Below the pieces are notes generated by a model. That model was not told the DNA's origin. It did not search any database and was given only the letters and a program-made list of their open reading frames with translations. A DNA stretch of 64,000 bases from Climacium dendroides (taxonomy: Eukaryota; Streptophyta; Bryopsida; Hypnales; Climaciaceae): contig OX467089.1 of the NCBI GenBank assembly GCA_950106755.1, positions 28,439,345-28,503,344 on the forward strand. The letters are read 5' to 3'. Shown here one piece after another: positions 1 through 64,000 of this stretch; the stretch's first letter is position 1; each line of letters begins with the position of its first letter. The translations under genes were made by a program, and so were the position numbers.

Positions 1-468
1 GTGTTAGCACACTAAAATGCACTTTCAAAAAACTGAATTTCACATGAAAACCTATCAAATTCACTACACAATCCACCTTGCAATTGTTGAAATGTAATTT
101 TTTTTATAAGTATGAATTGCAAATAACTCCAAATCAACACTTGCATGTTTAAATTTTCAATGGTGAAAATCATGAAAACACTAAGCTCTTTCCATTGGGA
201 CCATTTTCAAATCAAATGGATAAGTACAATTTTTTAGATCTCAAGTCAAGTGAAATTGGCAAAGTTGGGATAATGAAGTAAAATTAGCAAACTTTACTCT
301 ACCACTAATGGACAAACATGGCTTTAAGGACCTCTCAAAAATCAAATGTTCAACATTTTCAGTGAAAAATGAAAGTTTTCAATAGTTAACCCTAGAAAAT
401 GCCCCCCAAAATTTTTATAATGGTCATATGAATTTAACTGCCCATCCCAAACTGAGCCTAAAATTTCA

Positions 469-490
469 GATCGACCATATATGGTCGATC
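469..490. repeat. 22-bp perfect palindrome
   Basis: The left half reads GATCGACCATA and is followed directly by its exact reverse complement. It contains a GGTCGA half-site resembling those in the element A palindrome arrays, but it stands alone. It may be a chance site or a solitary binding site. Confidence 0.6.
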
Positions 491-514
491 AAGCAATTAG
501 GGGTTAAACAAAAC

Positions 515-800
515 TTCAAATCATTTGGTAGAAAAAGAACATTAGAATTGAGAACATTCAGAGCTTACAAAATCATAGAATTGTGAAAGCAAAATGAAGT
601 GTGAAGCTAAGAAATATGAAACCTCCAAAATATCATTGTACCTCTATAATATCACATTTTAACACTGTGTGATATTACAAAGGTGAAATGATCGTTATAA
701 CTTTATAATATCACATTGTGTATAAATATGATATTACAGAGGGATCTGATCTCTATAATATCACACAATGTGAAATGTGATATTATGGAAGGCCTTGTGA
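515..800 (-). repeat. Dispersed ATATCAC-type inverted repeat, copy 1
   Basis: Alternating TATAATATCAC and GTGATATTA motifs can fold into long imperfect hairpins. The adjoining 515-620 is, as reverse complement, clearly related to 25020-25110 inside element A: both share the runs CACAATTCTATGATTTT and ACCAAATGATTTGAAGTTT. Further copies lie near 40990-41300 and 41560-41880 in element B. This looks like a non-autonomous repeat family, MITE-like in appearance, with no coding capacity. Confidence 0.6.
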
Positions 801-1786
801 TTTTAGTAGTATGATTATAGTTATCATTGTATCTTTACGCAATTCCAATCAAGCATACCCAAATTTCAATTTCAAAAAAGCAAAATTTTATTTTTAGTGA
901 ACTTTTAAAGTTAATTTTCATGATTTTACATAAATTTTATTGATAACAATTGGTGATGAATTATTTAAATATGGTTGCATGGATGTGGGTAACATCCACA
1001 CATCTTTCTTATTAAAAAAATAGCCCTTAAGTAACAAAAATGAGATCAATGAAGAATTCAATTAAATATGTCACATGACTAAATTTTGTAAAATAGATGT
1101 TGGTATGCTTGATTGGAATTGGGTTAGAGTTCAGTGATAATTGAACAAGAAAAAATCAACTTTATTCTATAGTATGTACGAACCTTTGAATGGCTCCAAA
1201 AGGCGATTTGTAAGCTTTCAGTAACCGGACTGTACAATGTGCATGCATTAACCTAAAATCCTAAAATCCTAAAATCATGTGTGGGCACATTTGAACGTTT
1301 TAGAACCCTGTTAGTTTTTCCAACCCTAGGGATACAGTCTTTCAGTTCTTGAGAAGCATAGGGAAGTGCAGTCCAATTCCACAACCTATTGGTACTCGCG
1401 GCTCGGAGCAAACCGTAGATTGCCTTCAAAGAACGAAGGAGACAAAACATCAGAACATAAAATTTCCAATTTCCAACTAAAATTGCAGACAAATTGTGTG
1501 TTCACAGAAGCTATAGGATGATAAAGCACAAGCTTGAGCAATGCAGGTAAATTTGACTATTTCCTGAACAGAATGAAACCGCCAAGTACTTCCTAAATCC
1601 ACTGTTGCAGGACACTACAAATTCTCAACCGCTTTTTGACTATTGGTTGTCACTTGCAAGCGCCTAGTCCTAGCAGAGACTACTCAAAATTGAGACTAAA
1701 CGGAGTGGCCAAGTACCCCTCAGGCTCTGCTACAGAAGCTCTGAAAAGTACAGCAGAAACCCCAAAGAGGGCAGTAAAATACAAAT

Positions 1787-3314
1787 TTAACGACCACGTC
1801 CACGTCCCCTGCCACGGCCTCGCCCTCTCCCTCTTCCCACTGGTTTGCCTGCAGGAGAAATTCACCAATTTAGCTTGCTAGTGAAATTACACATAAAAAT
1901 ACAGAACACAAAAAAACGTGAACGAATGCGATTTATTCACTCTCCAGACTTCGTGTTCAGTCCAATGCACCATCAGTTCCGACACGACATTACTAACGCC
2001 ATTCCGGAACGAATGGTAGCAATAACGGTCTAGACAAGACTCTCAACAATGGAATATCGAACTTACCTGCGACGGGTTTCTTGGCTTTCACGCGGGGAGT
2101 ATCATCAACGAGAAGCGTGTCGAGGTTCAAGCTGTCAGGCAAGATGTAATATCGGATATTATTGCCACGGATACTGAGATGATCAAGAGCCACAGGAACC
2201 TTTCCCTTCAAAGTGAGCTTCACGGTTTTCAAATGTGTGTTCATGCTGATATCAACACCTGCAGAAAACAAGCTCGCATAATCAATAACTTGGACAACCT
2301 CCGATGGAAGATACGAAATATTAAGGTGTTTTAATTTCCCACAACAGGTATCTTCCGCACATTCATTGAGAGCTCTCACATCGGAACTTTGCTGCAAGTC
2401 GAACTCCACTAAAAACCACAGCCAACAGATAGCAAGCCCTCAAACAACAATAAATGCAACAAAAAATCTACCTGCGAGCCCCAATACTCTCACTAACGTT
2501 TCTGGTCAATGCACAAACAGGCAGATAGACCAGTGTGGACGAGCAGGGTGACGAAGACGAGTCCCCTGCTGGCTCCCCAACATGAGCTACAAACACTAGA
2601 ACAGAAAGTCGAAATCCTGACGGACTTCGTACACTGCATCCCATCCCCGATGACCCGTCTCGTAAAGGAAGCCCGCCGCGCCCCTCCCCCCCCCCCCGAG
2701 TGCTGCTCAGGGGACACTACCCCCTCGAATCAACATCCCAGGTATATTCTCATCGGAGAACATACACTGGTTATCCCATGAGCAACACTTCACCAGAAAC
2801 TCCTCAGCGAAGCTCTCTCGGGCGAAACCTAAAACCCCAGAAAACTCAAGGAGCTCCGTTACTCGCAACGAGGGGTAGAGCTAATCGCAGGAGCTGGGAC
2901 GATTGTGCCTCGACTCCAACTCACTTCACATATATATATATAATGGAGTTTACTGTGGCATCGTAGAGTTCGGTAAGAGGATGAGAACCATGTCGCACCT
3001 GTGATGGTGCCGTGCACAATAGTACCATTCTTGAGCTCTATCGATACAGTCTCATTGTTCAGTTTCATCAAAAATCTGCACCCAACCCGCACAACAAAAA
3101 GCCAGCTCGTCACTACCACAGCAAAAACCCCAAGAGAAACGAAATAGAAAAAGACTCCCATTATCCGGTTCCCCTCACCATGCAAAGATCAAAAGTCCTA
3201 CACAAACCCTAAACCCCCTAGAGAAACCCTAAAGCCAGACGAAAATTGAAAGCCAAGCGAAAATTGAACGAGAAAGGGAGTGAAGACGGGCGCCACACAC
3301 CTGACGAGCTTCAT
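1787..3314 (-). CDS. SmD1: Small nuclear ribonucleoprotein Sm D1
   Basis: Core Sm protein of U1, U2, U4 and U5 spliceosomal snRNPs. It is part of the seven-member Sm ring around the snRNA in the nucleus. Exons on the minus strand are 3301-3314 (start MKLVR), 2999-3075, 2067-2258 and 1787-1848. All introns are GT-AG and join in phase, giving 114 residues, the usual length for plant SmD1. The Sm1 motif ([20 protein letters not shown]) is in exon 2. The Sm2 motif with [15 protein letters not shown] is in exon 3. Exon 4 encodes the Gly-Arg repeat tail, a known target of arginine methylation in this family. No frame damage is seen. Telo-box motifs lie in intron 1. The first coding exon is only 14 nt, so automated gene finders may miss the true start. 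Confidence 0.96.
3204..3232. promoter_or_regulatory. Two telo-box motifs in SmD1 intron 1
   Basis: AAACCCTAA occurs at 3204-3212 and 3224-3232, inside SmD1 intron 1 (3076-3300). Telo-boxes are known plant promoter elements of translation and growth genes. Their position in the first intron close to the start is compatible with a regulatory role, but this is inferred. Confidence 0.4.
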
Positions 3315-6300
3315 GATGAGAGCCGGTAGGGAGACCAGGCCACAAGGCGATATAGGGGAAGAACAGGAAGGCAGCAGCGTCGCGCTGCAATGGCGATCCG
3401 GCAACAAGTCGGGGCAGGCGCGAAGCGGGAGCAAACGAACAAAACCCTGTCGTCCGCTTTCTTGTTCTTCACCCGCCTAGGGCCAGCCCCGGTTGGCCCG
3501 GCCGGACCGGGCCGGGTGCCACGAGCGAGTCATGGATTATTCTTAGAAATTTTCAAAATTTCCTTGCATGAGTTTTTATACTGAAAAATGAACTTATCAC
3601 AACTTAACATAGCAACACAAAAAAGCAACCCTTTTGCTTCATTGAGAGTTAAATGAGCTTTTCTTTAAAGCCGTAGTAAGACGAAGAGAAATTCAACTTA
3701 AGTCACTTTGTACTTCTAAGAATATTATTTACGCAATAATTTATGATCTTTTAACACATAAAAAGAATGGACCCATGACCACTAATTTCAAACCTAATTG
3801 GACAACACTCTATTTGCTTCCATTTTGTAACTAAATATGAATGAAAAATTTTATATTTATTTTTCAAGGATGAAGTCATATGTTTATAACAAGCCATGAA
3901 AATTTCAACTTCTTTGAAAAAAATTTGAAATTATTATAAATTTTTAAAGAAAAATATGAAGAAAATTAATATTAAATATCAAATATATCCAAAAAATATG
4001 AGATTTTCAACATATATGTATATTATAGTATATAACATCATGGTATAAATCAAAGTAATTGTGACACTTTAAACTTTAGACAATCAATATAACATGATTA
4101 TAGGCCCAAAGTTCATATTGCTATAAAATATTGAAATTTATGAATTTTTCAAAATTTCCAATTGGATTAGAAACTGCACTTAATAATCTTCATTTCATTA
4201 GTCAAAGTCAAATTCAAAGAATATTATTTTAATGGATAAAATTCACAACAAGAATAAATAGTAAAAAATGTCCTAAATACACTACAAAGGTGATTTGTGG
4301 ATTAAGCATCTTCTTCTTTAAAAAAGTCAATAGTACTAAAATGAAGGAATTGAAAATTAACAAACAATTTATCATATTTTGTTTGAAGGGAAGACTTTTT
4401 ATGCATCTCTACTTCTTTGAGCTTTTGTAGCAATGTAGTAATTTATATGAGAAATTTTTACAATTCAAATAATATATATAATACAACATAAGTAAAGCAC
4501 AAGTTGAATGAAATGTATTGTTTTTTTCATGTCCAATTCACATGGCATAGTTTTTTTTATATAAGGAGGTAAATCTTGAGCTCTTGTTGCATTAGAGCCC
4601 CTAAGCCTTTATTGATAAGGATGTTCATTTGCAAATGGTTACTCCTCATCAATAATGTTCTAGGTTAAGAAATATATCAATTATATAAATATCTAAATGC
4701 AAGCATTTCTTATGAAATGGTATTCTTCAATACAACATTTGTAGCCTACAAAAATATCTAGAGGATGATTATTTGGGTCTAAAATTCCAACAAGAAAATT
4801 TCATCCTTGTTGGCTTTTACTTTCCACAAAATTATGACATTGTATGCTTGGGACATGTTTGCATTTATCTATTGCTCAAAATTTGAATGTGTAGTCCTTT
4901 AGAGGTTAATTATTATTCTCCTTTATTATATATAATGGTTTCAATATTATAAATTCTATATTTTTTATATAAAATAAATATAAAAAGATTTCATTGAAAT
5001 TTGAATTTAAAAGTATATACAAATAAGTGTTTATTTATTATACTTAACTATTTAATTTGCCTTTTATAATCATAATATATCAATTGAAATTATTTCAATA
5101 TTTTATATTATATAGGATTTTTTTTAATATAAAGTTTAAAATAATTGAATGGAATTTGAATTTAGAGTTGTATGAGATTGAATCGTGTTGGATACTAGAT
5201 TAATTCATCTATTGGCTTTTAGACTTTGTTGACTCCTTCACCAACTATGCATAAATCCAAAGCTCTTTCCCTTGCCTCAAGGATTTAGTATAATATAAAC
5301 ATTTAAAAATATATTTTATCAAATATTAAAACAAAATATTATATCCTGAACTCAATTAAATGATGTGAATGTACCATTAATAAAAACCAATATTTAAATT
5401 TTGATTGAAAGTTAATGATTTTTCAATAATGAAAAGAAAATATTATACCATTCATTAATTATCTATAGTGACTAATCTTAGAAGGTTGATGTACTTAAAT
5501 AACCTTCCCACATTAAAATGTTTCACCTATAAAAAATACAATATCACTATGTATACAATTATCATAAGTGTATCAATTTGTTGAGTATTTTAAAAAAAAG
5601 GTTCATCAAATGCTTAAAATAGAATATATGTCAATATATTTTTTTCACTAGGTCACTTTTTTTTGTTTTTTTGAAAAACAATATCCTTACAATTTTGGCA
5701 TCTATTTTTTAGAATGATTTTCTACCAATCTTACCCTACAACTACAATAATGTATCATATTAGAAGTTGTACACATCTAGAAGTGATCAAATATTTTTAC
5801 CTTACAAAACTCGAATTGGACTAATCAACCCACCTTCAATACCCACCCAAGTCTCCAATTAGTTTGTAGTTGAATAATTACATGTCTTTGAGGCCTCCGA
5901 CTCCAAATATGAATTCAAGATTTCCAATTTGAGGTAAGATTTGCTATCTAGGTACTTTGGAGTAGCTATTTGTCAACTCTCATATTTTTCAGAGATTGAA
6001 TTGTTTGAGAGAAGTTAATTGCAACAAGAATTGAATTTTTTGTGATTTTTCAAAGCTGAAATGTAAAACTATGAATAGACCATTGTTAAAGCGTGGGCTA
6101 ATGCGTCTGCTCCCCAAGTCATTGCCAACGTGATGAAGGATTAATAAGATTGTGGTTATAGATGGGTCAGTGATGAAAATGGGAAAAACCTATAGGTGAC
6201 GGAATTGGGTAAATGATGGTATTGGGTAGTTCCACCTTTTAAGTATTCAATTCAATTCCAGCGTTTTTACCGAGCGCGGGCTGGTTGAGAACTCCAACCG
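3315..6300. other. SmD1 upstream region and AT-rich spacer
   Basis: The first about 250 bp are GC-rich and must contain the SmD1 promoter and 5' leader (minus strand). From about 3540 to 6240 the sequence is strongly AT-rich with no long open frame and no recognisable protein. I see no transposon ends in it. Confidence 0.6.
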
Positions 6301-6305
6301 AAGGG

Positions 6306-6362
6306 AAACCCTAGAATGACCGAAGTTTAACGGGGGAACGAGCATCGAGAACCAAACCCTAA
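6306..6362 (+). promoter_or_regulatory. Telo-box pair upstream of RPL17
   Basis: AAACCCTAG at 6306-6314 and AAACCCTAA at 6354-6362 lie 80-135 bp before the RPL17 start codon. Telo-boxes at this distance are characteristic of plant ribosomal-protein promoters, where they support coordinated growth-linked expression. They may lie in the promoter or the 5' leader. Confidence 0.6.
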
Positions 6363-6440
6363 ATCTGATTGAAGTCCTCTACACCCGTCTCTTCTTTGCA
6401 ACCTGTCTCGCGTGGTCCAGCGCCAAATCGTTCTTGCGCC

Positions 6441-7760
6441 ATGGTACTTCTTTACCTCAGGCTGGTCTTCATTTCGTGTCTCTCTTGTTGCTCTCCGGTT
6501 TTCCTTGGACGTCGCCTTCTGTTGTGGCTGCTGTTTTTCCTGGTGCCGTATATCGCTCAAGCCTCTGGTGATCATTTTCGGTTCATGATCACCAGTTTTA
6601 CGGGCTCGCTTGAATGAGCTTGTGGAGACGTCCAAGTGCTTTGGTTTTATCTTTCATCTTAGGTTTCGGCGTGAGGTGGGCATTTTTTGAGACATTGTCT
6701 GTCTTTGGTATTCGCTGATGTGGAAGAGGTTTCTCTGTGCAGGTGAAGTACGCGAGGGACCCGGAAAATTCGACCAAGGCATGCAAGGCTCGAGGGTCTG
6801 ATTTGCGTGTGCATTTCAAGGTATTATTTGCCAACCGATTTGATCTGGAGTGCTACTGTTGTATTTAGGGTTTTACGATTGGATAGTGGTGATGATCTTA
6901 TTCCTGGGTCGGAGCCTTGCAATTTGTGAAGGGAGTTGACGAGAAGCTTGGTTTTAACTCAGAACTCGAGAGAGGCAGCGCAATCCATTAAGCACATGGA
7001 GTTGGCCAAGGCAAAGCGGTACCTCGAGGATGTGTGCGCACACAAGCAGGCCATTCCATTTCGTAGGTTCTGTGGTGGTGTTGGGCGTACTGCTCAGGCC
7101 AAGGCACGGCATTCCAATGGACAGGGGCGCTGGCCGGTGAAATCAGCGACCTTCTTGCTAGGGTTGTTGAAGAATGCCGAGAGCAATGCAGAGGTATGTT
7201 TCGAAGCGCAATCCACTGAATGAACATGCGCGTCATTGGTTTCAGGGTGCTAAATTTATAATTGAGTTCTTGGTATCAATGATTGCAGGTGAAGGGTCTT
7301 GATGTTGACACTCTTTGTGTATCTCACATTCAAGTCAACAAGGCACAGAAGCAGCGCAGACGTACCTACCGTGCCCATGGACGCATCAATCGTGAGTGAT
7401 TCCCTATGCGATTCTTACACTTTTGACAATACGAATTATGTCCTTTGTATGTGATAACTGCCCTATCTTAGAACTGACTCCCTGCTGATCTGTGGTGATG
7501 CAGCTTACATGTCCTCTCCTTGCCACATTGAGCTGATCCTCTCGGAGAAGGAAGCACCCGTGAAGAAAGAGGTAAAGTCGTCGCTTTTCAGATCTCACGG
7601 GATCTTGCGAGAAATGCATAAGCGTGTAAATTGGAGTTCAATTTCTATCGCTAATGGCTTGCACATGATCAATGAGCAGGTTGAAGAGGTTGCTGCGCCG
7701 AAGACGCACAGGAAAAATCAAGCACGCCTGCGAAGTGGAGCCACTTCTGCCGCTGCTTAG
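6441..7760 (+). CDS. RPL17: 60S ribosomal protein L17 (uL22)
   Basis: Cytosolic large-subunit ribosomal protein that lines the polypeptide exit tunnel. Exons are 6441-6443 (only the ATG), 6743-6820, 6963-7193, 7289-7391, 7504-7571 and 7680-7760. All five introns are GT-AG and phases match, giving 187 residues with no frame damage. Family signatures are clear: [13 protein letters not shown] near the N-terminus, [38 protein letters not shown] in the middle, and [20 protein letters not shown] towards the end. The C-terminal tail after PVKKE differs from animal RPL17 and ends in Ala residues. The isolated ATG exon, split off by a 299-bp intron, is easily overlooked. The telo-box pair upstream supports ribosomal-protein-type regulation. 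Confidence 0.97.
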
Positions 7761-8287
7761 TATTTCCCACTTCAACGCACATGACAGACATGTTTCGTTG
7801 GGCACATCGAGCCAATGAATTTGTTAACGGATGTCCATTGGTGTCCTATACATATGGTTCTGTGGTTTTCTGGTGGTTGAATTTGTATGAGATCATCTCC
7901 ATAGTTCCCTATTCTTGCATGAACTTGTCGTATACTTCTTATGGAAAATCTTGAAAGTTCACTACAGGACTCGAATTCCAGAATCTCCTATGTAGAAGGC
8001 TCGAGTTTTTATTAATACCAAAAAAATGAATTCGGAATGAAGATCGATTGTTTCTTTCTTTATGACTGCTGTTGTACTTGTCAACTCTTTCTCAATCTAG
8101 CCCCCTACACAACAAAATGAAAACACCCAAAACTCAAATAACGAAGACATTTAAAACCAACGTCACAATGCACAGATATAAAACCCACCATCGCACAACA
8201 AACCACACATCCAATTCACCACATTATCAACCTCAATTACACTACCTGCACAAACATTTCTCAAAATATAAAAGTACAGTCTCAACG

Positions 8288-8562
8288 GATTGTACCGAAC
8301 AACATCTACCTAAAATAATTGACTGCAAATTCTCTCAATGGATTGTACCAGACAACATCTACCTAAAATAATTGACTGCAAATTCTCTTTGACTGTACCG
8401 AACAACATCTACCTAAAATAATTGACTGCAAATTCTCTCAATGGATTGTACCAGACAACATCTACCTAAAATAATTGACTGCAAATTCTCTTTGACTGCA
8501 AATTCTCTCAATGGATTGTACCAAATAACATCTACCTAAAATAATTGACTGCAAATTCTCTT
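8288..8562. repeat. Five-copy tandem repeat, 50-70 bp units
   Basis: Units begin at GTACC near 8292, 8345, 8395, 8448 and 8518. Each contains ACATCTACCTAAAATAATTG and ACTGCAAATTCTCT. The fourth unit is longer because ACTGCAAATTCTCT is duplicated inside it. Open frames over this stretch are repeat artefacts. Confidence 0.9.
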
Positions 8563-8906
8563 ATTTTCTTAGACATCCATAACCTATACCTTGTACATCA
8601 AAACACACCTTGTACATGAGTGTTTTATAGACAAAACACTCATGTATTTAACATAATCCAAAACCAATTCAACCAATTGTGATACCAAGAAACATGGTTC
8701 ATAGTAGCCTTCTTGCCAATAGCACTCATTACCATCACCCCAAATGAATGTAACCAAGACAAAGGTTTTAACATCTACATATAACAATATATTGTACACT
8801 TGTATGATGAAAAAGGCAAATACCTCATCATCATCATTTCAAAAGTAAGATTTTTATAACTTTGACAACAATACTATAATAATACTACATCTAACACACT
8901 TCTAGA

Positions 8907-8951
8907 CATAGCTATATGATTTCTATATGAAATAAAAATCATATAGCTATG
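8907..8951. repeat. Short inverted repeat (hairpin)
   Basis: CATAGCTATATGAT and its reverse complement ATCATATAGCTATG are separated by 17 bp. This is a likely hairpin in AT-rich DNA with no adjacent gene. Confidence 0.6.
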
Positions 8952-10096
8952 TAAAAGATACAAATATAAAACACCTAATAATAATTCATTCCACAATTCA
9001 CATATACATTAGCTAAATTTTTTTTTTCTATTATATTATAATATAATTCTAAATTACCCATTCTTATTTTCATTGCCAATAATATGCCCTATAAAATTAA
9101 CAAATTCTACTCTTTAGACAAAGAGATATTATTTTAGTTTTGATTCTTTCATTTCTTTTAGTAATCTATATAATCTATAAAGTAGTGCTTCTAATTCTAA
9201 AAAGAAGATCTCTACTTTAATGCATCTATAGACATCTTAGATAGCATCTAGTGGGGTTTCAATAATCTCTAAAGTCATTGAGGACACTTCAAGTATTACT
9301 ATAAGCTTCTTATTGTCAATTGAAGGTAGGAATTTTTATTAATGCATGCTTATTTGGACCCTTGTGGGGCTATTTTTGGGTCTATCATCATCTACACTCT
9401 TTCTCTTCTATTTTTTCTTGTTTTTAATAAGCTAGATCTTGATATTTAAAGCTTTTTTTGTCACGCCCCTATCTACTTGGGGTGCCCAATGAACCTTAGT
9501 GCGCAAGGGGGGACCTTGGGGGTGACTTCCCAAGCCTTGCAATAGACTAGGTAGGGAGAATGGAGAGACTCCCGATCAACTAGGGTGCCCTGGTTTTGAA
9601 GTGGACATGAGAGTGTCATACATGCTTGGAAAGCTCTCGACAATATGCTTCTAATGGCGTAAAGAACGCGCAATTTGGAGTTGTGAGCTAAAAGTTATGG
9701 CTGTTCAAAGTTGACTGGGTCCCGGGGGCGCCGGGACACTTGAGGGCTAGGTGTGTGGGGTTCTCAATAAATCCCACAATAAAGTATGGCATGTGGCAAA
9801 TCATTGGAAAGCTATGAACACAAGGAACCTAGAATGACAAGCATTACGAGGTTTTAAGACATGAGTCAAAAGTTATGACCAAAAGAAGAGCCGTGGTTTC
9901 CGGGCAAAGTCGAAGCGAGCAGTGTGCTCAAAACTACCTTGAGCGGTAAGACACAAATTTGCCAATTGTGCAAACTTTGTACCACAACGGATGAATATAG
10001 AAACCCCCCGCAGATACAGAATCGGGCCTGAGTGAGCCATCTATATCAGCCCAAAATGTTGGAGACGGAGGTTCCAACCAGTTAATCCAGAATGAA

Positions 10097-13000
10097 GTGG
10101 CACAGGAGGGACTCGTAGGTGTGGGCCATAGACGTGAAGCACTGAATGTTCCACCAGGGCCTAGTGGCGTTGCGGCATCAAATTCCACTAGATCAGGGAC
10201 ACTACGTCAGCAGCGGATGACGGATGCACTAAACATTGCGAAGAGAAAGGCATTGGATGAAAAATGGGCTAGTTTTTTCTATGAGGCAAATGTGCCGTTC
10301 AATGTGGTAAGACATCCATCCTTTATTGAGGTAGTGAGGGCAACTAGGTTGGTACAATTTAAATATTCTCCGCCCTCTTACCATCAGCTTAGGACTCAAA
10401 TGATTGAACCTAAGAAGGTGCAGATTGAAAATGAGATTAAAGAAAAAACAACCTTTGCAGTGCAGAATTACAGAGTCACAATATGCATTGACGGTTGGAA
10501 CGATGTCAATCGACAGCCGTTGATGAATGTGATGATGTCTTGTCCAAAAGGAGATGTCTTCCTTGGAACCATTGACACTACGGGTGAAAATAAAACCATG
10601 GTATACATAGCAGACCAGTTGAAAGTCTTCATTGAGAGGGTGGGCCCAAACAACGTAACCTAGATTTGTACAAACAATGCAAAGAACATGCTTGGAGCAA
10701 TTGAAGACGTTATTGGGACATATCCACACATCTTTAAACAGGGTTGTGCGGCGCATGCATTGGATTTGTTGTTGGAAGATTGGTCTAAATTGTCATGTTT
10801 TGCAGAGTTATTGGTGAGGGCAAAGAGGGCTTGCCAATACATCAAAAACCACCACGCAACAATGGCTACTTTCCGTGAGTTGAGTCCAAAGTTGCAGTTG
10901 TTAGTCCCCAATGATACAAGATTTGGGACTCATTTCCTCATGATGCAGCGGTTGTTGTCATTGAAGTACGTATTGGTTCAATTGATAAGGCATCCACGTG
11001 TATTGAACTATGTTGCAACGCTACGCAGACAATACGCAAAGCTTGCTAAAGAGGCCATAGATACCATTACAAACATGGAATTTTGGCAGCGATGTTCAAA
11101 TTATGTACACGTTGTGACAAATGCAGTGAAAGCGTTGCGCATTTTTGATGGACGAGAACCAGCCATGGGCAAAGCGTGGCTGACAATGATGAACCTACGA
11201 CGACATGTGCATAGTTTGACGAACGCACCTTTTTTCCTCTCCAATGCTTTGGTGGCAAGCATCGAGTCTTCTTTTGAGGACAGATGGGATATGGTATTCA
11301 TTGATCTTCACTATGCCGGTGCATTATTGAATCCGTTTTTGGCAGATTATCCACGATTGAAGGCTGACAAAATAACCCTTCGTGCATTGTATAGGGTTAT
11401 TCATAAATTAGAAGGCGTGGTTCAGGTACGATATGATGATGTTATGCTCGAACTAACGCAGTATGAAGAGCGCACAGGACCTTATAGTCCAACTGAAACC
11501 CCAAACATTCGGGACACCGGGTTACTTCCCCACCAACGGTGGAATAGAATAGGAGATCGAGCCTTATCCAAAATTGCGAAGCATGTTCTTTCCCTCACAT
11601 GTTCGGCATCGTCTTGCGAACGAAATTGGAGCATGTTTTCTTTTGTCTACAATAAGACTAGGAACCACTTAGTAGTGGACAAGGCAGAGTCTCTGGTTTA
11701 TATATACATACACCAATAGCCGCGTCCTTTGACAAAGACAAGGTGCAGATCCGATTTGTTGGTATGATTTGAACGTCAACTTGTCGGAGGATTCTAACTC
11801 AGATGCACTAGGCCCTATTCCAGTCCATGAAGCCAATCGCGAATTTGACGCAATGCAAGCAGAAGATGCTGTAGAACACAAGGAGGAAGAAAATCGTGCA
11901 CCTCTAGTGTATGAAGCATTCCAAAATCTTTGGAGGGAGGGTGCCGACCACCTCCAAGAAGCACGAAACTACTACGGAGATGAAGATGGTCTGGAAGATG
12001 GCATAGATACAAATCGTCGCGTTCGTCATATTTTTTCGCCCCTTCCAAACTGTCCAATTGAAGGCATAGTTCATCCCGACCCTTTTGCTTTTCCTCTGGA
12101 CGATGACAAAGATGTATTTGGAAATCCTGATGATGATGATATTCCCCCGGATGATGACAATAATGACAACAATTGGCGACCAAGAAATGGAGGCGGAAAT
12201 GTCAATGTACAAAATGTTGGAAGCGGGGGGAAATGTAGTGAACCATGCAGCTCTGAACAATGAAGGGTCTGGTCATGGCGATGTTGCAAATAGGATTCGT
12301 CATGGGGCAGGCCGGGCAGCTACGCCTTTGGGGAACAATAGATTTCGACGAGAGTTCTATGGTACGAACGTCGAAAATATTCAAACTTCGAATACTATAG
12401 CAAGAAATGAAGCCATTGTAGATGGCAAGAGACATGTTCGTGCTCCAAAAATGGAAGATGATGATGTCCTTGGTGCTTGGGTTCCTGCAGCACACCCCAC
12501 TGCGACAGTGGCCCCTATTGTAGGACAGGGCTGAAGCATGCCAAGAGAACGTACACTAAACCGCACCGTAGGTGTGAGTTTGAATGCAACAAGTAGACCT
12601 CGCCAAGAAAGGTTAGGCTCAGTGGGGAATGTTGAGGGCATAGACGTTAACGCATCCAATGCTCCTGTGAATGGTAGAATCCCACTATCCCCCAATGAAC
12701 CTGTTGTAGGTGACTATAGGCATGTGCGACATAATGTTCGAGGTGGTTGAGGAGGGAGGAACACTGGTAGAGCTTCATCTTCAAGGCCCCCCAATCGTGC
12801 TCCTAAGTGAGGAATTGGAGCAAGAAGACCAGCAGAGGAGGTACTTCCATTTTTACGAACTCTAGCAGGTGTGGTTCATGGAAGTTGAAGAGGTCCTACT
12901 ATCAATTCATATGCAGAAGACCCCATAGCGAGGCGACATAAAAGATTGAGAAAGACTCATAGAGACGGAAGAAGAGTCATTGAGCTTTGAAATGAGAATT

Positions 13001-13254
13001 CTGAATTTGAGGGCCACGGAATGGAAGAAGAAGAGGGTGGAAGCGAAGACATGGAAGATGAAGAGGATGAAGAAGTCGACGATGAGGCGCCTGCTAATGA
13101 GGATGTACACATTCCACAAGCTCATGTGGCTGGACCTTCTATAGGACGTGTCCGTAGATCTAGTCGATTGAGTAATATACCAGAAGTAGTAGAAGAAAAT
13201 GAAGAAGATTCTAGTTCTTCAAGAATGAGTGAGTCGTATAGAAAATTGTGGTAG
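10097..13254 (+). pseudogene. hAT-family transposase (DUF659 / hAT dimerisation), decayed
   Basis: A DDE transposase of the hAT superfamily, which cuts and pastes its own element. The DUF659-like catalytic region covers 10200-10900 and includes VTICIDGW and KTMVYIADQLK, followed by ICTNNAKNMLGA and the CAAHALDLLLED region. The C-terminal dimerisation domain is at about 11560-11710 (CSASSCERNWSMFSFVYNKTR). An acidic low-complexity tail runs to 13254. The gene is broken. TAG at 10661-10663 interrupts the catalytic region. There is a frame change near 11700, within TA-rich sequence, and another at the G-run 12225-12230. Several in-frame TGA codons follow between about 11725 and 12990, most where an arginine CGA would fit the context. 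The start is unclear: the open frame runs upstream without a convincing ATG. Terminal repeats and target duplications were not identified. Confidence 0.88.
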
Positions 13255-13863
13255 GAAACCAACGCTGAAGTGGTAGGGCTTGGGAAACAATGGTCCATTG
13301 TATTGTTCTTGGTTTATATCAAAGTATGAAATTGAAAATTGTTTTTGGTTTCTACCCAAAATTTTGGAACTTCGTAATTTATAATTTGTCATGCTCATGA
13401 ACAAGTTTGCAAGAAGCATAATTTCAACTTGTCCATATTAAATTCTAGGGAAATATGTATTCTAATAGGAGCAAATTCACACATTGCATAAAGATTAAAT
13501 GTGATAAAGTTTCTCCGCAAATAAAATCCAACTACAATGAAAAAGAAGTCCCAAGTTCACCTTCTTCATTGTCCACTTCTGGTCTTTTTGAAATTAAAAG
13601 CATTTCACAGTTGGGGCTGTGGGAGCAACCATTGTCCCACTATGTCCTTGCCCAACACATTCACATGTCCGCACCAGCGTCCTCGCCTCTTTGGAGATGC
13701 CCACGCCTAGGAAGGGAACATCTCCGCCAAATGACGTCCACGCATTAGCGTCCCTGCCCTAGTCCTAGAACGTCTTCATTCAAGTACGTCCGCACCCAGT
13801 CACCATTGTTCCCGCCTGCACATATACGTCCACGTTCATGCGTTGTACGTCTAACGTAATATT
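13255..13863. other. Flank between hAT remnant and element A
   Basis: 3' flank of the hAT gene, then about 250 bp (13610-13850) with many CGTCC and GCCC motifs and no frame I recognise. This is the DNA immediately outside the outer end of element A. Confidence 0.5.
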
Positions 13864-13895
13864 CATTAAAATGAGAGTATTCCACCGAAATGAGA
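13861..13895. repeat. Terminal inverted repeat, element A outer end
   Basis: ATTCATTAAAATGAGAGT is followed by a second, shorter copy GAAATGAGAGT at 13887-13897. The outer end of element B at 54021-54054 shows the same double arrangement in reverse, so this is a shared end structure and not a chance 15-mer. Confidence 0.75.
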
Positions 13896-14348
13896 GTTAC
13901 AGAAGTCTAATTTCATTCGAAAACGGAGAAGAGAATTCCTCAAACAATATTCAAATCATACAAGAATTAAAATCAGATGAACACAAGTAGGAATCAAATA
14001 TCAGAACCACAAGGTAAATGTTCATATTGACCTTTCACTTGTACACCATGAATTGTTCCATACATCTCCAACTATGCTTAGCTAGGGCCAATGACACTAT
14101 ATTATAGGCAACGAACTATAAAAGCCAGTAATGTAGTTCATTACATTGTTCTGTGTACACTGTAAAAGCTACGAGTGTGATTCACTTGAGCGCTGAGTTC
14201 TTTTGTAATATGCACATTGAGCTTTCATGAAGCATGAATGTATGACTCTACACTATGAACAAGTGCTATACGTGTCATTTACTCTTGAGCTCCACGATTG
14301 CCTTTGTCATCTTCGGCCTGTGGTTGTACTTGCTTGTAATCCATGAGC

Positions 14349-14708
14349 TTAGAAAGCCCTCCTACTTCCTTGAACATCTGAGGAAGGACCCACGTCCTCA
14401 CTATATAGTTTCCGCTGTGTTGCTCTATCGCAAGGTGAGGACGACATCGGTGTAGCAAAAACATCACTAGACTTCATGGGCGATGGAGAACATGATTTTG
14501 GACGATGTGGAGCTGAACCCGGGGGACTATCCACCACCTCATCATCAACGGGCTTTAGGGAGAAGTCCATTGTCGAATTTGTAGTGGCAGCCGAACACAT
14601 GAAGTTTCCTGTATTCAGAATTAGATTCTGCCCGTAGTCGGAGAATGAGTCAGTTGATGCAGTGCACGGAAGACTAGTGTGCCGAATAGGAGAGGACGAC
14701 GTTTCCAA
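14349..14708 (-). CDS. Element gene 3, unknown function (copy A, probably truncated)
   Basis: I do not recognise this protein. Its N-terminal half matches gene 3 of element B (52933-53652): both have a DYGQ segment, then CSAAT-NSTMDFS-KP, VVDSPP, a Ser/Pro-rich stretch with SCSPSP, and TQRKLY. After TQRKLY the two diverge, and copy A stops early at about 119 residues, against 239 in B, so it is probably truncated. No ATG starts the matched region in frame. The sequence follows a cttag splice acceptor, and the equivalent point in B also follows an AG, so an upstream exon is possible. It lies next to the outer end, downstream of gene 2 on the same strand. Confidence 0.5.
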   Translation of the reverse strand: METSSSPIRHTSLPCTASTDSFSDYGQNLILNTGNFMCSAATTNSTMDFSLKPVDDEVVDSPPGSAPHRPKSCSPSPMKSSDVFATPMSSSPCDRATQRKLYSEDVGPSSDVQGSRRAF

Positions 14709-14822
14709 ATTCTAAGAAAAGAAAGAGATTAGAACAATTCAAACAAAAACTGTAACTGTAATTACATTTACAAGTAAACTCCAATAACAAATATGCAGTC
14801 TAGGAAGTCTTGGCCATCGAAT

Positions 14823-15013
14823 GAGGTCAACCTGACCTAAATTGGAGGAAGAAGAAAATACAGAAATGTATTCATAAAAAAATTATATTATAGAAATTAT
14901 GTATATCACTAACCATACATGCGAATGCACGAGCCATTAAGGTCGAGGCGACCTGAAGTTCACTAGGAACTCAGAGAACAATCCACATGCCATTCAGGAC
15001 GACTCGACCTAAA
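14823..15013. repeat. Palindromes between element A genes 2 and 3
   Basis: Three degenerate AGGTCG...CGACCT palindromes near 14823-14840, 14938-14956 and 14993-15013 separate gene 2 from gene 3. They are the same type as the arrays at 20931-22029. Element B has two palindromes (52571 and 52748) in the equivalent gap. Confidence 0.65.
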
Positions 15014-15111
15014 CTAAAGCAATAATTAATCTACCCTCTCATAACGCCGATAAGACGATGACACAGTCACTGCATCGACGTAGTTGATGAACAACAATGA
15101 AATGCAGTGCG

Positions 15112-16301
15112 CTATCGGTACGCTGAAGACACTCTGACTGCATCCATAAGACTATGGTACATGCCACGATTTCTCTCGTCATACAACATCTTCCGCCCAA
15201 TCTTCCCCACACTACTCTTGCGAAATGATTTCAACCCTTCATCTCGAGCTATGTGAAGTCGCCTGAGTCAGGGCAAAAGGACCATGTCCAAATATGAGTC
15301 CCTGGGGCCGTTACCCTTGGGAGACCAACTGATGGGGAGAACGACGTTCTCCGACTTGTTCATGAAGTGCTTCATAGGACTGTCGTCAACTATGACAATA
15401 TTCTCTCGAAGAAATTGCCCATTGAAATTATTAAACAAGGTGTTCGTGTCCTTCACGAATAGGTCCTTGGTAGTGCCTGGCTCCCTGAATGTGACTATCC
15501 GGCCTTGTTCCTCACACTTGAGCGTCGTGCAAGACTCCTGCCCAAGTATAATGCGGGGCTTATCCAGACCGACAAAAAGATAATCGATGATTTTTTGAAC
15601 GGTAAACTTCTTCATGGAGCTCCAAATAGAAACGTGTGCTATCAATCCTAGCTCATGAAGAAAATGGGCGCAATTCGGGCGGACAAAGACCGCCTTCGGT
15701 CCCACAATCGCAGGAATCGTGGCGGAGTGCGGTTGGTCTGCATTCCCGACGTGTACAGCCCAACCCTTGTACTTGGTGTCTTCACAGACACACAAGACTC
15801 CATTCAAGTCCAGGACAACATTCAGCTACTTCTCGGCGACGGTCACCCTGGACGTCAATGGAATCTCAACATCCTTCAACGTATCTCCACGTTCAGATGG
15901 GGGAACCGATCCCTGCTATCAAACGGACAAATGTGCAGCCAATTACTAAGCTGCACTAACACATTTCGAAACTTAGGGAAAAAGGCAAAATCCAAACGTC
16001 ACAGACTATATATGAATACAGAGGTACCTATTAGCGCAGAGATCAAGGACGCATGGGCACGAGGTTACCTTTTTCCGCAAAGACAACGTCGGTCCAACTA
16101 GGTCTGGCATTTCAATCTCCAGAAGTTGAGCGTCGGGAATAGAGACGTCATCATCTAAGTACATGGACTTAGATTCAGATGCACCTCTACTTGTAGCTTC
16201 CACACTGCCACAACCAAATGGTGGACATTGTACATGCTGTACAGGAGCAATAGATTTCGGAAGATCATTCGGTCCAGTTGAGATAGCCATCAGAGGAGGT
16301 T
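15112..16301 (-). pseudogene. Element gene 2: FCP1/NIF-type HAD phosphatase homology protein (copy A)
   Basis: Two exons are visible: about 16069-16301 (in-frame ATG at 16290) and 15112-15915, joined by a GT-AG intron. The second exon carries an FCP1-homology HAD domain. Its motifs are LNVVLDLNGVLCVCED (motif I), VFVRPNCAHFL, VSIWSSMKK (motif II), KDLFV, and NIVIVDDSPMKHFMN (motif III). The DLNGxL form of motif I, in place of DxDxT, is typical of a plant FCP1-homology subfamily, so phosphatase activity is uncertain. Two stops break the frame: TAG at 15826-15828 just before the domain and TGA at 15268-15270. The latter falls where copy B has TGG. The frame continues past it to a TAG at 15112-15114, giving an ending that resembles copy B. 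Same order and strand as in B, downstream of gene 1. Confidence 0.8.
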
Positions 16302-16498
16302 CTGCAATTCAGAAAGGGCCAGACAAACAAGACTTAAAATTTTTACTGAAAAATCCGTATAATTGATTAATAAAATTGAGTATAAAAAAGTCATCATCTT
16401 ACATGAAGATATGGATTAGCCAAAAAATTGTTTTCTATCAAAAAGTATTGTCTCCCACACTAAGGGCCTCTATCTAAGTACAACCTATGACACAAATC

Positions 16499-16513
16499 AG
16501 CTCGAGTCGAGCT
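16499..16513. repeat. Short palindrome after gene 1 (copy A)
   Basis: AGCTCGAGTCGAGCT is a palindrome with one central base, just after the end of gene 1 exon 3. Element B has AGCTTGACTCGAGCT at 51200-51214 in the same place. Sharing by position suggests a conserved site. Confidence 0.55.
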
Positions 16514-17629
16514 AATTCTATACAAATGACATCGAGTGATTGTGTGGTCAACTTGATGGTGCATCCTGGCCATCCAATGCATGACTCCGATCATCATCAA
16601 TGGCGATGGCAGGATCCACGGGCATCCTCGGGGTACACTCCAAGGTCTCTGGGGACCTGCCACCATCAAGTGGAACTTGTGTCGGGTCCTCGTCATCAGG
16701 TAGAGGTGTAGGGGTCGAGGGACACTCCTCAATAGGAGGAGAAGCTGGAGGATCTGCGGAACCTGTAAGAGGAGTGAGAGAGACAAAAGGCACCCCAGTC
16801 AATTGTGGAGTGGTGGGTAAGCTTGAGGATCCACTCATCGTTGGTCTTGCTGGCGCTCCCTGCAGCAAAAGCTCTTGGTCAACCTGAGACGGCTGTACAG
16901 ATGCTAGAGGCATGGCCCCACCAAGACTATTGATAATGGCCTCCAGTTTGGAGTCGTTCTTTTGTGACATTGCCACCATAAATTGTCGCAACTCCGCCAT
17001 CTCCCTGGCCTGCCTGTCAAACATCATCTGGTCTTGTTCCCGCCTCCTCTTCAGCTCTACAATTTCTGCATCATAGTCGTCATCGGCTTGCGATCTTGCC
17101 CTCTTTCGCTTCTCCTTGGAGGCTGGAGACGGCATGGCAGAGGTGTCAGGTGGTTGACCCGACGACGCTGATGATCCCCGGATGCTTTGAGAGCGGATCA
17201 CTGGAAGGGGGCTCCGATCCATGGGAATGTCGTCGTCGTAGTCGTCATCACCGGCTGCCCCATTGCTGTCAGAGGACTCACACAATATGATTACAGATGA
17301 CCTCCGACCGGACGGCGTGCTTGCCTCTCCAGTTGCCTTCCCCTTGCGTTTTGATGACGACGGCATGCTTGACCCCGATGGTCGGCGCGGGAATTTGCCC
17401 TCATCAATAAAGTATCCCTCTGGAAGAAAATCGTTCTTATCTAGTTTCTTCGCAGTGGTTGCAATTTCAGTCCACTGGTTAGACTCCTCCGAGTCCCCCA
17501 CAACAAACACATTAACCCCACTCATCTGCAAAGTCACACACAGCGTCACATACTATTAGACTACGATAGTATGAAAATTCCCTAACGAGGATACAATGGT
17601 ATTTCATGTAACGTCAGTAGTAGGTTGTG

Positions 17630-17813
17630 TCAGGTCGACCCAACCTGAAGCTGAGGCTTAGGCACTCAATGCCACCGGACAGGTCGAGCCGACCTGCGGA
17701 ACAACTCACTCCAGCCAATGCTACATGTCAGGTCGACCCGACCTGATTTGTATCACCTTATATTTATAAGATCGAAATACATTTTCATTTTATTCAGGTC
17801 GAATCGACCTTAA
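17630..17813. repeat. Four palindromes in gene 1 intron 2 (copy A)
   Basis: AGGTCG...CGACCT palindromes at 17630-17650, 17679-17697, 17727-17747 and 17793-17813. All but the edge of the last one lie within the intron 17526-17860. Copy B has three palindromes in the same intron. Confidence 0.8.
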
Positions 17814-19257
17814 CCATAGCCAAAACATGACATTGTGGAATTAATTGCGTTCAGGCTTACCATCGCAGCACATGTGAACTTCGACCCACCGAAGAATGAA
17901 ATTACACTTTGTCCAGGAGTGCAAAATTTCCTCACGAGATTGAGGAAAAACTCCATCCGTAGCTCAGTATTGTTAATCCTAAACTCTAGCTCGTTGTAAG
18001 CCCCGAGCCTCGTGAATGTTTCAGTGTTGGGAGCATCATAGGAAGACCTCATCTTCACCGTCCTAGCGTTGTTTGGGCTCTGCATAATGGTCAGATAAAT
18101 TGGTTCCACCGCCTTCTTGCTTCGTGCAGACAAGTCACCGATACGCTCATTGGGTGAGGGAATGTAGTTAGAAAAATTCATGGAGTACTCCTTCAACGCG
18201 GGATTGCTGTCTATGAAGTGGAGTGCCTGCGCTTGCTCGGTGAGGTCGGAACAAATGAGCACCCACACCGGAATGTCCTCGAGAAGGGGTTGGCCCTTTT
18301 CTTGGAAGGACTCGACAACTGCTGCGAAGTATGGATCGGATGGCGTACACTTAGACTTTGACACGACATTCGGGGTGTAACGCAGGTCCCACACTCCAAG
18401 CTTGATGTCCTTCATGTTCTCTGCAGTGAGCACGCCTCTAGGCCAATCCTGGTGCGTCTTATACATAACGTCATATGGACGATAGTATGCAGTGGATTTT
18501 GGGGGCACAAAATTGTTTCTCTGCTGCAGGAAGACTCGAAAGAACTCAGCCGCGTACATTGACATCTCCTCAGCGCTCTTCCCCTTTGTTCTTGACTGCT
18601 TCGCCTCCATCCAGTATTCATTCCCTGGCTGCTCTAGCAGCACGTTCATGGTGGCACTCGTGAAGTTCCGACTTCGTTTGAACTCCCTCCACTTCTCGTG
18701 GTTCAGCTCGTTCAAGGAGGACATGAGCCCGAGGCTTGCGTCTAGGGCGTGAAGCTCCATCTTCACCTTGTGCTTGCGCTTCCTTCTCTCCACCCACTCC
18801 CTAGCAATGTAGCAGCTCTCCTGTACAACAGAGAGAAGCTTGATTGTGACCTTTAGGTACTCCTTGTTCTTGCTCCCTAGATTCTGATGCAAAATATGTT
18901 CGGCTAGCTTCGACAAGTCATTGAAGGAAAGGTTTCCGAGCACTTTGAAGAACTCATGCGTCAGATTCCCTTGCTCGGGCTTCCAAGTCGCCTTCTCGTT
19001 GTATTTCAGTCTAGTATTGGGGTCTATCAACTCCCTATGCGCAGCACTAGAAATGACCTCGCTCCACAGGTTGTACACGTCGTCCGGAGCTATGATTATC
19101 TTCAGCTCGTTTCGGATCTCGAGCTTCTCCTTGGCGTCCGTGCCTTTTACAGTCTTCTAGGCCTTTAGTACATCTAGCAGAGCGAACCGCTTGTACATTG
19201 CCGATGAGAATTCCTGCAACGCAATTTTATATGTCACGGTCAATTTGGAGCTCTCTA

Positions 19258-19435
19258 TTCAGCTCGGACCGACCTAAACTACACATTTCATTTTGAACGT
19301 CAAATTTACCATTGACGTTCTGCTTACTTCGAACTCCTCATTCATTATCATGTGAAGAGTATCAAAACATGACCTATTGTGGCTGGAACACTAGGTGGCA
19401 GATGACATTCACAGATCAGGTTGACTCGACCTGAA
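19258..19435. repeat. Two palindromes in gene 1 intron 1 (copy A)
   Basis: Sites at 19258-19278 (centre CGGACCG) and 19415-19435 (AGGTTGACTCGACCT) lie inside intron 1 (19214-19443). Copy B has one in the equivalent intron. Confidence 0.75.
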
Positions 19436-20930
19436 TCTCTTACCATGAATTTCTTCTTATTTGTTGTACTCTCAACGTTTCGCCTGACATTGGACATTGT
19501 CGCTATTGGGGCGGCTTCCTTTGGATTGCGTGGCCTCCCCATCAGTTCCCACACTTTTCTCGCTCCTAGAATGTTTGTTGACCACGAGGGCTTCTGCGCC
19601 ACGAAGTGGTTGACCCTATTGTAGTACGCCGATATGTCCCATAGTTTCTGGGCATCAGTGGACCAGACCATGTAGCAATCCCATTGACGAAAGTTCTTGA
19701 CAATCTCTTCGTCAAGGTTTTGGTCCACCATCATTTTGCTGGCAGTCACATTGTGCTGCCCATTGATGATGTAGAAGTTTTTTCTTTCAAGTGCTGGCTA
19801 GTCCTCCGGCTTTGGCTTCTCGAAGCAATCCACTGGCATAACACACAATGTTTGTTTTGTGGACTTATTTGGTATTTCCCAGAGGTATGTCATCATGTCC
19901 TCCGTGAGCTTATCTCATGGCTACGGATGTTTAAGTCCTCTGGGGCCTTGATGAGCTGCTCAATGGAAATCGTCTTCTTATCCTCCAGGCCAAAGATGTA
20001 GGCGTCCGTGCAGTACTTCCAGTAGGCCTTGTATGCTTCCGCGGACGCAATGTAATCGTGCAACTTTTTGGCGTCATAAGGGACCGGGACCTCAGTTACC
20101 GCGGACACAAAACTCAGCTCCCCTAGTAAAACTGCACTAGGGTCTTGCGCTGCTGCTGCCGCTGCTGAGGTTGATGCGAACTTACTTTGCCTGGGAGCTC
20201 GTGCTAGAGTTGTGGCTTGCATGGACTTTCTTGTCCCTCGACTCTGTTGGGTTCCAGGTGTACCCATTGAGCTCTGTCCCTCCACGTTACTTGGGAACTC
20301 CTGGGAGACCGTTCTCACAGTCATGTCCTTCTTCTTGAGCTCAAGCTTCATCTTCAGAATGGTAAAGTCATTCAGGAGTGTTTTGAGGCAAGAATATAGG
20401 GCCTTCCCCGTTGCCAACTTCCTGTCCTTTGTCTTGAAGTAGTTGTGGTCAACTTTCTTCTCAAGGTCAGGTATCTCTATTCTATACTCAGTCGGTTCCA
20501 GCGTTGAGAGGAAGTGCGATATGTTGAAGGCACATCTTGAGGAGTCCAAGCGAATAGTGAAGTGGTACTGCTCGCTTTCAGGCTGTCACAGCTGTAACAC
20601 AACGAATTTTCAAGAATGGACCACTGTCGTGGGCGACGTCCTTTATCTTCTCATCAAATGACATGTTGAAGAAATGGTCGGTGTCTTTAAACTTTGCAGC
20701 GAAGCAAATGAGGTTCTTGAATGGAATCATGTGTAGACTCCAATTCTCAACCTTCTCGAGATTTTTGAATTCCCAATAATCTCCGTCATTGTCAAAGTCG
20801 TCCCCTTCCTCTCCAGAGGATTCGTGTGCACAACGTACGTAGAAGGCCTCCAGCTTCTCGATTTGGTCATCCATTCTGCATTCATTTTTTAAACGGGATG
20901 TTGTTACAACAAGAGTTGTTGCTGTATTGA

Positions 20931-22029
20931 TTCAGATCGACCCGACCTAAATGCCAGTACATGGAGCTTCTACATTTCATCTTCTATGTGTTTGATCTAC
21001 TTGGACTCGGTTCGTTTTGCTTCATACGCTTCAGGTCGACTCGACCTGAAGTTCTAGTCGGAATATTCAGATATTCCTGCTACTGTGATGTCCTCAGTGT
21101 TATTGATTAATGTTATCGGATCGTCCTAGTACGTATTGTTCTCACTCTAGAACTAGCAATTCAGGTCGGTCCGATCTGAATTGCATACGATAGTGTTGTC
21201 ATGTTTGTTGTTGGTAAATGGATGTTTATTAGAAATGTGTCTATTGGTCAATTTGTTAATTATACTAGGTGTCTAATATCCTCATATAAATATATATGTT
21301 GGTTAAGGGAATACGTATTTGCTGTGCCAGATTGCAGAGGGTCTTCCTTGCAGTTCAAGTCGGACCGACTTGATCTGCATTTAATTTTCACGATCATGTT
21401 ATTTCTCTTCTGGGATGTTAGTGACAATGTCTGCTACTCAGTTGCTTCCCTTGTACTGACAATGCTAGTAGGTGTACATTTCAGGTCGGTCTGACCTGAA
21501 ATGCATGTTCATCTCATGTCAACATTATCCATGAAATAGCACGGACAAAAGCAGAGATTTGGGAGAGGATATGATTTATGGGGCTGTGCAATTCAGGTCG
21601 ATGCGACCTGAATTGTAGTGTGGGTCATGTGACGTATATTACTGATATGTTAAAGAATTTATTTATTGGTCAATTTGTTTATAAATAGGTGTCTAATATC
21701 GTGATAGTAATTTATTTGTTGGTCTTACAACTTATTTGACACGTCAGATTGTGTAGGGTCTTCTTTGCAGTTTAGGTCGGACCGACCTGATCTGCATTGA
21801 ATTTTGACGACCTTGTTATTTGTCTTTTGACATGTTAGTGCAATTGCCTTCCATTTACTTGCCTTCTTTGTATAGAAAATGCTAGTAGGTGTACATTTCA
21901 GGTCGGACCGATCTGAAATGCAGGTTAATCTCATCTGAAAATTTTCAAGGAATTTGCTCGGACCAAGGAATAGATTTTAGAAGGGGATGTGTTTGAAGGG
22001 ATATGCAATTCAAGTCGATGCGACCTGAA
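20931..22029. repeat. Palindrome array upstream of gene 1 (element A, 9 sites)
   Basis: Nine 21-bp palindromes related to TCAGGTCGANTCGACCTGA start at 20931, 21030, 21160, 21354, 21480, 21592, 21771, 21897 and 22009, spaced about 90-195 bp. The arms are well kept (TTCAGGTC and GACCTGAA) and the centre varies (GAC, GGA, GAT, GGT). The spacers are not alike overall, except for one tandem duplication. The array lies directly upstream of gene 1, where a promoter is expected. Likely a protein-binding array, by inference. Confidence 0.92.
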
Positions 22030-22030
22030 T
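21231..22030. repeat. About 420-bp tandem duplication within the array
   Basis: 21231-21615 and 21655-22030 are diverged copies: both share TTGGTCAATTTGTT, AGGTGTCTAATATC, GTAGGTGTACATTTCAGGTC and a GTCGATGCGACCTGAATT site at the end. It shows how the array grew. Confidence 0.75.
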
Positions 22031-22190
22031 TGCAGTTTCGTTCAGGTGCCTTACATTCGTGGTACGTTTAGGAATTTAGTGTGATAGGATGATACCTGGG
22101 TAGTATTGGGCTGATTTCGGGGAATTTGTGTGGTTGTAGCTGGTCATTTTTTTCCGTGACATTCTGAATTCTAATTTGTAGACCTTAAGG

Positions 22191-22325
22191 AAACCCTAAA
22201 CCCTAAGCAATGGACCCTAAAGAAACCTTGGACCCTAAGTACTAAACCCTAAACAACCCCTGGAACTGAAGCCTTGGACCCTAAACAATGAATGCCATTT
22301 TCTGAACTCTAAACCCTAAACAAAG
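22191..22325. repeat. Telomere-like CCCTAAA block, element A (gene 1 side)
   Basis: Degenerate plant-type telomere units (AAACCCTAAACCCTAAG, then spaced ACCCTAAA motifs) lie just inside the array. The mirror block in element B is at 45865-45926. Confidence 0.7.
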
Positions 22326-24015
22326 TCCTGTGCATTATAACTCACCTCAGGAATTGAAAAATGAGGACCTTGAAATGCAATGCAGATGGATTAATCTCCA
22401 AAACCTGCAAGATTATCCACATTTTCAACAAATTCAAGAGTTGAAAAAAGCCAAAAAAATCAAAAACAACATCTCAAACCAGCAGACCACCTAAACCTAA
22501 AACCAAAAAGTAATTGTGCAAACCTACAACATTTCCAACAAGCATGTTTCCACCTAGCAACTCCCAAACCATGAATTTCTAACAGAAATCAACAAACCTC
22601 AAGAGAACTAAAAAAGGAACGTACGCACACGATACATCCTGCAACTTCAACCCCACTAAAATATTCATTGGACATTGCAGCTAGCTTTACAACAATCACA
22701 GAAATCACTATTCAAAGCAGAGATGGTGCAAGAGAATTGAAATTAATACATACCTGAGTTTCTACAAGCAAGCGCTATGCAACTTTAGCCTCAACTTAGC
22801 TCCTACTTTCAGTGTAGCTGCTTATTATGGACTCCACAATCTTGTAACTCCAGTGCTACAATCGTCAATCTAAAATGCAAAAAACAAACCAATTTTAAAA
22901 AACTTACATTGCAAACCAAATGCCAAGAAACAAACTGCAAACATATTCCAAGCAACTAGATTCCTTCCAACAAATAAAAAGAAAGATCCAATCTGTTGGG
23001 AGCAAATACCTCCTAATACAATACACAACTCTTATCAGAAAGCAAATACCTCCAAACACAATACACAACTCTTATCCACAATAATTGAATTTCAACAAGA
23101 TTCTTTGGGCACCCAACACAATGCGATTTCATCCTCAATTTTTTTGAATTGAAGACCATTTATCCACAAAAAACTACATCACTGCAAGTACGGCAAGCTT
23201 CGAAACAAGGCGCCCTTGCAATTCAACAGAACTTTAGTAGGTGAACAATTCCAATCACCGTTGATCAATCTTCGATGATAAAAGTGAATGCTTCCCTCTG
23301 GACCTATGCTGAGTTACAATCCACTTACAAAATGCACTTTAACCAAGCATCGAATCCAGAGCTAGCAAATATGATCAGCCTCACAATGTAGGTTTGATGC
23401 AGGGCAATGCCGAGTTATCTCGTAAGAATACACACGTAAGCCTAAGCATTTCGAAATTACTCAATGGGGAGATTGCGCTATCGATTCAGTTTTATTACTA
23501 TAGTTTGTTGAAGCAAGGGAATCTATCTCGTTCTAAGCCCCGATTTCAATTTGCGATGTCCGCTGTCGGGGTTTTAGGGTTCAGGGTTTTGCGTGTGAAA
23601 TCCTTTAGAGTACGCAATTCGAATTTTTTCATGAAAGAGATTAGCACCTTCGCAAGCGAGGTCGAAAGCACATATCGAACAGAGTAAGGAAAGAAAGGAT
23701 ACTTGCAATGCTGCGCCCGCTGCTGCTGCGCCTTGTGCTCCGGCGGCGAGCGCCCTCTGCTGCTGCGAACGCCCTCTACTACTGCGAGCGCTCGATTGCT
23801 CCGGTGCCCTCTACTGCAAGACCGTGCTCCCTCACTCTCCTCCAATCCCACAATCCGACACCTCTACTCTATTGTGAAAATTGAAAAACAAAAAACACGA
23901 AAACAAAACAAAAACATACATTGCACAACATGAAAATACAAACAGAGCAAAACACAGACAACAAAACACAACGAAAGAATCCAAACCCTAACCAGCTTGA
24001 ACCCTACATTCCACG

Positions 24016-24250
24016 ATGAACCCGCCCGAACCCGCCCGAACCTATTCCCACCCGCCTGAACCTGTACATGCCCTCCGGAACCTGTTCCCGTCCATCCAAA
24101 CCTGTTCCCTCCCGCCCAAACCTGTACCCGCCCGCCCGAATCTGTATCCGCCCGGACCCGGACCCGCCTCAGGAAACCATACCCGGATTCGCCCGAACCG
24201 GTACCCGGACACGCCTATGGAACCCGGACCCGTACCGGCTTTATACTTCT
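24016..24250. repeat. CCCGCCCGAACC minisatellite
   Basis: Short units of CCCGCCCGAACCTGT type, partly degenerate. The equivalent in element B is the GCGGGTACGAGGCGG array at 43620-43950, which reads similarly on the other strand. Confidence 0.75.
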
Positions 24251-24884
24251 TTTGCATTACTACTAGAATGCCCTGTGGCGTTGCCACAATGAAAACAAAA
24301 ATAAAAGTAATTTTTAAATTTTCTTAAAAACCAAAAACAACTCAAAAATGCATAACTTTCTAACTGTAAGTTGGAATGCCATGAAACCAAGCCTGTGCAC
24401 CCCTCCTCGCCAAGAACTCTCCGACAATACCAAAATTGTGACCAAAATAACTAAAAAATGCACAACTTTCTCACTGTGAGACGGAATGCCACAAAACCAA
24501 GCCCATGCACGCCTCCTTGTTAAGAGCTTTCCGACGGTACCAAGATTGCAACCGAAATATAAGAAAAAATAATTTTCTAATTTTCTAGAACCAAAAATAA
24601 CTCGAAAATGCACAACTTTCACACCGTTCACGAAGCTTTTGAGATTTACAAGTTCTTCCTTGAAATTTTTTTTTTCGGGTGCCAATGTTAGTAATAATTG
24701 AATCAAATTTCTAATGCATTTTAATGTATGTGTATTTTTTACCATATTCACTATTTGATTCATGTATTTCATTCATCATTCATTAAATTTCTATTGGTTA
24801 TATCAGTATATGCTTATTTCTTAAATAAATTATATGAATATTTTAGTAATTTTCATTTAAATATTTATTAAAATTCTTGCTCTG

Positions 24885-25135
24885 CATTCTATCATACTAC
24901 TAAAATCACTAGGCTTTCTGTAATATCACCTTTTTACACTGTCTGATATTATAAAGCTTCAACGGCTATTTGACCTATAATAGCACAAAGTGTAAAAGGT
25001 GATATTACAGAGGTAAAGTGATATTATGGAGGCTTCATATTTCTTGGCTTCATACTTCATTTTACTTCCACAATTCTATGATTTTCTTTTCTTACTACCA
25101 AATGATTTGAAGTTTTGTTAGATAAAAGCAATTTT
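24885..25135 (+). repeat. Dispersed ATATCAC-type inverted repeat, copy 2
   Basis: TGTAATATCACCTTTTTACAC and its reverse complement GTGTAAAAGGTGATATTACA form a long hairpin. The right flank matches the window-start copy (515-800) in reverse. Confidence 0.7.
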
Positions 25136-25529
25136 GAATTCTACAATAAAGTATTTACAAAGTCTTTACAATCTGACAAATTTGCATTTCAATTCTTCAA
25201 TTTTGGTCACCACTGCTTGTAAGTGAAAAAATTCATCAAGTGGTGGTGTCCTTGCAAATGTTTTCATGTTTACAAAGATTTCAAAAAAAAAATTATGATA
25301 TAAAGATTTTCTTTAATTACTTTCTATTGCACAATATATGTATTTCCAAAAAGTATTGTATGAGAATGTCAATATTTTCATTTAAAGATTATAAATACTT
25401 TATTAATCTACATTCTATCACATAAGAATTTGATGAAAGTAATATAGTTAACGTGTAGTAAAGCAAGCGCCAACTGCTAGTCTAATACATAAAAATTCTA
25501 ATGAAATTTTGAGGATGAATGCGTCTGGT

Positions 25530-26330
25530 AGGATTCATTGAAAAAAATATTTTAAAAGAACCCTATTGCTTTCCTACACTTTGTCAATTGAAAATTTGAA
25601 ATGGGTTTTAAAAAAAATCCTCTAAAAATCATGCTGTATTTAATAGAAACCAAACCAATAAATTATATCGTTTTGACGTGGAAGCATGTCCGAAAACATA
25701 ACACACAAGTTGCAAATCTTTGAAATAATAAGGATTCATGGAAAAATGAAGTTTAAGAGAACCCTATTGCTTCCCCACACTTTTTCAAGTGAAATGGGTT
25801 TTAAAAAAAAGACTCTAAAAATCATGTTGTATTTAATAGAAACCAAACCAATAAATTATATCGATTTGACGTGGAAGCATGTCCGAAAACATAACATACA
25901 AGTTGCAAATCTTTGAAATAATAAGGATTCATGGAAAAATGAAGTTTAAGAGAACCCTATTGCTTCCCCACACTTTTTCAAGTGAAATGGATTTAAAAAA
26001 AAGAGACTCTAAAAATCATGCTGTATTTAATAGAAACCAAACCAATAAATTATATCGTTTTAACATGGAAGCATGTCCAAAAACATAACACACAAGTTGC
26101 AAATCTTTGAAATAATTCGGATTCATGGAAAAATGAAGTTTAAGAGAACCCTATTGCTTCCCCACACTTTTTCAAGTGAAATGGGTTTTAAAAAAAAGAC
26201 TCTAAAAATCATACTATATTTAATAGAAACCAAACCAATAAATTATATCATTTTGATGTGGAAGCATGTCCAAAAACATAACACACAAGTTGCAAATCTT
26301 CGAAATAATTAGGATTCATGGAAAAATTAA
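25530..26330. repeat. Tandem repeat, four units of 193-201 bp
   Basis: The unit start AGGATTCAT recurs near 25530, 25731, 25924, 26119 and 26312. Units share AAGAGAACCCTATTGCTTCC and GTGGAAGCATGTCC. Unit 1 is the most diverged. The repeated open frame over it (beginning MSENIT or similar) is a repeat artefact. Confidence 0.93.
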
Positions 26331-26472
26331 TTTTGCAAACATTGCAAAAAGAAATTGAAAGTGCATGTAGTATAATTCCTGTGTATAAAAACCTTGAGTT
26401 CACTTCTAAATTAATAATTTGTTCAATGTTTCAAAAACATGATATGAAATGATTTTGTAAACTACAGAAATA

Positions 26473-26533
26473 CCTAAACCGCAAACCCTAAACCCTACAG
26501 ACCCTAAACCCTATAGACCCTAAACCCTAAACC
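26473..26533. repeat. Telomere-like CCCTAAA block, element A (transposase side)
   Basis: About eight ACCCTAA-type units, some with one changed base. Same strand sense as the block at 22191, and mirrored in element B at 40595-40650. Confidence 0.85.
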
Positions 26534-26759
26534 GTAAAATTCTTATTGATAAAATCACATGCAAACAATTGGGTGGTGCAAAAGGTTGTGTTTGTCTAAA
26601 TTTACAAACAGACCCTAACTTCACCAAAATCAAATTGACTCCAAAAATTGCAAAAGAAAAAAAGGCAATGAAGACTTTTTGCCTAGATTCTATTAGAAAT
26701 AGAATCTAGAAATTAGTGCTTAACGTTGCAAGAAAGCAACCTCATAAGTACTTAATAGC

Positions 26760-27473
26760 TTTCAGTGGCTATTTCTGTCATGAACAGTCTAGGCGGGAAT
26801 CAAAACCCAAAGGAATTTGCGGAAGGACTTCGGGATTTTGAAATTCCTTTCTACAGCTCCCGCCTTCCCGTTCACGCCTACACATTGCCGCCAAAATTGT
26901 TTTGAATGTCGTTGTATCCGCGCGCATTAGGGCACTCTCCTTCTTCGTCGCAAATGCATGGACGTTCATGCGAGATTTCACTTCTCTCATGTCATTACTG
27001 AACTCTATCAACTTCTGTACTTGTACTATCTAGAATGTCGGAGTATTGCGCTTCGAGGATCTCGGTGAACGCGCTCGTTGCCTTCCATATGTCTTCAGGT
27101 TAGAAGCCTTCAGCATTTTCAAACATTTTCATTCAATGGATTGCACATAGTTACTTTGTAAGCACATAGTAGTTTTGTGAGTGTGTATAATGTTTCTTTC
27201 AGCGCTGCCATCTATTGTCGAGTTCCTAGTTGATGAAGTTGGCAGAGTGCGTGTGTTTCCAATGTTCATTTCCCTAAAATTGAGTTGCATGATTATGAGT
27301 TCTGGACTTCCCCAATTCTTAGTGACAAGGTCTGTATTCAATGTTCAGTTCTCGACACCTGAGTTGCAGAATTTTGAGAGTACAGTGCCCGATTATCTCG
27401 CCGAGAAACTCGGAATGCGAGATCACGATTACTACGAGATTGCCAATACAGTGTCCGAGAAATCCGGAACTGT
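26760..27473 (+). promoter_or_regulatory. Probable leader/promoter region of transposase-like gene (A)
   Basis: A stretch of more balanced composition between the telomere-like block and the array. It includes GGCGGGAAT near 26793, close to an E2F-type site on the other strand. The transposase start codon follows a splice acceptor, so a 5' leader exon must lie upstream, and this region is a candidate. No firm promoter motif was identified. Confidence 0.3.
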
Positions 27474-28281
27474 TTAGGTCGAGTCGACCTGAATACGAAC
27501 TACGGTACATGAATAATTTATTAATGCACTTCAGGTCGAGTCGACCTGAATGTGAGATTGTCTACATTAGTAATTCGTTCATGCACTTCAGGTCGACTCG
27601 ACCTGAACTAACGTATATGATAGTAAGTAAAGTAATCTGAAACGTATCCTAGGTATATTGAATAGTTTTGTCATCGAATATCATTAATGAAATGGTATAT
27701 ATGGCATTTCAGATCGAGTCGACCTAAACCGTATCATTAATTGTAATTTCGTTCAAGTGAAAATCTCGTAGATGTCCTTCTGACATTCCCGATACTCACA
27801 GATTTAGTCACCAAGAATTGTGTACGTAATGATAATAGTATGCAGATGGAATTCGGTTCACTGTATATCCTGATTTCAGGTCGGTTCGATCTGAAGTGTA
27901 GGTATTCCCAACACAGACATCAATTAGAGAAGTTCGAGATTTTTATAGGAATAAAATAGGGAATTCCCATCGAATTGAACAAATGAAGATGGATTCATTC
28001 TCTCAGAGTACAAGGGACACTTCAGGTCGATCCGAGCTGAAGTTCAGGATTGTACTCAATTTTCTTACGCTTATATTTTCGGCTATCGAAAATTATACAA
28101 GGCAGGGGTCAGACACTTCAGGTCGATTCGACCTGAAAACATAGTTTACAAATATCTGAATTTATAAGGAATTTTAATGAATGATGTCAATTGCAGTTGA
28201 AACCTAGGCTTCAACAAATAGGTTTGTTGGTGTCATAGATGTAGCTATAACATTTGGTCATTCAGGTCGGATCGACCTGAA
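27474..28281. repeat. Palindrome array upstream of transposase-like gene (element A, 8 sites)
   Basis: Eight palindromes of TCAGGTCGANTCGACCTGA type start at about 27474, 27530, 27587, 27708, 27875, 28021, 28117 and 28261. Three have the GAGTCGAC or GACTCGAC centre; 28021 has one arm damaged (GAGCTGAA). The last site ends 72 bp before the start codon. Same motif as the array at 20931-22029, so one factor could act on both divergent gene groups. Confidence 0.92.
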
Positions 28282-28352
28282 CATGAATGAAACTACATGA
28301 TCTATGCTTCAATTCACTTATCCTGTTTCACATTGCATTTTTACAGGTATCC

Positions 28353-31244
28353 ATGGATACTATAGATGACCCTGATGACATGGACGTGTCATCGGGTTCT
28401 GAATCCAGTGAATTCAGACATGATGAAGAGGATTTCATGGCATCTTCAGAAGACGAATTCCAGAATGTCGAAGTAATGAATGTTGGGGTCCTGGAATACA
28501 AAGGTCTACCGCATCGGCTTTGGAATACTCAAGTTGTCACCTTGTACAATGAGGCTGGAGTGCTTGTGGGTGAAGGTGTCTCTCACAGTGTGAACTCTGA
28601 CCTCGTTTTGGGTGCCAATGGCCCTCTTGGTGACACCCACGTGGCGATCCACATCTCCAAAACACATAGCGAAGAGGACCTACTAGAGGAACAAGTGTGC
28701 TCATTGTTGGCTTGGCCTATTCATCTTGTCCACTGTCGTGGAGCTAGCCTTAGAGACCATGAGGCTAGGGACAAATTCAACTGTCTCCAACAGGCTCTCT
28801 TGAATCCGCCCTCTTTGACGTCTTCGAGACCATACACAAGTATGGTCCGAAATGCGCCCCGCGAGGCAAATTTGAAATCGAAGGAGCTGCTTACTCAAGA
28901 TTCCATCCATGCAGTGTCTACTAAAATATGTTGTAGTCGCAACTGTGTTCAGCCATTTCTTAGGGATAAGATTCGAGCCTTTCGTGAACGCATGTATCGC
29001 AACTCCACGTTCAAGCACATGGCCTACATGAAAATGAATGTGCACAGGTAGGTGCATGTTGATGAGCGTGGTAGACGAATGGTGTCAATTGACAACACAC
29101 CAGTATGTATGCGAGCGTAGATGCATATAGCTGGGGTCCCTGAGGCCACATTCTATCGCTACCAATCGTACATGAGGCGTGGTCGAGAGGCAAAGGACCA
29201 TGGCAATAAGGGAACGGTGAAATCGAGGAAACACACTCAACAAGCTATAGCAACATTGAAGTGCATTTTGGAGAAAGAAGCAGATCACATGCCTCATCGT
29301 ACGAAGACCCTGAAGTCAGGAGAGAAAGTTGTGGCCAAGATCCTACCTTCTACCTTCCAATGGAAGGGTAAGATGAAAGAACTCAATGATGTCAATGCTG
29401 TTTTTGGACTGAGTGAGGTGTCAGCTTCGAACTTGAATAAGATTAGGTGCTGTAAGTTCTCTGAGTATGAGGTGAAGAAGCCTGGAGACAATTTTGTGCG
29501 ATGTGGCACATATGACAAATTGCAAGACCTCAAGAAGGGTGCTATAAGTGGGTCTCACAATGAATTGAAGTATTCTCGGAAGTTGGATAGGCACGTTGAG
29601 ATTGCTTGAGCTCATCGGGAGTTGTATTATGCAAACCGTCACCGTTCAGTAGCTTTTCCACACAAATGCCTCACAGTTATGCACGACAAGATGGATCATG
29701 CAAAGATTGCTTCTCTAGTCTTTTCCCACAGGAGTAAGGAGCTTGATGGCCTTGTGAAATTGCCTGTGTCTGTCACTGGCATGATTGCTCATGGTCATGG
29801 AGATGTGCGTTACGCACATTACGGGTTGGATCTCTTTAAACTCGATTCAAACTATACAATTGGTTCTATGGCAAAGTTGTTGCAGGATTTGGAATTGCCA
29901 TCGAAGTCTTCTTCTCGGCAATTATTTTCTGGGTCAGGGTCTTCAAATTTGTTCAGGGCAGCGCTGCAGGGTAAAGAAATGTGCGACGCGTCACTGCCAC
30001 CACCTCCAATGAATGCAGTTCCAGTAGTGCCTTTGCCTCCTTTTTTGAACGTGCAAATGGACAATGCCACCGACGACAACAAGAACATATATGTTTTCTG
30101 TTTCTGGTCTCTACTTGTTGCTAACAAGATCTTCAGAGAAGTGTATGTCAACTTCATGATTGTTGGTCACACACACGACGACATTGACACATTGTTTGGA
30201 AGATGGAGCATGCTGTTGAAGAAGGAGAACTTCCCAACAATCCTGGCGCTCATGAAGTCATTCATGGATGTTGAGTCTATTCCTACTATCCCTCACCTCA
30301 TAGAGGAGGTGCCTGATTTCAAGCGTTTCATTGCAGGAAAATGGATGGATGGTGATGAAATCCTTGTAGGACACACAAGACCGCAACAAGTGAAGTTCTA
30401 CCTAGACTCTGTTGGATGCCCAGTCATGAAGTACAAGTTGAAGTGCACGGATGAAAACTGGTTAGGCAGACAAGATCAAGCCATTAAGTTGTGGAAAGAA
30501 GACGATGAAGGACGGAGTTTGTGGCCACGTGGTGTGCCTTTGCCAGTACCACTCAACCCAATGAAAGGTGTCAATGACATTGTCAAAGGTTTATCAGGAT
30601 TCATAAACTATTGGGACGACTTGTGCAAAGCAGACATGAGTGGAGAACATCGTAGGCGCTATGAGAATGTGGTGCGCTATTGGCGTGGTGTAAAGGCAGC
30701 TCTTTAAGAGCCACTTCCTACTTCTAGTGCTCTAAAAGACGGTTTCTGGCCAACTACTCGTATTCAAGTGACAGAAGTTGATCATTTAGACAAAGATGGT
30801 GAAGATCTCGAAGAGCATGGAGAGGATGAGCTTTATGTTGGGCCCTTGAGGGATCATCCACAACCATCCTTTAGGGTGGCTCGAGATGTATACGAAGGGT
30901 ATTTTGTTGCAGTTCGCCCTACAGACGGTGACAGCAGACTAGTTTGGATTGTCAGAGCATTGTCTGATCCAAACTCTAACCCCGAGAAACCAAACTGTGT
31001 GCACATTCAGTACTTTCGGCCAACATCACGCAATCAAGAAGTTCAAGACTTCTATGAAGGATGGGATAGTGATAGAGGTTTGCTTTGGAGGGTTGATGAA
31101 ACCAAAGAACCTACGTGGGAGACAACAAATGCTTTGATTACAACATGGAAGTCTCAAAACAGAAGAGGTACTTGCCAATGCAGAATCAAGATCCCTACAG
31201 TTCAAATCGAAATCATCAACCAGAGTTTGGCTTCATATACATGA
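28353..31244 (+). pseudogene. DUF7869-type transposase-like protein (element A copy)
   Basis: About 960 codons in one frame, starting at the ATG after a tttacag splice acceptor; the homologue in B has the same layout. It contains an acidic N-terminus, a conserved GLPHRLWNTQVVTLYNEAGV region, a CCSRNCVQPF cysteine cluster, and an RNase H-like core with NVQMDNATDDNKN and VGHTHDDIDTLFGRW near 30050-30200. A C-terminal SH3/Tudor-like segment (GYFVAVRP, VWIVRAL, IQYFRPTSRNQ) follows. Acidic residues in the core are placed as in an RNase H fold, so a transposase role is likely but inferred. Four in-frame stops kill it: 29049 (TAG), 29118 (TAG), 29607 (TGA) and 30705 (TAA). At 29049 the other copy has CAG and at 29118 TGG. 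Confidence 0.85.
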
Positions 31245-31740
31245 TATGGAGAAATCATGTACATACAGTGGATGCATTTTAACTATGACATTCATATAGA
31301 GGGTATTGTTTTATTTCTACATCTTATATGAAACTATTTTCATTGCATAAGTGTTGGACCCTTAATATTATAATAGATGATAGTCGTTTTAGTTTTTTTT
31401 AGAGGATATAGGTTTCAGTTGATTGATTTTATTTTATTGTTTGATACTGCATGATTGTTTTCAAGTGTATGTTTTGTGTTTACAGAACAATGGAATTTAA
31501 ATATAGTCTTAATATATATATTTTTTAGATTCTTAAGCTATATTTTCTCTATTTTTTAATTAATTTTCTTATTTGTGTATCACTAAATATATTTTATTAG
31601 AAATTACATTGCTATTGGAGAAAAAAATGTAGTGGATATATCCACTATTTATTTGGTTAACATGTAAAGCACTTGTCACATTCTGGATAGGGGGTCCGTT
31701 GGTTGTTACAACTTTCCTACCGGCAAAGCTCACTTAATAG

Positions 31741-31857
31741 CACCAAGTCATGTTTTTTCTCTTATGCGCTCATACAAACCCAATGGGAATCGAACCCGGA
31801 CCGCTTCAATGAGATGAACAACCCCTTACAACCAACCGCGGAGCTTATGACTTGGTG
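31741..31857 (-). repeat. tRNA-like 117-bp cassette with inverted ends (element A)
   Basis: Bounded by CACCAAGTCAT and ATGACTTGGTG. On the minus strand it has a perfect pol III B box, GGTTCGATTCC (31786-31796), and an A-box-like AAGCTCCGCGGTTGG about 40 bp before it. The spacing is as in a tRNA or tRNA-derived SINE. It is not a standard tRNA: no clear acceptor stem or anticodon arm was found. The same cassette lies at the same place in element B, so it was in their common ancestor. Confidence 0.7.
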
Positions 31858-31947
31858 ATCAAAAGATGTCATTCTCTTCACTTATATAAATCAGAACATA
31901 TACCCTAAAGCAAACTTCATGTATTTGAACAGTCCATCACTGAAAAG

Positions 31948-31967
31948 ACTCTCATTTTAATGGAAAT
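31948..31967. repeat. Terminal inverted repeat, element A inner end
   Basis: ACTCTCATTTTAATGGAAA. Reverse complement of the B inner end (TTTCCATTAAAATGAGAGT, 34767-34785). Confidence 0.75.
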
Positions 31968-34770
31968 TGTGTATTACAACTAGCAAAGTTAGTGTTTGCC
32001 CACCTAAATTGGCTAACATTACAATTCACTTTTTAGAGCCTAAATGGAAAATATTATTATGAGAGGCCCTAAACCTCTCAAAATATTGAATATTGTGTTG
32101 TCTCCGCCCATAATTGTCCTCGCCCATGCAACTACGTCTCAGCATGGACTACCCGTCCACGCCCTCCCTAAAATGTGGATGGCCGCATCAGGTACCTGCA
32201 GTCATGTTTAAGATAAATTTGGATTTTGGGCAAAATTTCCTGCCCGAATTCCGAAATGGGGTCCGGACCGTCCGTTGTCGCAACCTAACTTTTTGATTTT
32301 TTCTCTCTATTGTGTTTTGAAACACGGAATCCGGAAAAGTATAACCGGATTGGTATAGAAAGAAAGGAAAAGCTAAAAGTTAGGAAGACTATGGATATAA
32401 GTCCTGAATGAACCGGAATATGGAGCGGAACGGATATCGAAAATAAATCCGGTCTAATCCCATAACCGAAGGAACGGATCCGGGATTTGCGCCCGGAAAA
32501 TCGGAAAAAAAGTAATGATTAGGTTTCCAGGGTACAAAAGAGACTGCTTTAGGGTTTGGGCTGTCATTTGCACCTGGGAGCGCTTGCGTACCTACTACGC
32601 TCTCAGTGATTTCTGTCTGTGAGAGTACGCGAGTGTGTTGTGAGTTTTTGTATTTGCAAGAGTGAAGGTGTTTGTGAGGGTGTAAGCTTCTGTTAATTTG
32701 CTTCTTTTACGCGAGTGATTGAGTTTCTTTTGTGCTGAGTGCCAAGAGGAATTGATTGCGTACCTTGGAGAGCAGCCAATTGAGGACGAGTGAGCGCTAT
32801 GAGAATCTACATGAAGATTGACACAGAAGATAGCTCGGTTGAGGCCGAAGAGGGAATTGTGAGGAAACGGGACGTGCGGCCAGGAGAGAAGTGATGTAGT
32901 GATTTGGAGAGGAGACGGATGCTGCAGTTAAAGCGCGGTAGAAATCAAGGCCAGACGAGTGTATACAAAATAGAAATCAGGGTGAAAAAGGTGGCGCCTT
33001 TAGAGCCCAGTAACAAGCGGGAGAGAGCGGAGTTAATGGAAGATCTCTCCGCCATAGGATGCGCGGGTTTTGTCGCAACGTGAATTTTTGGTTTTGATTA
33101 GCTTATCTAGAATTCAGAGCGGAAACTAGTGAAGTGGAACTGGATCTGAGTGCAAGTTATAGGAAAATCGAATATATATACGCGAAAAATGAAATAGTAG
33201 GTAGACTGAATTTTCATTCAGTTGAAAATTTCAAATTGGTCGGGACCGGAAACCCATTCGAAATTAGGGTAGATATCGGATTAGGGTTGGACTGAATGTC
33301 AAGCTGTCAAACCGGAATATAGTCATTATGACCACGGCGGAGTCTTGGGACTATTTAAAGACCAATTATGTCAGTTTTACACCTTTCATTTCCTCGCGAG
33401 GTTGGGCGCTCCTCATGTTGTTTACAGCATTTGGTACCCTCGTATCAGGAGAGTGTGATTCAGTAGAATTTTAGTACTTCCGATTGAGATCGGAGAGAGA
33501 AGAAAGGAACGGGACGTGCGGCTAGGAGCGGGTGAGGTAGAATTGGTGAGGAAATCCATGTGAGAGGAGATCCACTCCATGCCGCTGATACGTCGGAAGA
33601 GAGCGAGGTCGGCAAGATCCGGTTTGGTCAAGGTGAAACTCCGGAAGATATTTCCGGCGATTCCCTCAGATGAACAAGAGAAGGACCAACTCATAGAAGA
33701 CTTAGCTTCTATGGGTTGCCCGGGGTTCATTGAAAAACCTTGAGGATTCCGGGAGGAGAGAATGGTGAAGGAACTCTTGGGCAAATTGTCCAATGAGTTC
33801 AATAACACCTTGAGAGGGAATCCGTCCCTCTAAACTGAGGAAGTCTGGAGAGGAGTGTATGATTTCCGGGTAGGGGGTCTTGGGATGGCTGGCCGGAAGG
33901 ATGAATTCATCCGGGGGAAGTTTCATGGCATTCCCAACCTTAAGGACGGATATGCAGTTGACGACTGCATAAACGACCGACACCGTCGTCTTTTGAGGTT
34001 TCTGATTCCGATCCTCCATCCGGAGAAATCGACGAGGGTAACAATCACCTTAGGGAATACCATTTTTGGTTTCTTGAGCGGAATCCGGAACGTGGATTGG
34101 GCTCGAATCATTTTTGATCTGGTAACCCAGCTCATCGGGAGGATAGGAAAGAATAGGGCTACACCCATATGACCATACTTGTACCACCTGTACTACAACC
34201 ATCAGCTCCTGATGATTGATGAGGAGAAGGAGTGGAAGGCTGAGGGAGCTCTCCTGAAGTATGGGGAATCAGAAGAAGACGATTGTCAGAAGCGAAGAAA
34301 ATAGATTTTATCTATTTCAAATAGAATTTGAAGTAAGAAATCCATTCATAGTACATTTTCTGTATTCTGTGGGGTAGAAATAGAGAAATTACTAGAGTTA
34401 TGGATTAACAACTGTAGAGGCTCTTAATTGCGGTAAAATGGTTAAGGAGGAAGTTTGCACTTTCCGTCCTAACCGGAAACCGGAGCTTGGAGAGTTGTCC
34501 AAAAAGTATTTTCAAAGACTTTTTGTAGTATCGGAACTAGATTCGGAATCAATCCGGAACTATTCCGAACTAACGGATCCGGATTCCGGAAATGTCTAGG
34601 ATCCGGATGAAGATCCGGATAGGATCCGGAATCAACGCTATATTCAAAATTTTGGGAGTTTAGGACTCTCCCAAAATAATATTGTCGATTTTGATACCAA
34701 TACGAATGGATGTTTTGTATATAATTTAGGTTGACAAATATTAGACATACTAATTTTTTAATGTATTTTC
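31963..34770. other. Spacer between elements A and B with a CCGGA-rich retroelement fragment
   Basis: About 350 bp of flank, then from 32320 to 34650 sequence dense in CCGGA motifs like that of 54052-64000. It contains a gag-like pseudogene (33555-34304) and, at about 32940-33081, a partial duplicate of its N-terminal coding region (LSAIGCAGF). Borders of this insertion were not found. Confidence 0.55.
33555..34304 (+). pseudogene. Gag-like protein of CCGGA-rich retroelement, copy 1
   Basis: Family features: LIEDLASMGCPGFIEKP and GFREE at the start, then VWRGVYDF, FIRGKFHGIPNLKDGYAV, DRHRRLLRFLIPILHPEK, VDWARII, and PYLYHLYYNHQLL followed by an acidic end. Copies 2-4 share this order. Stops interrupt the frame near 33741 (TGA), 33831 (TAA) and 34170 (TGA). 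The acidic, C-terminal coiled-coil half seen in copy 4 is missing. I infer a gag-like structural protein of a plant retroelement; no reverse transcriptase is visible here, so the class stays open. Confidence 0.6.
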
Positions 34771-34785
34771 CATTAAAATGAGAGT
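34767..34785. repeat. Terminal inverted repeat, element B inner end
   Basis: TTTCCATTAAAATGAGAGT, followed by GTAGTGACATAC. The A inner end in reverse reads TTTCCATTAAAATGAGAGT and then CTTTTCAGTGATG, so similarity goes a little further in. Confidence 0.75.
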
Positions 34786-34877
34786 GTAGTGACATACAAA
34801 GTCTCTAATTCGAACATTAGGTCAAATTTCAAGCACCAATGCTAACATTAATATACAGAAAATCTTTACTTTTTGAA

Positions 34878-34993
34878 CACCAAGTCATGAGCTTTGAAGT
34901 TGGTTGTAAAGGATGGTTCATGTCATTCAAACGGTCTGAGTTCAATTCCCATTGAATATGAATAAGCGGTTGAGGGAGAGGCATGACTTGGTG
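34878..34993 (+). repeat. tRNA-like 116-bp cassette with inverted ends (element B)
   Basis: CACCAAGTCAT and ATGACTTGGTG bound it. The B-box-like GAGTTCAATTC (34939-34949) and A-box-like GCTTTGAAGTTGG are more degenerate than in element A. The same flanking run on its outer side (GGAAAGTTGTAACAA, then CCCCCTATCC) is shared with A. Confidence 0.65.
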
Positions 34994-35448
34994 CTGCCTA
35001 ATGACCTATGCATGCAGCTAGGAAAGTTGTAACAATCAATCGGCCCCCTATCCGAATTGTGACAATTACTTAACACAATTATCAAACACATAGTCATTAG
35101 AACCACTACCCATTTTTTCCAGTTGCTTCAAATTATCAATAATATTCGTCATAGATATTATAACATACGTGCTTCAACAAAAATAAATTAAAATATAGAA
35201 AAAAAATAAAACTCAAATGTACTTAGAAGCAATTCATTATAATTGAAATTGAATACTCTTGTTTTGTAAAAACAAAAGTTTTATTTCAAAGCATATAAAC
35301 AATACCAAACTATAAATCCAAACCAACAAAATTAAAGTATATGCCATCTACTGCAATATATAAATTCCATCCAATCATTACACACAATATGTGGATGGGA
35401 AATACAAAATAAAGCATACCACATATACCCTTATGTACATATGGCTTC
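34994..35448. other. 3' flank of transposase-like gene B
   Basis: AT-rich, no gene seen. It continues the homology with the A element flank for about 60 bp after the tRNA-like cassette and then becomes simple AT-rich sequence. Confidence 0.5.
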
Positions 35449-38286
35449 TCAATTATAGGAAGTCAAGCTCTCGTTGATGACTTCAATTTGTATAGCAGGG
35501 ATCTTAATCATGCACTCCTGAGTGTCTTTCTTGATCCTCGACTTCCATGCTGTCATAAGAGCATCAGTGTGTTGCCAAACAGGAGGTTCAGTTTCATCGA
35601 CCTTCCAACGCAGACCTCTTTCGCTGTCCCATCCGGTGTAGAAATCTATAACATCTTGATTCCTTGATGTTGGACGGAAGTATTGAATACGGACACAATT
35701 CGGATTTTCTGGGCTGTAGTGCGGATCAAACAATGCCCTTGCAATCCACACCGGATGAGTGTCACCATCTGCGAGGCGAACCGCAACAAAATAGCCTTCA
35801 AACAAATCTCGAGCTACCCGAAAAGATGGATTTGGACAACCACTCAACGGCCCAACATATAGGTCATCTTCCCCAAACTCTTCACGCTCTTCACCATCCT
35901 CGTTCAATTCATCCGCTCGATCTGCTACTACTCGTGAAGTTGGCCAAAAACCATCTCTCAAAACACCAAAGGTAGGTAATGGTTCCATCAACGCTGTCTT
36001 GACGCCACGCCAGTACCTCACTATGTGCTCGTAACGTCTTAGGTAATCCCCAGTGACATCTGCATTGCATAAATTGTCCCAATATTTCACGAACCCCGAC
36101 ACACCTTTGACGATGTCATCTAAGCCTTTCATAGGCTTCAACGGAACAGGCAGCGGTTCACCCTGTGGCCACAAACTTCGCCCTTCAACATCTTCTTTCC
36201 ATAATTTGATGCCTCTTCCGTCTTCTCCTAATCACTCTGCATCAGTACAAAGAAGTTTATACTTCATGACAGGGCACCCCGTTGAGTCCAGGTAGAACTT
36301 CAACTGATGTGGTTTTGTGTGTCCAACGAGGATGTCATCACCATCAACAAGTGACCCTGCTATAAAACCCTTGAAATCGGGCACTTCTTCAATAAGGTGA
36401 GGGATAACGGGGATGGAACCCACATCCATGAACGACTTCATTAGTGCTGGTACTGTTGAGAAGTTGTCTTTCTTCAAATCCATGCTCCATCTTCCAAACA
36501 ACGCATCTATGTCGTCATGTGTGTGACCCACAATCATGAAGTTCACGTACACTTCCCGGAAGATTTTGTTTGCAACAAGTAAAGACCAAAAACAGAAAAC
36601 ATATCTATTCTTGTTGTCTCCAGTGGCATTGTCCATCTGTACGTTCAAAATGGGCGGTAGCCGCATGGCTAGAGCTAAAGTATTTGGCAACGGCGGTAGT
36701 GACACGTTGCACATGTCTGCACCCTCTAGCACAGCCTTAAACAAATTAGTGGACTTTGAATTTTTGAACAACTCTCGAGAAGAAGACTTCGGAACTAACT
36801 CTAAATCTCACAACAACTTTGCCATTGATCCAACGGTATAGTTGGAGTCATGGGAGAAGACATCCAACCCATAATGTGCGTAGCGTACATCTGTATGACC
36901 ATGTGCAAGCATGCCCGTCATAGAAACTAGTAGCTTCATGAGGCCATCGAGTTCTTTACTCTTGTGAGAGAACACCGGACAAGCGGTTTTCGAGTGATCC
37001 ATTTTGTCGTGTATGATTGTAAGACATTCATGCGGAGACTTGAATGACAACTCTCGATTGATGTAATATACATCCCTATGGACACGAGCAATGGTAAGAT
37101 GCCTATCCAATCTTCTTGCCCATTTCAAAGCAGTTTGAGATCCACTGATAGCACCCTTAACAAGCTCATTTAGCTTGTCACAAGTAGCACACCGAGAAAA
37201 ATTATCCCCTGGCTTCTTCACATCGAATTCTAAAAACTTTGTGGACCTTATTTTACTCAAGTTCGAAGTGGAGATCTCCTTCAATCCAAAAGCCGCATTG
37301 GAATCATTGAGTTTCTTCAATTGGTCTTTCCATTGAAATGAGGCCGGAAGAATCTTTGACACGACCTTCTCACCTACCTTCAGACTCCGGGTGCGATGCA
37401 GCATATGATCGGCTTCCCTGTCAAGGATGCACTTTAAAGAAGCTATTGCTTGTAGGGTATGTTCTCTAGGCTTCAACAATCATGTATTACCGTGATTCCT
37501 TGCTTCTCGATTGAGCTTCATGTATTTTGAGTAGCGATAGAATGTAGACTCAGCAACCCCCGCAATAAGCATCCATGCGCGCAAACACACATTTATGCCT
37601 TCAATTGTAACCATCTTCCTTCGATGTGCACCTTCATGAATTTGTCTGTGCACATCAGTCTTCATGAAGGCACGGTGTTTAAATGTTGAATTTTTGTACA
37701 TTCTTTCTCGAAATGCCCGAATTTTCTCCCTCGGGAACGGTTGGACACAATTCTTATTGCAACACACCTTGCTAGACATCATGTTGATTGACTCTTGTGT
37801 AAGGAGGTCTTTTGCTTTGACAGCAGTTTGACGAGGCGGATTTCGGTTGGCACTTGCATAGGGCCTAGCAGATTTGGATGATGGTGGATTCATTAAACTT
37901 GCTTGCAGACGGTTGAATTTGTCTCTCTGTTCATGATCGCGTAAACTAGCACCACGACAGTGCACGAGCTCAATAGGCCAAGCTACTAATGAGAAGACAT
38001 TTTCTTCAGAAATGTCCACTTCAGAATGTGATTTTGAAATGTGCACTGACACATGAGTGTCTCCAAGAGGTCCAGTGACACCAAGTACAAGATCTGAATT
38101 CACACTATGACAAGTACCTTCTCCAACAAGAACGCCCTCTCCATTATACAAAGTAACAAACCTTGTATTCCATTTTTGTCGAGGAAGCCCTTCACACTCA
38201 GGAATGCCAGCACTCATTTCTTGAAGTACCTGGAGCTCATCGTCTGATGAGTCCATGAGGTCAAGTGGGACATCAACGGAGCCCAT
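35449..38286 (-). pseudogene. DUF7869-type transposase-like protein (element B copy)
   Basis: A single frame of 946 codons from the ATG at 38286. A tttacag acceptor lies a few bases before it, so a 5' leader intron is likely, as in A. Domains: acidic N-terminus; GLPRQKWNTRFVTLYNGEGV; CCNKNCVQPF near residue 185; CATCDKL; the RNase H-like core with NVQMDNATGDNKN and VGHTHDDIDALFGRW at about residues 550-595; and a C-terminal SH3/Tudor-like segment (GYFVAVRLADGD, VWIARAL, IQYFRPTSRNQ). By eye it matches copy A in about four of five residues across the core. Three in-frame TGA stops lie at 37480-37482, 36808-36810 and 36232-36234. Copy A has CAG and TGG at the last two. Catalytic activity is inferred from the family pattern only. 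Confidence 0.86.
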
Positions 38287-38388
38287 ATTATCTGTAAACA
38301 TAAACCACAATCCGAATAGAAAATTAATAGATGAAGAAAGACCTATCAAATTTTATTAAATGTAATTTATTAATTTATGTAAATGCAG

Positions 38389-39605
38389 TTTAGGGCGGAC
38401 CTCCCTAAAATGCACAACTAGACAAACAAAGTTCTAGATCAATGAAGACCAATCTGATCGAAATTAATGATCATTGTACGGCTAACAACCCTTATCTGCT
38501 TCACAGTAGTGTGAAGTTTTCTGAACACAGATGGCGTAGCCCTCATTCATTTTCTTAATCTGTCAAAATCAATGGTGTGGCGGTTTTAGGCGAATAGCAT
38601 GACCACTTTGTCAGATTTTAGAAACTAAATAAGACATCCCTTCATATTTTCTTTCTTAAGTACTAAAATTGTGGCATTTCAATTTAGGGCGAACCTACCT
38701 AAATTGCATGAACATAGTGTGAAATATTTCAGACTCGACATGCTAAAACCCTATAAATTGAACATGGAAGAAGTGTATTTTAGGGCGGACCTCCCTAAAC
38801 TGCATGACCGGTAAAAACTGCATGAAGGTTGTCGAAGTCCTTTCCAAATTGAACAAGAACCTGCTTTGTTCACTGTTGTGCAAGTAATGAAACTGTTGCA
38901 ATGCAATTTAGGGCGGACCGTCCTAAAGTGTATGTCCGGACTCTCCGTGTATTAAAGATATAGCAAACCTACCTAGTTAATGCTTCTAAAACATTTAGGT
39001 TTGTCAATAGGTAGTTTAGGACGGAACGCCCTAAATTGCAATGACAGAATATATAGCGTAAATGTAAATTGTCTTTATTTCAGAGGGTAAATGATGCATT
39101 GCAATTTAGGGCGGACCGACCTAAACTGCTCGTCCCACTAGTAAAAATTTCGCTATATAGAATATAAATTAAGGCATTGATGCATTTCATTTTAGGGCGG
39201 ACCGACCTAAACTGCTTGTCCCACTAGTAAAAATTTCGCTATATAGAATATAAATTAAGGCATTGATGCATTTCATTTTAGGGCGGACCGACCTAAAGTG
39301 CATATCCAAATTGTTGATTTTGTGATTATTTATTAGAAACCCCAACTTATTTAAGTCTTCAGAAAATATTTAGGTTTGTCAATCTGCAATTTAGGGCGGA
39401 CCGCCCTAAACTGTATGAATAGGGTCAAGGAAATTGGATTCAGTGTTACTGTATTTTGTTGTCATATTCATAAAATTATTTCCGATCACAATGTAGTTTA
39501 GGTCGGACCGACCTAAACTATACTTCTTACAAAAACGTAATATGCTCGACATGAAATATAAATCATGACATGGTCTACTTGCATTTTAGGACGGACCGTC
39601 CTAAA
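38389..39605. repeat. Palindrome array upstream of transposase-like gene (element B, 11 sites)
   Basis: Eleven palindromes of TTAGGGCGGACCGCCCTAA type start at 38389, 38683, 38779, 38907, 39015, 39105, 39191, 39277, 39390, 39497 and 39585. The arms TTTAGG and CCTAAA are almost fixed. The inner bases vary (GCGGACCTC, GCGGACCGA, TCGGACCGA, ACGGACCGT). Site 39497 has the AGGTCGGACCGACCT core also found in element A, linking the two motif types. Confidence 0.93.
39105..39276. repeat. 86-bp exact tandem duplication in array B
   Basis: 39126-39211 and 39212-39297 are nearly identical. Each includes one palindrome and the spacer with CCCACTAGTAAAAATTTCGC, evidence of recent array growth by unit duplication. 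Confidence 0.88.
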
Positions 39606-40594
39606 TTGCACGTCTTCAAAAACATGTAGCCCAAGGAGTTTCTAAATATAGACCCGGATTTTACGGCTACAAACCAGAGTACCTATTTACACCGCAGAAA
39701 TTGAATTCAGTATGATGACTTAAAATTGAGCTTGTACTTGAAAATGTATGAGCACATTGCAAATTCCTCAATACGAAACTGAAATGTACAAGAAGAAGAG
39801 GAGAACTCTGTCGAACTTGAAATCTGTTGCGTTACATGACTATGCACAAAGTACTGGAGTGCTAGAAATGTCTGGACAAAGAAAATGCTTTCATTTGTTG
39901 GTTGTACGCAAAGCGCACCTTGAACTGCAGAACGCCTCGTCCAAGTGTGCCGCGTTTAAAGTCTTCAAACCACAACAGAAGAAAATGACAACAATGAATA
40001 ACAGAGAGCTTGAACAGGTTCACGATCACATAAGAAAAACCAAATGAGAATGATAACGACACTAACAATCTCAACGCGCATACACAAAGCACCCGGCCAC
40101 CCGCGCCGGGGGGAGCAAAGTTTTGGCGCGGGGGGGAACAAAGTTTTGGCGCCGGAGGGGGGCCGCGCTAAAACAAAATGAATTCAAATTTCAAATTTTT
40201 TTTCAGGAGATTCGTTTTCCACTTTGTAGCACTTTTTCAGGCCACACGATCTTTGGAAGAAGTTCGTGCAGTCTTTCATTAGAAAAATAGTCGTCCACTT
40301 GACAGTGCTTACTTCAGATTCAAGCCTATTTCAAGTGTTTGCGGATTTGCAAAGTCAAGTACTGGAATTTTTTTTCGCAAATCACAGTGTTGACAAAGCA
40401 AATTTTGCGCGCGATTTTTTGTCTAACATTAATGATTTCCAGAAGTAGGTGAGACATTCTTTCCTTCCTTTTCCTTGCCACGCAACAATGCATGTGCAAA
40501 GAATGTATTGAACTTTTGTAACTTTGTTGACTTTGCGTTTCAAAAATAAAATCTCTTTGTTTATGAATGTTGGTGTACAAAATGTAAACAACTC
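39606..40594. other. Probable leader/promoter region of transposase-like gene (B)
   Basis: Balanced to AT-rich sequence between the array and the telomere-like block, with a GC-rich island at 40090-40175. No protein was recognised. By position it matches 26534-27473 in element A. Confidence 0.4.
40122..40152. promoter_or_regulatory. Duplicated E2F-like sites
   Basis: TTTGGCGC occurs at 40122-40129 and 40145-40152, each within AAAGTTTTGGCGC and on the same strand. TTTSSCGC is the plant E2F consensus for S-phase genes. The sites are about 1.8 kb upstream of the transposase-like start codon, so the link is speculative. Confidence 0.4.
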
Positions 40595-40650
40595 TTTAGG
40601 GTTTAGGGTTTAGGGTTTAAGGGTTTAGGGTTTAGGGTTTGGGGTTCAAG
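40595..40650. repeat. Telomere-like TTTAGGG block, element B (transposase side)
   Basis: About seven TTTAGGG units, one with an extra A. Mirror of 26473-26533 in element A. Confidence 0.9.
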
Positions 40651-40989
40651 GTCCAGTGTAAAAAATTTGGATTAAATGTTCAACATTCGAAAAAAGAGTA
40701 CATCCATAAACATTGAAAAAACTGGAAATTTTTTTTTTAACACTTTGGTATAAACCAAAGCCTTACAAATGAACTTTAAAAAAAATAATTGATACTTCTT
40801 CAAATGGGTTTGAGTAGTTAAAAAAATGTAAAAGTCCATGTACTTTTATGGACTGTTCATGCAAAAGTCGTGGACTTCAACCTAATACCAAAGAAAAAAA
40901 TAGGTATAAGCTTGAAATTCTATCAAAATCAACTAATCATGATTTCTTGGATGTAGTCGTGAACTAATATGTGATACAATGAATACGTA

Positions 40990-41880
40990 GTATAGTAAGT
41001 ACGAGCCTCTAATATTAATGATAGCATTTGTGATATTACAAAGGGACTTATGATTTTAATAGTATGATGAACTTTGATTCCAAGTGAATGGGTAATTATT
41101 TGGGTAATATTTTTGGCTTTGCCAAGGGTACTAATTGATTTATTGTATGTCTTTCATAATGTTCTATTATTTTAAACAAAAAGTAGTTCACAATCACCTT
41201 TGTAATATCACTTTGTATAGAGGGTGATATTATAGAAATAATATAGTCGTTGCAATTGAAGTGATATTAAAGAGGATCAATATGGTGATATTATAAAGGT
41301 AGCAATTCCATTGCTTTTGTTGGTTTTATACTTCTTTTACATTTCTATGATGCTGTGCTTTTTTGAGCTTTGAGCTTCTCATTTGAATTATGTATTGCTA
41401 TTACCACATGATTTGAGAAATTTATTAGATTGAATTGATTTTGGATTTCACAACAATTAAATTGTTCACGAAGTTTTTGAGATTTACAAAGTTTTTCTTT
41501 AAATATAATAGTATAATAATAAATAAACTATTTTAATTTTTGCTTAGCAAAACAAGCGCCACCTATGTAATATCACATTTTTCAAAATTTGTGATATTAT
41601 AGAAATACAATGGCTTTTACAATATCACACCTCTAAACTCTACAAAATTACAAAAGTACGATGGTCATTGAAGAGAGGTGGAAGTTAAAAAATATGAATA
41701 GAGTGATATAAAAGAATTGACATTTCATTGCCTTCTTTGGCTTCAAACTTCATTGCACTTTCATAATTTGGTGATTTTTTGAGTTTTAAACTTTTGTGAC
41801 TTGAATGTTTTATTATTATCAATTGATTTGAAAATTTTGTTAGTTTAAAAAAATAATAATAATTTTTTAATACAATATTA
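40990..41880 (+). repeat. Dispersed ATATCAC-type repeats, copies 3 and 4
   Basis: GTAATATCACTTTGTATAGAGGGTGATATTATAG and similar motifs near 41200 and 41570, each followed by a tail with a TTTTTGAG/GATTTGA pattern as in the 24885-25135 copy. Confidence 0.55.
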
Positions 41881-43619
41881 TGGCAAATGAGTAGTGCACC
41901 AAGCGCCAACCTTTAGTCATTTATAAAATATTAGTATTTAGGGTTTGTATAGTTCAAAGAATATTAGAAAATTGTGAATTCAAAATCTTTAAGCGTCAAA
42001 TTTATAAAACAGTTATTAGAAAAACAAATTTGATTATCAATGAAGATAGTAATTTTAGAGAATGAGAATAGTTAGAATATTGCATTTTGATCTTGTAAAA
42101 TTTTTTAATTAATTCAAAACATAACTAATACCCAATATTTCATCAATTTCAAAAATATTTTTATATCTATTTCACTAATAAATATTGGTTAATGCAATGG
42201 AAGATGTAAACATATAGAGGATGAGTATGGATTATAGATTAGAAGTGTTAAAAGTCACTACTAAGTTAAGTTGCAATTTACAATACATCTTTATGTTTTA
42301 GAGATTGAATTTTTAAGTCCTTAGGAAATTATAGGTTGTCAATGATTTAAAAAGGGACAATAAATGTTACCATTTTACAGTCATAGTAGTTTCTTCTAAA
42401 CTAAAGACAATTTTTATGCTCTTAACCAATGAATGTGCTTAGATTTGATATTTTCATAAACCTCAAAGTTCCATTGTAACTTGAACTGATTTTAGGTAGG
42501 CTCTTATGGACTCAATATTCATCTATTTATGATTTTTTGAAACTTCTTGTAGAGATAGAAAATACACTACCTTTTTGAGAATATAATTTTTTTTCAATCA
42601 CTACGCCATGGGCGCAAAAATTATTGTACAAAAGCTTCTTTTTAAAGTTTGGTGGACAATCCATCCTCCTAAAAAAGAAATTCAATATTTATTTGAATTC
42701 TTTTTATCATAGATTTTGTATAATCATCTGCATGGAAAGCTTTCATTCCTCTTCATGAAAGCTCCTTCTTTATTCTTTGAATTTCAGGTTTATCAATAGT
42801 TCTTTCTTCTCTTCGCTTGTATAATTGAATCAACTTCATCACTCAACAAAGATGACATGAAGTAGCACTATTGTGATGTGTGCCATTATCATAATTTAAA
42901 ATTTTTAAAAAGAATTTCACTCCATAAATCTTTGGAATTCAATAAAGAATTTATATAGTGTAAAGAAGTGATATTTTTGGTATAAATTGAAAGTTCAATG
43001 CCCTACATAGTGCAAGGGCTTTGTTTGTGAATGCATTGTGAAAGTTATTTTTGTTTCAAAAATAAAAGATAATTGAATTTAAATCTTTAATTTTTCCAAG
43101 CCTTACATTTCAAATCGTAATTCCAAATGCCACAAAATTGGCATGAATACAAAGCACTTGTGCACAAAAGAGTGCAAAGACTTCATACAAGAGGAAACTT
43201 TTACTTAGTTCACGATTTAGGGTACAAAAAATAACATTTCAAGATCCTTATTGCTTTCTTTCAAAAAAATTAAGCCAACTTCTAAATATAAATGTATTGT
43301 CTATGGCTATGGTATACATGATTTGGTTTTGTCAAGAAAATTAACTAAACTGTTCCACTACCATATCCGAAGATTCCTTCATCACTCCTTAGACGACAAA
43401 CGTATGCTGTAGTGTTTATGGATTAACCTTCAAATGATGAGGCGGATGATTTTTGTCTGATGGATGACAAGAAAACTTCATTCAAATGATGGAAGTTCCA
43501 CTATTCATCCTCCTAATTCCGTGTGTAAACAAAAAGATCATCTATAGTATTTTGCTCTTGCAAATGAGTGTTTCTGCATTATTTTAATTTAACAATTCAC
43601 ACGGTGAAAAACGGTTTTT

Positions 43620-43950
43620 CACATTAGTGGGTATCAACCAGAGGTGGGAACCTGATTAGGTATGGTTGAGCATTGGGTGGGTATGAGGCCGTTACAAGTC
43701 GGGTAGGGGGCGGTTTAAAAGGTGGGTAGGGGGGCAAGTACGAGGCAGGTATGCGGCGGATAGGGTGCGATTACGGGGCAAGTGCGGTGCGGGTAAGAGG
43801 CGGGTATGGGGCGGGTATGGTGCAATTACGGGGCGGGTATGGGGCAGGTGCGGGGCGGGTACGAGGCGGGTACGGGGCGGGTATGGTGCGATTACGTGGC
43901 GGGTATGGGGCAGGTGCGGGGCGAGTACGAGGCGGGTACGGCGCGGGGAG
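43620..43950. repeat. GCGGGTACGAGG minisatellite
   Basis: Variants of GGGGCGGGTAT and GAGGCGGGTAC repeat in 15-30 bp steps, with an interspersed GGTGCGATTACG unit. Confidence 0.85.
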
Positions 43951-44236
43951 CTTGAGGTCGACTTCGACATTCCGACTAGGGTTTGTTTTCTGCTGCTCCT
44001 GCTCCTCGTCGTTGTTGCTCCTCGTCGTTGCGCTGCTCCTCGTCGTTGCCACTCCTTTTATTCCTGCTAGGATTTTTTGCCACAGAACATGAGATCATGG
44101 TGTGTCTGCATGTGATTTTGGAAGGAGGTGTTTGGTGGCAGATTTGCGGATCAAGTCTGCAGCGACTCAAAGGCCGAGGGACATTGACGTTAGCGTGAAG
44201 AAGCTCACGTGATTCAGCATCATTCTATTCAGGTTT

Positions 44237-45300
44237 GCTCCTGCTCCTCGTCGTTGCTGCTCCTCGTCGTTGCCAATCGCGTGCATTGTTTTCACCGATT
44301 TGCTCTTGCGCTACTCATCCCACTCCAGTCAAAATTTATATTTTTCTGGTGTAGTTTTCTTATTATATTGTCGTTCGGGAAAGAGAGTGGCTTGATTTGT
44401 ATTGGCACTCGTTGCGAACTCAGATTGACTGTAGTTGGGGACTGGATGGAGTGTTGGCGGTGGAGTATGGAGCGTAGGGATCCAGAGTGAGAACACGAAG
44501 ATAATATGATTCATTGGGGTGTTGGAGACGGGATTGCGGTTTGGGTTTAGGGTGTGATGGTTAGGTTTTTGTGAGGGGGAGAATTGGAAGTCTTGAGTTC
44601 ATTTTGGATGGTTTGGTGCGATTGAGGGATTGAGGGAGTATTGTGATTGCTTGCTATTGTAATTTCTTAATAATTTGATTGCTTAGATTTCGTGTGAAGA
44701 GATGAGATGAGTCTTCCGGTGAAGTGGCAGCACGAGGAGACGGCGGTGGTTAAGGTGGTGGACACGGGAACAGGAAAGCAGCAGCAGCAGCAATTGTTCC
44801 TGCTCCTCGTCATTGCTGCTCCTCGTTGTTGCCAATCACGTGCATTGTTTTCACCGATTTGCTCTTGTGCCGCTCATCCTACTCCAATCAAAATTTATAT
44901 TTTTCTAGTGTAGTTTTCTTATTATATTGTCGTTCGGGAAAGAGAGTGGCTTGATTTGTATTGGCACTTGCTGCGAATTCAGATTGACTGTAGTTGGGGA
45001 CTGGATGGAGTGTTGGCGGTGGAGTATGGAGCGTAGGGATCCAGAGTGAGAACACGAAGATAATATGATTCATTGGGGTGTTGGAGACGGGATTGCGGTT
45101 TGGGTTTAGGGTGTGATGGTTAGGTTTTTGTGAGGGGGAGAATTGGAAGTCTTGAGTTCATTTTGGATGGTTTGGTGCGATTGAGGGATTGAGGGAGTAT
45201 TGTGATTGCTTGCTATTGTAATTTCTTAATAATTTGATTGCTTAGATTTCGTGTGAAGAGATGAGATGAGTCTTCCGGTGAAGTGGCAGCACGCGGTGGT
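44237..45300. repeat. 559-bp tandem duplication
   Basis: About 44237-44795 and 44796-45300 are close copies: CGTGCATTGTTTTCACCG recurs 559 bp apart, as do TTGTCGTTCGGGAAAGAGAG and CTTCCGGTGAAGTGGCAGC. Few differences, so it is recent. Confidence 0.92.
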
Positions 45301-45864
45301 TAAGGTAGTGGAGACGGGAGCAGGAAAGCTTCACTTCATGTGCATCTGCGTCTGCTGTGCAGCTGTTGATTTTAATTTGCCAAAGAGGCGGACGTGTTCG
45401 GTCAGTTTGCGGTGTACTTGTGCAGTTTAGGGCATTTGTACACGCCCACCGACTTGACATTGTGAAACCGTGAGAAACCGTGAGATTTGGTTATTATGAT
45501 TGTTTGCCACAAAACGTGAGATCAGGGTGTGTCTGCATGGGTTTCATTTTTATTTATAGAATGGTGGAAAACAATTGGGAGCACTGGTTTCAATTGCATC
45601 TGGATGTTGCAATTCTGTTGAACTTGGGGACGAATCAATTGCTTGTCTCCCAAATTATATGTGACTAACTAGTTGCAATTGTACTTTTCTTGTTTTCTCA
45701 CTCCTTGTTTTGCACTCTTGGATTTGCAGTAGTGTGATTTGGATACGTTTGTGGTAGCAGCTTTGAGGTTTTTTTCGTTTGTGGAAGGAGACAAGTATCA
45801 AAAACCTATCATTGTGTTATTTGGCAGGTCAGGACTTCTGCATTGGATGTTAATAAATGGTTCA

Positions 45865-45926
45865 GGTTTAAGGGTTTAAGGATTTAGGGTTTAGGGTTTA
45901 GGATTTGAGGTTTAGGGTTTAGGGTT
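45865..45926. repeat. Telomere-like TTTAGGG block, element B (gene 1 side)
   Basis: Degenerate GGTTTAAGGGTTTAAGG and TTTAGGG units. Mirror of 22191-22325 in element A. Confidence 0.8.
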
Positions 45927-46083
45927 CTAATTATCATGCTTTACAGTTGAAGAACGTGTTAACCCTCGCATAGAATTTGACGGATATGATCATGATATCT
46001 GCGGGTCTTAGGCGGGTATCACTTAGATATCCCCGGGTATAAAGCGGGTATTGAGTGCAAAGTTAGAAATAGAACGTCTGCAA

Positions 46084-46865
46084 TTTAGGGCGGACCATCC
46101 TAAACTGCATTTCTGAAGATTATGAGAATTGATCAATCCTATATATATGCTACGCTGAGAAATAAAAATGTAGTCCATGCGCAATTTAGTGCGGACCATC
46201 CTAAACTGAATTTTTGTTCATAATGAGAACTGATCAACTCTACATATAAGCTACACTAACTCGGTAAGGAATCAAAAATGTAGTCCATGCACAATTTAGG
46301 GTGGACCGTCCTAAACTGCATTTCTGTAAATCACGAGAATTGATGAACCCTATGCATATGGTACGTTGTAAAATAAAAAATATAGTCCATGTGCAAGTTA
46401 GGACGGACCGCCCTAAACTGCCTTTCTGTTGATATTCAGAATTAATCAACCCTATATATATGCTACATATAAAAACCGAGAATATAGACCACGCGCAATT
46501 TAGGACGGACCGCCCTAAACTGCACTCCAAAGCACTACACTGACGACAGAAGCATAGACATTACCATAAAATGATTAATGAAATCAGACACATTAAACAA
46601 TTTTAGTGATGATTGGTAGATAAAATACTTCTAAAACTCAATGCCTCTTCTACTAATTAAACAATAATGCTTACGAACCAAAGAATAATCCCAACAGTTT
46701 AGGGCGGACCGCCCTAATCTGCAGACTAATAGAGAGACGTAAGCAGCAAACAGAAGACTACCAAATCAAAAATAAATAAGGGCATAATCAAAATTGACTT
46801 AGTAAATATCAACAAGAAAAATGTGCGTCTATGTTTAGCAACAGTTTAGCTCAGTCCGTCCTAAA
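46084..46865. repeat. Palindrome array upstream of gene 1 (element B, 7 sites)
   Basis: Seven palindromes of TTAGGGCGGACCGCCCTAA type start at 46084, 46185, 46295, 46397, 46499, 46698 and 46845. The first five recur every about 102-110 bp with related spacers (TATATGCTAC, TAGTCCATGC), so they arose by tandem duplication. The last site ends about 40 bp before the gene 1 start codon. Confidence 0.93.
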
Positions 46866-46904
46866 CCGCAACAATACACTGAATTTTAGTTGTCCATGCT
46901 CAGA

Positions 46905-49900
46905 ATGGAGGAATACATGGATCAACTCAAGGCGCACTTCAAAAGAGTAGAGGATGTCGAAGAAGAAAGTCCAAATGTAGACGAGGATATGATAGAAGGG
47001 GACTGGTGGGAGTTCGGAAATCCAAAAGAGGTGGACGCGTGGTGTCTGAAGATGGTGCCCCATACAGACAACATGCACTTCAACATGAAGTACCGAAATT
47101 CCAAGGCGTATCTCCCGATCTCATTTGACGAGAAAGTGAAGCGGGTGTCTACGGATAAATTCCCAAACATCAAAATTCACTGCGTCACCACCAACAACGA
47201 ATTCCCAACGGGCAATCAGTACCACTTCATATTACTCTTGAACTCAGAGAAGATTTGGTTCAACATATCGCCATTTTTGGAGAGTCTAGAGCTAACGCCA
47301 TACAGTTCGGAGATCAAAGAGTTGGAGCGCAAAATAGACAATGGTGAGTACCACAACATAGACGGAAGTCCACTGACGGGAAGCAGACTATGCACGAAGA
47401 TCACGCTCCTGATAAACTCCTTTGTAGTCATCAAGGAGAAGATGGCAATGCAAAGATCCTTCATGGCTCCACGAACGGTATCCGTGGAGACAGCTGCTCA
47501 AGATGAAGGTCAGCCATCAACGGGGAAAAAGGCTGGTGGGTCACAAAGTAAAGGCAAGAAAAACAGGAAGCCCCCACCATCTCCAGCGACAGCACCTCAA
47601 AGCAGTCCGCTGGCATCCGGGTCAGCAAGAAAGGCAGTCGAGAGGACATCGGAGCAGTCAGGCGTGGAGTCGGCAAGCTATCTCGAAGAAATGAATGTCG
47701 TTCCGGAAGCCCTCAAGACGGAGCGGAAGCCAAACTACAAAGATATAAGCGCTCTGTACAAGAACTTCTGGGAGAAGTACTCCACCGCGTTTATCTACGG
47801 AGTTGGTGAGAAGAAAGAGCTGCCAATTGGAAAATTGAAGGAGGCACCTGCCGAACTCAACATACGCGTGAAGGAGGACAAAATTGTTAAAGAAATGCTC
47901 CATTATCTTGTCAACATGCCGGACAAGAGCGTGAAGCAGACTCTTTGCGTCACACCGGTCTTGCCAAAAGGCAAAAGAGATCCACCTCGATGGGAGGAGG
48001 TGATGGACGGAGACTTCTATATCATTAATGGCCAGCACAGCGTAGCTGCAAGCCACTTGATGATGCAAGAGGAAAGCATGGTGAACGAAGAAGTGAAGAA
48101 ACACTTCAGAATCTGGAAATGCTACGTGGTTTGGTCACTCGATAAGGAGATGTTGAGGACAATCTCCGCATACTATAATCGGACCATCCACTTTCAGCCT
48201 GCTACGCCATCTTGGGCAACAAATATCTTGGGAGCAAGGACTATGTGGGTTTCTATGGGAAGACCGGCACCACCGAAAGGAGACAAAACTGGTGGACCTT
48301 TGGAACGAGGCAAAGCCCATACTGTGCTAACGCAAAAGTACAAGGTAAGCATTTTAGGGCAGACCGCCCTAAACTGCATATGCTTACAGTTTTGTACTTG
48401 CTCTCTGAGAGAGCTCCTTCTGCAGTGTAGTTTATGATAAGATCACAAGTTAATGAATCTAGTTAATCCTTGTGCAGAGTTTTGAAAAGGCAGTTAATCT
48501 CAGATTCGCCATGATTGACGTAAATAAAAGCTTCACGATCTCAAAGAAGAAGGGTGCAGACGAAAAGCTAAAGCTTACAAACGAACTGAAAATAATTTCT
48601 GCGCTCGACGACGTTTACGAGGTTTGGAGCGAAGTTATCATCAGTGTTGCACACGGGGAGCTCATCGATCCAGAGACGAAGATGAAGTTCAATGAGAAGG
48701 AAAACTGGAAACAAGAAAGTTGCGCAATGAGCAGGGACTTCTTCAGGCCCCTTGGAAATCTCAGCTACGACGATATGAAGAGATTGGCGAAGCACATTCT
48801 CAATCGCTCCGGCCCAAGTCGCCACCACCCATATCCGAAAGTGACAATCAAACCGGTGTCCACGATCGTACAAGACTGCTACAGCGCCAAGGAATGGGTG
48901 GAGAGAGTGAAGCGGGAGAAGATGGTGAAAAAAGAGATTCACCTGATTTGTCCAGAACTCAACTTGTTCAATGCAAGGAATGAGCTCATTCCGGAGAACT
49001 GGCGACAGTTCAAGAGGAGCTGCTGCTTCACTAGTGCAACGATGAATCTGTTGCTCGAAAGGCCGGGTGAGGCATATTTTTCGATGACCAAGCAAACCCG
49101 AGGGAGAAATAAGACAGCAGCAACCATCGATCCCAAGATAGAGGCCTTCTTCAAAGTCTTTTTGGAAAAGAAGAACCAATTTCGCATTCCTTCGTCGGTC
49201 GCACATTTGCGTCCTTATAGCATACGTTACAACACACACGAGAACTGGCCGGCGGATGTTTGGACGCCGGAGACAGTGAGCTTGATCGGTTTGGGAGTGA
49301 TCGATTTTCGATCGATTCCCGGAGTGCTGGAGAAGGAGAGCTCCACGATGGAGAAGCCGTTCTTCCTGGAAGTACTAATGTCTCAGCAGCAAATGAAGGA
49401 ACCTCTTCTTGAAGAAGTCAAGACCTGGTTGTTCATCGTCGAGGACGAGACCGACTTATCTCAAGTCCTCGGGTTCGTTGAGAAAAATGAGGTCTTACGC
49501 ACATATAATCGGAGTTTCTTCGATTACTACCCAGCGAAAAATGAGAGACTTTATGATCTCCCAGCGAATTCGGCAAGGGCGCTGAGGAAAGTACCGCTCA
49601 TTTTTCTCCAAAGCAGAGACCTGCCAACGCAGGTCCGGATTGAACCGGAATTTCGAGCTCCGGATACAATCACTTACAAAGAATCTAAGAGGTACAATGA
49701 GCTATCGTTTAGAATGTATATTATGGAGCTGCGAATGGAATTCTACCTTGGGATCATCAAGAAGTTCTGCCATCCGGGGTCAAGCGTATTCTCTGTTTTT
49801 GCTAGGAGCAAATTGACATGTGTTGCATTGGTAAGTACATCGCTACAATTTAAGTCGGACCGACCTAAACTGCAAACCTGCACTTGACGCTTATTGTTTA

Positions 49901-51178
49901 CTTGTAGTAAATGAACAATTTCTAGATCCTGGTTGCAGTTTAGGGAGGACCGCCCTAAAATGCATAGATAGTCTGGAACTCAATGATTAATTGTTATAAT
50001 AGTCGACGTTATTTTCCTATCTTAGCCTGTGTTCCTTGGATGTTGTTTAGGTCGGACCATCCTAAATTGCAAGTCAGTAACTCTGAGATTCTGCATGCTA
50101 TGTCTAGCTGCAGATGAGCTGGGTAGATGTTTTCGCTGCTGTCCCGGATTGCGAAACAGACATCTGGCAAAATATTGCCACGGTCGGTTTATCGTTGGAC
50201 AAGGATGACTTCCTCGACTCCTCATATGCTGTTGACGAAGACATTGTATCGACTCAACGTGAGTCACAGTCCAACCCTGATTCGACCAGACCAAGGGGTC
50301 GCTCGGAGACTGCTGCCTCGCTTGGCCAAAACCGGGGGAAGAGGCGCATGGAGGAAGACGTCGAGGAAGATGAAAATGAGGAGGAAGAGGATGACTTTGA
50401 CGTAGAAGACATTGCGGTGGATTACGACGTGTTTAACGAAATCACCACGCCAGAAGCTCGTACATCGCAGACCAATTTAGGGTCGTCAAGCTCAACAAGG
50501 CTGCAGAACACGACAGTCCAACCTGTTGATGTTGAAACTCCGGTTTCCAGAACTAGGCCTGCTATAAAAAAGAAGGTGGACCATATGCAGGCCTTGTCGA
50601 TGTCGCTGGCGGTGGTCTTGAAGCAGCAAGAGGAAATCAGTCGCGAACAAAAGAAAGACCGGGAGGAAAATTTAGAGTTCCAAAAGGAATCAACTAAAAA
50701 CTTTGCAGGTCTAGCGCAGGCCTTCCTAAAGGAACAAAGGTTGAATAGGGAGGAGCGTGAGCATAATCGGGTAATGTGGCAAGCGTACTTGGACAGAAAT
50801 CAAGCCCAGCCTGTTGCCACGCTTCCACCACCAACAGCTTCGCAGCAGCTCTTCATCGGAAACAACCCATCAGGATCCAATGATAGTGCTGTCTCCATTC
50901 CGCAGAGGGATGCTGCTGCGCCTCCGCCTCTTCCACCGGGGCCTCCGGATTTTATCCCTCCGCCTATCCCTGTGAGAGAAACACGTGGAGGTCAGAGTTC
51001 CTCATCGCCCAAGAACGTCACATCGACCTTGAAGGGCGCACAAGCTGCAAGCGAGGGGATATCCAAGGGAGATCAACAGTGTGATAGTGGGCAGAACTTG
51101 TCTGTGGATCCAGAAGGGGTAGTGCCCGGAAGTACCACCGACCGCGCCAATGATCCACCAACAGGTTGTGCCAAGTAA
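46905..51178 (+). CDS. Element gene 1: DGQHR-like and methyltransferase-like protein (copy B, open)
   Basis: Three exons, 46905-48344, 48478-49830 and 50114-51178, with GT-AG phase-0 introns, give about 1285 residues without a stop. The start is the ATG that aligns with copy A. Exon 1 has an acidic N-terminal domain, a Lys/Ser/Pro-rich linker, and FYIINGQHSVAASHLMM at about residues 370-386, like the DGQHR/ParB motif. Exon 2 ends with FCHPGSSVFSVFARSKLTCVAL, matching in place the PGDxVLDPFAGSGTT motif I of N6/N4 DNA methyltransferases. The key FxGxG glycines are lost here (VFARS) and no DPPY is seen, so catalysis is doubtful. Exon 3 adds an acidic stretch, a coiled coil (EEISREQKKDREENLEF) and a Pro-rich region. 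Continuity across intron 2 rests on the methyltransferase-like fold spanning it; exon 3 also begins with ATG, so a separate gene is possible. Confidence 0.75.
48353..48373. repeat. Palindrome in gene 1 intron 1 (copy B)
   Basis: TTAGGGCAGACCGCCCTAA, beginning eight bases after the splice donor, inside the 133-bp intron 48345-48477. Confidence 0.85.
49849..50066. repeat. Three palindromes in gene 1 intron 2 (copy B)
   Basis: Sites at 49849-49869, 49939-49959 and 50046-50066 lie within intron 49831-50113. Copy A has four sites in the same intron with the A-type motif. Confidence 0.87.
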
Positions 51179-51199
51179 TCACTCGATGTCATTTGTTGT

Positions 51200-51214
51200 A
51201 GCTTGACTCGAGCT
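51200..51214. repeat. Short palindrome after gene 1 (copy B)
   Basis: AGCTTGACTCGAGCT, the positional match of 16499-16513 in element A. Confidence 0.5.
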
Positions 51215-51402
51215 GATGTGTATTCTAGAGCTGCATTTGTAGATATAGTGTACAGAGTTTTTTTGTGGACACGGGAACTTCTAGTAGACTGAACCATGGA
51301 GTTCCAAATTTTGTAATCAATTTTGTAATTTAACACTCATTTGTTGAGGCTGTAATATATCGTTGTCTTACACAACATTCTATCTTAATTTTTCTATTGC
51401 AG

Positions 51403-52516
51403 GGCTTCAGAATGTTTTCAATGTTTGTACAACTCGCGCTTCTTCTGTAGCACCATCAATTCCTGTGTTGGAAAATGAGTTTGTTGCCCTTGATGAAATG
51501 CCGGTGCTAGGACCTCCTCAAAGTGAATCGAAAAAGGTGGTTACGACTGACATTCAACCTGAGGCTAAACCTGATGTTCCTGTTGAGTCCTCTCAACAGC
51601 AGGTATGTTCATTTCCCTATTGTCCACGGGTTCTGGAATTCGTATCATTGTAGTGTCGACAAAAAGAGGAGTTGCAGAATGTTAACTGTCCTCGCTCTAT
51701 TTCTTTTGACAGCAAGAATCCGGATTTCCATGTCGTCGTAGAGGGACTTCGGAGGGCGTCGTTCGTCCATTCAGGTCCAGGGTGGCGGACAAGTGGATCA
51801 ATGTTGTCCTGGACCTAAATGGCATTCTATGTGTCTGCGAAGATTGGAAGTCCAAGGGATTGTCGCACAAAAAATTGAGAGACTCGTCGCAGCCGCACTC
51901 CGCAACTGAGCTCGCGCTAGTCGGACCCAAGGCTGTGTGGGTGCGGCCTCATTGCTCTAATTTCCTTATAGAGCTTCAAAAATTTGCAACAGTTTCAGTG
52001 TGGAGTTCTATGAAGAAGTCTACCACTGAACTGATTTCTCAATATCTTTTCCGAGACGGACTGCCGTCTTCCCAAATACTTGGGCAGGACTCCTGCCAAA
52101 CACTAAAACAAAGAGATAGATCGGGAAGGTTGACCTATTTCAAAGTACCAGGAACGGACAAGGACTTATTCCTCAAAAATCTAGACCGGTTATTTAAAGA
52201 TAGAAGAGGAAGCTTCTCGTCTGACAATACTGTCATTGTAGATGACAGTCCTGTGAAGCATATAATGAACAGGCCTCATAATGTCATACTGCCTGATGCG
52301 TGGAGTTATAGAGGGAATGGTCCGTGGGACGCCTTTCTTTTCGATGTTTTGCTTCCTTGGTTTCAACGTTTACACATAGCTCGAGACTAAGGTTTGAAGG
52401 CATTCAAGGAAAATGGTCCTGGAAGAATTGGGCGACGAATGCTTTGCGACGAAAGGAACCGCAAGGAGTACGAAGTGCTAATGGAAGTAGTTCGCGCTTC
52501 CTCTAGTTTGAGTTAG
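51403..52516 (+). pseudogene. Element gene 2: FCP1/NIF-type HAD phosphatase homology protein (copy B, late stop)
   Basis: Exons 51403-51602 and 51713-52516, GT-AG intron, phase 0. HAD motifs: NVVLDLNGILCVCED (motif I), VWVRPHCSNFL, VSVWSSMKK (motif II), KDLFLKNLDRLF, and NTVIVDDSPVKHIMN (motif III). FCP1/NIF-type phosphatases act on phospho-Ser/Thr, for example in the RNA polymerase II tail. The DLNGxL motif I is a known plant variant, so activity cannot be assumed. A TAA at 52388-52390 comes 42 codons before the natural TAG at 52514-52516; copy A has GAA there. The truncated product keeps the whole HAD core and might still work. No in-frame ATG opens exon 1: the nearest ATG (51412) is out of frame, so an upstream exon or a lost start codon is likely. 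Confidence 0.75.
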
Positions 52517-52570
52517 GTCATGGTCTATGGTTTCCTAGGGAAGTGTAGTTCGAGTGCAAGACTGGCGTAT

Positions 52571-52768
52571 TTTAGCTCGGTCCGCCTTAAATTGTATATA
52601 CTTATTTTTTAATTGATACTGGTAGACTGGTGGATTGAATGAATCCATTCAGAACGTTTAAGCGATATCAGTTTTGTGTGTGATATGTTTGAACTGCTTT
52701 GTTCCAGTATGTTGTGTGATCCACTTCATTCGTTTCAACTTGTGCAGTTTAGGTCGGTCCGACCTAAA
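52571..52768. repeat. Two palindromes between element B genes 2 and 3
   Basis: TTAGCTCGGTCCGCCTTAA at 52572-52590 and TTAGGTCGGTCCGACCTAA at 52749-52767. The equivalent gap in A has three sites. Confidence 0.8.
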
Positions 52769-52932
52769 CAGCACATGCTTGGCTGATATACATGTCAAAG
52801 TTCTTTTGAGCTTTTTGCTGGGTGTTGTCTTGTGTTTTAGTTCTTATATTGTTTGGTCTGTGTATTGCGCGGCAGTGTTTTCTCAATTTGAATTATGTTC
52901 TTCTTCAAGCTGTGGCTTTCTTTGCTTGATAG

Positions 52933-53652
52933 ATGATGAGAACTTCGGAGGCCCATGTTCCGAAAGGTGGATTCGCTTGTGCAGCTTCTGCTGACTCCAT
53001 CTTAGACTATGGACAATACATCATTCTCAGCACTGGAAATTTACTGTGTTCGGCCGCTACTGCAAATTCCACCATGGATTTCTCGACGAAGCCTATTGAG
53101 GACAACGTGGTCGACAGTCCTCCGAGTGGTAGGACGCGTCCGCGGCTTTCTTGCTCCCCATCGCCGCTGCGATCCGTTGGCCAACGTGCTTTGCCGCCTA
53201 CTTCTGATCGAATGACTCAAAGAAAGCTTTACGGGGAGGAAGGTTGTCCAGGCATTGGAACAAATGTAACTTTAGGCATTCCAAGTGAGATTTGCCAAGT
53301 GCGTCCAGATATTGCTTCCTCTCTTCCCCGCCTTCCTCCACTGACGGAAGGTGTCCAAACGAAGCAATCTTGGAGCTCTTCCATGTATATTTCAGAGGCG
53401 ACCACACCGGAGGTTCCACTACCTCCAATTCATAGATGCAGATACTTGAATGTTCCAAAACGTCAACACTCAAGTCTTAGTGGAGAGTCCCGACTAGAAG
53501 GGAGCCGTCGTTTATGGGATGCTACGAAAGAAAGGTCCTTGGAGAAGCAAAGGTGGGACATCATTCGAGAGCGGTCCGCAATTTGTACTGGGTACAGTAG
53601 AGGACCAGAAATATTGAAGGCATATGAGAAGTTGAAGAGTATGTCAAGGTAG
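52933..53652 (+). CDS. Element gene 3, unknown function (copy B, open)
   Basis: I do not recognise a domain. It has 239 residues and starts with two ATG codons right after an AG, so an upstream exon is possible. N-terminal half: DYGQYIILSTGNLLCSAATA, STMDFSTKP, VVDSPP, SCSPSP and TQRKLYGEE, also found in copy A. C-terminal half: a short Pro/Leu-rich part, PPIHRCRYLN, and a charged end with RRLWDATKERSLEKQRWDII, likely helical. Only the N-terminal half is confirmed by the other copy. It is the last gene before the outer end. The conservation of CSAAT...NSTMDFS across otherwise diverged copies argues for a real protein. Confidence 0.6.
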   Translation: MMRTSEAHVPKGGFACAASADSILDYGQYIILSTGNLLCSAATANSTMDFSTKPIEDNVVDSPPSGRTRPRLSCSPSPLRSVGQRALPPTSDRMTQRKLYGEEGCPGIGTNVTLGIPSEICQVRPDIASSLPRLPPLTEGVQTKQSWSSSMYISEATTPEVPLPPIHRCRYLNVPKRQHSSLSGESRLEGSRRLWDATKERSLEKQRWDIIRERSAICTGYSRGPEILKAYEKLKSMSR

Positions 53653-53747
53653 TAAAGCACATTATACTTATTACGGAGCATGAGCTACATCATCCGATAC
53701 AATGTAGATGTATAGATGAACATCAACAATTGTTGACCATGATAACA

Positions 53748-53847
53748 TTTTGGGTTCCTTATAAAAGGCTACTGTAAAGTCTAGAATCCAAATGTAATTT
53801 TGGGTTCCTTATAAAAGGCTATTGTAAAGTCTAGAATCCAAAGTGTC
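53748..53847. repeat. 50-bp tandem duplication
   Basis: TTTTGGGTTCCTTATAAAAG begins two copies 50 bp apart, both with GTAAAGTCTAGAATCCAAA. It lies in the 3' flank of gene 3. Confidence 0.92.
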
Positions 53848-54020
53848 ATTCCATAGTGTACACACTATTACTTGTATATTTGATGGATATTATTGGTAAA
53901 TTCCATTCTTCTCATAATGGACTTGCAATATTTACACTCTTTTCTAATGATGCATTGCTTTTCTCTCTCCGTATAGAACAAAATCACCTATGTTTAAAGA
54001 AAATTATATATTTAGAACCT

Positions 54021-54054
54021 CTCATTTTCTTGGAAAACTCTCATTTTAATGAAT
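54021..54054. repeat. Terminal inverted repeat, element B outer end
   Basis: CTCTCATTTTCTTGGAAAAC followed by TCTCATTTTAATGAAT. The double CTCTCATTTT structure matches the A outer end (13861-13897) in reverse. Confidence 0.78.
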
Positions 54055-55162
54055 ATAGTGTTAATCCGGAAAATGATTCGGAACAGAAGCCTCATACCAG
54101 GCGGCAACGAAGACGACTCCGGCTAGAAGCGGAAGGGCGGATCCGGAACGGGCAGATCCGGAATGGACGATTCCGGAATGGATCCGGAATTTTAGTGATT
54201 TCCGGATTTATAGGATCTGATGTTAGCCTTTCCGGATATCCCGAGAGGTTCAGGGATTGGTGGCCTCGATTTCCGGGTGTCCTTTTCAAGCTTTTAGGAG
54301 TTGACTTTGGGTTTATGTGTTAGTATTTTAAGGGCAGGCAAGTTAGTTGTCTGCCATTCCATTCCATCCTACTCCACTGGATTTTTGTGCTTTCACGTAT
54401 GTATTACAATTTGCTTTTCTTAATCTAAGTCAGCCAGGATACCTTTAGCTGCACTTTTGCTTAGACAGGGTCTTTTGGGCTGAGTGTATGCATGGGTGTA
54501 TGATCTGGTACTGGGGAAAGAGAAGGGAGGGAGAGAAGGAATCCGGATCTTGAGCTACGGATCATCTGGGGGTGGAGCTAGTGAGAAGGAATGCAAAGCT
54601 GAGTAAGGGAGTGTAAGTGCAACGTGCTTTTAAACTGCCAGAACGGCAATTCGGATAAGACGGTAGAGGCCCGTGCGAGTCCGGAACCAGGAAGGTTCTG
54701 TGCGGAGTTAAGCAACCGCCAAAGGAAAGGATCTCCCGCTACTTCGGAAAGTCTACCAACCTCCCCTTGGTAAATTGTCTTCTCTTGGAGGTTCTATTCT
54801 TTTGGATCTATAAGTTCTGATCCGTCGTTGTAGTAAGAGAGGTGTGAAAATTGCTCTGTGTGACCTGATTCCGGAATGGCCAATCCGGAAACTGTGAGAG
54901 AATACTCCTCCTTCCTCCTACAACTATGTTGTCTTGGGTGTGTTGTTTAGTAGATTTAGAGTATAGAGAGGATTTTGCACAAGTGGTGAGTCCCCACCCC
55001 TTTCTAGATCAAGGGCGGACCCTCTGAGGGTAAAACAGAGGCAACAAAACCAGTGACGGAAGAGAGACGGAACTCAGTTCCGGGTGTGTCCGGATCCGGA
55101 ACGGAATCCGGAATGTACTAAGTTTCCGGAATAAGGTAGGGAAGTGAAATAAGGGAGATTAA

Positions 55163-56031
55163 GTGAGTAGTCACAATCCGGATACTTCTAATTCAATCGA
55201 TATCATACTAGAGTTCCCTGGAACGATAATTCGTGTCATCTTGCAACCATTTGTCGTTGTAAGGATACTTACGGCTAACTGCGTGTACGACAACGATGAA
55301 GCAGAATCGGTTCCGGATTCGGATCCGGAAACGGAAGAAGATGAGGAGGAGGTAATGCCGCCGATCAAGCAACAGAAAACAACTCCTCCCCATGGGCAAA
55401 GAACACCTCCAGGTCATGGCCCGTCAACTCCAGAGGAGAAACGGAAGGGTGTTATAGAGGAAGAAGTGGATCCATGGGATCCATTCAATAATTTGATTGG
55501 CATTCTTTCCAGTGTCTGGGCGGAGTGGGAGGTGAAGCATCTGACCCTGTAGGCGATCGGAAGATTGGTGGATGCGCCGCCAAACAACCAACTACCAACG
55601 AAGGTAGCCGACTGTATCACTGATCCGGCCGAGTACCGGAGGCTAGGATAGTAAGGATTCTCACGGACTACGCGGAGCGGGTTGAGACGGCGCTGAAGGA
55701 GGCGCGGATTTCAGCGAATCGAATTGAAGAGAGCAGTCGGAAGCTGATAAGAGCTAAAGAGGTCCCTCTGTCGGAACTCTCCCTACCAGAAGAGTTTCCG
55801 GATGTAACAGTTGCTGAAGAAGAGAAGAATAAGATTCCCAAGATGACTGCACAGGCATCTAAACCGGCAAACACCCTAGAATCCGCCATCGATCTGGAAT
55901 CCACACCCGATTCCGGTCAGGCTGATCCAGTTCCAAAACCTATGGATGGGGAACGGAACCGGAACCTGACTGAAATCTTTGAGGGGATGGAAGCCGAGCT
56001 GAAGAGTCCTACCTTAGGATTAGGATTGTAG
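55163..56031 (+). pseudogene. Gag-like protein, C-terminal half, copy 2
   Basis: Acidic segment (DPETEEDEEEVMPPIKQQK), then FNNLIGILSSVWAEWEVKHLTL, which matches YNDLIRILSAMKVDWEIKTTTL of copy 4. A TAG follows at 55550-55552. The frame changes after about 55650 and continues with a Glu-rich helix (ALKEARISANRIEESSRKL) to 56031. The N-terminal half is missing. Confidence 0.55.
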
Positions 56032-56449
56032 ATAGTAAAATTTTTTGTACATACTAGAGGAGTTAGATCGGAACCGGATTCTATCCGGTGGTTGGTAGGT
56101 AGGTAGGATCGGAAGTTTAGCCGGAAAATGCGGCTGGATTCTGTGACGCTTTTTGCCTTTTTGCACTTTTGTGGTTTTGTATATAAACCTGCCTTGAGAA
56201 GGGAAGGGGGAGAAAAAAAGCCTTCTTTTGCAAAATTCCTTGGTGTCCTCTGTTTTTGCTTTACTATTGTATGTCTGTGCCATGAGAGTTGTGTGACTGT
56301 TGTATGATCGGAAGTGAGGAGAGCAAAGAGGGAAGCTAAGAGTTGACATTTTTTCCTCTTGGTGTATTTTATTCTTCAAGTTTCAGTGCATGTGAGTAGG
56401 TATTAAAAGAGTTGGGAGTGCATTTCAGTTCCTCAGCGTGTCTAGAGTT

Positions 56450-56720
56450 TGAGATTCCGGGTGAGAAAACCGTTGTTAGGCTAGGCGGATAGGGAGGGAT
56501 TCCCTACTTGCGCTAGAACTTTTGGATGGGAAATTTGGTTGAGTGTCCGATCTCCTATGAGGTCTTGTTGCCATATTTGGTAAACGGAATAGCTCTAGTA
56601 AGTGTTGGAACGGACGGGTTCACTTGTAACCACCTAACTTCGCACGGATAGGAGAGGGTGCCCAAGGTCGTTGTAGTATCAGAGGATCGTACGGGGGGTC
56701 TTTGTGTAACCTGCAATCCA
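56450..56720. repeat. Non-coding repeat, copy 1 (pairs with 62960-63215)
   Basis: Both copies start with ATTCCGGGTGAGA, share TGTTAGGCTA, TGCGCTAGA, TTCGCACGGAT, GTCGTTGTAGT and end at GATCGTACGGGG. Probably untranslated or LTR sequence of the CCGGA-rich family. Confidence 0.75.
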
Positions 56721-58024
56721 GATTAATATCTAGGTTGTTGTAGCGATTAGTCGAACCAGTATTCCTCCAGTTAGCCCTTAATTTACACCAAAGGCCCACT
56801 TAGAGTAAACCGCTCCGGAATTGTTCCCACGAGGACTTGAGTTTTACAAATCCATAGGCTATCCCAATCTAAGCATTCACTTTTTTCTCTGTTAGACTAT
56901 TCCGGACTATAGGTCCGGTCCGGACACTAGTGCCGGATGGATTCCGGAAGAATCCGGAAACCGTTCAGTGCCCCTTTTAGGATCCCTGGGTTTGGATGAC
57001 GAGTGGCCAGATCCACCGTCCGGATGCTTACCGTGTCCAGAAACACGTTCTCTTTCACTCTCTCTCTCTAATACTAACACTAACCTAGCTCTTCAAGGAC
57101 CGGAAGTGTCCTCCTATTCCGTTGCTTCACAAATCCGGAAGGCCTTCCAGATTAAGTCACGTAGAGACGGTCAAGAACTACAATGACATTTTAACCTTTA
57201 ACCGAGCACTGAGCCTCCTGTCGATTGGGTGGTTTTTCCTGTACTCTCTTGGGCTTGCACCGGGGCTTGACTCTATTTTACGGGGAATTCCGGCAATCCG
57301 GAATTCAGGAACGTCTTGCGATACTTCTGTACACGAAAGTTGCTAGCAGCCTCTCAGATATCCCTTTCACCTAAGGCTGTATCCTACACGCAGGCTATAC
57401 CGACATCCGAGCAGTACTACACTAACACTACTGCCGGAACCATCCGGTTGATCTCCCCTTCAAATTAGTACATCCGGATACTCTCACGAAATTGACTCTT
57501 GCTACACAAGGTAAGTTCTCAGTTCCGGAAACGCAAGAATGGACCCACACCTCCCACAAACATAGACCGTATACAAGAAAGATAAGAGAATGGATACTCC
57601 CAAACACTTAGAATTAAGCTCAGAAAAAAGTACAATGCTGAAACTATGAGATGGCTGTGAATGACGAGAAAGGCCATCAAAACTCCTACTTGTACTAAGA
57701 CTAACATCATCCTAAAAATCCTACAAAACATTCCTACTGGTTCGCTAGATTTCCGGTAAATCCCAGATCCTATTTTTCCGGCTTTGACAGCTGGACTCCG
57801 ATATTGCTGCTATACTACACTACTGCACACTATTCCTTGGAATCCGGATCCTTGGGAAGAACATAGTCCTTTAGCAGATCCAGCTTTACCTCCTTCTGGC
57901 TACTCTTCGGAGAAAACAGATTTGGACCCGTTTGGCCCCATCTTTGGACTTCCACGATACTGGTGTCCTTGTCTATACTCTGGGTCTCGACTATCTAAAC
58001 TTCCGGACTCCCTCGGGAATCCTT
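56721..58024. other. CCGGA-rich non-coding stretch
   Basis: No gene recognised. Repeated TCCGGAA motifs, some CT-rich runs (57050-57070) and no stable frame. Confidence 0.45.
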
Positions 58025-59903
58025 CTAGGTCTTTTTATGACGCGGAGAAGACTGTACCGTCCGACCGGCGTGAGCTTCCGGAGAAGCACCTGTCAAGTCG
58101 ATGGTCGGAGTCACCGGAAGTAGGTCTTCGCTTCCCTGAGGTACCACAGCTCCCCAGTCCACTCCTTCTAGCCTTCCGGCTGGTGGTGAAAGTTCCGGAT
58201 TTACCGGAACCACCGATGATACTTCAGTAACCATAGGTTCCAGATTGTTGCCTTCCGGAACCACCAAAGTTTGCGCGGAGGGGGGAGACTGAGGTACCGG
58301 ATCCGACTCAGTGGGAGTCAAATACTCCATCATCTCCCTCATCTCGGCCCGAGATGCATCCATTTGTTTCGCCTGCTCTAACAAGCACTTGACGATATGA
58401 ACCCGGCTTGAGTTGGCGGCTGCATCGAGGTTGGCTTCAAACAGCCGAGCTTTGTTAATATAATCCGCCGGTACGTCCAAAGAGCTCCGGAGCCGAACTA
58501 TTCCTTGACACAGGGCCGCTATCTACCAGCAATGGTCCTCTTCTGTGAGCCGGGCCGTTTCCTGGGCTGTGCGGAGAGTGCTCTCCAAATCCACACATCT
58601 GGATTCTAAGTCCCGGACTTGGTCCCGCAACGTCTGGTTCTCTATGCGCAACGTTCCCAGCTCCGTCACCAGCTTCTTTCGTTCTTCTATGAAAGCAACA
58701 ACGTTCCCAGCTCTGCCACCAACGCATCCATCCTCCGGAAGATGGCATTCCGATCGGTTAGTGCCATCTTCCGGCACACCCGTTTGAGAGTTCCATTGTA
58801 GTTCTCGCGGATCTGGGTGAGGTCATCTACCCGCCACACCATGTGTTGAGCCATCTTCTGGATGTCTTCTAAGGGCGTCCTTCCCAGTCGCATGGTGGTC
58901 CTGTCTCCCTCCTCTACCTCCCTTCTCCTGGTTCGGAAGGGTCCGGCCTCGGCTTGAGTGGCAACAGTGTACGGTCGTACCGGCCCAACCAGTTGCATGG
59001 AAGGTCGGACGTCTTCCGGAGCTGGTCCGATCTTCGTCTTCTGCTCCTGAACTTCTTCCTGTGGCTCCGGTGCGGGAGGCTCGTCTGACTAATTCACCGG
59101 CGGCGTCTTATTCCGCCGTTGCCTCTTCTTTAGAGGAGAGGGCGGCTGCTCGTCCTCCGTCTCGTCATCGTCCGGTTCGTCTCGAGGCAAGGGTTCTTCT
59201 CCCCCGTATTGTTGGAGCTGGACTAGGTTTTGATAGGCACTCTCCTCGTTTGCCTTGAGCAGAGAATGATGAGCGTATAGATGGGACAGATACGCCGGAA
59301 GGGGACTCTGACCCTTCTTCCCGGACCGGAGGGAATGCACCAGGTCCCCGACTAACTCATGGATGATGGTTGCCCAATCCATCATCATTTTTCCCTAGAG
59401 GCTCCCCAAGATGGCGGAGGCTACCTTCGCTACTACTCGCCGTGGCTTGTGGGATGGAGGATAGGATTAAGAAATGCTATCACATCCCGGTACTCCGGAT
59501 TCACCAGGTCGAAAATCTGGTGACCTTCCTTCGGGTTGGCGGGCGCTCGGAATTCACCCTCCATCACCTCCTGGTTCTTCTCCATAACCTTGTCCGACGC
59601 TTCCCGGAACTTGTAGACGGCCCTCCATGTGTTCATTGTCTATAGGTCTGGCTTCGCCCGGATGGTGGTATCCAAGATGCCACTTTCCGGACGAAGTATG
59701 TCAAAAACCAAACTCTCCTCCCGGATCCCCCACGGTACCTCTAGAAGCCCATCACACCCCATGTTGTTGAGGTTATTCCGCAGGCGCATCAGTTGGTCCT
59801 CCTCTGTCGGAACCTTCGGAACCACCTTCATCATCTGAATGGTCCTCGGTTGGGGCACCGGTGGCAGCATCTCGTCCTCCAAGTCCTCGAGCAGATCCTT
59901 CAA
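58025..59903 (-). pseudogene. Gag-like protein, copy 3, multiple frameshifts
   Basis: Read on the minus strand: NNLNNMGCDGLLEVPWGIREE (59640-59903); then TWRAVYKF, EGEFRAPANPKEGHQIFDLV and FLNPILHPTSHGE (59433-59636); MDWATIIHELVGDLVHSL and PAYLSHLYAHHSLL plus an acidic end (59089-59388); and a coiled-coil part with DRNAIFRRMDALVAELG, LRDQVRDLESRCVDLEST and LFEANLDAA (58025-58998). The domain order agrees with copy 4. Reading frames differ between segments, with at least three shifts and stops. A short tandem duplication (AACGTTCCCAGCTC) lies at 58650-58715. It is the most complete guide to the family's domain order, though dead. Confidence 0.62.
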
Positions 59904-60960
59904 CTTCCGCGGCTTGCCCTGGAAGTCATCGTGCTTACAAACAACCCTTACACAATCTCTCCCTAACTCTTCTGCTCACAAACTTTCACTCCAGTAACCC
60001 CTGCACGATCGCAATTCACACAGTCCCTCAATCTACCGGAATTCTCACAAAGCTAGGAAGACGGAATACACTGGCGGGAGAACAAACAAAGAGATATGCG
60101 TGCCCACTGCCGGCTACAGTCCTCCTCTTATACTGGCCCGATAGTCGGTTTAGTCGGATGAATGTACGGGACAGGTTTTGGCGGCAAAACCCTATCCCTA
60201 GTATGGATCTGGTTTCCGGTTTTTAGGGCCGACGCCGTCATCCGATTTCCGGAACTTTCTAGGGTTCCGGAATTAGGTTTTTAGCCCTAATGAAATTTTA
60301 CCGGATCCGGAAATCCGGTTTTCCTAAATTGCCCTAACTTCTTAGGAGAACTCAAAAACTTTCCTTTTGAGGGAGACAATTTTTGAATTTTTCCGTCATA
60401 TGCTAGTATTATGGGTCTAGCATGTGGGATCGCATTCCCACAGTTGTTGTGAAAGACCAAACCGGATCTATAGTAAGTAGGAGATTAGAAGATAGAAGAG
60501 TGGATCTTCAGCCACTATAAGTTATGGAAGGAGTGGTGGGCCTACCACTCTAAAAACCAAGGGGCGAACCTTCTGATGGTGAAACAGAGGATAAATTAAA
60601 CCGGGTAGTATTCAGAAGAGTACTGTTAGACTAGAACGGATCGGTCTATAGAAGTAACCAGGATCGGAAATTATAGCCTCCTGGGGTTGTGATTGTTGTT
60701 CAAACCGGATAGCTGGTAGAACCGGAATAGTGGTGGGAAGCTAATTCTCCGTTTTCCAGATATTATAGTTTTTTTTCCGGTAATTGACCTAAAACCGGAA
60801 GTTGGGTTTATAAGCTAATTCATCCTAAATCGTGTAATGAAGCCATATACTTCACAGGATCTCGTGGATTCGATCTTTAGAGTCACTTAGTTATACTTTA
60901 AAGGAGTTTTCGGGACTATAACAGGGAATTTACTTACTTTGTACTGCAACACGTTTCTTT
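59904..60960. other. Region between head-to-head gag-like copies
   Basis: Copy 3 (-) and copy 4 (+) face away from each other across this 1 kb, so it should hold the promoter or LTR of each. 60830-60960 recurs at 63640-63765 (ATACTTCACA, TTCGATCT, TAGAGTCACTT, TTATRCTTTAAA, AATAGGGAATTT or close variants). 60540-60610 resembles 63340-63405 and 54985-55045. Confidence 0.5.
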
Positions 60961-62352
60961 GGAAAATCCTGGGGCTTCCGAAGTGAAGCCATAGTTAGGA
61001 AGCTCATAGAAGGAGCCCCTAATCAGTTTGATAACTCCCTTCGATCGACTCTGCCCATGTGGACGCGGGAGATTTGGAGGAGAGTTTATAACTTTGAGGA
61101 AGGCGGTACAACGCAAGCCAGCCGAAAAGGAGACTTCGTGCATGGGAAGTTCAAGGGAGCGGCCAACCCCAAGGACGGATTCGCCATCAAAGACTGTGTC
61201 AACGCGCGACACCGGCGGCTGCTCAAATTTCAAGTGCCCATCCTACATCCGGAAAAACCCACCCGGGTGATCTCCACGATCAGAAATGCTATTTTGGGGA
61301 CCCTGAGCGGGGAAAAGAAGATGGATTGGATAGGCTACATTCACACGTTGGTGAATGTCTTGGTCTCAAATGTGGGAAAGAGTAGGGCTACTCCGGTATG
61401 CCCTTACCTTTTCCACCTGTACAAGGACTAGAGTCTCCTGACTTCAGAGGAGAACAAGGAGTGGAGAGCTCAAATGGCTCTCCGGACGTGCGGTGGATCG
61501 GATGAAGAATCCGAGACGGAACCGGATAGCCCGGAACCGGAGGGTGAAAACCCTAAGAAGAGGGCTTGGGAAGAGGTGGAAGAAGAGGAGGAAGAGGAAG
61601 CTCCTCTCAACCGAAGCAGGACCAAGCGGATGCCTAGTTTAAGGGGCTCTCCTTCAGTGCCTTGCAGGGACAAAGGACCAGAATTGGTGGAAAGGGTGGA
61701 GCTGGTCATCCCGAAGAAGCAAGAGCTAGTGGAGGTGGTCAAGCAGAGACCCACTCTAGTGTCTCAAATGACGGACCTGATGGGTCTGTATAACGACCTA
61801 ATCCGGATTCTGAGTGCAATGAAAGTGGATTGGGAGATCAAGACCACTACGCTTCGTGAAGTGGCGGACTTGGTGGGAAGTACTCCAACTAGTGCGCTAC
61901 TGGAAGCCGTGGCGAACTACATCAGCAACCCTGATGATGTTCGGGAATTAGAAGAATGGTTGCTGAAGTAGAACATTAACCAGCGGGAGATAGATGAGCA
62001 GGTGATCCGGTTGCAAGGGGAGATCCAAGCCTTCCGGAAGGACTTGGATGCTAGTCACGATCAAGTGAAGGTTGCAATGTCTCTGCAAGAGGAGACCAAG
62101 GCAGCAATCGACTGGATGACAGCAATAGAAGGGGCATCTAGTGACGTGATGGCAAAAGCCAAGCTTTTTGATGAGGGAATGCACAAGGATCAGAAACCTT
62201 CTGGTACCCGCATCGCTCGTATCTTAGCTGACTTTGCCGGAGAAGTAGAGGAGACCATGAAGGAATTCCGAAAAGACGCTAAAGGGTTGGAGGACAACAT
62301 CCGGAAGTTCCAGAGTGGATTGGTCTCTAATTGGGATTTTGATCCTGGATGA
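60961..62352 (+). pseudogene. Gag-like protein, copy 4 (two in-frame TAG stops)
   Basis: One frame over the whole stretch: WGFRSEAIVRKLIEGAPNQF, MWTREIWRRVYNFEE, FVHGKFKGAANPKDGFAI, ARHRRLLKFQVPILHPEK, MDWIGYIHTLV and PYLFHLYKD; then TAG (61429-61431), an acidic Glu-rich linker, DLMGLYNDLIRILSAMKVDWEI, TAG (61969-61971), and a long coiled coil (REIDEQVIRLQGEIQAFRKDLDAS) to a TGA at 62352. Copy 1 has CAG at the place of the first TAG. Length, coiled coil and lack of enzyme motifs suit a gag-like structural protein. The upstream start is not defined. Confidence 0.65.
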
Positions 62353-64000
62353 GTTCGATGAGGTGGAAATCTTGGATGGGAAGTTTGAGACTCCAGTCTC
62401 AAAGGAGAAGGAGGGAGGAAGAACTTCCACTTCAGTGGCTCCGCGGGCGATGACATGGGTGACTTCCCCTGTAGAACCGGAACGAGTTCCAGAAAGGGGG
62501 GGATAAGAGTAAAAACTTGAGTGAACTCTCCCATATAGCTACTCCAGATAGTGGTGGACCCCCTTAGGATGAGTAGGTAGTTAGGAGTTTAGAGATAGGA
62601 AATTTTGTTAGATCGGACCTTATCCCGGAAAGATAGAAAAAGTTCAGATCCGAAAATCTCGACCGGATCAATGCCAGATTTCCGGGGACACTTTTTTGTA
62701 AATTCTGTATATAATTTGAGTCTCAAGACTGAGACGAGGAGTTCTTCTTCTTGCATATACTGTCTCCTTTGTATTTTCTATTGTTTTCCTTGTCTTTCCA
62801 AGGACTAGCCGGATAAGGGAGGGAGAGATTGAGTATAGATGAGCAGATTGTGAGAAGAACTTCTCTCTATGGTGTCTTCTTGTGATTGCATGTGGATGTG
62901 GACAGGTTGTAAGTGTTGGGAGTGAGTCAAGACACCTCACTAACCTTAGTAGGTTTGGAGTTCATTATTCCGGGTGAGATAGCCAGTGTTAGGCTAAGTA
63001 TTAAGAGAGAGGATTCTCAAATTGCGCTAGAGCTACCAGATGGGATGTCTGAGTTAGCCTCTGAACACTTGAGAGGTCTCGCCATCTGAAGAAGTAAATG
63101 GAAGAGCTCTAGATTGTACTGGTACGGGCGGACACACTTGTAGCCACCTTAGTTTCGCACGGATCTTAAGAGACAGTAAGGTCGTTGTAGTTGGTGAAGA
63201 TCGTACGGGGAATTTTTGCATGACCTGCAGACTGGGAGCATTCCTAGTTTGCTGTAAAAGATCAAACTGGATCTTGTTAGAATAGAAAAATAGATTAGTT
63301 GAGTGAATCTTCCGTCACTATAAACACCGGAAGGAGAGGAGGGCCTACCTCTCTGAGAACAAGTGGCAGACCCCTTTGAAGTGCCAACAGAGGTTAAGCA
63401 AAACCGGAATAGAAACCGAGGAAAATAAGTTTCTCGGGTGAAGAGATAAAGATCTGGTCGGGAGTGTGAGTTCCGGTTGGATTCTTGTTGCTTGTGTGAA
63501 TAGATTTTAATTCGGATCGGGTATTAGCATAGACCGGATCAGCCTACAGTAGTAGAAAGGAATTGTCCGGTATTTGAGGAAAAAAGGGTAAAGAATGAGA
63601 AAGAAGAGTATTTGAATTAAGAATTTTCCTCAAACCACCTAGTAACACAAATACTTCACAGAGTCTCTTGGGTTCGATCTATAGAGTCACTTTGTTATGC
63701 TTTAAAGAGGTTTTTGTAAGCATAATAGGGAATTTCACTTACCCTGTGCTGCGACATCCGTCCGTCCTGTCCGGTTTGTCCGTCCATCCGAGATGTCCGA
63801 TGACCCCAATCCGCCCGATATGACAACCTTGGTAGTTAGCGGGAGTCTCATTCGACACCTTCGTCCGCGAAGACATTGCGAACTCAAGGGCTGTGGGAGT
63901 ACGGAAATCCGGTTTTTAGGTTTAGAAGGGAAATAAGGGGATTAGAACTCCTTATTCCCTATTTTTTTTCATTTTTCGTTAGAAAAATAGACCAGAAGTA
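62353..64000. other. CCGGA-rich non-coding DNA to the window end
   Basis: Holds the second copies of the repeats noted above (62960-63215, 63340-63405, 63640-63765). No gene recognised. The order of the repeats suggests that another element copy begins near 63640 and runs out of the window. Confidence 0.45.

Follow-up and report, generated by a model that had tools for sequence, protein, structure and literature searches.

Lineage-specific palindrome arrays in large moss DNA transposons point to a possible element-encoded DNA-recognition system

In a 64,000-nt stretch of Climacium dendroides DNA (the window), arrays of long palindromes flank two divergent gene groups, and the palindrome sequence differs from one group to the other. 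The locus raises the question of what these palindromes belong to and which protein would read them. The initial annotation proposed binding arrays for a dimeric, element-encoded protein whose specificity differs by lineage, and we weigh that proposal here against other explanations.

Results

The window contains two related DNA transposons, A and B, arranged head to head. Both terminate in AACRYWATATTCA-type inverted repeats and are flanked by exact 4-bp duplications (GTCT for A, AATC for B), matching the length of the 4-bp target site duplication of the Sola1 superfamily. In each element a gene designated gene 1 is oriented opposite to a transposase-like gene:

13853..32099, + strand: element A, 18,247 bp; target site duplication GTCT at 13849-13852 and 32100-32103
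34634..54062, − strand: element B, 19,429 bp, in the opposite orientation to A; target site duplication AATC at 34630-34633 and 54063-54066
13853..13877, + strand: A terminal repeat AACGTAATATTCATTAAAATGAGAG; partner 32075-32099, 19/25 alike
54038..54062, − strand: B terminal repeat AACACTATATTCATTAAAATGAGAG, read inward; partner from 34634 (AACGCTATATTCA), extent approximate
28287..31244, + strand: A transposase-like gene (PF25273, DUF7869); in-frame stops at 29607 and 30705, gap 29049-29120
35449..38352, − strand: B transposase-like gene (PF25273, DUF7869); three in-frame stops at 37480, 36808 and 36232
16551..20903, − strand: A gene 1, decayed; exon-1 reading frame broken at several points
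46896..51178, + strand: B gene 1; exons 46896-48344, 48478-49830 and 50114-51178, open throughout
47780..48215, + strand: predicted ParB-fold domain of B gene 1; bounds estimated from P0001 model residues 236-367
49190..49830, + strand: methyltransferase-like part of B gene 1; bounds estimated from P0001 residues 636-848, running on into exon 3
51710..52391, + strand: B FCP1/NIF-like phosphatase domain (PF03031); first motif DLNGIL
15271..15825, − strand: A counterpart of the FCP1-like domain; motif DLNGVL
52933..53652, + strand: third conserved ORF of B; A counterpart 14352-14711 (−)

The splice sites of B gene 1 are GT-AG and were picked by eye. The transposase-like genes match PF25273 with E values of 1.5e-38 (A) and 5.1e-37 (B), and Pfam analysis of the transposase pieces returned this family only, plus PF11427 below its cut-off. 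The absence of a MULE transposase match in these pieces argues against a Mutator-like transposase, and Foldseek comparison of the transposase model with the PDB yielded nothing that reached E 0.001, leaving a DDE fold unsupported. The DUF7869 protein is nevertheless taken as the putative transposase of the element; in another genomic copy (L038) its frame stays open over 967 codons, and we found no report on DUF7869 in the open-access literature. A Pfam search with the third conserved ORF of B gave no match, and Rfam and tRNA scans of the window found nothing.

The palindromes of both elements, listed without strand, form arrays beside the two genes and smaller groups elsewhere in non-coding DNA:

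20931..22029: A array, 9 palindromes, upstream of gene 1; spacing 99-194 bp
27473..28281: A array, 8 palindromes, upstream of the transposase-like gene; spacing 57-167 bp
38389..39605: B array, 11 palindromes, upstream of the transposase-like gene; spacing 86-128 bp, one gap of 294
46084..46865: B array, 7 palindromes, upstream of gene 1; spacing 101-199 bp
19258..19435: A gene 1 intron 1 sites, at 19258 and 19415
17629..17813: A gene 1 intron 2 sites, at 17629, 17678, 17727 and 17793
14821..15013: A sites between the FCP1-like block and the third ORF, at 14821, 14937 and 14993
48353..48373: B gene 1 intron 1 site
49849..50066: B gene 1 intron 2 sites, at 49849, 49939 and 50046
52571..52768: B sites between the FCP1-like block and the third ORF, at 52571 and 52748

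The initial annotation had counted 17 array sites in A and 18 in B, and both counts are exact (9 + 8 and 11 + 7); the further sites that it placed in introns and gene gaps lie beyond the stretch it covered, at 14821-19435 in A and 48353-52768 in B. Palindromes outside the arrays occupy matching places in the two elements, and the palindromes sit at promoters and introns, with none at element ends. Under a strict rule (AGG.CG core on both arms plus T/A flanks) the window holds 49 sites compared with 0-5 in 30 order-2 Markov sequences, and a looser rule gives 60 compared with 3-17 in 20 order-1 sequences. The strict sites divide into 25 in A and 24 in B, and none overlaps a coding exon (0/49, exons approximate). 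Equal abundance of palindromes in unrelated DNA had been named as a result that would overturn the proposal; we sought it and found 0 of the 49 in the remaining 26.3 kb of the window, outside the elements. These counts support that the palindromes belong to the elements rather than to the surrounding DNA.

Analysis of site structure revised one earlier claim and upheld another. A site length of 21 bp proved too short: information in the B profile extends to ±15, where TGCA ends at ±12 to ±15 contribute 0.75-1.7 bits at each position; from ±16 outward (0.07 at ±16) it drops to about background. TGCA ends are weak in A and absent from C, a third element described below. A consensus specific to each lineage is borne out, with sharp differences between A and B at −8, −4 and −1: position −8 is C in 42/50 A versus 0/48 B half-sites (p 6e-20), and −4 is T in 49/50 versus 13/48. 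The A set used for the profile and for this comparison comprises 25 sites, with 17678 standing in for 14821.

Perfect or near-perfect dyads of 21-31 bp, some of them in introns where they would be transcribed, could act at the level of nucleic-acid structure, in DNA or in RNA (cruciforms, hairpins, small-RNA sources or replication starts), rather than as protein sites. However, the two sides of position −4 in B vary independently (10/24 paired versus 8.8 expected), B has no pairing excess at the centre base or at −11, and conservation covers the core sequence beyond its symmetry, making a purely structural role very unlikely.

Comparison of sites with their spacers gave a mixed picture. The spacers had been described as unrelated, a description that fails for some blocks, which are tandem duplicates. 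The accompanying statement that arms are kept while spacers drift is clear in one older tandem pair (sites 85/93 identical, outside 188/295; Fisher 5.6e-8) and uneven over the 10 pairs examined, one of which has no difference (sites 29/31 versus 54/55); two of the 46-kb pairs likewise show no site-versus-spacer difference. The effect is weak in recent copies, both for A against L034 (sites 489/526, rest 5206/5790, p 0.026) and for B against L035 (sites 564/589, rest 5189/5483, p 0.28). Near-neutral site drift would be expected in these recent copies if they are dead, and CpG decay in arrays versus sites follows no clear pattern. Partial tandem duplication of the arrays and the near-equal conservation of sites and spacers between recent copies would also suit a neutral by-product, a palindromic repeat spreading by tandem duplication within elements. 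Such an origin is highly improbable, since the older pair keeps its sites over its spacers, sites recur in matching gaps of A, B and C despite 30-70% protein likeness, and exons hold no sites.

Across the 412,615,100 bases of the genome scanned, the 21-bp core TTYAGGNCGNNNCGNCCTRAA occurs at 2673 places (reversed control 0) and the full 31-bp form at 239 (control 0). Among the matches listed, every cluster is of a single palindrome type as judged by eye. Sampled clusters on contig C1 adjoin transposase or gene-1 homology in 9 of 10 cases; the exception, L039, has sites and no such homology within 4 kb. Palindromic arrays are usual for dimeric host factors too, and arrays upstream of both genes are what elements might display had they gathered the sites of a host transcription factor for their own expression. 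Weighing against a host factor are a consensus that differs among lineages inside one genome, flanking DNA devoid of strict sites, and the location of all but one of the sampled clusters at elements; we judge this explanation quite unlikely.

A genome search with the palindrome type of L008, a locus from a bin labelled Synechococcales, identified 14 places, 10 of them within one 8-kb cluster (L083) that represents a third element, lineage C. The L083 transposase shares 41.5% identity with P0010 over its N-terminal part, its gene 1 shares 30-39% with that of B, and its 13 sites (TTTAGCTCGA-N-TCGAGCTAAA) are found upstream of the two genes and again in the corresponding gaps. The other four places fall in B-type gene-1 copies (two) and in L081 and L082 (two), which are identical in sequence and define a further lineage, D, with ACAC/GTGT ends. 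The L008 transposase is nearest to C (63%, versus 36-40% for A and B) and its sites are C-type, one of three having an A-like arm. L081 carries an A/B-like transposase (60-66%), yet its site core is C-like. The palindrome forms differ by lineage (A, B, C, D) but do not strictly follow the transposase tree, from which L081 departs; most simply, the C-like core would be the ancestral one.

We next consider gene 1 as the source of a binding protein. All nine hits of one gene-1 search are Physcomitrium patens proteins (42-47% identity in eight, 33% in the ninth), and in four P. patens relatives the FCP1-like domain is fused to gene 1; a wider search found 309 relatives, with 120 of the 309 among the matches listed, mostly from unnamed assemblies. 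The predicted structure (mean pLDDT 60.9) contains a domain with a ParB/Srx fold; with Foldseek alone the best PDB match had E 0.014, short of the 0.001 threshold. In the ParB/Noc/KorB family a helix-turn-helix domain comes after this fold, and palindromic sites are bound by an NTP-dependent clamp. Model residues 361-640, which follow this fold, have mostly low pLDDT and no identified helix-turn-helix, and sequence searches of solved structures with gene 1 and with the fern-like protein described below gave no convincing match. The residue after GQH is Ser in 63/68 and Asn in 5/68 sequences (68 of 121 relatives, those in which the search pattern found the signature), and the conserved arginine of the nucleotide motif (GxxR) is absent. 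In the ParB family an arginine at that position is needed for nucleotide binding (PMC12704722), and its replacement by Ser or Asn in gene 1 suggests that CTP-driven sliding may be absent. The methyltransferase-like part resembles a degenerate adenine methyltransferase whose motif looks lost: the DPPY-type catalytic motif of beta-class DNA adenine/N4-cytosine methyltransferases occurs in 0 of 17 sequences checked, which makes methylation by gene 1 unlikely.

An alignment scan for DUF7869 in prokaryote genome contigs, from bins evidently contaminated with other DNA, identified 12 loci, of which L017 and L018 are the same sequence. Eight (L009-L016) come from a Trichormus-labelled bin, and we infer that they are of fern origin. 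At least three related palindromes lie upstream of the DUF7869 frame in six of the eight (L009 3, L010 5, L012 11, L014 3, L015 3, L016 10); L011 has two only, and no array was seen upstream of the frame in L013. Sites in L014 and L016 recur about every 51 bp, and the fern-like cores take the forms AGTCGATGC-NNN-GCATCGACT, GGTCGATAC-NNN-GTATCGACC and ATCCGATGC-NNN-GCATCGGAT. Elsewhere, L017 has two CCTCGGATGC-type palindromes and L019 has inverted repeats of a different form. In L010, L011, L012 and L016 the side of the array away from the DUF7869 frame holds a divergent frame, 566-594 codons long, whose conserved FVIGGSHSAEARRQ aligns in register with gene-1 FYIINGQHSVAAS. Profile comparison by hhalign gave E 0.034 with whole alignments and 0.0033 after trimming, compared with 0.43-0.88 for eight decoys, a weak match by probability (Prob 1.5 untrimmed, 9.7 trimmed), and tblastn with gene 1 did not recover the fern-like frame. 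On this sequence comparison, the divergent frame of the four contigs is a probable relative of the gene-1 ParB-fold protein.

A genome search with PF25273 revealed a second, stronger-matching DUF7869 clade among the 150 of 1819 candidates that were scored. Six sampled 3-kb upstream regions from this clade, five of which include the frame start and ~2.6 kb before it and some of which are near-copies, contain no repeated palindrome and no gene-1 or fern-like ParB match, although a very divergent ParB-like gene could escape such a search. Their absence supports a link between array and ParB-like gene, without proof. These regions also bear on whether the array-binding protein is the DUF7869 protein itself, acting in transposition or in autoregulation. 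Other transposases bind repeated subterminal motifs; arrays adjoin the DUF7869 gene in A, B, C, L008 and seven of eight fern-like contigs (two sites only in L011); and some contigs with arrays show the DUF7869 gene alone, as they end near that gene. Nevertheless, the palindromes sit at promoters and introns rather than element ends, the six second-clade elements lack sites in the ~2.6 kb sampled upstream, and in L081 C-like sites accompany an A/B-like transposase, which together render binding by the transposase-like protein unlikely.

A viral origin was tried separately and rejected. In viral contigs the 21-bp pattern occurs as seven single stretches with one site each and no array, DUF7869 scans of viral contigs gave no confirmed relative, and neither the translated exon 1 of gene 1 nor P0010 had a tblastn match in phages.

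Discussion

A ParB-fold protein is encoded beside the arrays in A, B and C. From this co-occurrence we consider it very probable that some element-encoded protein binds the palindromes, and that protein is probably gene 1. The likeliest ligand would be the gene-1 protein with its predicted ParB-like fold, degenerate methyltransferase-like part and FCP1-like domain. A gene-1 dimer would read each dyad, and the many sites per element would load the element's non-coding DNA heavily with protein that could control both divergent promoters and oppose silencing by the host, in the manner of VANC in VANDAL elements. The consensus would change together with the protein in each lineage, so that each lineage would act on its own copies. 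Palindrome binding, the dimer, anti-silencing and protein–site co-evolution are all steps that we infer; long, lineage-specific dyads at promoters and introns beside a fast-evolving ParB-fold gene are the layout expected of element-specific DNA binding. Each element may therefore label and control its own DNA through a private DNA-binding system, and the chances are about even that A and B represent two lineages of a large plant DNA transposon family with its own DNA-recognition system, the best explanation of the whole. An anti-silencing or self-marking role, as opposed to plain transcription control, is possible at somewhat below an even chance. Counting against the simple picture are the L081 mismatch, the near-neutral site drift in recent copies and the lost nucleotide motif. 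We offer tentatively, and with some doubt, the fuller reading of a eukaryotic ParB–parS counterpart, in which a pseudo-methyltransferase ParB-fold protein nucleates on lineage-private arrays, coats the element and evades host silencing, with protein and sites co-evolving, families in one genome spared cross-activation, and a gene/array pairing that predates the moss–fern split.

Known systems share parts of this layout. VANC of Arabidopsis VANDAL elements is an element-encoded, DNA-binding anti-silencing protein; a short motif is repeated in VANDAL introns, intergenic and terminal regions, differs between related families and gains targets by tandem repeats (PMC5735166). A and B likewise have non-coding motif arrays that differ between lineages. 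They are another element type with another protein, for which anti-silencing is proposed by analogy with the loss of DNA methylation that VANC causes, and they carry long palindromes, whereas the VANDAL motif is 9 bases and palindromes go unmentioned in that account (PMC5735166). Also comparable is Sola1-1_Ec32, a giant Ectocarpus transposon of ~20 kb with a ParB-like/DNA-methyltransferase accessory protein on the strand opposite the transposase, which its authors suggest binds and modifies its own element (PMC12477816). That account mentions neither palindromes nor DUF7869; A and B differ further in the apparent loss of the methyltransferase motif and the addition of an FCP1-like domain, and they come with identified candidate binding sites. 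The predicted gene-1 fold and the clustered palindromic sites also recall bacterial ParB–parS, Noc, KorB and VirB (PMC10770331, PMC12704722), from which gene 1 differs in its Ser or Asn in place of the nucleotide-motif arginine, the lack of an identified helix-turn-helix, longer sites and a eukaryotic transposon as host element. VirB is a ParB-type anti-silencer (PMC11790492), and a ParB relative can thus serve in this role.

The protein class has already been reported in algal transposons (PMC12477816), and for the palindrome arrays, or for such arrays bound by a transposon-encoded protein, we found no earlier report in the open-access literature, a search that left most subscription journals uncovered. 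The algal proposal, as excerpted, gave no target (PMC12477816); the 21-31-bp palindrome is a candidate, present many times per element and thousands of times per genome and differing by lineage, which makes the self-binding proposal directly testable. If correct, it would offer a second, independent VANC-like case of sequence-specific transposon self-recognition.

The nearest named proteins are those of Physcomitrium and Ceratodon, and TTTAGGG tracts are present, both in keeping with a moss-like genome.

Repeats inside and around elements A and B

In A and B, the two related DNA transposons that lie in opposite orientation in the window, TTTAGGG tracts of telomere-like or telo-box type lie immediately inward of the palindrome arrays at mirrored positions, and each element carries a tandem repeat between its two arrays.

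22192-22253, TTTAGGG tract in A
25530-26300, ~193-bp tandem repeat in A
26473-26538, TTTAGGG tract in A
40595-40650, TTTAGGG tract in B
43720-43961, G-rich 11-bp tandem repeat in B
45859-45926, TTTAGGG tract in B

L034, an A-type copy elsewhere in the genome, contains repeats related to the ~193-bp repeat of A, and a terminal-repeat motif of GAATATTACGTT type within its A-type copy region (L034:3653) is perhaps a nested or truncated relative. Past the stop of the ParB-fold gene 1, both elements have a degenerate palindrome-like stretch, and the two closely resemble the core of the palindrome type of C, a third element lineage.

16496-16516, stretch in A, AGCTCGAGTCGAGCT
about 51200, stretch in B, AGCTTGACTCGAGCT

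A second clade of DUF7869, the transposase-like protein family of A and B, is abundant genome-wide, with frames of up to 1077 codons; palindrome arrays were absent from the 3-kb upstream regions of the six second-clade copies sampled.

Repeats rich in TCCGGAT border A on its right side and B on either side, and the two elements may lie within a single older repeat. One copy of a 93-bp inverted pair (89% complementary) falls within A and the other outside it, and the pair is perhaps a small separate transposon.

569-661 and 24993-25085, 93-bp inverted pair (second copy in A)
32300-32500, TCCGGAT-rich repeats, A right end
34540-34630 and 54070-54250, TCCGGAT-rich repeats, B ends

Other coding pieces

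Outside A and B, the window also has hAT-like transposase pieces and an LSM-domain frame, which is probably a gene of the host or a fragment of one.

1996-2439, LSM-domain frame (PF01423, E 7.6e-07)
10001-11716, hAT-like transposase pieces (PF04937 DUF659, PF05699)
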